Below are positions 1-64,000 of a DNA stretch of 64,000 bases, one piece after another. The DNA is from Sinohyriopsis cumingii. Taxonomy: Eukaryota; Mollusca; Bivalvia; Unionida; Unionidae. Below the pieces are notes generated by a model that made no database searches, was not told the origin of the DNA, and worked only from the letters and a program-made list of their open reading frames with translations. The stretch lies in assembly GCA_028554795.2 (NCBI GenBank), contig CM068839.1, positions 87,875,540 to 87,939,539 of the forward strand, written 5' to 3'. Position numbers and translations under genes: made by a program. Every line of letters starts with the position of its first letter. Position 1 is the first letter of the stretch.

Positions 1-258
1 TTAATTCAATTTTTAAATTCACAAAAAATGTGAGAAATACAATAAAACTCAAGAAATCTTAATTTGTTGGTATTCCGCAGCGTAACAAATGGAACGTAAC
101 GCCCAGTGTAATTTCGACAATTTAGAACAAATCTTCATATGCGACAAAAAGATTTCAAAGAAACTATATATGTAATCTTTACTGGTTCGATCTACAAGTA
201 AATAACTCCAGGATTCAGTTTATGGTGTACATTTCAAAAGGAAATGGGATGAAATTAT

Positions 259-597
259 CTCGAAGTAATTGTAAGCAAAGTGTACTAAAAGATTACATAG
301 CTCGCCTCTTTGAAGTAATTATAAACAATGTAATAAACGAGTATGTATCTCAACTATTTGATGTAATTGAAACCAGAGTATTAAAGCCGAGTAAATATCT
401 CAACTCGTTGAAGTAACTGTATAACTGTAAAAAGAGTAATAAATAAGTATATATCTCAATTCTGTGAAGTAATTGTAACCAAAATACAATGAATGATTAC
501 ATAGCTCATCTCTTCAAGGTAATTGTAACTAGTCTAATAAACTATTACATATCTCAGCTATTCCAAGCAATTGTAAACAAAATGTAATAAATAACAG
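259..597. repeat. Minisatellite, ~48-50-bp degenerate subunits (A type)
   Basis: About seven tandem subunits, each starting 'ctc' and carrying a core like 'gtaattgtaac' followed by 'aataaa' and 'tacatag/tatat'. Subunit lengths run about 42-56 bp, so the array is old and diverged within a monomer yet nearly identical between monomers. This shows that homogenisation acts on the whole monomer, not on the subunit. The short plus-strand ORF across it (222-416) is a by-product of a subunit length near a multiple of three. Confidence 0.9.
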
Positions 598-649
598 CTT
601 AGATGACATCTTCGATGCATTTAATAGTCTTCAGTTTACATAATAAAAA

Positions 650-1672
650 CTAATTATCATGCAGGTCAATGGTCTTGGTGAGTTCAATGAACATCATGTA
701 GAGTGGTTGACCTTGCTCTGTGTTCTTCTCTTGGAGCTGTCGTATGGAAAAGATCATGTCTGTCGTCGACCTGCCTGCTTTAAAGCCGCACTGGGATTCC
801 AGGTGCACACGGTCCGCCAGCAACTGCAGCCTGTTGAGTATAATGCGGGCATACACTTTGCCAACGATGCTCAGAAGCGAGATCCCTCTGTAGTTATTAC
901 AGTCACTGAGGTCGCCATTGTTTTTGTAAACGGTATCTCGCGCATATCTTGGGGGACCGCTCCTTTCCTTCCAGCAGAGACAAAGTAGCTCATGCAGCGG
1001 CTGAAGCAATGTTGGTTTCCCACGTTCTATAGCTTTGGGCGGGATGCTGTCACTACCTGGTGCTTTGTCGTTTGGGTGGGAGTCGATTGCTTTGCTGAGC
1101 TCCTCTAAGGTGGGCACTTCGTCGAGCTCATCCATGGTGGGCAGTTTTTATGCTGCTAGGGGCCGCATCGGTGACTAGCATATCCTGGGAGTATAGCTCT
1201 GAGTAGTGTTCCACCCATCTGGCCATCTGTTGCTCACAGTCAGTGATCTCCTCTCCCCTCAGAGATTTCCGGGGAACGGCCCCTTTCACCCTAGGGCCTA
1301 GAGCCTTCTTGATACCACAGTACATACCTTGGATGTTTCCGGACTCGGCAGTGTGCTGGAGTCCTTCACATAGTTGTTACCAGTACTCATTCGCGCACTG
1401 TCTAGCGATTGTGTTGGGTGTTGCTTCGAGCACTTCTGAGATCAGCAAGCGTCCGTCCATTAAGGCATTTTTTTGTAACGTTTGAAGGCTTTTCGTTTGT
1501 CTTCGATTATTGGTTCCATCCTTGATAGATGTGCGTTGAACCAGTCCTGGCTGGGCCGTTCCTTTTTGCCAAACATGGCCATGGCTGTGCTGTAGATTGC
1601 ACCCTTCATGGCGTTCCACATGGCTGTGGCATCGTGGTCTGGCAGGTCCTGGAGTGTCTGGTCCAGGGCTAG
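650..1672 (-). mobile_element. LINE ORF2 remnant, A1 type (linker + RT fingers)
   Basis: Read on the minus strand, 1672 to ~1460 encodes the linker before RT (motifs DATAMWNAMK, DWFNAHLSRMEPIIEDKRKA). A frameshift at the T run near 1470 leads into ISEVLEATPNTIARQCANEYW, which ends at an in-frame TAA near 1380. Then follow GMYCGIKKALGP and WVEHYSELYSQDM (to ~1190), and a frameshift at an A run near 1145. The RT reading frame is 650-1135, with PTLEELSKAID, DKAPGSDSIPP, NYRGISLLSIVGKVYARI, ESQCGFKAGRSTTDMIFS and motif A as FIELTKTID. It stops at LHDN just after motif A. The palm motif YxDD, thumb and endonuclease are absent. The motif-A catalytic Asp is Glu. It is a non-functional fragment; the clade is not assigned with confidence. 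The plus-strand ORFs here (659-988, 1243-1485) are antisense shadows. Confidence 0.92.
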
Positions 1673-2254
1673 TATGACAATACAAGAGTATATCACAATT
1701 CTACTAGTACAGCTCTGGGATTGTTTCAGAGACGTACGACCATTCAATCAAAATGCAATTAAACATTTTATAATTTGATTGGTATTGAATGTTCTAGTTC
1801 GAGGTTATCAAAAGCAAATTACATGAAAGAACTGCACAATTCTGCAGGTGCCACATTTTACTTATATAAACACATGTACCATGGAAAAGGAAAAAAATAG
1901 CCAAATAGATTCATATATTACCAAAACATAATGCAAATAGACTTTTTTTAAATATAAATTATTACAAAAAGTGCACGTGTAAGATTTATAAATTCTTTGA
2001 TTGATCTTTTTTATTCTGGCTGTGTCATACAGCAGTTGGATATTTAAAATCAGTTATAATCCTTATTACTGCAGCATATATACTTGTTAATTATTCTGAC
2101 CAAGCATTATGCTATGAGAATTGCATTGCATAAATGGAAATATATTGTACTGCAAACCCACTTCCTCACATCCGACCCTGTTATCTGCTCAATGAATGTA
2201 TTCTACAAGTATGCTCAGTGGCATGAATATGTGTTTTCTCTGAAATGTTTCAAA
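1673..2254. other. AT-rich spacer of A monomers, no gene seen
   Basis: About 580 bp of AT-rich sequence with poly-T and poly-A runs and no recognisable homology. The 61-codon ORF at 2084-2269 (66 codons in some A2 copies) is destroyed by a single-base change in many other copies, so I do not call it a gene. The same segment follows every A-type LINE fragment. B monomers lack it because of their internal deletion. Confidence 0.8.
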
Positions 2255-2661
2255 CTTAATGCAAAATAATGGTGAAAGACAAACGTTAATTCAAATAAAG
2301 CATCACACACATACACACGAATGCAACAAGTGTATACAGACAGGATGTCTTTCTTTGTCATACTATTTACACCGATAAATCAACAATAACTTCTTAAAAG
2401 TGTTTTATTCAATTTTTAAATTCGGAAAAATGTGAGAAATACAATAAAACTCAAGAAATATTTATTTGTTGGTATTCCGCAGCGTGACAAATGGAACGTA
2501 ACGCTCAGTGTAATTTCGACAATTTAGAACAAATGTTCATAACCGACAAAAAGATTTCAAAGAAACTATATATGTAATCTTTACTGGTTCGATCTACAAG
2601 TAAATAGCTGCAGGATTCAGCTAATGGTGTACATTTCAAAAGGGAAATGGGATGAAATTGT
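2255..2661. other. β-type left flank, no gene seen
   Basis: A ~407-bp non-coding flank present at the start of every monomer. It holds AATAAA at 2294-2299, a short CA-rich run at about 2302-2318, and diagnostic β alleles: 'gcgtgacaaatgg', 'cataaccgac' and 'tagctgcaggattcag'. The α flank of A1 and A2 (e.g. 3646-4052) has 'gcgtaacaaatgg', 'catatgcgac' and 'taactccaggattcag' at the same places. No promoter or RNA gene could be supported. Confidence 0.8.
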
Positions 2662-3000
2662 CTCGAAGTAATTGTAACCAAAGCGTACTAAAAGATTACA
2701 TAGCTCGCCTCTTTGAAGTAATTATAAACAATGTAATAAACGAGTATGTATCTCAACAATTTGATGTAATTGTAACCAGAGTACTAAAGCCGAGTAAATA
2801 TCTCAACTCGTTGAAGCAACTGTATAACTGTAACAAGAGTAATAAATGAGTATATATCTCAACTCTCTGAAGTAATTGTAACCAAAGTACAATAAATGAT
2901 TACATAGCTCATCTCTTAGAGGTAATTGTAACTAGTCTAATAAACTATTACATATCTCAGCTCTTCCAAGCAATTGTAAACAAAATGTAATAAATAACAG
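2662..3000. repeat. Minisatellite (B type)
   Basis: Subunit boundaries at 'ctc' give approximate lengths of 42, 48, 50, 56, 50, 48 and 45 bp. B alleles include 'caacaatttg' and 'gaagcaactg' where A has 'caactatttg' and 'gaagtaactg'. The last change removes a stop and makes the overlapping ORF (2652-2849) longer than in A. The total is 339 bp, the same as in A, so the minisatellite copy number was fixed before A and B split. Confidence 0.9.
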
Positions 3001-3051
3001 CTTAGATGACCTCTTCGATGCATTTAATAGTCTTCAGTTTACATAATAAAA

Positions 3052-3640
3052 CTAATTATCATGCAGGTCAAAGGTCTTGGTGAGGTCGATGAACATCATG
3101 TAGAGTGGTTGACCTTGCTCTGTGTTCTTCTCTTGGAGTTGTCGTATGGAAAATATCCTGTCTGTCGTCGACCTGCCTGCATTAAAGCCGCACTGGGATT
3201 CCAGGTGCACACTGTCCGCCAGCAACTGCAGCCTGTTGAATATAATGCGGGCATACACGTTGCCAACGATGCTCAGAAGCGAGATCAAGCGAGATCCCTC
3301 TGTAATTATTACAGTCACTGAGGTCGCCATTGTTTTTGTAAACGGTATCTCGCGCATGTCTTGGGGATCCGCTCCTTCCTCCCAGCAGAGACAAAGTAGC
3401 TCATGCAGTGGCTGAAGCAATGTTTGTTTCTCACGTTCGATAGCTTCGGGCGGGATGATGTCACTACCTGGTGCTTTGTCGTTTGGGAGGGAGTCAATTG
3501 CTTTGCTGAGCTCCTCTAAGGTGGGCACTTTGTTGAGCTCGTCCATGGTTAGCAGTTTTTATGCTGCTAGGGGCCGCATCGGTGACTGACATTTCTTGGG
3601 AGTATAGCTCTAGGTAGTGTTCCACCCATCTGGCCATCTG
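3052..3640 (-). mobile_element. LINE RT remnant, B type (early)
   Basis: The open frame at 3052-3546 looks intact but is chimeric. A 1-bp loss near 3374 shifts frame after LCLCWEEG, and a 10-bp tandem duplication ('aagcgagatc', 3277-3286 and 3287-3296) shifts it back before LLSIVGNVYARI. The conserved NYRGIS motif is therefore read out of frame between them. Motif A keeps its Asp (FIDLTKTFD), unlike A copies. There is no YxDD. The upstream linker survives only to 3640. Dead fragment. Confidence 0.92.
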
Positions 3641-3645
3641 TCATA

Positions 3646-6048
3646 CTTAATGCAAAATAATGGTGAAAGACAAACGTTAATTCAAATAAAGCATCGCACA
3701 CATACACACGAATGCAACAAGTGTATACAGACAGGATGTCTTCCGTCGTCATACTATATACACCGGCTAATCAACAATAACTACTTAAAAGTGTTTAATT
3801 CAATTTTTAAATTCACAAAAAATGTGAGAAATACAATAAAACTCAAGAAATCTTAATTTGTTGGTATTCCGCAGCGTAACAAATGGAACGTAACGCCCAG
3901 TGTAATTTCGACAATTTAGAACAAATCTTCATATGCGACAAAAAGATTTCAAAGAAACTATATATGTAATCTTTACTGGTTCGATCTACAAGTAAATAAC
4001 TCCAGGATTCAGTTTATGGTGTACATTTCAAAAGGAAATGGGATGAAATTATCTCGAAGTAATTGTAAGCAAAGTGTACTAAAAGATTACATAGCTCGCC
4101 TCTTTGAAGTAATTATAAACAATGTAATAAACGAGTATGTATCTCAACTATTTGATGTAATTGAAACCAGAGTATTAAAGCCGAGTAAATATCTCAACTC
4201 GTTGAAGTAACTGTATAACTGTAAAAAGAGTAATAAATAAGTATATATCTCAATTCTGTGAAGTAATTGTAACCAAAATACAATGAATGATTACATAGCT
4301 CATCTCTTCAAGGTAATTGTAACTAGTCTAATAAACTATTACATATCTCAGCTATTCCAAGCAATTGTAAACAAAATGTAATAAATAACAGCTTAGATGA
4401 CATCTTCGATGCATTTAATAGTCTTCAGTTTACATAATAAAAACTAATTATCATGCAGGTCAATGGTCTTGGTGAGTTCAATGAACATCATGTAGAGTGG
4501 TTGACCTTGCTCTGTGTTCTTCTCTTGGAGCTGTCGTATGGAAAAGATCATGTCTGTCGTCGACCTGCCTGCTTTAAAGCCGCACTGGGATTCCAGGTGC
4601 ACACGGTCCGCCAGCAACTGCAGCCTGTTGAGTATAATGCGGGCATACACTTTGCCAACGATGCTCAGAAGCGAGATCCCTCTGTAGTTATTACAGTCAC
4701 TGAGGTCGCCATTGTTTTTGTAAACGGTATCTCGCGCATATCTTGGGGGACCGCTCCTTTCCTTCCAGCAGAGACAAAGTAGCTCATGCAGCGGCTGAAG
4801 CAATGTTGGTTTCCCACGTTCTATAGCTTTGGGCGGGATGCTGTCACTACCTGGTGCTTTGTCGTTTGGGTGGGAGTCGATTGCTTTGCTGAGCTCCTCT
4901 AAGGTGGGCACTTCGTCGAGCTCATCCATGGTGGGCAGTTTTTATGCTGCTAGGGGCCGCATCGGTGACTAGCATATCCTGGGAGTATAGCTCTGAGTAG
5001 TGTTCCACCCATCTGGCCATCTGTTGCTCACAGTCAGTGATCTCCTCTCCCCTCAGAGATTTCCGGGGAACGGCCCCTTTCACCCTAGGGCCTAGAGCCT
5101 TCTTGATACCACAGTACATACCTTGGATGTTTCCGGACTCGGCAGTGTGCTGGAGTCCTTCACATAGTTGTTACCAGTACTCATTCGCGCACTGTCTAGC
5201 GATTGTGTTGGGTGTTGCTTCGAGCACTTCTGAGATCAGCAAGCGTCCGTCCATTAAGGCATTTTTTTGTAACGTTTGAAGGCTTTTCGTTTGTCTTCGA
5301 TTATTGGTTCCATCCTTGATAGATGTGCGTTGAACCAGTCCTGGCTGGGCCGTTCCTTTTTGCCAAACATGGCCATGGCTGTGCTGTAGATTGCACCCTT
5401 CATGGCGTTCCACATGGCTGTGGCATCGTGGTCTGGCAGGTCCTGGAGTGTCTGGTCCAGGGCTAGTATGACAATACAAGAGTATATCACAATTCTACTA
5501 GTACAGCTCTGGGATTGTTTCAGAGACGTACGACCATTCAATCAAAATGCAATTAAACATTTTATAATTTGATTGGTATTGAATGTTCTAGTTCGAGGTT
5601 ATCAAAAGCAAATTACATGAAAGAACTGCACAATTCTGCAGGTGCCACATTTTACTTATATAAACACATGTACCATGGAAAAGGAAAAAAATAGCCAAAT
5701 AGATTCATATATTACCAAAACATAATGCAAATAGACTTTTTTTAAATATAAATTATTACAAAAAGTGCACGTGTAAGATTTATAAATTCTTTGATTGATC
5801 TTTTTTATTCTGGCTGTGTCATACAGCAGTTGGATATTTAAAATCAGTTATAATCCTTATTACTGCAGCATATATACTTGTTAATTATTCTGACCAAGCA
5901 TTATGCTATGAGAATTGCATTGCATAAATGGAAATATATTGTACTGCAAACCCACTTCCTCACATCCGACCCTGTTATCTGCTCAATGAATGTATTCTAC
6001 AAGTATGCTCAGTGGCATGAATATGTGTTTTCTCTGAAATGTTTCAAA
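3646..6048. repeat. Monomer A1
   Basis: A 2403-bp complete A1 monomer with minisatellite at 4053-4391. Every frame translated across it matches the 1-2254 copy. With the following B it repeats the first HOR unit almost perfectly. Confidence 0.96.
4444..5466 (-). mobile_element. LINE ORF2 remnant, A1 type
   Basis: Same structure and translation as 650-1672, including the T-run frameshift, the TAA in the linker and the motif-A Glu. The RT frame is 4444-4929. Confidence 0.92.
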
Positions 6049-7439
6049 CTTAATGCAAAATAATGGTGAAAGACAAACGTTAATTCAAATAAAGCATCAC
6101 ACACATACACACGAATGCAACAAGTGTATACAGACAGGATGTCTTTCTTTGTCATACTATTTACACCGATAAATCAACAATAACTTCTTAAAAGTGTTTT
6201 ATTCAATTTTTAAATTCGGAAAAATGTGAGAAATACAATAAAACTCAAGAAATATTTATTTGTTGGTATTCCGCAGCGTGACAAATGGAACGTAACGCTC
6301 AGTGTAATTTCGACAATTTAGAACAAATGTTCATAACCGACAAAAAGATTTCAAAGAAACTATATATGTAATCTTTACTGGTTCGATCTACAAGTAAATA
6401 GCTGCAGGATTCAGCTAATGGTGTACATTTCAAAAGGGAAATGGGATGAAATTGTCTCGAAGTAATTGTAACCAAAGCGTACTAAAAGGTTACATAGCTC
6501 GCCTCTTTGAAGTAATTATAAACAATGTAATAAACGAGTATGTATCTCAACAATTTGATGTAATTGTAACCAGAGTACTAAAGCCGAGTAAATATCTCAA
6601 CTCGTTGAAGCAACTGTATAACTGTAACAAGAGTAATAAATGAGTATATATCTCAACTCTCTGAAGTAATTGTAACCAAAGTACAATAAATGATTACATA
6701 GCTCATCTCTTAGAGGTAATTGTAACTAGTCTAATAAACTATTACATATCTCAGCTCTTCCAAGCAATTGTAAACAAAATGTAATAAATAACAGCTTAGA
6801 TGACCTCTTCGATGCATTTAATAGTCTTCAGTTTACATAATAAAACTAATTATCATGCAGGTCAAAGGTCTTGGTGAGGTCGATGAACATCATGTAGAGT
6901 GGTTGACCTTGCTCTGTGTTCTTCTCTTGGAGTTGTCGTATGGAAAATATCCTGTCTGTCGTCGACCTGCCTGCATTAAAGCCGCACTGGGATTCCAGGT
7001 GCACACTGTCCGCCAGCAACTGCAGCCTGTTGAATATAATGCGGGCATACACGTTGCCAACGATGCTCAGAAGCGAGATCAAGCGAGATCCCTCTGTAAT
7101 TATTACAGTCACTGAGGTCGCCATTGTTTTTGTAAACGGTATCTCGCGCATGTCTTGGGGATCCGCTCCTTCCTCCCAGCAGAGACAAAGTAGCTCATGC
7201 AGTGGCTGAAGCAATGTTTGTTTCTCACGTTCGATAGCTTCGGGCGGGATGATGTCACTACCTGGTGCTTTGTCGTTTGGGAGGGAGTCAATTGCTTTGC
7301 TGAGCTCCTCTAAGGTGGGCACTTTGTTGAGCTCGTCCATGGTTAGCAGTTTTTATGCTGCTAGGGGCCGCATCGGTGACTGACATTTCTTGGGAGTATA
7401 GCTCTAGGTAGTGTTCCACCCATCTGGCCATCTGTCATA
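6049..7439. repeat. Monomer B (early subtype)
   Basis: 1391 bp, minisatellite at 6456-6794. I found one difference from the B at 2255-3645: g at 6489 instead of a at 2695. Confidence 0.96.
6846..7434 (-). mobile_element. LINE RT remnant, B type (early)
   Basis: The translation is identical to 3052-3640, with both frame-shifting scars. The frame is 6846-7340. Confidence 0.92.
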
Positions 7440-7847
7440 CTTAATGCAAAATAATGGTGAAAGACAAACGTTAATTCAAATAAAGCATCGCACACATACA
7501 CACGAATGCAACAAGTGTATACAGACAGGATGTCTTCCGTCGTCATACTATATACACCGGCTAATCAACAATAACTACTTAAAAGTGTTTAATTCAATTT
7601 TTAAATTCACAAAAAATGTGAGAAATACAATAAAACTCAAGAAATCTTTATTTGTTGGTATTCCGCAGCGTAACAAATGGAACGTAACGCCCAGTGTAAT
7701 TTCGACAATTTAGAACAAATCTTCATATGCGACAAAAAGATTTCAAAGAAACTATATATGTAATCTTTACTGGTTCGATCTACAAGTAAATAACTCCAGG
7801 ATTCAGTTTATGGTGTACATTTCAAAAGGGAAATGGGATGAAATTAT

Positions 7848-8186
7848 CTCGAAGTAATTGTAAGCAAAGTGTACTAAAAGATTACATAGCTCGCCTCTTT
7901 GAAGTAATTATAAACAATGTAATAAACGAGTATGTATCTCAACTATTTGATGTAATTGAAACCAGAGTATTAAAGCCGAGTAAATATCTCAACTCGTTGA
8001 AGTAACTGTATAACTGTAAAAAGAGTAATAAATAAGTATATATCTCAATTCTCTGAAGTAATTGTAACCAAAATACAATAAATGATTACATAGCTCATCT
8101 CTTCAAGGTAATTGTAACTAGTCTAATAAACTATTACATATCTCAGCTCTTCCAAGCAATTGTTAACAAAATGTAATAAATAACAG
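7848..8186. repeat. Minisatellite (A2)
   Basis: 339 bp, seven subunits. It carries A alleles plus 'caattgttaac' in the last subunit, a marker shared by A2 copies but absent from A1 and B. Confidence 0.9.
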
Positions 8187-8238
8187 CTTAGATGACCTCT
8201 TCGATGCATTTAATAGTCTTCAGTTTACATAATAAAAA

Positions 8239-9236
8239 CTAATTATCATGCAGGTCAATGGTCTTGGTGAGTTCAATGAACATCATGTAGAGTGGTTGAC
8301 CTTGCTCTGTGTTCTTCTCTTGGAGTTGTCGTATGGAAAAGATCATGTCTGTCGTCGACCTGCCTGCTTTAAAGCCGCACTGGGATTCCAGGTGCACATG
8401 GTCCACCAGCAACTGCAGCCTGTTGAGTATAATGCGGGAATACACTTTGCCAACGATGCTCAGAAGCGAGATCCCTCTGTAATTATTACAGTTACTGAGG
8501 TCGCCATTGTTTTTGTAAACGGTATCTCGCGCATATCTTGGAGGACCGCTCCTTTCCTCCCAGCAGAGACAAAGTAGCTCATGCAGCAGCTGAAGCAATG
8601 TTGGTTTCCCACGTTCGATAGCTTTGGGCGGGATGCTGTCACTACATTGTGCTTTGTCGTTTGGGGCGGAGTCGATTGCTTTGTTGAGCTCCTCTAAGGT
8701 GGGCACTTTGTCGAGCTCCTCTATGGTGGGCAGTTTTTATGCTGCTAGGGCTGCATCGGTGACTGACATTTCTTGGGAGCATAGCTCTGAGTAGTGTTCC
8801 ACCCATCTGGCCATCTGTTGCTCGCAGTCAGTGATCTCCTCTCCCGTCAGAGATTTCTGGCGGACGATCCCTTTCACCATAGGGCCTAGAGCCTTCTTGA
8901 TATCACAGTACATACCTTGGATGTTTCCGGATTCGGCACTGCGCTGGAGTCTTTCACATAGTTGTTACCAGTACTCGTTCGCGCACTGTCTAGCGATGTG
9001 TTGGGTGTTGCTTCGAGCGCTTCTGAGATCAGCAAGCATCCGTTCATTAGGGCATTTTTTGTAAGCTTTGAAGGCTTTTCATTTGTCTTCGATTATTGGT
9101 TCTATCCTTGATAGATGTGCGCTGAACTAGTGCCAAACGTGGCCATGGCTGTGCTGTAGATGACACCCTTCATGGCGCTCCACATGACTGTGGCATCGTG
9201 ATGTGGCAGGTCTTGGAGTGCCTGGTCCAGGGCTAG
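8239..9236 (-). mobile_element. LINE ORF2 remnant, A2 type
   Basis: The RT frame is 8239-8706 (155 codons from PTLEELNKAID). A2-specific damage: the ATG before DELD is lost, a 1-bp deletion near 8751 rejoins linker and RT frames but creates TAA between them, two 1-bp losses lie in the linker (near 8998 and 9058), and the 22-bp deletion removes the KKERPSQDW segment. Motif A reads FIELTKTID. Private changes: LVDH for LADR, and NDKAQCSD. Confidence 0.92.
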
Positions 9237-9838
9237 TATGAGAATACAAGAGTATATCACAATTATGCTCATGCAGCTCTGAGATTTTTTCAGAGACGTA
9301 CGAAAATTCAATCAAAATCCAATTAAACATTTTATAATATCATTTGTATTAAATGTTCTAATCCGAGGTTATTAAAAGCTTATTACATGAATAAACTGCA
9401 CAATTTTGCAGGTGCCACATTTTACTTAAATAAAAACAGACACCATGAAAGAGGAAAAATCAGCCAAATATATTCATATATTACCAAAACATAATGCAAA
9501 TAGACTTTTTTTATATAAATTATTACAAAAAGTGCACATGTAAGATTTATAAATTCTTTGGTTGATCTTTTTTATTCTGGCTGTGTGATACAGGAAATGT
9601 TTTTTAAACTAAACAGGCATTGGATATTGAAAATCAATTATAATCCTTATTATTGCAGCATATATACTTGTCAATTATTCTGGCCAAGCATTATGCTATA
9701 AGAATTGCATTGCATAAATGGAAATATATTGTACTGCAAACCCACTTCCTCACATCCGATCCTGTTATCTGTTCACTGAATGTATTCTACAAGTATCCTC
9801 AATGGCATGAATATCGGTTTTCTTTGACATGTTTCAAA
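9237..9838. other. AT-rich spacer of A2, no gene seen
   Basis: A2 version of the spacer, with the extra ~20 bp near 9606-9623. No coding or RNA signal could be supported. Confidence 0.75.
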
Positions 9839-10247
9839 CTTAATGCAAAATAACGGTGAAAGACAACCGTTAATTCAAATAAAGCATCACACACATACAC
9901 ACGAATGCAACAAGTGTATACAGACATGATGTCTTCCTTCGTCATACTATATACACCGGCTGATCAACAATAACTACTTAAAAGTGTTTTATTCAATTGT
10001 TAAATTTGGAAAAACATTTGAGAAATACAATAAAACCCAAGAAATTTGTATTTGTTGGTATTCCACAGCGTGACAAATGGAACGTAATTCCCAGTGTAAT
10101 TTCGACAATTTAGAATAAATCTTCATAACCAACAAAAAGATTTCAAAGAAACTATATATGTAATCTTTACTGGTTCGATCTACAAGTAAATAGCTGCAGG
10201 ATTCAGTTAATGGTGTACATTTCAAAAGGGAAATGGGATGAAAATGT

Positions 10248-10586
10248 CTCGAAGTAATTGCAACCAAAGTGTACTAAAAGATCACATAGCTCGCCTCTTT
10301 GAAGTAATTATAAACAATGTAATAAACAAGTACGTATCTCAACTATTTGATGTCATTGAAACCAGAGTACTAAAGCCGAGTAAATATCTCAACTCGGTGA
10401 AGTAACTGTATAACTGTAACAAGAGTAATAAATGAGTATATATCTCAACTCTATGAAGTAATTGTAACCAAAGTACAATAAATGATTACATAGCTCATCT
10501 CTTCAAGGTAATAGTAACTAGTCTAATAAACTATTACATATCTCAGCTCTTCCAAGCAATTGTAAACAAAATGTAATAAATAACAG
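10248..10586. repeat. Minisatellite (A1')
   Basis: 339 bp with private variants: 'gtaattgcaacc', 'gatcacatag', 'acaagtacgtatc' and 'gtaatagtaac'. It mixes A ('caactatttg') and B ('gtaacaagag') alleles. Confidence 0.9.
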
Positions 10587-10638
10587 CTTAGATCACCTCT
10601 ACGATGCATTTAATAGTCTTCAATTTACATAATAAAAA

Positions 10639-11661
10639 CTAATTATCATGCAGGTCAAAGGTCTTGGTGATTTCGATGAACATCATGTAGAGTGGTTGAC
10701 CTTGCTCTGTGTTCTTCTCTTGGAGTTGTCGTATGGAAAAAATCCTGTCTGTCGTCGACCTGCCTGCTTTAAAGCCGCACTGGGATTCCAGGTGCACACG
10801 GTCCGCCAGCAACTGCAGCCTGTTGAGTATAATGTGGGCATACACTTTGCCAACGATGCTCAGAAGCGAGATCCCTCTGTAGTTATTACAGTCACTGAGG
10901 TCGCCATTGTTTTTGTAAACGGTATCTCGCGCATATCTTGGGGGACCGCTCCTTTCCTTCCAGCAGAGACAAAGTAGCTCATGCAGCGGCTGAAGCAATG
11001 TTGGTTTCCCACGTTCTATAGCTTTGGGCGGGATGCTGTCACTACCTGGTGCTTTGTCGTTTGGGTGGGAGTCGATTGCTTTGCTGAGCTCCTCTAAGGT
11101 GGGCACTTTGTCGAGCTCATCCATGGTGGGCAGTTTTTATGCTGCTAGGGGCCGCATCGGTGACTAGCATATCCTGGGAGTATAGCTCTGAGTAGTGTTC
11201 CACCCATCTGGCCATCTGTTGCTCACAGTCAGTGATCTCCTCTCCCCTCAGAGATTTCCGGGGAACGGCCCCTTTCACCGTAGGGCCTAGAGCCTTCTTG
11301 ATACCACAGTACATACCTTGGATGTTTCCGGACTCGGCAGTGTGCTGGAGTCCTTCACATAGTTGTTACCAGTACTCGTTCGCGCACTGTCTAGTGATTG
11401 TGTTGGGTGTTGCTTCGAGCACTTCTGAGATCAACAAGCGTCCGTCCATTAAGGCATTTTTTTGTAACGTTTGAAGGCTTTTCGTTTGTCTTCGATTATT
11501 GGTTCCATCCTTGATAGATGTGCGTTGAACCAGTCCTGGCTGGGCCGTTCCTTTTTGCCAAACATGGCCATGGCTGTGCTGTAGATTGCACCCTTCATGG
11601 CGTTCCACATGGCTGTGGCATCGTGGTCTGGCAGGTCCTGGAGTGTCTGGTCCATGGCTAG
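10639..11661 (-). mobile_element. LINE ORF2 remnant, A1' (A/B intermediate)
   Basis: The RT frame is 10639-11124. The 3' end of RT mixes types: 'caaaggtc' and TKTFD as in B, but FIE as in A (FIEITKTFD). The rest follows A1, with intact KKERPSQDW, the linker TAA, the T-run frameshift, and neither the B 1-bp loss nor the B 10-bp duplication. MDELDKV matches later B copies. Confidence 0.92.
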
Positions 11662-12243
11662 TATGACAATACAAGAGTATATCACAATTCTACTAGTCCA
11701 GCTCTGGGATTATTTCAGAGACGTACGACCATTCAATCAAAATGCAATTAAACATTTTATAATTTGATTGGTATTGAATGTTCTAGTTCGAGGTTATCAA
11801 AAGCAAATTACATGAAAGAACTGCACAATTCTGCAGGTGCCACATTTTACTTATATAAACACATGTACCATGGAAAAGGAAAAAAATAGCCAAATAGATT
11901 CATATATTACCAAAACATAATGCAAATAGACTTTTTTTAAATATAAATTATTACAAAAAGTGCACGTGTAAGATTTATAAATTCTTTGATTGATCTTTTT
12001 TATTCTGGCTGTGTCATACAGCAGTTGGATATTTAAAATCAGTTATAATCCTTATTACTGCAGCATATATACTTGTTAATTATTCTGACCAAGCATTATG
12101 CTATGAGAATTGCATTGCATAAATGGAAATATATTGTACTGCAAACCCACTTCCTCACATCCGACCCTGTTATCTGTTCAATGAATGTATTCTACAAGTA
12201 TGCTCAGTGGCATGAATATGTGTTTTCTCTGAAATGTTTCAAA

Positions 12244-13634
12244 CTTAATGCAAAATAATGGTGAAAGACAAACGTTAATTCAAATAAAGCATCACACACA
12301 TACACACGAATGCAACAAGTGTATACAGACAGGATGTCTTTCTTTGTCATACTATTTACACCGATAAATCAACAATAACTACTTAAAAGTGTTTTATTCA
12401 ATTTTTAAATTCGGAAAAATGTGAGAAATAGAATAAAACTCAAGAAATATTTATTTGTTGGTATTCCGCAGCGTGACAAATGGAACGTAACGCTCAGTGT
12501 AATTTCGACAATTTAGAACAAATGTTCATAACCGACAAAAAGATTTCAAAGAAACTATATATGTAATCTTTACTGGTTCGATCTACAAGTAAATAGCTGC
12601 AGGATTCAGCTAATGGTGTACATTTCAAAAGGGAAATGGGATGAAAATGTCTCGAAGTAATTGTAACCAAAGTGTACTAAAAGATTACATAGCTCGCCTC
12701 TTTGAAGTAATTATAAACAATGTAATAAACGAGTATGTATCTCAACAATTTGATGTAATTGTAACCAGAGTACTAAAGCCGAGTAAATATCTCAACTCGT
12801 TGAAGCAACTGTATAACTGTAACAAGAGTAATAAATGGGTATATATCTCAACTCTCTGAAGTAATTGTAACCAAAGTACAATAAATGATTACATAGCTCA
12901 TCTCTTAGAGGTAATTGTAACTAGTCTAATAAACTATTACATATCTCAGCTCTTCCAAGCAATTGTAAACAAAATGTAATAAATAACAGCTTAGATGACC
13001 TCTTCGATGCATTTAATAGTCTTCAGTTTACATAATAAAACTAATTATCATGCAGGTCAAAGGTCTTGGTGAGGTCGATGAACATCATGTAGAGTGGTTG
13101 ACCTTGCTCTGTGTTCTTCTCTTGGAGTTGTCGTATGGAAAATATCCTGTCTGTCGTCGACGTGCCTGCATTAAAGCCGCACTGGGATTCCAGGTGCACA
13201 CTGTCCGCCAGCAACTGCAGCCTGTTGAATATAATGCGGGCATACACGTTGCCAACGATGCTCAGAAGCGAGATCAAGCGAGATCCCTCTGTAATTATTA
13301 CAGTCACTGAGGTCGCCATTGTTTTTGTAAACGGTGTCTCGCGCATGTCTTGGGGATCCGCTCCTTCCTCCCAGCAGAGACAAAGTAGCTCATGCAGTGG
13401 CTGAAGCAATGTTTGTTTCCCACGATCGATAGATTCGGGCGGGATGATGTCACTACCTGGTGCTTTGTCGTTTGGGAGGGAGTCGATTGCTTTGCTGAGC
13501 TCCTCTAAGGTGGGCACTTTGTCGAGCTCATCCATGGTGGGCAGTTTTTATGCTGCTAGGGGTCGCATCGTTGACTGACATTTCTTGGGAGTATAGCTCT
13601 AGGTAGTGTTCCACCCATCTGGCCATCTGTCATA
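12244..13634. repeat. Monomer B (transitional)
   Basis: 1391 bp, minisatellite at 12651-12989 with 'aaatgggtat' removing the usual stop of the overlapping ORF. It keeps the early 'ggatccgctcc' but has 'gacatgatg' near 13721, as in later copies. Confidence 0.95.
13041..13629 (-). mobile_element. LINE RT remnant, B type (transitional)
   Basis: The frame is 13041-13535, with the 1-bp loss and 10-bp duplication. Private changes: GTSTTD for GRSTTD, ESIDRG for EAIERE/G, and RETPF for REIPF. Motif A is FIDLTKTFD. Confidence 0.92.
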
Positions 13635-16031
13635 CTTAATGCAAAATAATGGTGAAAGACAAACGTTAATTCAAATAAAGCATCGCACACATACACACGA
13701 ATGCAACAAGTGTATACAGACATGATGTCTTCCGTCGTCATACTATATACACCGGCTAATCAACAATAACTACTTAAAAGTGTTTAATTCAATTTTTAAA
13801 TTCACAAAAAATGTGAGAAATACAATAAAACTCAAGAAATCTTTATTTGTTGGTATTCCGCAGCGTAACAAATGGAACGTAACGCCCAGTGTAATTTCGA
13901 CAATTTAGAACAAATCTTCATATGCGACAAAAAGATTTCAAAGAAACTATATATGTAATCTTTACTGGTTCGATCTACAAGTAAATAACTCCAGGATTCA
14001 GTTTATGGTGTACATTTCAAAAGGGAAATGGGATGAAATTATCTCGAAGTAATTGTAAGCAAAGTGTACTAAAAGATTACATAGCTCGCCTCTTTGAAGT
14101 AATTATAAACAATGTAATAAACGAGTATGTATCTCAACTATTTGATGTAATTGAAACCAGAGTATTAAAGCCGAGTAAATATCTCAACTCGTTGAAGTAA
14201 CTGTATAACTGTAAAAAGAGTAATAAATAAGTATATATCTCAATTCTGTGAAGTAATTGTAACCAAAATACAATAAATGATTACATAGCTCATCTCTTAG
14301 AGGTAATTGTAACTAGTCTAATAAACTATTACATATCTCAGCTCTTCCAAGCAATTGTTAACAAAATGTAATAAATAACAGCTTAGATGACCTCTTCGAT
14401 GCATTTAATAGTCTTCAGTTTACATAATAAAAACTAATTATCATGCAGGTCAATGGTCTTGGTGAGTTCAATGAACATCATGTAGAGTGGTTGACCTTGC
14501 TCTGTGTTCTTCTCTTGGAGTTGTCGTATGGAAAAGATCATGTCTGTCGTCGACCTGCCTGCTTTAAAGCCGCACTGGGATTCCAGGTACACACTGTCCG
14601 CCAGCAACTGCAGCCTGTTGAGTATAATGCGAGAATACACTTTGCCAACGATGCTCAGAAGCGAGATCCCTCTGTAATTATTACAGTCACTGAGGTCGCC
14701 ATTGTTTTTGTAAACGGTATCTCGCGCATATCTTGGAGGACCGCTCCTTTCCTCCCAGCAGAGACAAAGTAGCTCATGCAGCAGCTGAAGCAATGTTGGT
14801 TTCCCACGTTCGATAGCTTTGGGCGGGATGCTGTCACTACATTGTGCTTTGTCGTTTGGGACGGAGTCGATTGCTTTGTTGAGCTCCTCTAAGGTGGGCA
14901 CTTTGTGGAGCTCCTCTATGGTGGGCAGTTTTTATGCTGCTAGGGCTGCATCGGTGACTGACATTTCTTGGGAGCATAGCTCTGAGTAGTGTTCCACCCA
15001 TAAGGCCATCTGCTGCTCGCAGTCAGTGATCTCCTCTCCCGTCAGAGATTTCTGGCGGACGATCCCTTTCACCATAGGGCCTAGAGCCTTCTTGATATCA
15101 CAGTACATACCTTGGATGTTTCCGGATTCGGCACTGCGCTGGAGTCCTTCACATAGTTGTTACCAGTACTCGTTCGCGCACTGTCTAGCGATGTGTTGGG
15201 TGTTGCTTCGTGCGCTTCTGAGATCAGCAAGCATCCGTTCATTAGGGCATTTTTTGTAAGCTTTGAAGGCTTTTCATTTGTCTTCGATTATTGGTTCTAT
15301 CCTTGATAGATGTGCGCTGAACTAGTGCCAAACGTGGCCGTGGCTGTGCTGTAGATGACACCCTTCATGGCGCTCCACATGGCTGTGGCATCGTGATCTG
15401 GCAGGTCTTGGAGTGCCTGGTCCAGGGCTAGTATGAGAATACAAGAGTATATCACAATTATGCTCATGCAGCTCTGAGATTTTTTCAGAGACGTACGAAA
15501 ATTCAATCAAAATCCAATTAAACATTTTATAATTTCATTTGTATTAAATGTTCTAATTCGAGGTTATTAAAAGCTTATTACATGAATAAACTGCACAATT
15601 TTGCAGGTGCCACATTTTACTTAAATAAAAACAGACACCATGAAAAAGGAAAAATCAGCCAAATATATTCATATATTACCAAAACATAATGCAATAGACT
15701 TTTTTATATAAATTATTACAAAAAGTGCACATGTAAGATTTATAAATTCTTTGGTTGATCTTTTTTATTCTGGCTGTATCATACAGGAAATGTTTTTTAA
15801 ACTAAACAGGCATTGGATATTGAAAATCAATTATAATCCTTATTATTGCAGCATATATACTTGTCAATTATTCTGGCCAAGCATTATGCTATAAGAATTG
15901 CATTGCATAAATGGAAATATATTGTACTGCAAACCCACTTCCTCACATCCGACCCTGTTATCTGTTGAATGAATGTATTCTACAAGTATCCTCAATGGCA
16001 TGAATATGTGTTTTCTCTGAAATGTTTCAAA
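13635..16031. repeat. Monomer A2
   Basis: 2397 bp, minisatellite at 14043-14381. It keeps A1-like 'attctgtgaag' and B-like 'ctcttagagg' in the minisatellite, and has private 'acccataaggcc' near 15000. It is a mosaic at the left edge of the homogenised block. Confidence 0.95.
14434..15431 (-). mobile_element. LINE ORF2 remnant, A2 type
   Basis: The RT frame is 14434-14901. Variants: LADSVYLES (B-like DSV), DLSDCNN as in A1 and NDKAQCSD as in the 8239 copy. The A2 linker deletion is present. Confidence 0.91.
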
Positions 16032-17421
16032 CTTAATGCAAAATAATGGTGAAAGACAAACGTTAATTCAAATAAAGCATCACACACATACACACGAATG
16101 CAACAAGTGTATACAGACAGGATGTCTTTCTTTGTCATACTATTTACACCGATAAATCAACAATAACTACTTGAAAGTGTTTTATTCAATTTTTAAATTC
16201 GGAAAAATGTGAGAAATACAATAAAACTCAAGAAATATTTATTTGTTGGTATTCCGCAGCGTGACAAATGGAACGTAACGCTCAGTGTAATTTCGACAAT
16301 TTAGAACAAATGTTCATAACCGACAAAAAGATTTCAAAGAAACTATATATGTAATCTTTACTGGTTCGATCTACAAGTAAATAGCTGCAGGATTCAGCTA
16401 ATGGTGTACATTTCAAAAGGGAAATGGGATGAAATTGTCTCGAAGTAATTGTAACCAAAGCGTACTAAAAGATTACATAGCTCGCCTCTTTGAAGTAATT
16501 ATAAACAATGTAATAAACGAGTATGTATCTCAACAATTTGATGTAATTGTAACCAGAGTACTAAAGCCGAGTAAATATCTCAACTCGTTGAAGCAACTGT
16601 ATAACTGTAACAAGAGTAATAAATGAGTATATATCTCAACTCTCTGAAGTAATTGTAACCAAAGTACAATAAATGATTACATAGCTCATCTCTTAGAGGT
16701 AATTGTAACTAGTCTAATAAACTATTACATATCTCAGCTCTTCCAAGCAATTGTAAACAAAATGTAATAAATAACAGCTTAGATGACCTCTTCGATGCAT
16801 TTAATAGTCTTCAGTTTACATAATAAAACTAATTATCATGCAGGTCAAAGGTCTTGGTGAGGTCGATGAACATCATGTAGAGTGGTTGACCTTGCTCTGT
16901 GTTCTTCTCTTGGAGTTGTCGTATGGAAAATATCCTGTCTGTCGTCGACCTGCCTGCATTAAAGCCGCACTGGGATTCCAGGTGCACACTGTCCGCCAGC
17001 AACTGCAGCCTGTTGAATATAATGCGGGCATACACGTTGCCAACGATGCTCAGAAGCGAGATCAAGCGAGATCCCTCTGTAATTATTACAGTCACTGAGG
17101 TCGCCATTGTTTTTGTAAACGGTATCTCGCGCATGTCTTGGGGTCCGCTCCTTCCTCCCAGCAGAGACAAAGTAGCTCATGCAGTGGCTGAAGGAATGTT
17201 TGTTTCCCACGTTCGATAGCTTCGGGCGGGATGATGTCACTACCTGGTGCTTTGTCGTTTGGGAGGGAGTCGATTGCTTTGCTGAGCTCCTCTAAGGTGG
17301 GCACTTTGTCGAGCTCATCCATGGTGGGCAGTTTTTATGCTGCTAGGGGCCGCATCGGTGACTGACATTTCTTGGGAGTATAGCTCTAGGTAGTGTTCCA
17401 CCCATCTGGCCATCTGTCATA
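16032..17421. repeat. Monomer B (late subtype, first)
   Basis: 1390 bp, minisatellite at 16439-16777. It is the first copy with 'ttggggtccgctcc', one base shorter than the early 'ttggggatccgctcc'. Confidence 0.95.
16829..17416 (-). mobile_element. LINE RT remnant, B type (late)
   Basis: The extra 1-bp loss near 17143 breaks the frame that earlier B copies kept open. The RT fragment now lies in two frames, 16829-17170 and 17092-17322. Motif A is FIDLTKTFD. The 10-bp duplication is retained. Confidence 0.92.
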
Positions 17422-19820
17422 CTTAATGCAAAATAATGGTGAAAGACAAACGTTAATTCAAATAAAGCATCGCACACATACACACGAATGCAACAAGTGT
17501 ATACAGACATGATGTCTTCCGTCGTCATACTATATACACCGGCTAATCAACAATAACTACTTAAAAGTGTTTAATTCAATTTTTAAATTCACAAAAATGT
17601 GAGAAATACAATAAAACTCAAGAAATCTTTATTTGTTGGTATTCCGCAGCGTAACAAATGGAACGTAACGCCCAGTGTAATTTCGACAATTTAGAACAAA
17701 TCTTCATATGCGACAAAAAGATTTCAAAGAAACTATATATGTAATCTTTACTGGTTCGATCTACAAGTAAATAACTCCAGGATTCAGTTTATGGTGTACA
17801 TTTCAAAAGGGAAATGGGATGAAATTATCTCGAAGTAATTGTAAGCAAAGTGTACTAAAAGATTACATAGCTCGCCTCTTTGAAGTAATTATAAACAATG
17901 TAATAAACGAGTATGTATCTCAACTATTTGATGTAATTGAAACCAGAGTATTAAAGCCGAGTAAATATCTCAACTCGTTGAAGTAACTGTATAACTGTAA
18001 AAAGAGTAATAAATAAGTATATATCTCAATTCTCTGAAGTAATTGTAACCAAAATACAATAAATGATTACATAGCTCATCTCTTCAAGGTAATTGTAACT
18101 AGTCTAATAAACTATTACATATCTCAGCTCTTCCAAGCAATTGTTAACAAAATGTAATAAATAACAGCTTAGATGACCTCTTCGATGCATTTAATAGTCT
18201 TCAGTTTACATAATAAAATCTAATTATCATGCAGGTCAATGGTCTTGGTGAGTTCAATGAACATCATGTAGAGTGGTTGACCTTGCTCTGTGTTCTTCTC
18301 TTGGAGTTGTCGTATGGAAAAGATCATGTCTGTCGTCGACCTGCCTGCTTTAAAGCCGCACTGGGATTCCAGGTGCACACGGTCCGCCAGCAACTGCAGC
18401 CTGTTGAGTATAATGCGAGAATACACTTTGCCAACGATGCTCAGAAGCGAGATCCCTCTGTAATTATTACAGTTACTGAGGTCGCCATTGTTTTTGTAAA
18501 CGGTATCTCGCGCATATCTTGGAGGACCGCTCCTTTCCTCCCAGCAGAGACAAAGTAGCTCATGCAGCAGCTGAAGCAATGTTGGTTTCCCACGTTCGAT
18601 AGCTTTGGGCGGGATGCTGTCACTACATGGTGCTTTGTCGTTTGGGACGGAGTCGATTGCTTTGTTGAGCTCCTCTAAGGTGGGCACTTTGTGGAGCTCC
18701 TCTATGGTGGGCAGTTTTTATGCTGCTAGGGCTGCATCGGTGACTGACATTTCTTGGGAGCATAGCTCTGAGTAGTGTTCCACCCATCTGGCCATCTGTT
18801 GCTCGCAGTCAGTGATCTCCTCTCCCGTCAGAGATTTCTGGCGGACGATCCCTTTCACCATAGGGCCTAGAGCCTTCTTGATATCACAGTACATACCTTG
18901 GATGTTTCCGGATTCGGCACTGCGCTGGAGTCCTTCACATAGTTGTTACCAGTACTCGTTCGCGCACTGTCTAGCGATGTGTTGGGTGTTGCTTCGTGCG
19001 CTTCTGAGATCAGCAAGCATCCGTTCATTAGGGCATTTTTTGTAAGCTTTGAAGGCTTTTCATTTGTCTTCGATTATTGGTTCTATCCTTGATAGATGTG
19101 CGCTGAACTAGTGCCAAACGTGGCCATGGCTGTGCTGTAGATGACACCCTTCATGGCGCTCCACATGGCTGTGGCATCGTGATCTGGCAGGTCTTGGAGT
19201 GCCTGGTCCAGGGCTAGTATGAGAATACAAGAGTATATCACAATTATGCTCATGCAGCTCTGAGATTTTTTCAGAGACGTACGAAAATTCAATCAAAATC
19301 CAATTAAACATTTTATAATTTCATTTGTATTAAATGTTCTAATTCGAGGTTATTAAAAGCTTATTACATGAATAAACTGCACAATTTTGCAGGTGCCACA
19401 TTTTACTTAAATAAAAACAGACACCATGAAAAAGGAAAAATCAGCCAAATATATTCATATATTACCAAAACATAATGCAAATAGACTTTTTTTTATATAA
19501 ATTATTACAAAAAGTGCACATGTAAGATTTATAAATTCTTTGGTTGATCTTTTTTATTCTGGCTGTGTCATACAGGAAATGTTTTTTAAACTAAACAGGC
19601 ATTGGATATTGAAAATCAATTATAATTCTTATTATTGCAGCATATATACTTGTCAATTATTCTGGCCAAGCATTATGCTATAAGAATTGCATTGCATAAA
19701 TGGAAATATATTGTACTGCAAACCCACTTCCTCACATCCGACCCTGTTATCTGTTGAATGAATGTATTCTACAAGTATCCTCAATGGCATGAATATGTGT
19801 TTTCTCTGAAATGTTTCAAA
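17422..19820. repeat. Monomer A2
   Basis: 2399 bp, minisatellite at 17829-18167. It carries 'aataaaatctaatt' just before the LINE fragment, a marker of the A2 copies at 17422-34980, and 'tataattctt' in the AT spacer. Confidence 0.95.
18220..19217 (-). mobile_element. LINE ORF2 remnant, A2 type
   Basis: The RT frame 18220-18687 gives the commonest A2 translation (SVPNDKAPCSD, DLSNCNN, KVYSRI, FIELTKTID). Confidence 0.92.
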
Positions 19821-21210
19821 CTTAATGCAAAATAATGGTGAAAGACAAACGTTAATTCAAATAAAGCATCACACACATACACACGAATGCAACAAGTGTA
19901 TACAGACAGGATGTCTTTCTTTGTCATACTATTTACACCGATAAATCAACAATAACTACTTGAAAGTGTTTTATTCAATTTTTAAATTCGGAAAAATGTG
20001 AGAAATACAATAAAACTCAAGAAATATTTATTTGTTGGTATTCCGCAGCGTGACAAATGGAACGTAACGCTCAGTGTAATTTCGACAATTTAGAACAAAT
20101 GTTCATAACCGACAAAAAGATTTCAAAGAAACTATATATGTAATCTTTACTGGTTCGATCTACAAGTAAATAGCTGCAGGATTCAGCTAATGGTGTACAT
20201 TTCAAAAGGGAAATGGGATGAAATTGTCTCGAAGTAATTGTAACCAAAGCGTACTAAAAGATTACATAGCTCGCCTCTTTGAAGTAATTATAAACAATGT
20301 AATAAACGAGTATGTATCTCAACAATTTGATGTAATTGTAACCAGAGTACTAAAGCCGAGTAAATATCTCAACTCGTTGAAGCAACTGTATAACTGTAAC
20401 AAGAGTAATAAATGAGTATATATCTCAACTCTCTGAAGTAATTGTAACCAAAGTACAATAAATGATTACATAGCTCATCTCTTAGAGGTAATTGTAACTA
20501 GTCTAATAAACTATTACATATCTCAGCTCTTCCAAGCAATTGTAAACAAAATGTAATAAATAACAGCTTAGATGACCTCTTCGATGCATTTAATAGTCTT
20601 CAGTTTACATAATAAAACTAATTATCATGCAGGTCAAAGGTCTTGGTGAGGTCGATGAACATCATGTAGAGTGGTTGACCTTGCTCTGTGTTCTTCTCTT
20701 GGAGTTGTCGTATGGAAAATATCCTGTCTGTCGTCGACCTGCCTGCATTAAAGCCGCACTGGGATTCCAGGTGCACACTGTCCGCCAGCAACTGCAGCCT
20801 GTTGAATATAATGCGGGCATACACGTTGCCAACGATGCTCAGAAGCGAGATCAAGCGAGATCCCTCTGTAATTATTACAGTCACTGAGGTCGCCATTGTT
20901 TTTGTAAACGGTATCTCGCGCATGTCTTGGGGTCCGCTCCTTCCTCCCAGCAGAGACAAAGTAGCTCATGCAGTGGCTGAAGGAATGTTTGTTTCCCACG
21001 TTCGATAGCTTCGGGCGGGATGATGTCACTACCTGGTGCTTTGTCGTTTGGGAGGGAGTCGATTGCTTTGCTGAGCTCCTCTAAGGTGGGCACTTTGTCG
21101 AGCTCATCCATGGTGGGCAGTTTTTATGCTGCTAGGGGCCGCATCGGTGACTGACATTTCTTGGGAGTATAGCTCTAGGTAGTGTTCCACCCATCTGGCC
21201 ATCTGTCATA
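19821..21210. repeat. Monomer B (late)
   Basis: 1390 bp, minisatellite at 20228-20566. Consensus late B. Confidence 0.95.
20618..21205 (-). mobile_element. LINE RT remnant, B type (late)
   Basis: Split frames 20618-20959 and 20881-21111. The translation is the late-B consensus. Confidence 0.92.
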
Positions 21211-23610
21211 CTTAATGCAAAATAATGGTGAAAGACAAACGTTAATTCAAATAAAGCATCGCACACATACACACGAATGCAACAAGTGTATACAGACATG
21301 ATGTCTTCCGTCGTCATACTATATACACCGGCTAATCAACAATAACTACTTAAAAGTGTTTAATTCAATTTTTAAATTCACAAAAATGTGAGAAATACAA
21401 TAAAACTCAAGAAATCTTTATTTGTTGGTATTCCGCAGCGTAACAAATGGAACGTAACGCCCAGTGTAATTTCGACAATTTAGAACAAATCTTCATATGC
21501 GACAAAAAGATTTCAAAGAAACTATATATGTAATCTTTACTGGTTCGATCTACAAGTAAATAACTCCAGGATTCAGTTTATGGTGTACATTTCAAAAGGG
21601 AAATGGGATGAAATTATCTCGAAGTAATTGTAAGCAAAGTGTACTAAAAGATTACATAGCTCGCCTCTTTGAAGTAATTATAAACAATGTAATAAACGAG
21701 TATGTATCTCAACTATTTGATGTAATTGAAACCAGAGTATTAAAGCCGAGTAAATATCTCAACTCGTTGAAGTAACTGTATAACTGTAAAAAGAGTAATA
21801 AATAAGTATATATCTCAATTCTCTGAAGTAATTGTAACCAAAATACAATAAATGATTACATAGCTCATCTCTTCAAGGTAATTGTAACTAGTCTAATAAA
21901 CTATTACATATCTCAGCTCTTCCAAGCAATTGTTAACAAAATGTAATAAATAACAGCTTAGATGACCTCTTCGATGCATTTAATAGTCTTCAGTTTACAT
22001 AATAAAATCTAATTATCATGCAGGTCAATGGTCTTGGTGAGTTCAATGAACATCATGTAGAGTGGTTGACCTTGCTCTGTGTTCTTCTCTTGGAGTTGTC
22101 GTATGGAAAAGATCATGTCTGTCGTCGACCTGCCTGCTTTAAAGCCGCACTGGGATTCCAGGTGCACACGGTCCGCCAGCAACTGCAGCCTGTTGAGTAT
22201 AATGCGAGAATACACTTTGCCAACGATGCTCAGAAGCGAGATCCCTCTGTAATTATTACAGTTACTGAGGTCGCCATTGTTTTTGTAAACGGTATCTCGC
22301 GCATATCTTGGAGGACCGCTCCTTTCCTCCCAGCAGAGACAAAGTAGCTCATGCAGCAGCTGAAGCAATGTTGGTTTCCCACGTTCGATAGCTTTGGGCG
22401 GGATGCTGTCACTACATGGTGCTTTGTCGTTTGGGACGGAGTCGATTGCTTTGTTGAGCTCCTCTAAGGTGGGCACTTTGTGGAGCTCCTCTATGGTGGG
22501 CAGTTTTTATGCTGCTAGGGCTGCATCGGTGACTGACATTTCTTGGGAGCATAGCTCTGAGTAGTGTTCCACCCATCTGGCCATCTGTTGCTCGCAGTCA
22601 GTGATCTCCTCTCCCGTCAGAGATTTCTGGCGGACGATCCCTTTCACCATAGGGCCTAGAGCCTTCTTGATATCACAGTACATACCTTGGATGTTTCCGG
22701 ATTCGGCACTGCGCTGGAGTCCTTCACATAGTTGTTACCAGTACTCGTTCGCGCACTGTCTAGCGATGTGTTGGGTGTTGCTTCGTGCGCTTCTGAGATC
22801 AGCAAGCATCCGTTCATTAGGGCATTTTTTGTAAGCTTTGAAGGCTTTTCATTTGTCTTCGATTATTGGTTCTATCCTTGATAGATGTGCGCTGAACTAG
22901 TGCCAAACGTGGCCATGGCTGTGCTGTAGATGACACCCTTCATGGCGCTCCACATGGCTGTGGCATCGTGATCTGGCAGGTCTTGGAGTGCCTGGTCCAG
23001 GGCTAGTATGAGAATACAAGAGTATATCACAATTATGCTCATGCAGCTCTGAGATTTTTTCAGAGACGTACGAAAATTCAATCAAAATCCAATTAAACAT
23101 TTTATAATTTCATTTGTATTAAATGTTCTAATTCGAGGTTATTAAAAGCTTATTACATGAATAAACTGCACAATTTTGCAGGTGCCACATTTTACTTAAA
23201 TAAAAACAGACACCATGAAAAAGGAAAAATCAGCCAAATATATTCATATATTACCAAAACATAATGCAAATAGACTTTTTTTTTATATAAATTATTACAA
23301 AAAGTGCACATGTAAGATTTATAAATTCTTTGGTTGATCTTTTTTATTCTGGCTGTGTCATACAGGAAATGTTTTTTAAACTAAACAGGCATTGGATATT
23401 GAAAATCAATTATAATTCTTATTATTGCAGCATATATACTTGTCAATTATTCTGGCCAAGCATTATGCTATAAGAATTGCATTGCATAAATGGAAATATA
23501 TTGTACTGCAAACCCACTTCCTCACATCCGACCCTGTTATCTGTTGAATGAATGTATTCTACAAGTATCCTCAATGGCATGAATATGTGTTTTCTCTGAA
23601 ATGTTTCAAA
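21211..23610. repeat. Monomer A2
   Basis: 2400 bp, minisatellite at 21618-21956. It shares 'tataattctt' with the previous A2 and has a T run one base longer near 23275. Confidence 0.95.
22009..23006 (-). mobile_element. LINE ORF2 remnant, A2 type
   Basis: RT frame 22009-22476. Its translation equals the 18220 copy. Confidence 0.92.
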
Positions 23611-25000
23611 CTTAATGCAAAATAATGGTGAAAGACAAACGTTAATTCAAATAAAGCATCACACACATACACACGAATGCAACAAGTGTATACAGACAGG
23701 ATGTCTTTCTTTGTCATACTATTTACACCGATAAATCAACAATAACTACTTGAAAGTGTTTTATTCAATTTTTAAATTCGGAAAAATGTGAGAAATACAA
23801 TAAAACTCAAGAAATATTTATTTGTTGGTATTCCGCAGCGTGACAAATGGAACGTAACGCTCAGTGTAATTTCGACAATTTAGAACAAATGTTCATAACC
23901 GACAAAAAGATTTCAAAGAAACTATATATGTAATCTTTACTGGTTCGATCTACAAGTAAATAGCTGCAGGATTCAGCTAATGGTGTACATTTCAAAAGGG
24001 AAATGGGATGAAATTGTCTCGAAGTAATTGTAACCAAAGCGTACTAAAAGATTACATAGCTCGCCTCTTTGAAGTAATTATAAACAATGTAATAAACGAG
24101 TATGTATCTCAACAATTTGATGTAATTGTAACCAGAGTACTAAAGCCGAGTAAATATCTCAACTCGTTGAAGCAACTGTATAACTGTAACAAGAGTAATA
24201 AATGAGTATATATCTCAACTCTCTGAAGTAATTGTAACCAAAGTACAATAAATGATTACATAGCTCATCTCTTAGAGGTAATTGTAACTAGTCTAATAAA
24301 CTATTACATATCTCAGCTCTTCCAAGCAATTGTAAACAAAATGTAATAAATAACAGCTTAGATGACCTCTTCGATGCATTTAATAGTCTTCAGTTTACAT
24401 AATAAAACTAATTATCATGCAGGTCAAAGGTCTTGGTGAGGTCGATGAACATCATGTAGAGTGGTTGACCTTGCTCTGTGTTCTTCTCTTGGAGTTGTCG
24501 TATGGAAAATATCCTGTCTGTCGTCGACCTGCCTGCATTAAAGCCGCACTGGGATTCCAGCTGCACACTGTCCGCCAGCAACTGCAGCCTGTTGAATATA
24601 ATGCGGGCATACACGTTGCCAACGATGCTCAGAAGCGAGATCAAGCGAGATCCCTCTGTAATTATTACAGTCACTGAGGTCGCCATTGTTTTTGTAAACG
24701 GTATCTCGCGCATGTCTTGGGGTCCGCTCCTTCCTCCCAGCAGAGACAAAGTAGCTCATGCAGTGGCTGAAGGAATGTTTGTTTCCCACGTTCGATAGCT
24801 TCGGGCGGGATGATGTCACTACCTGGTGCTTTGTCGTTTGGGAGGGAGTCGATTGCTTTGCTGAGCTCCTCTAAGGTGGGCACTTTGTCGAGCTCATCCA
24901 TGGTGGGCAGTTTTTATGCTGCTAGGGGCCGCATCGGTGACTGACATTTCTTGGGAGTATAGCTCTAGGTAGTGTTCCACCCATCTGGCCATCTGTCATA
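23611..25000. repeat. Monomer B (late, 'cagctgcac' variant)
   Basis: Minisatellite at 24018-24356. It has 'ccagctgcacactg' near 24560 where other B copies have 'ccaggtgcacactg'. Only the next B copy shares this. Confidence 0.95.
24408..24995 (-). mobile_element. LINE RT remnant, B type (late)
   Basis: Split frames 24408-24749 and 24671-24901. The 'cagctg' change gives DSVQLES instead of DSVHLES. Confidence 0.92.
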
Positions 25001-27400
25001 CTTAATGCAAAATAATGGTGAAAGACAAACGTTAATTCAAATAAAGCATCGCACACATACACACGAATGCAACAAGTGTATACAGACATGATGTCTTCCG
25101 TCGTCATACTATATACACCGGCTAATCAACAATAACTACTTAAAAGTGTTTAATTCAATTTTTAAATTCACAAAAATGTGAGAAATACAATAAAACTCAA
25201 GAAATCTTTATTTGTTGGTATTCCGCAGCGTAACAAATGGAACGTAACGCCCAGTGTAATTTCGACAATTTAGAACAAATCTTCATATGCGACAAAAAGA
25301 TTTCAAAGAAACTATATATGTAATCTTTACTGGTTCGATCTACAAGTAAATAACTCCAGGATTCAGTTTATGGTGTACATTTCAAAAGGGAAATGGGATG
25401 AAATTATCTCGAAGTAATTGTAAGCAAAGTGTACTAAAAGATTACATAGCTCGCCTCTTTGAAGTAATTATAAACAATGTAATAAACGAGTATGTATCTC
25501 AACTATTTGATGTAATTGAAACCAGAGTATTAAAGCCGAGTAAATATCTCAACTCGTTGAAGTAACTGTATAACTGTAAAAAGAGTAATAAATAAGTATA
25601 TATCTCAATTCTCTGAAGTAATTGTAACCAAAATACAATAAATGATTACATAGCTCATCTCTTCAAGGTAATTGTAACTAGTCTAATAAACTATTACATA
25701 TCTCAGCTCTTCCAAGCAATTGTTAACAAAATGTAATAAATAACAGCTTAGATGACCTCTTCGATGCATTTAATAGTCTTCAGTTTACATAATAAAATCT
25801 AATTATCATGCAGGTCAATGGTCTTGGTGAGTTCAATGAACATCATGTAGAGTGGTTGACCTTGCTCTGTGTTCTTCTCTTGGAGTTGTCGTATGGAAAA
25901 GATCATGTCTGTCGTCGACCTGCCTGCTTTAAAGCCGCACTGGGATTCCAGGTGCACACGGTCCGCCAGCAACTGCAGCCTGTTGAGTATAATGCGAGAA
26001 TACACTTTGCCAACGATGCTCAGAAGCGAGATCCCTCTGTAATTATTACAGTTACTGAGGTCGCCATTGTTTTTGTAAACGGTATCTCGCGCATATCTTG
26101 GAGGACCGCTCCTTTCCTCCCAGCAGAGACAAAGTAGCTCATGCAGCAGCTGAAGCAATGTTGGTTTCCCACGTTCGATAGCTTTGGGCGGGATGCTGTC
26201 ACTACATGGTGCTTTGTCGTTTGGGACGGAGTCGATTGCTTTGTTGAGCTCCTCTAAGGTGGGCACTTTGTGGAGCTCCTCTATGGTGGGCAGTTTTTAT
26301 GCTGCTAGGGCTGCATCGGTGACTGACATTTCTTGGGAGCATAGCTCTGAGTAGTGTTCCACCCATCTGGCCATCTGTTGCTCGCAGTCAGTGATCTCCT
26401 CTCCCGTCAGAGATTTCTGGCGGACGATCCCTTTCACCATAGGGCCTAGAGCCTTCTTGATATCACAGTACATACCTTGGATGTTTCCGGATTCGGCACT
26501 GCGCTGGAGTCCTTCACATAGTTGTTACCAGTACTCGTTCGCGCACTGTCTAGCGATGTGTTGGGTGTTGCTTCGTGCGCTTCTGAGATCAGCAAGCATC
26601 CGTTCATTAGGGCATTTTTTGTAAGCTTTGAAGGCTTTTCATTTGTCTTCGATTATTGGTTCTATCCTTGATAGATGTGCGCTGAACTAGTGCCAAACGT
26701 GGCCATGGCTGTGCTGTAGATGACACCCTTCATGGCGCTCCACATGGCTGTGGCATCGTGATCTGGCAGGTCTTGGAGTGCCTGGTCCAGGGCTAGTATG
26801 AGAATACAAGAGTATATCAAAATTATGCTCATGTAGCTCTGAGATTTTTTCAGAGACGTACGAAAATTCAATCAAAATCCAATTAAACATTTTATAATTT
26901 CATTTGTATTAAATGTTCTAATTCGAGGTTATTAAAAGCTTATTACATGAATAAACTGCACAATTTTGCAGGTGCCACATTTTACTTAAATAAAAACAGA
27001 CACCATGAAAAAGGAAAAATCAGCCAAATATATTCATATATTACCAAAACATAATGCAAATAGACTTTTTTTTAATACAAATTATTACAAAAAGTGCACC
27101 TGTAAGATTTATAAATTCTTTGGTTGATCTTTTTTATTCTGGCTGTGTCATACAGGAAATGTTTTTTAAACTAAACAGGCATTGGATATTGAAAATCAAT
27201 TATAATCCTTATTATTGCAGCATATATACTTGTCAATTATTCTGGCCAAGCATTATGCTATAAGAATTGCATTGCATAAATGGAAATATATTGTACTGCA
27301 AACCCACTTCCTCACATCCGACCCTGTTATCTGTTCAATGAATGTATTCTACAAGTATCCTCAATGGCATGAATATGTGTTTTCTCTGAAATGTTTCAAA
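25001..27400. repeat. Monomer A2
   Basis: 2400 bp, minisatellite at 25408-25746. It has 'gtgcacctgtaag' near 27096, shared with the A2 two units on (32581), and 'ctgttcaatg' near 27333, which keeps the spacer ORF 27215-27415 open. Private changes at 26818-26835 ('tatcaaaatt', 'catgtagc'). Confidence 0.95.
25799..26796 (-). mobile_element. LINE ORF2 remnant, A2 type
   Basis: RT frame 25799-26266, A2 consensus translation. Confidence 0.92.
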
Positions 27401-28790
27401 CTTAATGCAAAATAATGGTGAAAGACAAACGTTAATTCAAATAAAGCATCACACACATACACACGAATGCAACAAGTGTATACAGACAGGATGTCTTTCT
27501 TTGTCATACTATTTACACCGATAAATCAACAATAACTACTTGAAAGTGTTTTATTCAATTTTTAAATTCGGAAAAATGTGAGAAATACAATAAAACTCAA
27601 GAAATATTTATTTGTTGGTATTCCGCAGCGTGACAAATGGAACGTAACGCTCAGTGTAATTTCGACAATTTAGAACAAATGTTCATAACCGACAAAAAGA
27701 TTTCAAAGAAACTATATATGTAATCTTTACTGGTTCGATCTACAAGTAAATAGCTGCAGGATTCAGCTAATGGTGTACATTTCAAAAGGGAAATGGGATG
27801 AAATTGTCTCGAAGTAATTGTAACCAAAGCGTACTAAAAGATTACATAGCTCGCCTCTTTGAAGTAATTATAAACAATGTAATAAACGAGTATGTATCTC
27901 AACAATTTGATGTAATTGTAACCAGAGTACTAAAGCCGAGTAAATATCTCAACTCGTTGAAGCAACTGTATAACTGTAACAAGAGTAATAAATGAGTATA
28001 TATCTCAACTCTCTGAAGTAATTGTAACCAAAGTACAATAAATGATTACATAGCTCATCTCTTAGAGGTAATTGTAACTAGTCTAATAAACTATTACATA
28101 TCTCAGCTCTTCCAAGCAATTGTAAACAAAATGTAATAAATAACAGCTTAGATGACCTCTTCGATGCATTTAATAGTCTTCAGTTTACATAATAAAACTA
28201 ATTATCATGCAGGTCAAAGGTCTTGGTGAGGTCGATGAACATCATGTAGAGTGGTTGACCTTGCTCTGTGTTCTTCTCTTGGAGTTGTCGTATGGAAAAT
28301 ATCCTGTCTGTCGTCGACCTGCCTGCATTAAAGCCGCACTGGGATTCCAGCTGCACACTGTCCGCCAGCAACTGCAGCCTGTTGAATATAATGCGGGCAT
28401 ACACGTTGCCAACGATGCTCAGAAGCGAGATCAAGCGAGATCCCTCTGTAATTATTACAGTCACTGAGGTCGCCATTGTTTTTGTAAACGGTATCTCGCG
28501 CATGTCTTGGGGTCCGCTCCTTCCTCCCAGCAGAGACAAAGTAGCTCATGCAGTGGCTGAAGGAATGTTTGTTTCCCACGTTCGATAGCTTCGGGCGGGA
28601 TGATGTCACTACCTGGTGCTTTGTCGTTTGGGAGGGAGTCGATTGCTTTGCTGAGCTCCTCTAAGGTGGGCACTTTGTCGAGCTCATCCATGGTGGGCAG
28701 TTTTTATGCTGCTAGGGGCCGCATCGGTGACTGACATTTCTTGGGAGTATAGCTCTAGGTAGTGTTCCACCCATCTGGCCATCTGTCATA
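27401..28790. repeat. Monomer B (late, 'cagctgcac' variant)
   Basis: Minisatellite at 27808-28146. It shares the 'ccagctgcac' marker with the B at 23611, which points to a recent one-unit duplication. Confidence 0.95.
28198..28785 (-). mobile_element. LINE RT remnant, B type (late)
   Basis: Split frames 28198-28539 and 28461-28691, with DSVQLES. Confidence 0.92.
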
Positions 28791-31190
28791 CTTAATGCAA
28801 AATAATGGTGAAAGACAAACGTTAATTCAAATAAAGCATCGCACACATACACACGAATGCAACAAGTGTATACAGACATGATGTCTTCCGTCGTCATACT
28901 ATATACACCGGCTAATCAACAATAACTACTTAAAAGTGTTTAATTCAATTTTTAAATTCACAAAAATGTGAGAAATACAATAAAACTCAAGAAATCTTTA
29001 TTTGTTGGTATTCCGCAGCGTAACAAATGGAACGTAACGCCCAGTGTAATTTCGACAATTTAGAACAAATCTTCATATGCGACAAAAAGATTTCAAAGAA
29101 ACTATATATGTAATCTTTACTGGTTCGATCTACAAGTAAATAACTCCAGGATTCAGTTTATGGTGTACATTTCAAAAGGGAAATGGGATGAAATTATCTC
29201 GAAGTAATTGTAAGCAAAGTGTACTAAAAGATTACATAGCTCGCCTCTTTGAAGTAATTATAAACAATGTAATAAACGAGTATGTATCTCAACTATTTGA
29301 TGTAATTGAAACCAGAGTATTAAAGCCGAGTAAATATCTCAACTCGTTGAAGTAACTGTATAACTGTAAAAAGAGTAATAAATAAGTATATATCTCAATT
29401 CTCTGAAGTAATTGTAACCAAAATACAATAAATGATTACATAGCTCATCTCTTCAAGGTAATTGTAACTAGTCTAATAAACTATTACATATCTCAGCTCT
29501 TCCAAGCAATTGTTAACAAAATGTAATAAATAACAGCTTAGATGACCTCTTCGATGCATTTAATAGTCTTCAGTTTACATAATAAAATCTAATTATCATG
29601 CAGGTCAATGGTCTTGGTGAGTTCAATGAACATCATGTAGAGTGGTTGACCTTGCTCTGTGTTCTTCTCTTGGAGTTGTCGTATGGAAAAGATCATGTCT
29701 GTCGTCGACCTGCCTGCTTTAAAGCCGCACTGGGATTCCAGGTGCACACGGTCCGCCAGCAACTGCAGCCTGTTGAGTATAATGCGAGAATACACTTTGC
29801 CAACGATGCTCAGAAGCGAGATCCCTCTGTAATTATTACAGTTACTGAGGTCGCCATTGTTTTTGTAAACGGTATCTCGCGCATATCTTGGAGGACCGCT
29901 CCTTTCCTCCCAGCAGAGACAAAGTAGCTCATGCAGCAGCTGAAGCAATGTTGGTTTCCCACGTTCGATAGCTTTGGGCGGGATGCTGTCACTACATGGT
30001 GCTTTGTCGTTTGGGACGGAGTCGATTGCTTTGTTGAGCTCCTCTAAGGTGGGCACTTTGTGGAGCTCCTCTATGGTGGGCAGTTTTTATGCTGCTAGGG
30101 CTGCATCGGTGACTGACATTTCTTGGGAGCATAGCTCTGAGTAGTGTTCCACCCATCTGGCCATCTGTTGCTCGCAGTCAGTGATCTCCTCTCCCGTCAG
30201 AGATTTCTGACGGACGATCCCTTTCACCATAGGGCCTAGAGCCTTCTTGATATCACAGTACATACCTTGGATGTTTCCGGATTCGGCACTGCGCTGGAGT
30301 CCTTCACATAGTTGTTACCAGTACTCGTTCGCGCACTGTCTAGCGATGTGTTGGGTGTTGCTTCGTGCGCTTCTGAGATCAGCAAGCATCCGTTCATTAG
30401 GGCATTTTTTGTAAGCTTTGAAGGCTTTTCATTTGTCTTCGATTATTGGTTCTATCCTTGATAGATGTGCGCTGAACTAGTGCCAAACGTGGCCATGGCT
30501 GTGCTGTAGATGACACCCTTCATGGCGCTCCACATGGCTGTGGCATCGTGATCTGGCAGGTCTTGGAGTGCCTGGTCCAGGGCTAGTATGAGAATACAAG
30601 AGTATATCACAATTATGCTCATGCAGCTCTGAGATTTTTTCAGAGACGTACGAAAATTCAATCAAAATCCAATTAAACATTTTATAATTTCATTTGTATT
30701 AAATGTTCTAATTCGAGGTTATTAAAAGCTTATTACATGAATAAACTGCACAATTTTGCAGGTGCCACATTTTACTTAAATAAAAACAGACACCATGAAA
30801 AAGGAAAAATCAGCCAAATATATTCATATATTACCAAAACATAATGCAAATAGACTTTTTTTTAATATAAATTATTACAAAAAGTGCACATGTAAGATTT
30901 ATAAATTCTTTGGTTGATCTTTTTTATTCTGGCTGTGTCATACAGGAAATGTTTTTTAAACTAAACAGGCATTGGATATTGAAAATCAATTATAATCCTT
31001 ATTATTGCAGCATATATACTTGTCAATTATTCTGGCCAAGCATTATGCTATAAGAATTGCATTGCATAAATGGAAATATATTGTACTGCAAACCCACTTC
31101 CTCACATCCGACCCTGTTATCTGTTGAATGAATGTATTCTACAAGTATCCTCAATGGCATGAATATGTGTTTTCTCTGAAATGTTTCAAA
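28791..31190. repeat. Monomer A2
   Basis: 2400 bp, minisatellite at 29198-29536. A private g-to-a at 30210 creates a stop in the plus-strand antisense ORF that is open in the other A2 copies. Confidence 0.95.
29589..30586 (-). mobile_element. LINE ORF2 remnant, A2 type
   Basis: RT frame 29589-30056, A2 consensus translation. The linker carries the private change at 30210. Confidence 0.92.
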
Positions 31191-32580
31191 CTTAATGCAA
31201 AATAATGGTGAAAGACAAACGTTAATTCAAATAAAGCATCACACACATACACACGAATGCAACAAGTGTATACAGACAGGATGTCTTTCTTTGTCATACT
31301 ATTTACACCGATAAATCAACAATAACTACTTGAAAGTGTTTTATTCAATTTTTAAATTCGGAAAAATGTGAGAAATACAATAAAACTCAAGAAATATTTA
31401 TTTGTTGGTATTCCGCAGCGTGACAAATGGAACGTAACGCTCAGTGTAATTTCGACAATTTAGAACAAATGTTCATAACCGACAAAAAGATTTCAAAGAA
31501 ACTATATATGTAATCTTTACTGGTTCGATCTACAAGTAAATAGCTGCAGGATTCAGCTAATGGTGTACATTTCAAAAGGGAAATGGGATGAAATTGTCTC
31601 GAAGTAATTGTAACCAAAGCGTACTAAAAGATTACATAGCTCGCCTCTTTGAAGTAATTATAAACAATGTAATAAACGAGTATGTATCTCAACAATTTGA
31701 TATAATTGTAACCAGAGTACTAAAGCCGAGTAAATATCTCAACTCGTTGAAGCAACTGTATAACTGTAACAAGAGTAATAAATGAGTATATATCTCAACT
31801 CTCTGAAGTAATTGTAACCAAAGTACAATAAATGATTACATAGCTCATCTCTTAGAGGTAATTGTAACTAGTCTAATAAACTATTACATATCTCAGCTCT
31901 TCCAAGCAATTGTAAACAAAATGTAATAAATAACAGCTTAGATGACCTCTTCGATGCATTTAATAGTCTTCAGTTTACATAATAAAACTAATTATCATGC
32001 AGGTCAAAAGTCTTGGTGAGGTCGATGAACATCATGTAGAGTGGTTGACCTTGCTCTGTGTTCTTCTCTTGGAGTTGTCGTATGGAAAATATCCTGTCTG
32101 TCGTCGACCTGCCTGCATTAAAGCCGCACTGGGATTCCAGGTGCACACTGTCCGCCAGCAACTGCAGCCTGTTGAATATAATGCGGGCATACACGTTGCC
32201 AACGATGCTCAGAAGCGAGATCAAACGAGATCCCTCTGTAATTATTACAGTCACTGAGGTCACCATTGTTTTTGTAAACGGTATCTCGCGCATGTCTTGG
32301 GGTCCGCTCCTTCCTCCCAGCAGAGACAAAGTAGCTCATGCAGTGGCTGAAGGAATGTTTGTTTCCCACGTTCGATAGCTTCGGGCGGGATGATGTCACT
32401 ACCTGGTGCTTTGTCGTTTGGGAGGGAGTCGATTGCTTTGCTGAGCTCCTCTAAGGTGAGCACTTTGTCGAGCTCATCCATGGTGGGCAGTTTTTATGCT
32501 GCTAGGGGCCGCATCGGTGACTGACATTTCTTGGGAGTATAGCTCTAGGTAGTGTTCCACCCATCTGGCCATCTGTCATA
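31191..32580. repeat. Monomer B (late, G-to-A changes)
   Basis: Minisatellite at 31598-31936. Five private plus-strand g-to-a changes were found, at 31702, 32009, 32225, 32262 and 32459. Confidence 0.95.
31988..32575 (-). mobile_element. LINE RT remnant, B type (late)
   Basis: Split frames 31988-32329 and 32260-32481. Private coding effects include TKTMV for TKTMA and DKVLT for DKVPT. Confidence 0.92.
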
Positions 32581-34980
32581 CTTAATGCAAAATAATGGTG
32601 AAAGACAAACGTTAATTCAAATAAAGCATCGCACACATACACACGAATGCAACAAGTGTATACAGACATGATGTCTTCCGTCGTCATACTATATACACCG
32701 GCTAATCAACAATAACTACTTAAAAGTGTTTAATTCAATTTTTAAATTCACAAAAATGTGAGAAATACAATAAAACTCAAGAAATCTTTATTTGTTGGTA
32801 TTCCGCAGCGTAACAAATGGAACGTAACGCCCAGTGTAATTTCGACAATTTAGAACAAATCTTCATATGCGACAAAAAGATTTCAAAGAAACTATATATG
32901 TAATCTTTACTGGTTCGATCTACAAGTAAATAACTCCAGGATTCAGTTTATGGTGTACATTTCAAAAGGGAAATGGGATGAAATTATCTCGAAGTAATTG
33001 TAAGCAAAGTGTACTAAAAGATTACATAGCTCGCCTCTTTGAAGTAATTATAAACAATGTAATAAACGAGTATGTATCTCAACTATTTGATGTAATTGAA
33101 ACCAGAGTATTAAAGCCGAGTAAATATCTCAACTCGTTGAAGTAACTGTATAACTGTAAAAAGAGTAATAAATAAGTATATATCTCAATTCTCTGAAGTA
33201 ATTGTAACCAAAATACAATAAATGATTACATAGCTCATCTCTTCAAGGTAATTGTAACTAGTCTAATAAACTATTACATATCTCAGCTCTTCCAAGCAAT
33301 TGTTAACAAAATGTAATAAATAACAGCTTAGATGACCTCTTCGATGCATTTAATAGTCTTCAGTTTACATAATAAAATCTAATTATCATGCAGGTCAATG
33401 GTCTTGGTGAGTTCAATGAACATCATGTAGAGTGGTTGACCTTGCTCTGTGTTCTTCTCTTGGAGTTGTCGTATGGAAAAGATCATGTCTGTCGTCGACC
33501 TGCCTGCTTTAAAGCCGCACTGGGATTCCAGGTGCACACGGTCCGCCAGCAACTGCAGCCTGTTGAGTATAATGCGAGAATACACTTTGCCAACGATGCT
33601 CAGAAGCGAGATCCCTCTGTAATTATTACAGTTACTGAGGTCGCCATTGTTTTTGTAAACGGTATCTCGCGCATATCTTGGAGGACCGCTCCTTTCCTCC
33701 CAGCAGAGACAAAGTAGCTCATGCAGCAGCTGAAGCAATGTTGGTTTCCCACGTTCGATAGCTTTGGGCGGGATGCTGTCACTACATGGTGCTTTGTCGT
33801 TTGGGACGGAGTCGATTGCTTTGTTGAGCTCCTCTAAGGTGGGCACTTTGTGGAGCTCCTCTATGGTGGGCAGTTTTTATGCTGCTAGGGCTGCATCGGT
33901 GACTGACATTTCTTGGGAGCATAGCTCTGAGTAGTGTTCCACCCATCTGGCCATCTGTTGCTCGCAGTCAGTGATCTCCTCTCCCGTCAGAGATTTCTGG
34001 CGGACGATCCCTTTCACCATAGGGCCTAGAGCCTTCTTGATATCACAGTACATACCTTGGATGTTTCCGGATTCGGCACTGCGCTGGAGTCCTTCACATA
34101 GTTGTTACCAGTACTCGTTCGCGCACTGTCTAGCGATGTGTTGGGTGTTGCTTCGTGCGCTTCTGAGATCAGCAAGCATCCGTTCATTAGGGCATTTTTT
34201 GTAAGCTTTGAAGGCTTTTCATTTGTCTTCGATTATTGGTTCTATCCTTGATAGATGTGCGCTGAACTAGTGCCAAACGTGGCCATGGCTGTGCTGTAGA
34301 TGACACCCTTCATGGCGCTCCACATGGCTGTGGCATCGTGATCTGGCAGGTCTTGGAGTGCCTGGTCCAGGGCTAGTATGAGAATACAAGAGTATATCAC
34401 AATTATGCTCATGCAGCTCTGAGATTTTTTCAGAGACGTACGAAAATTCAATCAAAATCCAATTAAACATTTTATAATTTCATTTGTATTAAATGTTCTA
34501 ATTCGAGGTTATTAAAAGCTTATTACATGAATAAACTGCACAATTTTGCAGGTGCCACATTTTACTTAAATAAAAACAGACACCATGAAAAAGGAAAAAT
34601 CAGCCAAATATATTCATATATTACCAAAACATAATGCAAATAGACTTTTTTTTAATATAAATTATTACAAAAAGTGCACCTGTAAGATTTATAAATTCTT
34701 TGGTTGATCTTTTTTATTCTGGCTGTGTCATACAGGAAATGTTTTTTAAACTAAACAGGCATTGGATATTGAAAATCAATTATAATCCTTATTATTGCAG
34801 CATATATACTTGTCAATTATTCTGGCCAAGCATTATGCTATAAGAATTGCATTGCATAAATGGAAATATATTGTACTGCAAACCCACTTCCTCACATCCG
34901 ACCCTGTTATCTGTTCAATGAATGTATTCTACAAGTATCCTCAATGGCATGAATATGTGTTTTCTCTGAAATGTTTCAAA
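32581..34980. repeat. Monomer A2
   Basis: 2400 bp, minisatellite at 32988-33326. It shares 'gtgcacctgtaag' and 'ctgttcaatg' with the A2 at 25001, exactly 7580 bp upstream. Confidence 0.95.
33379..34376 (-). mobile_element. LINE ORF2 remnant, A2 type
   Basis: RT frame 33379-33846, A2 consensus translation. Confidence 0.92.
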
Positions 34981-36370
34981 CTTAATGCAAAATAATGGTG
35001 AAAGACAAACGTTAATTCAAATAAAGCATCACACACATACACACGAATGCAACAAGTGTATACAGACAGGATGTCTTTCTTTGTCATACTATTTACACCG
35101 ATAAATCAACAATAACTACTTGAAAGTGTTTTATTCAATTTTTAAAATCGGAAAAATGTGAGAAATACAATAAAACTCAAGAAATATTTATTTGTTGGTA
35201 TTCCGCAGCGTGACAAATGGAACGTAACGCTCAGTGTAATTTCGACAATTTAGAACAAATGTTCATAACCGACAAAAAGATTTCAAAGAAACTATATATG
35301 TAATCTTTACTGGTTCGATCTACAAGTAAATAGCTGCAGGATTCAGCTAATGGTGTACATTTCAAAAGGGAAATGGGATGAAATTGTCTCGAAGTAATTG
35401 TAACCAAAGCGTACTAAAAGATTACATAGCTCGCCTCTTTGAAGTAATTATAAACAATGTAATAAACGAGTATGTATCTCAACAATTTGATGTAATTGTA
35501 ACCAGAGTACTAAAGCCGAGTAAATATCTCAACTCGTTGAAGCAACTGTATAACTGTAACAAGAGTAATAAATGAGTATATATCTCAACTCTCTGAAGTA
35601 ATTGTAACCAAAGTACAATAAATGATTACATAGCTCATCTCTTAGAGGTAATTGTAACTAGTCTAATAAACTATTACATATCTCAGCTCTTCCAAGCAAT
35701 TGTAAACAAAATGTAATAAATAACAGCTTAGATGACCTCTTCGATGCATTTAATAGTCTTCAGTTTACATAATAAAACTAATTATCATGCAGGTCAAAGG
35801 TCTTGGTGAGGTCGATGAACATCATGTAGAGTGGTTGACCTTGCTCTGTGTTCTTCTCTTGGAGTTGTCGTATGGAAAATATCCTGTCTGTCGTCGACCT
35901 GCCTGCATTAAAGCCGCACTGGGATTCCAGGTGCACACTGTCCGCCAGCAACTGCAGCCTGTTGAATATAATGCGGGCATACACGTTGCCAACGATGCTC
36001 AGAAGCGAGATCAAGCGAGATCCCTCTGTAATTATTACAGTCACTGAGGTCGCCATTGTTTTTGTAAACGGTATCTCGCGCATGTCTTGGGGTCCGCTCC
36101 TTCCTCCCAGCAGAGACAAAGTAGCTCATGCAGTGGCTGAAGGAATGTTTGTTTCCCACGTTCGATAGCTTCGGGCGGGATGATGTCACTACCTGGTGCT
36201 TTGTCGTTTGGGAGGGAGTCGATTGCTTTGCTGAGCTCCTCTAAGGTGGGCACTTTGTCGAGCTCATCCATGGTGGGCAGTTTTTATGCTGCTAGGGGCC
36301 GCATCGGTGACTGACATTTCTTGGGAGTATAGCTCTAGGTAGTGTTCCACCCATCTGGCCATCTGTCATA
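34981..36370. repeat. Monomer B (late)
   Basis: Minisatellite at 35388-35726. Private 'tttaaaatcgg' near 35145. It is followed by 'catatttaatg' instead of 'catacttaatg', a junction variant shared only with the next B. Confidence 0.95.
35778..36365 (-). mobile_element. LINE RT remnant, B type (late)
   Basis: Split frames 35778-36119 and 36041-36271, late-B consensus. Confidence 0.92.
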
Positions 36371-38773
36371 TTTAATGCAAAATAATGGTGAAAGACAAAC
36401 GTTAATTCAAAAATAAAGCATCGCACACATACACACGAATGCAACAAGTGTATACAGACATGATGTCTTCCGTCGTCATACTATATACACCGGCTAATCA
36501 ACAATAACTACTTAAAAGTGTTTAATTCAATTTTTAAATTCACAAAAAATGTGAGAAATACAATAAAACTCAAGAAATCTTTATTTGTTGGTATTCCGCA
36601 GCGTAACAAATGGAACGTAACGCCCAGTGTAATTTCGACAATTTAGAACAAATCTTCATATGCGACAAAAAGATTTCAAAGAAACTATATATGTAATCTT
36701 TACTGGTTCGATCTACAAGTAAATAACTCCAGGATTCAGTTTATGGTGTACATTTCAAAAGGGAAATGGGATGAAATTATCTCGAAGTAATTGTAAGCAA
36801 AGTGTACTAAAAGATTACATAGCTCGCCTCTTTGAAGTAATTATAAACAATGTAATAAACGAGTATGTATCTCAACTATTTGATGTAATTGAAACCAGAG
36901 TATTAAAGCCGAGTAAATATCTCAACTCGTTGAAGTAACTGTATAACTGTAAAAAGAGTAATAAATAAGTATATATCTCAATTCTCTGAAGTAATTGTAA
37001 CCAAAATACAATAAATGATTACATAGCTCATCTCTTCAAGGTAATTGTAACTAGTCTAATAAACTATTACATATCTCAGCTCTTCCAAGCAATTGTTAAC
37101 AAAATGTAATAAATAACAGCTTAGATGACCTCTTCGATGCATTTAATAGTCTTCAGTTTACATAATAAAAACTAATTATCATGCAGGTCAATGGTCTTGG
37201 TGAGTTCAATGAACATCATGTAGAGTGGTTGACCTTGCTCTGTGTTCTTCTCTTGGAGTTGTCGTATGGAAAAGATCATGTCTGTCGTCGACCTGCCTGC
37301 TTTAAAGCCGCACTGGGATTCCAGGTGCACACGGTCCGCCAGCAACTGCAGCCTGTTGAGTATAATGCGAGAATACACTTTGCCAACGATGCTCAGAAGC
37401 GAGATCCCTCTGTAATTATTACAGTTACTGAGGTCGCCATTGTTTTTGTAAACGGTATCTCGCGCATATCTTGGAGGACCGCTCCTTTCCTCCCAGCAGA
37501 GACAAAGTAGCTCATGCAGCAGCTGAAGCAATGTTGGTTTCCCACGTTCGATAGCTTTGGGCGGGATGCTGTCACTACATGGTGCTTTGTCGTTTGGGAC
37601 GGAGTCGATTGCTTTGTTGAGCTCCTCTAAGGTGGGCACTTTGTGGAGCTCCTCTATGGTGGGCAGTTTTTATGCTGCTAGGGCTGCATCGGTGACTGAC
37701 ATTTCTTGGGAGCATAGCTCTGAGTAGTGTTCCACCCATCTGGCCATCTGTTGCTCGCAGTCAGTGATCTCCTCTCCCGTCAGAGATTTCTGGCGGACGA
37801 TCCCTTTCACCATAGGGCCTAGAGCCTTCTTGATATCACAGTACATACCTTGGATGTTTCCGGATTCGGCACTGCGCTGGAGTCCTTCACATAGTTGTTA
37901 CCAGTACTCGTTCGCGCACTGTCTAGCGATGTGTTGGGTGTTGCTTCGTGCGCTTCTGAGATCAGCAAGCATCCGTTCATTAGGGCATTTTTTGTAAGCT
38001 TTGAAGGCTTTTCATTTGTCTTCGATTATTGGTTCTATCCTTGATAGATGTGCGCTGAACTAGTGCCAAACGTGGCCATGGCTGTGCTGTAGATGACACC
38101 CTTCATGGCGCTCCACATGGCTGTGGCATCGTGATCTGGCAGGTCTTGGAGTGCCTGGTCCAGGGCTAGTATGAGAATACAAGAGTATATCACAATTATG
38201 CTCATGCAGCTCTGAGATTTTTTCAGAGACGTACGAAAATTCAATCAAAATCCAATTAAACATTTTATAATTTCATTTGTATTAAATGTTCTAATTCGAG
38301 GTTATTAAAAGCTTATTACATGAATAAACTGCACAATTTTGCAGGTGCCACATTTTACTTAAATAAAAACAGACACCATGAAAAAGGAAAAATCAGCCAA
38401 ATATATTCATATATTACCAAAACATAATGCAAATAGACTTTTTTTTTATATAAATTATTACAAAAAGTGCACATGTAAGATTTATAAATTCTTTGGTTGA
38501 TCTTTTTTATTCTGGCTGTGTCATACAGGAAATGTTTTTTAAACTAAACAGGCATTGGATATTGAAAATCAATTATAATTCTTATTATTGCAGCATATAT
38601 ACTTGTCAATTATTCTGGCCAAGCATTATGCTATAAGAATTGCATTGCATAAATGGAAATATATTGTACTGCAAACCCACTTCCTCACATCCGACCCTGT
38701 TATCTGTTGAATGAATGTATTCTACAAGTATCCTCAATGGCATGAATATGTGTTTTCTCTGAAATGTTTCAAA
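36371..38773. repeat. Monomer A2 ('caaaaataaag' variant)
   Basis: 2403 bp, minisatellite at 36781-37119. A 2-bp insertion gives 'caaaaataaag' near 36411. The 'aaaaactaatt' form replaces 'aaaatctaatt' before the LINE fragment from here on. Confidence 0.95.
37172..38169 (-). mobile_element. LINE ORF2 remnant, A2 type
   Basis: RT frame 37172-37639, A2 consensus translation. Confidence 0.92.
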
Positions 38774-40163
38774 CTTAATGCAAAATAATGGTGAAAGACA
38801 AACGTTAATTCAAATAAAGCATCACACACATACACACGAATGCAACAAGTGTATACAGACAGGATGTCTTTCTTTGTCATACTATTTACACCGATAAATC
38901 AACAATAACTACTTGAAAGTGTTTTATTCAATTTTTAAATTCGGAAAAATGTGAGAAATACAATAAAACTCAAGAAATATTTATTTGTTGGTATTCCGCA
39001 GCGTGACAAATGGAACGTAACGCTCAGTGTAATTTCGACAATTTAGAACAAATGTTCATAACCGACAAAAAGATTTCAAAGAAACTATATATGTAATCTT
39101 TACTGGTTCGATCTACAAGTAAATAGCTGCAGGATTCAGCTAATGGTGTACATTTCAAAAGGGAAATGGGATGAAATTGTCTCGAAGTAATTGTAACCAA
39201 AGCGTACTAAAAGATTACATAGCTCGCCTCTTTGAAGTAATTATAAACAATGTAATAAACGAGTATGTATCTCAACAATTTGATGTAATTGTAACCAGAG
39301 TACTAAAGCCGAGTAAATATCTCAACTCGTTGAAGCAACTGTATAACTGTAACAAGAGTAATAAATGAGTATATATCTCAACTCTCTGAAGTAATTGTAA
39401 CCAAAGTACAATAAATGATTACATAGCTCATCTCTTAGAGGTAATTGTAACTAGTCTAATAAACTATTACATATCTCAGCTCTTCCAAGCAATTGTAAAC
39501 AAAATGTAATAAATAACAGCTTAGATGACCTCTTCGATGCATTTAATAGTCTTCAGTTTACATAATAAAACTAATTATCATGCAGGTCAAAGGTCTTGGT
39601 GAGGTCGATGAACATCATGTAGAGTGGTTGACCTTGCTCTGTGTTCTTCTCTTGGAGTTGTCGTATGGAAAATATCCTGTCTGTCGTCGACCTGCCTGCA
39701 TTAAAGCCGCACTGGGATTCCAGGTGCACACTGTCCGCCAGCAACTGCAGCCTGTTGAATATAATGCGGGCATACACGTTGCCAACGATGCTCAGAAGCG
39801 AGATCAAGCGAGATCCCTCTGTAATTATTACAGTCACTGAGGTCGCCATTGTTTTTGTAAACGGTATCTCGCGCATGTCTTGGGGTCCGCTCCTTCCTCC
39901 CAGCAGAGACAAAGTAGCTCATGCAGTGGCTGAAGGAATGTTTGTTTCCCACGTTCGATAGCTTCGGGCGGGATGATGTCACTACCTGGTGCTTTGTCGT
40001 TTGGGAGGGAGTCGATTGCTTTGCTGAGCTCCTCTAAGGTGGGCACTTTGTCGAGCTCATCCATGGTGGGCAGTTTTTATGCTGCTAGGGGCCGCATCGG
40101 TGACTGACATTTCTTGGGAGTATAGCTCTAGGTAGTGTTCCACCCATCTGGCCATCTGTCATA
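38774..40163. repeat. Monomer B (late)
   Basis: Minisatellite at 39181-39519. It ends at the 'catatttaatg' junction variant, as does the B at 34981. Confidence 0.95.
39571..40158 (-). mobile_element. LINE RT remnant, B type (late)
   Basis: Split frames 39571-39912 and 39834-40064, late-B consensus. Confidence 0.92.
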
Positions 40164-42566
40164 TTTAATGCAAAATAATGGTGAAAGACAAACGTTAATT
40201 CAAAAATAAAGCATCGCACACATACACACGAATGCAACAAGTGTATACAGACATGATGTCTTCCGTCGTCATACTATATACACCGGCTAATCAACAATAA
40301 CTACTTAAAAGTGTTTAATTCAATTTTTAAATTCACAAAAAATGTGAGAAATACAATAAAACTCAAGAAATCTTTATTTGTTGGTATTCCGCAGCGTAAC
40401 AAATGGAACGTAACGCCCAGTGTAATTTCGACAATTTAGAACAAATCTTCATATGCGACAAAAAGATTTCAAAGAAACTATATATGTAATCTTTACTGGT
40501 TCGATCTACAAGTAAATAACTCCAGGATTCAGTTTATGGTGTACATTTCAAAAGGGAAATGGGATGAAATTATCTCGAAGTAATTGTAAGCAAAGTGTAC
40601 TAAAAGATTACATAGCTCGCCTCTTTGAAGTAATTATAAACAATGTAATAAACGAGTATGTATCTCAACTATTTGATGTAATTGAAACCAGAGTATTAAA
40701 GCCGAGTAAATATCTCAACTCGTTGAAGTAACTGTATAACTGTAAAAAGAGTAATAAATAAGTATATATCTCAATTCTCTGAAGTAATTGTAACCAAAAT
40801 ACAATAAATGATTACATAGCTCATCTCTTCAAGGTAATTGTAACTAGTCTAATAAACTATTACATATCTCAGCTCTTCCAAGCAATTGTTAACAAAATGT
40901 AATAAATAACAGCTTAGATGACCTCTTCGATGCATTTAATAGTCTTCAGTTTACATAATAAAAACTAATTATCATGCAGGTCAATGGTCTTGGTGAGTTC
41001 AATGAACATCATGTAGAGTGGTTGACCTTGCTCTGTGTTCTTCTCTTGGAGTTGTCGTATGGAAAAGATCATGTCTGTCGTCGACCTGCCTGCTTTAAAG
41101 CCGCACTGGGATTCCAGGTGCACACGGTCCGCCAGCAACTGCAGCCTGTTGAGTATAATGCGAGAATACACTTTGCCAACGATGCTCAGAAGCGAGATCC
41201 CTCTGTAATTATTACAGTTACTGAGGTCGCCATTGTTTTTGTAAACGGTATCTCGCGCATATCTTGGAGGACCGCTCCTTTCCTCCCAGCAGAGACAAAG
41301 TAGCTCATGCAGCAGCTGAAGCAATGTTGGTTTCCCACGTTCGATAGCTTTGGGCGGGATGCTGTCACTACATGGTGCTTTGTCGTTTGGGGCGGAGTCG
41401 ATTGCTTTGTTGAGCTCCTCTAAGGTGGGCACTTTGTGGAGCTCCTCTATGGTGGGCAGTTTTTATGCTGCTAGGGCTGCATCGGTGACTGACATTTCTT
41501 GGGAGCATAGCTCTGAGTAGTGTTCCACCCATCTGGCCATCTGTTGCTCGCAGTCAGTGATCTCCTCTCCCGTCAGAGATTTCTGGCGGACGATCCCTTT
41601 CACCATAGGGCCTAGAGCCTTCTTGATATCACAGTACATACCTTGGATGTTTCCGGATTCGGCACTGCGCTGGAGTCCTTCACATAGTTGTTACCAGTAC
41701 TCGTTCGCGCACTGTCTAGCGATGTGTTGGGTGTTGCTTCGTGCGCTTCTGAGATCAGCAAGCATCCGTTCATTAGGGCATTTTTTGTAAGCTTTGAAGG
41801 CTTTTCATTTGTCTTCGATTATTGGTTCTATCCTTGATAGATGTGCGCTGAACTAGTGCCAAACGTGGCCATGGCTGTGCTGTAGATGACACCCTTCATG
41901 GCGCTCCACATGGCTGTGGCATCGTGATCTGGCAGGTCTTGGAGTGCCTGGTCCAGGGCTAGTATGAGAATACAAGAGTATATCACAATTATGCTCATGC
42001 AGCTCTGAGATTTTTTCAGAGACGTACGAAAATTCAATCAAAATCCAATTAAACATTTTATAATTTCATTTGTATTAAATGTTCTAATTCGAGGTTATTA
42101 AAAGCTTATTACATGAATAAACTGCACAATTTTGCAGGTGCCACATTTTACTTAAATAAAAACAGACACCATGAAAAAGGAAAAATCAGCCAAATATATT
42201 CATATATTACCAAAACATAATGCAAATAGACTTTTTTTTAATATAAATTATTACAAAAAGTGCACATGTAAGATTTATAAATTCTTTGGTTGATCTTTTT
42301 TATTCTGGCTGTGTCATACAGGAAATGTTTTTTAAACTAAACAGGCATTGGATATTGAAAATCAATTATAATTCTTATTATTGCAGCATATATACTTGTC
42401 AATTATTCTGGCCAAGCATTATGCTATAAGAATTGCATTGCATAAATGGAAATATATTGTACTGCAAACCCACTTCCTCACATCCGACCCTGTTATCTGT
42501 TCAATGAATGTATTCTACAAGTATCCTCAATGGCATGAATATGTGTTTTCTCTGAAATGTTTCAAA
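40164..42566. repeat. Monomer A2 ('caaaaataaag' variant)
   Basis: 2403 bp, minisatellite at 40574-40912. It shares the 2-bp insertion with the A2 one unit upstream but has 'ctgttcaatg' in the spacer where that copy has 'ctgttgaatg'. Confidence 0.95.
40965..41962 (-). mobile_element. LINE ORF2 remnant, A2 type
   Basis: RT frame 40965-41432. SAPNDKAPCSD combines the Ala of the 8239 copy with the Pro of the consensus. Confidence 0.92.
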
Positions 42567-43956
42567 CTTAATGCAAAATAATGGTGAAAGACAAACGTTA
42601 ATTCAAATAAAGCATCACACACATACACACGAATGCAACAAGTGTATACAGACAGGATGTCTTTCTTTGTCATACTATTTACACCGATAAATCAACAATA
42701 ACTACTTGAAAGTGTTTTATTCAATTTTTAAATTCGGAAAAATGTGAGAAATACAATAAAACTCAAGAAATATTTATTTGTTGGTATTCCGCAGCGTGAC
42801 AAATGGAACGTAACGCTCAGTGTAATTTCGACAATTTAGAACAAATGTTCATAACCGACAAAAAGATTTCAAAGAAACTATATATGTAATCTTTACTGGT
42901 TCGATCTACAAGTAAATAGCTGCAGGATTCAGCTAATGGTGTACATTTCAAAAGGGAAATGGGATGAAATTGTCTCGAAGTAATTGTAACCAAAGCGTAC
43001 TAAAAGATTACATAGCTCGCCTCTTTGAAGTAATTATAAACAATGTAATAAACGAGTATGTATCTCAACAATTTGATGTAATTGTAACCAGAGTACTAAA
43101 GCCGAGTAAATATCTCAACTCGTTGAAGCAACTGTATAACTGTAACAAGAGTAATAAATGAGTATATATCTCAACTCTCTGAAGTAATTGTAACCAAAGT
43201 ACAATAAATGATTACATAGCTCATCTCTTAGAGGTAATTGTAACTAGTCTAATAAACTATTACATATCTCAGCTCTTCCAAGCAATTGTAAACAAAATGT
43301 AATAAATAACAGCTTAGATGACCTCTTCGATGCATTTAATAGTCTTCAGTTTACATAATAAAACTAATTATCATGCAGGTCAAAGGTCTTGGTGAGGTCG
43401 ATGAACATCATGTAGAGTGGTTGACCTTGCTCTGTGTTCTTCTCTTGGAGTTGTCGTATGGAAAATATCCTGTCTGTCGTCGACCTGCCTGCATTAAAGC
43501 CGCACTGGGATTCCAGGTGCACACTGTCCGCCAGCAACTGCAGCCTGTTGAATATAATGCGGGCATACACGTTGCCAACGATGCTCAGAAGCGAGATCAA
43601 GCGAGATCCCTCTGTAATTATTACAGTCACTGAGGTCGCCATTGTTTTTGTAAACGGTATCTCGCGCATGTCTTGGGGTCCGCTCCTTCCTCCCAGCAGA
43701 GACAAAGTAGCTCATGCAGTGGCTGAAGGAATGTTTGTTTCCCACGTTCGATAGCTTCGGGCGGGATGATGTCACTACCTGGTGCTTTGTCGTTTGGGAG
43801 GGAGTCGATTGCTTTGCTGAGCTCCTCTAAGGTGGGCACTTTGTCGAGCTCATCCATGGTGGGCAGTTTTTATGCTGCTAGGGGCCGCATCGGTGACTGA
43901 CATTTCTTGGAAGTATAGCTCTAGGTAGTGTTCCACCCATCTGGCCATCTGTCATA
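42567..43956. repeat. Monomer B (late)
   Basis: Minisatellite at 42974-43312. Private 'cttggaagtatag' near 43910. Confidence 0.95.
43364..43951 (-). mobile_element. LINE RT remnant, B type (late)
   Basis: Split frames 43364-43705 and 43627-43857, late-B consensus. Confidence 0.92.
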
Positions 43957-46353
43957 CTTAATGCAAAATAATGGTGAAAGACAAACGTTAATTCAAATAA
44001 AGCATCGCACACATACACACGAATGCAACAAGTGTATACAGACATGATGTCTTCCGTCGTCATACTATATACACCGGCTAATCAACAATAACTACTTAAA
44101 AGTGTTTAATTCAATTTTTAAATTCACAAAAATGTGAGAAATACAATAAAACTCAAGAAATCTTTATTTGTTGGTATTCCGCAGCGTAACAAATGGAACG
44201 TAACGCCCAGTGTAATTTCGACAATTTAGAACAAATCTTCATATGCGACAAAAAGATTTCAAAGAAACTATATATGTAATCTTTACTGGTTCGATCTACA
44301 AGTAAATAACTCCAGGATTCAGTTTATGGTGTACATTTCAAAAGGGAAATGGGATGAAATTATCTCGAAGTAATTGTAAGCAAAGTGTACTAAAAGATTA
44401 CATAGCTCGCCTCTTTGAAGTAATTATAAACAATGTAATAAACGAGTATGTATCTCAACTATTTGATGTAATTGAAACCAGAGTATTAAAGCCGAGTAAA
44501 TATCTCAACTCGTTGAAGTAACTGTATAACTGTAAAAAGAGTAATAAATAAGTATATATCTCAATTCTCTGAAGTAATTGTAACCAAAATACAATAAATG
44601 ATTACATAGCTCATCTCTTCAAGGTAATTGTAACTAGTCTAATAAACTATTACATATCTCAGCTCTTCCAAGCAATTGTTAACAAAATGTAATAAATAAC
44701 AGCTTAGATGACCTCTTCGATGCATTTAATAGTCTTCAGTTTACATAATAAAAACTAATTATCATGCAGGTCAATGGTCTTGGTGAGTTCAATGAACATC
44801 ATGTAGAGTGGTTGACCTTGCTCTGTGTTCTTCTCTTGGAGTTGTCGTATGGAAAAGATCATGTCTGTCGTCGACCTGCCTGCTTTAAAGCCGCACTGGG
44901 ATTCCAGGTGCACACGGTCCGCCAGCAACTGCAGCCTGTTGAGTATAATGCGAGAATACACTTTGCCAACGATGCTCAGAAGCGAGATCCCTCTGTAATT
45001 ATTACAGTTACTGAGGTCGCCATTGTTTTTGTAAACGGTATCTCGCGCATATCTTGGAGGACCGCTCCTTTCCTCCCAGCAGAGACAAAGTAGCTCATGC
45101 AGCAGCTGAAGCAATGTTGGTTTCCCACGTTCGATAGCTTTGGGCGGGATGCTGTCACTACATGGTGCTTTGTCGTTTGGGACGGAGTCGATTGCTTTGT
45201 TGAGCTCCTCTAAGGTGGGCACTTTGTGGAGCTCCTCTATGGTGGGCAGTTTTTATGCTGTTAGGGCTGCATCGGTGACTGACATTTCTTGGGAGCATAG
45301 CTCTGAGTAGTGTTCCACCCATCTGGCCATCTGTTGCTCGCAGTCAGTGATCTCCTCTCCCGTCAGAGATTTCTGGCGGACGATCCCTTTCACCATAGGG
45401 CCTAGAGCCTTCTTGATATCACAGTACATACCTTGGATGTTTCCGGATTCGGCACTGCGCTGGAGTCCTTCACATAGTTGTTACCAGTACTCGTTCGCGC
45501 ACTGTCTAGCGATGTGTTGGGTGTTGCTTCGAGCACTTCTGAGATCAGCAAGCGTCCGTTCATTAGGGCATTTTTTGTAAGCTTTGAAGGCTTTTCATTT
45601 GTCTTCGATTATTGGTTCTATCCTTGATAGATGTGCGCTGAACTAGTGCCAAACGTGGCCATGGCTGTGCTGTAGATGACACCCTTCATGGCGCTCCACA
45701 TGGCTGTGGCATCGTGATCTGGCAGGTCTTGGAGTGCCTGGTCCAGGGCTAGTATGAGAATACAAGAGTATATCACAATTATGCTCATGCAGCTCTGAGA
45801 TTTTTTCAGAGACGTACGAAAATTCAATCAAAATCCAATTAAACATTTTATAATTTCATTTGTATTAAATGTTCTAATTCGAGGTTATTAAAAGCTTATT
45901 ACATGAATAAACTGCACAATTTTGCAGGTGCCACATTTTACTTAAATAAAAACAGACACCATGAAAAAGGAAAAATCAGCCAAATATATTCATATATTAC
46001 CAAAACATAATGCAAATAGACTTTTTTATATAAATTATTACAAAACGTGCACATGTAAGATTTATAAATTCTTTGGTTGATCTTTTTTATTCTGGCTGTG
46101 TCATACAGGAAATGTTTTTTAAACTAAACAGGCATTGGATATTGAAAATCAATTATAATCCTTATTATTGCAGCATATATACTTGTCAATTATTCTGGCC
46201 AAGCATTATGCTATAAGAATTGCATTGCATAAATGGAAATATATTGTACTGCAAACCCACTTCCTCACATCCGACCCTGTTATCTGTTCAATGAATGTAT
46301 TCTACAAGTATCCTCAATGGCATGAATATGTGTTTTCTCTGAAATGTTTCAAA
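43957..46353. repeat. Monomer A2, first of the 7,577-bp superunit
   Basis: 2397 bp, minisatellite at 44364-44702. Markers: 'tgctgttaggg' near 45256, 'gagcacttct...gcgtccg' at 45531-45557 (A1 alleles), a short T run and 'aaaacgtgcac' near 46042. All recur 7577 bp downstream. Confidence 0.95.
44755..45752 (-). mobile_element. LINE ORF2 remnant, A2 type with A1-like patch
   Basis: RT frame 44755-45222, A2 consensus. The linker carries three A1 alleles at 45532, 45535 and 45554 inside an otherwise A2 background. Confidence 0.92.
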
Positions 46354-47743
46354 CTTAATGCAAAATAATGGTGAAAGACAAACGTTAATTCAAATAAAGC
46401 ATCACACACATACACACGAATGCAACAAGTGTATACAGACAGGATGTCTTTCTTTGTCATACTATTTACACCGATAAATCAACAATAACTACTTGAAAGT
46501 GTTTTATTCAATTTTTAAATTCGGAAAAATGTTAGAAATACAATAAAACTCAAGAAATATTTATTTGTTGGTATTCCGCAGCGTGACAAATGGAACGTAA
46601 CGCTCAGTGTAATTTCGACAATTTAGAACAAATGTTCATAACCGACAAAAAGATTTCAAAGAAACTATATATGTAATCTTTACTGGTTCGATCTACAAGT
46701 AAATAGCTGCAGGATTCAGCTAATGGTGTACATTTCAAAAGGGAAATGGGATGAAATTGTCTCGAAGTAATTGTAACCAAAGCGTACTAAAAGATTACAT
46801 AGCTCGCCTCTTTGAAGTAATTATAAACAATGTAATAAACGAGTATGTATCTCAACAATTTGATGTAATTGTAACCAGAGTACTAAAGCCGAGTAAATAT
46901 CTCAACTCGTTGAAGCAACTGTATAACTGTAACAAGAGTAATAAATGAGTATATATCTCAACTCTCTGAAGTAATTGTAACCAAAGTACAATAAATGATT
47001 ACATAGCTCATCTCTTAGAGGTAATTGTAACTAGTCTAATAAACTATTACATATCTCAGCTCTTCCAAGCAATTGTAAACAAAATGTAATAAATAACAGC
47101 TTAGATGACCTCTTCGATGCATTTAATAGTCTTCAGTTTACATAATAAAACTAATTATCATGCAGGTCAAAGGTCTTGGTGAGGTCGATGAACATCATGT
47201 AGAGTGGTTGACCTTGCTCTGTGTTCTTCTCTTGGAGTTGTCGTATGGAAAATACCCTGTCTGTCGTCGACCTGCCTGCATTAAAGCCGCACTGGGATTC
47301 CAGGTGCACACTGTCCGCCAGCAACTGCAGCCTGTTGAATATAATGCGGGCATACACGTTGCCAACGATGCTCAGAAGCGAGATCAAGCGAGATCCCTCT
47401 GTAATTATTACAGTCACTGAGGTCGCCATTGTTTTTGTAAACGGTATCTCGCGCATGTCTTGGGGTCCGCTCCTTCCTCCCAGCAGAGACAAAGTAGCTC
47501 ATGCAGTGGCTGAAGGAATGTTTGTTTCCCACGTTCGATAGCTTCGGGCGGGATGATGTCACTACCTGGTGCTTTGTCGTTTGGGAGGGAGTCGATTGCT
47601 TTGCTGAGCTCCTCTAAGGTGGGCACTTTGTCGAGCTCATCCATGGTGGGCAGTTTTTATGCTGCTAGGGGCCGCATCGGTGACTGACATTTCTTGGGAG
47701 TATAGCTCTAGGTAGTGTTCCACCCATCTGGCCATCTGTCATA
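46354..47743. repeat. Monomer B (late, superunit variant)
   Basis: Minisatellite at 46761-47099. Markers 'atgttagaaat' (near 46530) and 'gaaaataccctg' (near 47250) recur in the B at 53931. 'gtatacggac' lies just downstream near 47821. Confidence 0.95.
47151..47738 (-). mobile_element. LINE RT remnant, B type (late)
   Basis: Split frames 47151-47492 and 47414-47644. 'ataccctg' gives TDRVFS instead of TDRIFS. Confidence 0.92.
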
Positions 47744-50143
47744 CTTAATGCAAAATAATGGTGAAAGACAAACGTTAATTCAAATAAAGCATCGCACACA
47801 TACACACGAATGCAACAAGTGTATACGGACATGATGTCTTCCGTCGTCATACTATATACACCGGCTAATCAACAATAACTACTTAAAAGTGTTTAATTCA
47901 ATTTTTAAATTCACAAAAAATGTGAGAAATACAATAAAACTCAAGAAATCTTTATTTGTTGGTATTCCGCAGCGTAACAAATGGAACGTAACGCCCAGTG
48001 TAATTTCGACAATCTAGAACAAATCTTCATATGCGACAAAAAGATTTCAAAGAAACTATATATGTAATCTTTACTGGTTCGATCTACAAGTAAATAACTC
48101 CAGGATTCAGTTTATGGTGTACATTTCAAAAGGGAAATGGGATGAAATTATCTCGAAGTAATTGTAAGCAAAGTGTACTAAAAGATTACATAGCTCGCCT
48201 CTTTGAAGTAATTATAAACAATGTAATAAACGAGTATGTATCTCAACTATTTGATGTAATTGAAACCAGAGTATTAAAGCCGAGTAAATATCTCAACTCG
48301 TTGAAGTAACTGTATAACTGTAAAAAGAGTAATAAATAAGTATATATCTCAATTCTCTGAAGTAATTGTAACCAAAATACAATAAATGATTACATAGCTC
48401 ATCTCTTCAAGGTAATTGTAACTAGTCTAATAAACTATTACATATCTCAGCTCTTCCAAGCAATTGTTAACAAAATGTAATAAATAACAGCTTAGATGAC
48501 CTCTTCGATGCATTTAATAGTCTTCAGTTTACATAATAAAAACTAATTATCATGCAGGTCAATGGTCTTGGTGAGTTCAATGAACATCATGTAGAGTGGT
48601 TGACCTTGCTCTGTGTTCTTCTCTTGGAGTTGTCGTATGGAAAAGATCATGTCTGTCGTCGACCTGCCTGCTTTAAAGCCGCACTGGGATTCCAGGTGCA
48701 CACGGTCCGCCAGCAACTGCAGCCTGTTGAGTATAATGCGAGAATACACTTTGCCAACGATGCTCAGAAGCGAGATCCCTCTGTAATTATTACAGTTACT
48801 GAGGTCGCCATTGTTTTTGTAAACGGTATCTCGCGCATATCTTGGAGGACCGCTCCTTTCCTCCCAGCAGAGACAAAGTAGCTCATGCAGCAGCTGAAGC
48901 AATGTTGGTTTCCCACGTTCGATAGCTTTGGGCGGGATGCTGTCACTACATTGTGCTTTGTCGTTTGGGGCGGAGTCGATTGCTTTGTTGAGCTCCTCTA
49001 AGGTGGGCACTTTGTGGAGCTCCTCTATGGTGGGCAGTTTTTATGCTGCTAGGGCTGCATCGGTGACTGACATTTCTTGGGAGCATAGCTCTGAGTAGTG
49101 TTCCACCCATCTGGCCATCTGCTGCTCGCAGTCAGTGATCTCCTCTCCCGTCAGAGATTTCTGGCGGACGATCCCTTTCACCATAGGGCCTAGAGCCTTC
49201 TTGATATCACAGTACATACCTTGGATGTTTCCGGATTCGGCACTGCGCTGGAGTCCTTCACATAGTTGTTACCAGTACTCGTTCGCGCACTGTCTAGCGA
49301 TGTGTTGGGTGTTGCTTCGTGCGCTTCTGAGATCAGCAAGCATCCGTTCATTAGGGCATTTTTTGTAAGCTTTGAAGGCTTTTCATTTGTCTTCGATTAT
49401 TGGTTCTATCCTTGATAGATGTGCGCTGAACTAGTGCCAAACGTGGCCATGGCTGTGCTGTAGATGACACCCTTCATGGCGCTCCACATGGCTGTGGCAT
49501 CGTGATCTGGCAGGTCTTGGAGTGCCTGGTCCAGGGCTAGTATGAGAATACAAGAGTATATCACAATTATGCTCATGCAGCTCTGAGATTTTTTCACAGA
49601 CGTACGAAAATTCAATCAAAATCCAATTAAACATTTTATAATTTCATTTGTATTAAATGTTCTAATTCGAGGTTATTAAAAGCTTATTACATGAATAAAC
49701 TGCACAATTTTGCAGGTGCCACATTTTACTTAAATAAAAACAGACACCATGAAAAAGGAAAAATCAGCCAAATATATTCATATATTACCAAAACATAATG
49801 CAAATAGACTTTTTTTTATATAAATTATTACAAAAAGTGCACATGTAAGATTTATAAATTCTTTGGTTGATCTTTTTTATTCTGGCTGTGTCATACAGGA
49901 AATGTTTTTTAAACTAAACAGGCATTGGATATTGAAAATCAATTATAATCCTTATTATTGCAGCATATATACTTGTCAATTATTCTGGCCAAGCATTATG
50001 CTATAAGAATTGCATTGCATAAATGGAAATATATTGTACTGCAAACCCACTTCCTCACATCCGACCCTGTTATCTGTTGAATGAATGTATTCTACAAGTA
50101 TCCTCAATGGCATGAATATGTGTTTTCTCTGAAATGTTTCAAA
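47744..50143. repeat. Monomer A2 (second in superunit)
   Basis: 2400 bp, minisatellite at 48152-48490. Markers: 'catctgctgctcgc' near 49120 and 'ttttttcacagacg' near 49590. Private 'caatctagaac' near 48010. Confidence 0.95.
48543..49540 (-). mobile_element. LINE ORF2 remnant, A2 type
   Basis: RT frame 48543-49010, with SAPNDKAQCSD as in the first A2 (8239). Confidence 0.92.
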
Positions 50144-51533
50144 CTTAATGCAAAATAATGGTGAAAGACAAACGTTAATTCAAATAAAGCATCACACACA
50201 TACACACGAATGCAACAAGTGTATACAGACAGGATGTCTTTCTTTGTCATACTATTTACACCGATAAATCAACAATAACTACTTGAAAGTGTTTTATTCA
50301 ATTTTTAAATTCGGAAAAATGTGAGAAATACAATAAAACTCAAGAAATATTTATTTGTTGGTATTCCGCAGCGTGACAAATGGAACGTAACGCTCAGTGT
50401 AATTTCGACAATTTAGAACAAATGTTCATAACCGACAAAAAGATTTCAAAGAAACTATATATGTAATCTTTACTGGTTCGATCTACAAGTAAATAGCTGC
50501 AGGATTCAGCTAATGGTGTACATTTCAAAAGGGAAATGGGATGAAATTGTCTCGAAGTAATTGTAACCAAAGCGTACTAAAAGATTACATAGCTCGCCTC
50601 TTTGAAGTAATTATAAACAATGTAATAAACGAGTATGTATCTCAACAATTTGATGTAATTGTAACCAGAGTACTAAAGCCGAGTAAATATCTCAACTCGT
50701 TGAAGCAACTGTATAACTGTAACAAGAGTAATAAATGAGTATATATCTCAACTCTCTGAAGTAATTGTAACCAAAGTACAATAAATGATTACATAGCTCA
50801 TCTCTTAGAGGTAATTGTAACTAGTCTAATAAACTATTACATATCTCAGCTCTTCCAAGCAATTGTAAACAAAATGTAATAAATAACAGCTTAGATGACC
50901 TCTTCGATGCATTTAATAGTCTTCAGTTTACATAATAAAACTAATTATCATGCAGGTCAAAGGTCTTGGTGAGGTCGATGAACATCATGTAGAGTGGTTG
51001 ACCTTGCTCTGTGTTCTTCTCTTGGAGTTGTCGTATGGAAAATATCCTGTCTGTCGTCGACCTGCCTGCATTAAAGCCGCACTGGGATTCCAGGTGCACA
51101 CTGTCCGCCAGCAACTGCAGCCTGTTGAATATAATGCGGGCATACACGTTGCCAACGATGCTCAGAAGCGAGATCAAGCGAGATCCCTCTGTAATTATTA
51201 CAGTCACTGAGGTCGCCATTGTTTTTGTAAACGGTATCTCGCGCATGTCTTGGGGTCCGCTCCTTCCTCCCAGCAGAGACAAAGTAGCTCATGCAGTGGC
51301 TGAAGGAATGTTTGTTTCCCACGTTCGATAGCTTCGGGCGGGATGATGTCACTACCTGGTGCTTTGTCGTTTGGGAGGGAGTCGATTGCTTTGCTGAGCT
51401 CCTCTAAGGTGGGCACTTTGTCGAGCTCATCCATGGTGGGCAGTTTTTATGCTGCTAGGGGCCGCATCGGTGACTGACATTTCTTGGGAGTATAGCTCTA
51501 GGTAGTGTTCCACCCATCTGGCCATCTGTCATA
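50144..51533. repeat. Monomer B (late)
   Basis: Minisatellite at 50551-50889. Consensus late B; closes the first 7,577-bp superunit. Confidence 0.95.
50941..51528 (-). mobile_element. LINE RT remnant, B type (late)
   Basis: Split frames 50941-51282 and 51204-51434, late-B consensus. Confidence 0.92.
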
Positions 51534-53930
51534 CTTAATGCAAAATAATGGTGAAAGACAAACGTTAATTCAAATAAAGCATCGCACACATACACACGAA
51601 TGCAACAAGTGTATACAGACATGATGTCTTCCGTCGTCATACTATATACACCGGCTAATCAACAATAACTACTTAAAAGTGTTTAATTCAATTTTTAAAT
51701 TCACAAAAATGTGAGAAATACAATAAAACTCAAGAAATCTTTATTTGTTGGTATTCCGCAGCGTAACAAATGGAACGTAACGCCCAGTGTAATTTCGACA
51801 ATTTAGAACAAATCTTCATATGCGACAAAAAGATTTCAAAGAAACTATATATGTAATCTTTACTGGTTCGATCTACAAGTAAATAACTCCAGGATTCAGT
51901 TTATGGTGTACATTTCAAAAGGGAAATGGGACGAAATTATCTCGAAGTAATTGTAAGCAAAGTGTACTAAAAGATTACATAGCTCGCCTCTTTGAAGTAA
52001 TTATAAACAATGTAATAAACGAGTATGTATCTCAACTATTTGATGTAATTGAAACCAGAGTATTAAAGCCGAGTAAATATCTCAACTCGTTGAAGTAACT
52101 GTATAACTGTAAAAAGAGTAATAAATAAGTATATATCTCAATTCTCTGAAGTAATTGTAACCAAAATACAATAAATGATTACATAGCTCATCTCTTCAAG
52201 GTAATTGTAACTAGTCTAATAAACTATTACATATCTCAGCTCTTCCAAGCAATTGTTAACAAAATGTAATAAATAACAGCTTAGATGACCTCTTCGATGC
52301 ATTTAATAGTCTTCAGTTTACATAATAAAAACTAATTATCATGCAGGTCAATGGTCTTGGTGAGTTCAATGAACATCATGTAGAGTGGTTGACCTTGCTC
52401 TGTGTTCTTCTCTTGGAGTTGTCGTATGGAAAAGATCATGTCTGTCGTCGACCTGCCTGCTTTAAAGCCGCACTGGGATTCCAGGTGCACACGGTCCGCC
52501 AGCAACTGCAGCCTGTTGAGTATAATGCGAGAAAACACTTTGCCAACGATGCTCAGAAGCGAGATCCCTCTGTAATTATTACAGTTACTGAGGTCGCCAT
52601 TGTTTTTGTAAACGGTATCTCGCGCATATCTTGGAGGACCGCTCCTTTCCTCCCAGCAGAGACAAAGTAGCTCATGCAGCAGCTGAAGCAATGTTGGTTT
52701 CCCACGTTCGATAGCTTTGGGCGGGATGCTGTCACTACATGGTGCTTTGTCGTTTGGGACGGAGTCGATTGCTTTGTTGAGCTCCTCTAAGGTGGGCACT
52801 TTGTGGAGCTCCTCTATGGTGGGCAGTTTTTATGCTGTTAGGGCTGCATCGGTGACTGACATTTCTTGGGAGCATAGCTCTGAGTAGTGTTCCACCCATC
52901 TGGCCATCTGTTGCTCGCAGTCAGTGATCTCCTCTCCCGTCAGAGATTTCTGGCGGACGATCCCTTTCACCATAGGGCCTAGAGCCTTCTTGATATCACA
53001 GTACATACCTTGGATGTTTCCGGATTCGGCACTGCGCTGGAGTCCTTCACATAGTTGTTACCAGTACTCGTTCGCGCACTGTCTAGCGATGTGTTGGGTG
53101 TTGCTTCGAGCACTTCTGAGATCAGCAAGCGTCCGTTCATTAGGGCATTTTTTGTAAGCTTTGAAGGCTTTTCATTTGTCTTCGATTATTGGTTCTATCC
53201 TTGATAGATGTGCGCTGAACTAGTGCCAAACGTGGCCATGGCTGTGCTGTAGATGACACCCTTCATGGCGCTCCACATGGCTGTGGCATCGTGATCTGGC
53301 AGGTCTTGGAGTGCCTGGTCCAGGGCTAGTATGAGAATACAAGAGTATATCACAATTATGCTCATGCAGCTCTGAGATTTTTTCAGAGACGTACGAAAAT
53401 TCAATCAAAATCCAATTAAACATTTTATAATTTCATTTGTATTAAATGTTCTAATTCGAGGTTATTAAAAGCTTATTACATGAATAAACTGCACAATTTT
53501 GCAGGTGCCACATTTTACTTAAATAAAAACAGACACCATGAAAAAGGAAAAATCAGCCAAATATATTCATATATTACCAAAACATAATGCAAATAGACTT
53601 TTTTATATAAATTATTACAAAACGTGCACATGTAAGATTTATAAATTCTTTGGTTGATCTTTTTTATTCTGGCTGTGTCATACAGGAAATGTTTTTTAAA
53701 CTAAACAGGCATTGGATATTGAAAATCAATTATAATCCTTATTATTGCAGCATATATACTTGTCAATTATTCTGGCCAAGCATTATGCTATAAGAATTGC
53801 ATTGCATAAATGGAAATATATTGTACTGCAAACCCACTTCCTCACATCCGACCCTGTTATCTGTTCAATGAATGTATTCTACAAGTATCCTCAATGGCAT
53901 GAATATGTGTTTTCTCTGAAATGTTTCAAA
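51534..53930. repeat. Monomer A2 (superunit copy 2, first A)
   Basis: 2397 bp, minisatellite at 51941-52279. It repeats the markers of 43957-46353 ('tgctgttaggg', A1 patch, 'aaaacgtgcac') plus 'gagaaaacac' near 52530. Private 'gggacgaaatt' near 51931. Confidence 0.95.
52332..53329 (-). mobile_element. LINE ORF2 remnant, A2 type with A1-like patch
   Basis: RT frame 52332-52799. 'gagaaaacac' gives KVFSRI instead of KVYSRI, shared only with the 59909 copy. Confidence 0.92.
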
Positions 53931-55320
53931 CTTAATGCAAAATAATGGTGAAAGACAAACGTTAATTCAAATAAAGCATCACACACATACACACGAATGC
54001 AACAAGTGTATACAGACAGGATGTCTTTCTTTGTCATACTATTTACACCGATAAATCAACAATAACTACTTGAAAGTGTTTTATTCAATTTTTAAATTCG
54101 GAAAAATGTTAGAAATACAATAAAACTCAAGAAATATTTATTTGTTGGTATTCCGCAGCGTGACAAATGGAACGTAACGCTCAGTGTAATTTCGACAATT
54201 TAGAACAAATGTTCATAACCGACAAAAAGATTTCAAAGAAACTATATATGTAATCTTTACTGGTTCGATCTACAAGTAAATAGCTGCAGGATTCAGCTAA
54301 TGGTGTACATTTCAAAAGGGAAATGGGATGAAATTGTCTCGAAGTAATTGTAACCAAAGCGTACTAAAAGATTACATAGCTCGCCTCTTTGAAGTAATTA
54401 TAAACAATGTAATAAACGAGTATGTATCTCAACAATTTGATGTAATTGTAACCAGAGTACTAAAGCCGAGTAAATATCTCAACTCGTTGAAGCAACTGTA
54501 TAACTGTAACAAGAGTAATAAATGAGTATATATCTCAACTCTCTGAAGTAATTGTAACCAAAGTACAATAAATGATTACATAGCTCATCTCTTAGAGGTA
54601 ATTGTAACTAGTCTAATAAACTATTACATATCTCAGCTCTTCCAAGCAATTGTAAACAAAATGTAATAAATAACAGCTTAGATGACCTCTTCGATGCATT
54701 TAATAGTCTTCAGTTTACATAATAAAACTAATTATCATGCAGGTCAAAGGTCTTGGTGAGGTCGATGAACATCATGTAGAGTGGTTGACCTTGCTCTGTG
54801 TTCTTCTCTTGGAGTTGTCGTATGGAAAATACCCTGTCTGTCGTCGACCTGCCTGCATTAAAGCCGCACTGGGATTCCAGGTGCACACTGTCCGCCAGCA
54901 ACTGCAGCCTGTTGAATATAATGCGGGCATACACGTTGCCAACGATGCTCAGAAGCGAGATCAAGCGAGATCCCTCTGTAATTATTACAGTCACTGAGGT
55001 CGCCATTGTTTTTGTAAACGGTATCTCGCGCATGTCTTGGGGTCCGCTCCTTCCTCCCAGCAGAGACAAAGTAGCTCATGCAGTGGCTGAAGGAATGTTT
55101 GTTTCCCACGTTCGATAGCTTCGGGCGGGATGATGTCACTACCTGGTGCTTTGTCGTTTGGGAGGGAGTCGATTGCTTTGCTGAGCTCCTCTAAGGTGGG
55201 CACTTTGTCGAGCTCATCCATGGTGGGCAGTTTTTATGCTGCTAGGGGCCGCATCGGTGACTGACATTTCTTGGGAGTATAGCTCTAGGTAGTGTTCCAC
55301 CCATCTGGCCATCTGTCATA
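53931..55320. repeat. Monomer B (superunit copy 2)
   Basis: Minisatellite at 54338-54676. It repeats 'atgttagaaat' and 'gaaaataccctg', with 'gtatacggac' just downstream, as at 46354. Confidence 0.95.
54728..55315 (-). mobile_element. LINE RT remnant, B type (late)
   Basis: Split frames 54728-55069 and 54991-55221, with TDRVFS as in the 47151 copy. Confidence 0.92.
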
Positions 55321-57720
55321 CTTAATGCAAAATAATGGTGAAAGACAAACGTTAATTCAAATAAAGCATCGCACACATACACACGAATGCAACAAGTGTA
55401 TACGGACATGATGTCTTCCGTCGTCATACTATATACACCGGCTAATCAACAATAACTACTTAAAAGTGTTTAATTCAATTTTTAAATTCACAAAAAATGT
55501 GAGAAATACAATAAAACTCAAGAAATCTTTATTTGTTGGTATTCCGCAGCGTAACAAATGGAACGTAACGCCCAGTGTAATTTCGACAATTTAGAACAAA
55601 TCTTCATATGCGACAAAAAGATTTCAAAGAAACTATATATGTAATCTTTACTGGTTCGATCTACAAGTAAATAACTCCAGGATTCAGTTTATGGTGTACA
55701 TTTCAAAAGGGAAATGGGATGAAATTATCTCGAAGTAATTGTAAGCAAAGTGTACTAAAAGATTACATAGCTCGCCTCTTTGAAGTAATTATAAACAATG
55801 TAATAAACGAGTATGTATCTCAACTATTTGATGTAATTGAAACCAGAGTATTAAAGCCGAGTAAATATCTCAACTCGTTGAAGTAACTGTATAACTGTAA
55901 AAAGAGTAATAAATAAGTATATATCTCAATTCTCTGAAGTAATTGTAACCAAAATACAATAAATGATTACATAGCTCATCTCTTCAAGGTAATTGTAACT
56001 AGTCTAATAAACTATTACATATCTCAGCTCTTCCAAGCAATTGTTAACAAAATGTAATAAATAACAGCTTAGATGACCTCTTCGATGCATTTAATAGTCT
56101 TCAGTTTACATAATAAAAACTAATTATCATGCAGGTCAATGGTCTTGGTGAGTTCAATGAACATCATGTAGAGTGGTTGACCTTGCTCTGTGTTCTTCTC
56201 TTGGAGTTGTCGTATGGAAAAGATCATGTCTGTCGTCGACCTGCCTGCTTTAAAGCCGCACTGGGATTCCAGGTGCACACGGTCCGCCAGCAACTGCAGC
56301 CTGTTGAGTATAATGCGAGAATACACTTTGCCAACGATGCTCAGAAGCGAGATCCCTCTGTAATTATTACAGTCACTGAGGTCGCCATTGTTTTTGTAAA
56401 CGGTATCTCGCGCATATCTTGGAGGACCGCTCCTTTCCTCCCAGCAGAGACAAAGTAGCTCATGCAGCAGCTGAAGCAATGTTGGTTTCCTACGTTCGAT
56501 AGCTTTGGGCGGGATGCTGTCACTACATTGTGCTTTGTCGTTTGGGGCGGAGTCGATTGCTTTGTTGAGCTCCTCTAAGGTGGGCACTTTGTGGAGCTCC
56601 TCTATGGTGGGCAGTTTTTATGCTGCTAGGGCTGCATCGGTGACTGACATTTCTTGGGAGCATAGCTCTGAGTAGTGTTCCACCCATCTGGCCATCTGCT
56701 GCTCGCAGTCAGTGATCTCCTCTCCCGTCAGAGATTTCTGGCGGACGATCCCTTTCACCATAGGGCCTAGAGCCTTCTTGATATCACAGTACATACCTTG
56801 GATGTTTCCGGATTCGGCACTGCGCTGGAGTCCTTCACATAGTTGTTACCAGTACTCGTTCGCGCACTGTCTAGCGATGTGTTGGGTGTTGCTTCGTGCG
56901 CTTCTGAGATCAGCAAGCATCCGTTCATTAGGGCATTTTTTGTAAGCTTTGAAGGCTTTTCATTTGTCTTCGATTATTGGTTCTATCCTTGATAGATGTG
57001 CGCTGAACTAGTGCCAAACGTGGCCATGGCTGTGCTGTAGATGACACCCTTCATGGCGCTCCACATGGCTGTGGCATCGTGATCTGGCAGGTCTTGGAGT
57101 GCCTGGTCCAGGGCTAGTATGAGAATACAAGAGTATATCACAATTATGCTCATGCAGCTCTGAGATTTTTTCACAGACGTACGAAAATTCAATCAAAATC
57201 CAATTAAACATTTTATAATTTCATTTGTATTAAATGTTCTAATTCGAGGTTATTAAAAGCTTATTACATGAATAAACTGCACAATTTTGCAGGTGCCACA
57301 TTTTACTTAAATAAAAACAGACACCATGAAAAAGGAAAAATCAGCCAAATATATTCATATATTACCAAAACATAATGCAAATAGACTTTTTTTTATATAA
57401 ATTATTACAAAAAGTGCACATGTAAGATTTATAAATTCTTTGGTTGATCTTTTTTATTCTGGCTGTGTCATACAGGAAATGTTTTTTAAACTCAACAGGC
57501 ATTGGATATTGAAAATCAATTATAATCCTTATTATTGCAGCATATATACTTGTCAATTATTCTGGCCAAGCATTATGCTATAAGAATTGCATTGCATAAA
57601 TGGAAATATATTGTACTGCAAACCCACTTCCTCACATCCGACCCTGTTATCTGTTCAATGAATGTATTCTACAAGTATCCTCAATGGCATGAATATGTGT
57701 TTTCTCTGAAATGTTTCAAA
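55321..57720. repeat. Monomer A2 (superunit copy 2, second A)
   Basis: 2400 bp, minisatellite at 55729-56067. It repeats 'catctgctgctcgc' and 'ttttttcacagacg' of 47744-50143, but has 'ctgttcaatg' and private 'aaactcaacagg' near 57489. Confidence 0.95.
56120..57117 (-). mobile_element. LINE ORF2 remnant, A2 type
   Basis: RT frame 56120-56587. SAPNDKAQCSD as in the 48543 copy, with private IERRKPT and A1-like DLSDCNN. Confidence 0.92.
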
Positions 57721-59110
57721 CTTAATGCAAAATAATGGTGAAAGACAAACGTTAATTCAAATAAAGCATCACACACATACACACGAATGCAACAAGTGTA
57801 TACAGACAGGATGTCTTTCTTTGTCATACTATTTACACCGATAAATCAACAATAACTACTTGAAAGTGTTTTATTCAATTTTTAAATTCGGAAAAATGTG
57901 AGAAATACAATAAAACTCAAGAAATATTTATTTGTTGGTATTCCGCAGCGTGACAAATGGAACGTAACGCTCAGTGTAATTTCGACAATTTAGAACAAAT
58001 GTTCATAACCGACAAAAAGATTTCAAAGAAACTATATATGTAATCTTTACTGGTTCGATCTACAAGTAAATAGCTGCAGGATTCAGCTAATGGTGTACAT
58101 TTCAAAAGGGAAATGGGATGAAATTGTCTCGAAGTAATTGTAACCAAAGCGTACTAAAAGATTACATAGCTCGCCTCTTTGAAGTAATTATAAACAATGT
58201 AATAAACGAGTATGTATCTCAACAATTTGATGTAATTGTAACCAGAGTACTAAAGCCGAGTAAATATCTCAACTCGTTGAAGCAACTGTATAACTGTAAC
58301 AAGAGTAATAAATGAGTATATATCTCAACTCTCTGAAGTAATTGTAACCAAAGTACAATAAATGATTACATAGCTCATCTCTTAGAGGTAATTGTAACTA
58401 GTCTAATAAACTATTACATATCTCAGCTCTTCCAAGCAATTGTAAACAAAATGTAATAAATAACAGCTTAGATGACCTCTTCGATGCATTTAATAGTCTT
58501 CAGTTTACATAATAAAACTAATTATCATGCAGGTCAAAGGTCTTGGTGAGGTCGATGAACATCATGTAGAGTGGTTGACCTTGCTCTGTGTTCTTCTCTT
58601 GGAGTTGTCGTATGGAAAATATCCTGTCTGTCGTCGACCTGCCTGCATTAAAGCCGCACTGGGATTCCAGGTGCACACTGTCCGCCAGCAACTGCAGCCT
58701 GTTGAATATAATGCGGGCATACACGTTGCCAACGATGCTCAGAAGCGAGATCAAGCGAGATCCCTCTGTAATTATTACAGTCACTGAGGTCGCCATTGTT
58801 TTTGTAAACGGTATCTCGCGCATGTCTTGGGGTCCGCTCCTTCCTCCCAGCAGAGACAAAGTAGCTCATGCAGTGGCTGAAGGAATGTTTGTTTCCCACG
58901 TTCGATAGCTTCGGGCGGGATGATGTCACTACCTGGTGCTTTGTCGTTTGGGAGGGAGTCGATTGCTTTGCTGAGCTCCTCTAAGGTGGGCACTTTGTCG
59001 AGCTCATCCATGGTGGGCAGTTTTTATGCTGCTAGGGGCCGCATCGGTGACTGACATTTCTTGGGAGTATAGCTCTAGGTAGTGTTCCACCCATCTGGCC
59101 ATCTGTCATA
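57721..59110. repeat. Monomer B (late)
   Basis: Minisatellite at 58128-58466. Consensus late B; closes the second superunit. Confidence 0.95.
58518..59105 (-). mobile_element. LINE RT remnant, B type (late)
   Basis: Split frames 58518-58859 and 58781-59011, late-B consensus. Confidence 0.92.
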
Positions 59111-61507
59111 CTTAATGCAAAATAATGGTGAAAGACAAACGTTAATTCAAATAAAGCATCGCACACATACACACGAATGCAACAAGTGTATACAGACATG
59201 ATGTCTTCCGTCGTCATACTATATACACCGGCTAATCAACAATAACTACTTAAAAGTGTTTAATTCAATTTTTAAATTCACAAAAATGTGAGAAATACAA
59301 TAAAACTCAAGAAATCTTTATTTGTTGGTATTCCGCAGCGTAACAAATGGAACGTAACGCCCAGTGTAATTTCGACAATTTAGAACAAATCTTCATATGC
59401 GACAAAAAGATTTCAAAGAAACTATATATGTAATCTTTACTGGTTCGATCTACAAGTAAATAACTCCAGGATTCAGTTTATGGTGTACATTTCAAAAGGG
59501 AAATGGGATGAAATTATCTCGAAGTAATTGTAAGCAAAGTGTACTAAAAGATTACATAGCTCGCCTCTTTGAAGTAATTATAAACAATGTAATAAACGAG
59601 TATGTATCTCAACTATTTGATGTAATTGAAACCAGAGTATTAAAGCCGAGTAAATATCTCAACTCGTTGAAGTAACTGTATAACTGTAAAAAGAGTAATA
59701 AATAAGTATATATCTCAATTCTCTGAAGTAATTGTAACCAAAATACAATAAATGATTACATAGCTCATCTCTTCAAGGTAATTGTAACTAGTCTAATAAA
59801 CTATTACATATCTCAGCTCTTCCAAGCAATTGTTAACAAAATGTAATAAATAACAGCTTAGATGACCTCTTCGATGCATTTAATAGTCTTCAGTTTACAT
59901 AATAAAAACTAATTATCATGCAGGTCAATGGTCTTGGTGAGTTCAATGAACATCATGTAGAGTGGTTGACCTTGCTCTGTGTTCTTCTCTTGGAGTTGTC
60001 GTATGGAAAAGATCATGTCTGTCGTCGACCTGCCTGCTTTAAAGCCGCACTGGGATTCCAGGTGCACACGGTCCGCCAGCAACTGCAGCCTGTTGAGTAT
60101 AATGCGAGAAAACACTTTGCCAACGATGCTCAGAAGCGAGATCCCTCTGTAATTATTACAGTTACTGAGGTCGCCATTGTTTTTGTAAACGGTATCTCGC
60201 GCATATCTTGGAGGACCGCTCCTTTCCTCCCAGCAGAGACAAAGTAGCTCATGCAGCAGCTGAAGCAATGTTGGTTTCCCACGTTCGATAGCTTTGGGCG
60301 GGATGCTGTCACTACATGGTGCTTTGTCGTTTGGGACGGAGTCGATTGCTTTGTTGAGCTCCTCTAAGGTGGGCACTTTGTGGAGCTCCTCTATGGTGGG
60401 CAGTTTTTATGCTGTTAGGGCTGCATCGGTGACTGACATTTCTTGGGAGCATAGCTCTGAGTAGTGTTCCACCCATCTGGCCATCTGTTGCTCGCAGTCA
60501 GTGATCTCCTCTCCCGTCAGAGATTTCTGGCGGACGATCCCTTTCACCATAGGGCCTAGAGCCTTCTTGATATCACAGTACATACCTTGGATGTTTCCGG
60601 ATTCGGCACTGCGCTGGAGTCCTTCACATAGTTGTTACCAGTACTCGTTCGCGCACTGTCTAGCGATGTGTTGGGTGTTGCTTCGAGCACTTCTGAGATC
60701 AGCAAGCGTCCGTTCATTAGGGCATTTTTTGTAAGCTTTGAAGGCTTTTCATTTGTCTTCGATTATTGGTTCTATCCTTGATAGATGTGCGCTGAACTAG
60801 TGCCAAACGTGGCCATGGCTGTGCTGTAGATGACACCCTTCATGGCGCTCCACATGGCTGTGGCATCGTGATCTGGCAGGTCTTGGAGTGCCTGGTCCAG
60901 GGCTAGTATGAGAATACAAGAGTATATCACAATTATGCTCATGCAGCTCTGAGATTTTTTCACAGACGTACGAAAATTCAATCAAAATCCAATTAAACAT
61001 TTTATAATTTCATTTGTATTAAATGTTCTAATTCGAGGTTATTAAAAGCTTATTACATGAATAAACTGCACAATTTTGCAGGTGCCACATTTTACTTAAA
61101 TAAAAACAGACACCATGAAAAAGGAAAAATCAGCCAAATATATTCATATATTACCAAAACATAATGCAAATAGACTTTTTTATATAAATTATTACAAAAA
61201 GTGCACATGTAAGATTTATAAATTCTTTGGTTGATCTTTTTTATTCTGGCTGTATCATACAGGAAATGTTTTTTAAACTAAACAGGCATTGGATATTGAA
61301 AATCAATTATAATCCTTATTATTGCAGCATATATACTTGTCAATTATTCTGGCCAAGCATTATGCTATAAGAATTGCATTGCATAAATGGAAATATATTG
61401 TACTGCAAACCCACTTCCTCACATCCGACCCTGTTATCTGTTCAATGAATGTATTCTACAAGTATCCTCAATGGCATGAATATGTGTTTTCTCTGAAATG
61501 TTTCAAA
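59111..61507. repeat. Monomer A2, chimeric
   Basis: 2397 bp, minisatellite at 59518-59856. The left part carries first-A superunit markers ('gagaaaacac', 'tgctgttaggg', A1 patch). The right part carries the second-A marker 'ttttttcacagacg' (near 60960) and lacks 'aaaacgtgcac'. Confidence 0.95.
59909..60906 (-). mobile_element. LINE ORF2 remnant, A2 type with A1-like patch
   Basis: RT frame 59909-60376, KVFSRI as in the 52332 copy. The inferred exchange point lies near or just beyond the 5' end of this fragment. Confidence 0.92.
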
Positions 61508-62897
61508 CTTAATGCAAAATAATGGTGAAAGACAAACGTTAATTCAAATAAAGCATCACACACATACACACGAATGCAACAAGTGTATACAGACAGGATG
61601 TCTTTCTTTGTCATACTATTTACACCGATAAATCAACAATAACTACTTGAAAGTGTTTTATTCAATTTTTAAATTCGGAAAAATGTGAGAAATACAATAA
61701 AACTCAAGAAATATTTATTTGTTGGTATTCCGCAGCGTGACAAATGGAACGTAACGCTCAGTGTAATTTCGACAATTTAGAACAAATGTTCATAACCGAC
61801 AAAAAGATTTCAAAGAAACTATATATGTAATCTTTACTGGTTCGATCTACAAGTAAATAGCTGCAGGATTCAGCTAATGGTGTACATTTCAAAAGGGAAA
61901 TGGGATGAAATTGTCTCGAAGTAATTGTAACCAAAGCGTACTAAAAGATCACATAGCTCGCCTCTTTGAAGTAATTATAAACAATGTAATAAACGAGTAT
62001 GTATCTCAACAATTTGATGTAATTGTAACCAGAGTACTAAAGCCGAGTAAATATCTCAACTCGTTGAAGCAACTGTATAACTGTAACAAGAGTAATAAAT
62101 GAGTATATATCTCAACTCTCTGAAGTAATTGTAACCAAAGTACAATAAATGATTACATAGCTCATCTCTTAGAGGTAATTGTAACTAGTCTAATAAACTA
62201 TTACATATCTCAGCTCTTCCAAGCAATTGTAAACAAAATGTAATAAATAACAGCTTAGATGACCTCTTCGATGCATTTAATAGTCTTCAGTTTACATAAT
62301 AAAACTAATTATCATGCAGGTCAAAGGTCTTGGTGAGGTCGATGAACATCATGTAGAGTGGTTGACCTTGCTCTGTGTTCTTCTCTTGGAGTTGTCGTAT
62401 GGAAAATATCCTGTCTGTCGTCGACCTGCCTGCATTAAAGCCGCACTGGGATTCCAGGTGCACACTGTCCGCCAGCAACTGCAGCCTGTTGAATATAATG
62501 CGGGCATACACGTTGCCAACGATGCTCAGAAGCGAGATCAAGCGAGATCCCTCTGTAATTATTACAGTCACTGAGGTCGCCATTGTTTTTGTAAACGGTA
62601 TCTCGCGCATGTCTTGGGGTCCGCTCCTTCCTCCCAGCAGAGACAAAGTAGCTCATGCAGTGGCTGAAGGAATGTTTGTTTCCCACGTTCGATAGCTTCG
62701 GGCGGGATGATGTCACTACCTGGTGCTTTGTCGTTTGGGAGGGAGTCGATTGCTTTGCTGAGCTCCTCTAAGGTGGGCACTTTGTCGAGCTCATCCATGG
62801 TGGGCAGTTTTTATGCTGCTAGGGGCCGCATCGGTGACTGACATTTCTTGGGAGTATAGCTCTAGGTAGTGTTCCACCCATCTGGCCATCTGTCATA
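61508..62897. repeat. Monomer B (late)
   Basis: Minisatellite at 61915-62253 with 'gatcacatag' near 61950, a change otherwise seen only in A1' (10248-10586). Confidence 0.95.
62305..62892 (-). mobile_element. LINE RT remnant, B type (late)
   Basis: Split frames 62305-62646 and 62568-62798, late-B consensus. Confidence 0.92.
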
Positions 62898-63305
62898 CTT
62901 AATGCAAAATAATGGTGAAAGACAAACGTTAATTCAAATAAAGCATCGCACACATACACACGAATGCAACAAGTGTATACAGACATGATGTCTTCCGTCG
63001 TCATACTATATACACCGGCTAATCAACAATAACTACTTAAAAGTGTTTAATTCAATTTTTAAATTCACAAAAAATGTGAGAAATACAATAAAACTCAAGA
63101 AATCTTTATTTGTTGGTATTCCGCAGCGTAACAAATGGAACGTAACGCCCAGTGTAATTTCGACAATTTAGAACAAATCTTCATATGCGACAAAAAGATT
63201 TCAAAGAAACTATATATGTAATCTTTACTGGTTCGATCTACAAGTAAATAACTCCAGGATTCAGTTTATGGTGTACATTTCAAAAGGGAAATGGGATGAA
63301 ATTAT

Positions 63306-63643
63306 CTCGAAGTAATTGTAAGCAAAGTGTACTAAAAGATTACATAGCTCCCTCTTTGAAGTAATTATAAACAATGTAATAAACGAGCATGTATCTCAAC
63401 TATTTGATGTAATTGAAACCAGAGTATTAAAGCCTAGTAAATATCTCAACTCGTTGAAGTAACTGTATAACTGTAAAAAGAGTAATAAATAAGTATATAT
63501 CTCAATTCTCTGAAGTAATTGTAACCAAAATACAATAAATGATTACATAGCTCATCTCTTCAAGGTAATTGTAACTAGTCTAATAAACTATTACATATCT
63601 CAGCTCTTCCAAGCAATTGTTAACAAAATGTAATAAATAACAG
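63306..63643. repeat. Minisatellite (A2, with 1-bp deletion)
   Basis: 338 bp. 'agctccctcttt' lacks one base present as 'agctcgcctcttt' elsewhere, so the overlapping plus-strand ORF is broken. 'gagcatgtat' and 'agcctagtaa' are also private. Confidence 0.88.
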
Positions 63644-63695
63644 CTTAGATGACCTCTTCGATGCATTTAATAGTCTTCAGTTTACATAATAAAAA

Positions 63696-64000
63696 CTAAT
63701 TATCATGCAGGTCAATGGTCTTGGTGAGTTCAATGAACATCATGTAGAGTGGTTGACCTTGCTCTGTGTTCTTCTCTTGGAGTTTTCGTATGGAAAAGAT
63801 CATGTCTGTCGTCGACCTGCCTGCTTTAAAGCCGCACTGGGATTCCAGGTGCACACGGTCCGCCAGCAACTGCAGCCTGTTGAGTATAATGCGAGAATAC
63901 ACTTTGCCAACGATGCTCAGAAGCGAGATCCCTCTGTAATTATTACAGTTACTGAGGTCGCCATTGTTTTTGTAAACGGTATCTCGCGCATATCTTGGAG
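63696..64000 (-). mobile_element. LINE RT remnant, A2 type, cut by window end
   Basis: Only the motif-A end of the fragment is in the window (FIELTKTID to SNCNN-region DNA). Private SIRKLQEK for SIRQLQEK from the change at 63785. Confidence 0.88.

What the first reader, a model, noticed from the sequence alone, without database searches (positions are those of the whole stretch)
1..64000. Satellite HOR built from a LINE fragment plus a minisatellite
The sequence shows a ~3.79-kb head-to-tail repeat whose two monomers (A ~2.40 kb, B ~1.39 kb) alternate as in centromeric higher-order repeats. Each monomer contains its own ~48-bp minisatellite and an RT-fingers fragment of a non-LTR element. Three nested scales of tandem repetition (48 bp, monomer, dimer) are visible. 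The monomer is far longer than typical centromeric satellites. I know of no described satellite with this composition, but I could not search.
Basis: partly seen in the sequence, partly recalled or inferred. Interest (0 to 1): 0.75.

Follow-up and report, generated by a model that had tools for sequence, protein, structure and literature searches.

The report
LINE-born satellite array in freshwater mussel
This is a large block of repeated non-coding DNA on one chromosome of a freshwater mussel that appears to have grown from a piece of a dead jumping gene plus its neighbouring DNA; such satellites are a known kind, but here the probable birthplace and several of the crossovers that shaped the block can still be read.

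Summary
The whole window is one head-to-tail satellite: 17 complete A (2.40 kb) and 16 complete B (1.39 kb) monomers, order ABABAAB(AB)13. It lies at C16:87.88-87.94 Mb of a 2.9-Gb Unionida mussel genome, inside a ~1.01-Mb array. Genome-wide ~1,394 A and ~915 B, about 4.6 Mb; every listed place is on C16 or on five small contigs, but listings are capped. The LINE piece is a 1.0-kb internal antisense fragment (83%) of an abundant family with open 1,092-aa frames. At the array's left end the LINE runs on past the satellite breakpoint to its 3' end: the probable seed, though sequence identity alone supports this only modestly. B is A minus ~1 kb. The ancestral HOR seems to be a trimer A1-A2-B (6.2 kb). 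Mechanism: local tandem duplication, deletion, repeated unequal exchange. No coding. Centromere role untested. New member of a known kind.

The parts
1..64000 (+). satellite array; window lies wholly inside it (partial units at 1-650 and 63,697-64,000)
   Evidence: genome place C16:87,875,540-87,939,539
651..8239 (+). two AB dimers of fusion type III (A2 whose first three diagnostic sites are A1)
8240..14434 (+). one A1-A2-B trimer (6,195 bp) left in the window
14435..63696 (+). 13 AB dimers (3.79 kb) of fusion type I, A-A divergence 0-0.71%
16830..18220 (+). reference B monomer (1,391 bp)
16841..17417 (-). LINE reverse-transcriptase fragment in B, antisense, 85.4% to L039
17407..17439 (+). 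B deletion junction (RT piece joined to AT-rich segment; ~1.0 kb of A missing)
17832..18183 (+). degenerate 48-56 bp minisatellite, 7 units, in B
18221..20618 (+). reference A monomer (2,398 bp), A1/A2 fusion type I
18232..19214 (-). LINE fragment in A (linker plus RT fingers), antisense, 83.4% to L039 1138-2154; frames broken
19215..19815 (+). AT-rich segment (28.5% GC) next to the LINE 5' break; probable original flank
19784..19797 (+). A1-to-A2 crossover interval in the type I A monomer
19816..20230 (+). AT-rich segment shared by A and B (31% GC)
20231..20582 (+). degenerate 48-56 bp minisatellite, 7 units, in A

Best explanation
A non-coding satellite seeded by one LINE insertion on C16. 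A LINE lay in AT-rich DNA (antisense to the array; its 5' part absent from the unit). A 2.4-kb segment, starting inside the LINE RT region and running through the LINE 5' break, AT-rich flank and an old 48-bp minisatellite, was duplicated in tandem and became monomer A. One A lost ~1.0 kb and became B. An A1-A2-B trimer then spread as a higher-order repeat. Unequal exchange between A1 and A2 shortened it to AB dimers, with three different breakpoints seen; each dimer type spread locally, and one fills most of this window. Shown: the anatomy, a LINE continuing at the left end past the breakpoint, the B deletion, the A1/A2 breakpoints, divergent A units at the left edge. Inferred: that the left-end LINE is the seed, the order of events, LINE 5' truncation at insertion, unequal exchange (not slippage or circle re-insertion) as the agent, and that the array persists as silent heterochromatin without a product.
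For: Left end at C16:87,225,099 (L032): a LINE 3' tail (ATCATCATCAT at 1,667) leads through 1,859-1,991 and 1,991-2,164, which match L039 3300-3164 and 2261-2089, so this LINE crosses the satellite breakpoint (L039 2154) by 107 bp, same orientation. It shares with the four satellite copies aligned a G that 0 of 17 dispersed LINE copies have and a T that 1 of 17 has. The two edge A units typed are 5-8% from the main types; HOR blocks lie further in. A1 vs A2: 194 diagnostic columns; of 22 fusion-cluster A's 20 switch at 19,784-19,797 and 2 at 19,601-19,611; 4 A2-like A's switch at 18,256-18,386; 0 of 500 shuffles reach the split in any of these 26. Trimer, dimer and pentamer spacings among the 100 listed exact B sites. 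AT-rich segments: 1,481 first-look candidates against 1,394 A units, so no sign of a dispersed family.
Against: The seed claim is the weakest step: over the 66 bp that can be compared the left-end LINE differs from satellite copies at 4-7 sites and from 17 dispersed LINE copies at 6-11, so the ranges overlap; its first unit carries a deletion, and no target-site duplication was found (no shared word of 8 bases or more). The edge is not purely A: one exact B junction is listed at 87,243,246. Type III rests on three diagnostic sites; type I A's also carry 6-7 scattered A2-like sites left of the breakpoint; one A1-like unit (L034) shows a split the other way. The right end (88,239,082) and the left end of the second C16 array (82,783,707) are 100-N gaps, so only one true boundary is known and scaffolding may have misplaced an array. 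Only 85 of ~2,300 units were typed.
Confidence: 0.78

Rival explanations
1. The array is the functional (CENP-A binding) centromere of chromosome C16, and its HOR structure is kept by centromere-linked processes.
For: Megabase size, homogeneous HOR core, divergent units at the one true edge, apparently chromosome-restricted: 40 of 40 exact copies of one type I 31-mer lie on C16 (32) and contigs C34, C352, C371, C429. At 83-88 Mb of a 100-Mb chromosome a subterminal centromere is possible.
Against: No CENP-A, Hi-C or FISH data. No CENP-B-like box beyond one one-mismatch site per B. Nothing is known here of the other chromosomes' centromeres. The same stretch of C16 holds another kb-scale tandem array from a dispersed element, so it may simply be repeat-rich heterochromatin.
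Confidence: 0.25
2. A composite mobile element carrying a LINE piece and a minisatellite (Helitron- or MITE-like) was tandemised.
For: Bivalve satellites tied to Helitron-type elements are described (PMC12628747, passages).
Against: No terminal inverted repeats in the A unit, only four weak distant arms (Helitrons have none, so this speaks against MITEs only); AT-rich segments not seen dispersed (1,481 first-look candidates vs 1,394 A units); the dispersed part is the LINE (10,621 candidates); the left end shows a LINE running on.
Confidence: 0.06
3. The array, or its alternation, is an assembly artefact.
For: Array ends at N gaps; array copies on several small contigs.
Against: Distinct HOR blocks with different fusion breakpoints and local variants within one contig are not what collapse or a looped path would give.
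Confidence: 0.04
4. Amplification went through extrachromosomal circles or rolling-circle replication and re-insertion, rather than unequal crossing-over.
For: Long runs of near-identical dimers (A-A 0-0.71%) appear abruptly after the trimer.
Against: All listed C16 places are in one orientation and HOR types are local, which fits local exchange; nothing here excludes circles for single bursts.
Confidence: 0.15

Closest known systems
LINE ORF2-related satellites: PROsat (Phodopus), Pvc20 (Phoca), HinfI/SCR1 (chicken CR1)
   Same: Tandem satellite that contains a piece of a LINE second ORF (PMC9659126, passages and table rows seen).
   Different: Here the LINE piece is ~40% of a 2.4-kb unit together with AT-rich flank and a minisatellite, a multi-type HOR exists, and the probable seed LINE is at the array end. 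Whether the listed ones have such features was not checked.
Common cetacean satellite (L1 3'-terminal)
   Same: LINE-related satellite; kb-scale unit is recalled, not from a call.
   Different: It resembles the L1 3' end; here the LINE 3' end was left outside the unit.
Alpha satellite HOR arrays of primates
   Same: HOR units, homogeneous core, divergent units at the edge, new HORs from old by unequal exchange (recalled; related papers seen in a listing only).
   Different: Unit is 1.4-2.4 kb instead of 171 bp, apparently one chromosome, centromere role unknown.
TE-related satellites of oysters and clams (Helitron/MITE/pearl)
   Same: Bivalve satellites born from mobile elements (passages; abstracts).
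   Different: Those seen are tied to Helitron- or MITE-type elements; this is a LINE fragment in a megabase block.

Membership tests
Satellite DNA | long head-to-tail array of near-identical non-coding units | tested here: met
   longest frame 165 aa in 16,001-24,000
Higher-order repeat satellite | corresponding monomers of different multimers more alike than monomers within one multimer | tested here: met
   A-A 0-0.71% among the 13 type I units, B-B 0-1.44% among 16; A vs B 4.3-5.6% and A1 vs A2 4.3-7.5% by segment
LINE-derived satellite | unit contains a piece of an identifiable LINE that is dispersed elsewhere | tested here: met
   83.4% over 1,018 columns to L039; EN and RT domains in L039; 150 candidates scored, on C1-C19 and small contigs
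LINE-derived satellite | seed insertion recognisable, with target-site duplication | tested here: inconclusive
   LINE crosses the breakpoint at the left end, but no TSD and overlapping distances
Named LINE clade (RTE-like or other) | RT phylogeny | not tested
   only Pfam RVT_1/Exo_endo_phos; no reference set on hand
Centromeric satellite | CENP-A occupancy or primary constriction | not testable with these tools
   no chromatin, Hi-C or FISH data
MITE-like composite element | terminal inverted repeats and dispersed copies | tested here: not met
Helitron-type composite element | dispersed single copies with common ends | tested here: inconclusive
   first-look candidates 1,481 vs 1,394 A units, 40 of them scored and all in C16, C352, C371; Helitron ends not searched
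Host: order Unionida | M-type mtDNA with 3'-elongated cox2 beside an F-type mtDNA | tested here: met
   C1106 COX2 frame 410 aa, C807 F-type; elongated cox2 in M mtDNA of all DUI freshwater mussels (PMC5431520, passages). Family and species not tested

The most novel reading that the evidence does not exclude
The C16 array is a young, chromosome-specific centromere whose DNA grew in place from one LINE insertion, with the founding insertion still at its edge: a birth-to-HOR record of an animal centromere built on kb-long units.
Probability: 0.2. Interest if true: 0.65.

Novelty: new member of a known kind. Interest (0 to 1): 0.42.

Why it matters
How satellites start and how higher-order repeats form is mostly inferred from homogenised arrays. 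Here one genome keeps a probable seed LINE, divergent edge units, an A1-A2-B trimer and three kinds of A1/A2 fusion with mapped breakpoints, in units long enough (2.4 kb, 194 marker columns) to read exchanges directly. That makes the unequal-exchange model testable by comparison with other mussels and individuals. It is not a new class of sequence.

Tried and rejected
Rfam at gathering scores (no hit) and tRNA/SINE heads (none in 16,801-24,500): rejected. Terminal inverted repeats: only four weak distant arms. CENP-B box: 16 one-mismatch hits in the window, but all are one site repeated once per B, so the shuffle control (mean 3.2) does not apply; rejected as evidence. Target-site duplication of the seed LINE: none. 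LINE clade: not tested. Print searches for this satellite or a unionid satellite of this make-up: (listings read); none of the listed titles or abstract starts describes it, but most subscription journals are missing from the library. A first cut of the minisatellite units failed in A and was repeated with a corrected split. Limits of the localisation: the genome search lists at most 100 places or scores 40-150 candidates. Full listing was obtained for one exact 31-mer only (40 of 40 places). Listing order suggests no exact B junction on C1-C15, but one search left out exact C16 copies that one search shows, so order is not safe evidence.
Full report
CHECK. The window is one satellite array from end to end. 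Distances between identical 16-mers peak at 3,790 (18,194 pairs) with multiples. An anchor at the LINE edge occurs 34 times, giving 33 complete units: 17 A of 2,395-2,402 nt and 16 B of 1,391-1,394 nt, order ABABAAB followed by 13 AB. 30% of sampled 14-mers recur exactly 3,790 bases on, none at +3,000, none after shuffling. Tandem Repeats Finder sees the ~48-bp minisatellite and a 27-bp pair inside the RT piece. The minisatellite has 7 units of 48-56 bp; paralogous units are 69% alike (21 pairs in one A, 21 in one B), while the same position in that A and B is 93-100% alike. So the minisatellite is older than the array and travels with it.

WHERE. The window is C16:87,875,540-87,939,539 of a 2.905-Gb assembly of 1,138 contigs; C16 is 100.19 Mb. 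The assembly holds two mtDNAs: C807 (two COX1 15,961 bases apart) and C1106, whose COX2 frame is 410 aa with a long C-terminal addition. A 3'-elongated cox2 in the M mtDNA marks freshwater mussels with doubly uniparental inheritance (PMC5431520, passages), so the source is a mussel of the order Unionida, probably male; family and species were not tested. The 11 contigs among C1-C19 whose length was seen are 72-193 Mb; contigs above C19 are taken as unplaced. Sampling C16 shows array from 87,225,099 to an N gap at 88,239,082, about 1.01 Mb, and a second array from an N gap at 82,783,707 to at least 83.173 Mb. Of 20 stretches of 10 kb taken on C16, 11 hold the array, 1 (L013) only a LINE copy, 8 nothing of it.

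HOW MUCH. An A-specific 31-mer (up to 3 mismatches) occurs 1,394 times (1,094 + 300) and the B junction 915 times (713 + 202); the backwards-read controls gave 0. At 2.40 and 1.39 kb this is about 4.6 Mb, 0.16% of the assembly, a lower bound. All 40 exact places of one 31-mer variant lie on C16 (32) and contigs C34 (3), C352 (3), C371 (1), C429 (1); C308 also carries the array. No copy was seen on another chromosome in the listings, but only the last is complete.

THE LINE. A dispersed copy on C12 (L039, 3.3 kb) has an open frame of 1,033 aa as far as fetched (1,092 aa) with Exo_endo_phos and RVT_1 domains, the latter over model 5-205. The family has 10,621 first-look candidates; 150 were scored, on C1-C19 and small contigs, many with open 1,092-aa frames. 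The satellite holds only L039 1138-2154, antisense, 83.4% identical over 1,018 columns in A and 85.4% over 590 in B; its frames are broken. The clade of the LINE was not tested.

BIRTHPLACE. At the left end of the array (L032) a LINE in the same orientation starts with an ATCATCATCAT tail at 1,667, shows its C-terminal region, an internal deletion, and then L039 2261-2089, that is 107 bp beyond the satellite's LINE breakpoint and 66 bp within it, before a deletion leads into the AT-rich segment and the first minisatellite. In those 66 bp it shares with the four satellite copies aligned a G absent from all 17 dispersed copies aligned and a T present in 1 of 17; a third shared base is in 2 of 17. 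The simplest reading is that the tandem unit was cut out of this LINE and its 5'-side flank, and that the minisatellite-to-RT join in each unit is the duplication join. Against: counted over all 66 bp the left-end LINE differs from four satellite copies at 4, 5, 6 and 7 sites and from the 17 dispersed copies at 6-11, so the ranges overlap, and no target-site duplication was found. The case rests on position and collinearity more than on identity.

HISTORY. 85 complete units (44 A, 41 B) were taken from the window and 19 loci. A's fall into seven clusters: A1 (6 units, first A of AAB), A2 (12), a fusion cluster (22) and four singletons, two of them left-edge units 5-8% from the large clusters. 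On 194 columns where A1 and A2 differ, the fusion A's are A1 on the left (with 6-7 scattered A2-like sites) and A2 on the right. Of 22, 20 switch between 19,784 and 19,797 (window equivalents) and 2 (L016, a 3.735-kb dimer block) between 19,601 and 19,611. Four A2-like A's (two at the start of this window, two in L021) carry three A1 sites up to 18,256 and then A2. None of 500 shuffles reached the observed split for any of these 26 units; one A1-like unit of the other array (L034) shows a split the other way, and three A1-like units tested show none. B is 4.3-5.6% from A1 and A2. Spacing of the 100 listed exact B sites shows mainly AAB in the 82.8-83.2 Mb array (32 of 47 steps), and AB (27) and AAB (16) of 51 steps in 87.24-87.53 Mb, including an alternating AAB/AB (pentamer) stretch at 87.40-87.45 Mb; B sites with mismatches are not in that list. 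Near the left edge A units prevail, with one exact B junction listed at 87,243,246. In the window itself: two type III dimers, one A1-A2-B trimer at 8,240-14,434, thirteen type I dimers.

WHAT IT DOES. Nothing suggests a product: broken frames, no Rfam hit, no tRNA in the stretch scanned. The most likely working is passive: an array kept alike and resized by unequal exchange, probably as heterochromatin. A centromere role for C16 is possible and untested.

COMPARISON. A review lists LINE ORF2-related satellites in hamster, seal and chicken and an L1-related one in cetaceans (PMC9659126, passages); another describes bivalve loci with satellites and Helitron parts (PMC12628747, passages); retrotransposon-derived arrays that expand at primary constrictions are known in Lathyrus (PMC7004042, abstract and outline). 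This satellite belongs to that kind. What is unusual is the kb-scale HOR with several mapped exchanges, and a probable seed at its edge. The listings of searches show no description of it.

Noticed in passing
L009 (C16:86,000,001-86,010,000): A second kb-scale tandem array, period 2,119 bp, not matching the finding's segments; a 31-mer of it occurs 1,651 times (922 + 729, up to 3 mismatches), and the 100 places listed are mostly isolated sites on C1-C4, so a dispersed element seems to have been tandemised here too.
   Followed up: partly
C807 and C1106 (L029-L031): Both F-type and M-type mtDNA contigs are in the assembly, so the animal is probably male; C807 holds two copies of COX1 15,961 bases apart, probably an assembly doubling of the circle.
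   Followed up: partly
L026, L027, L014, L011 on C16: Short-period tandem repeats (59, 53, 29 and 32/64 bp) in stretches on either side of the array.
   Followed up: no
L010, L012, L028: A 4-6 kb repeat shared at 89-93% identity between three C16 stretches; not identified.
   Followed up: no
window 18,660-18,717 and equivalents: A 27-bp tandem pair inside the RT fragment of the units, present already in the LINE copy L039.
   Followed up: partly
L028 1-4181: 4,181 N at C16:89.0 Mb, unlike the 100-N gaps elsewhere; gap or withheld stretch.
   Followed up: no
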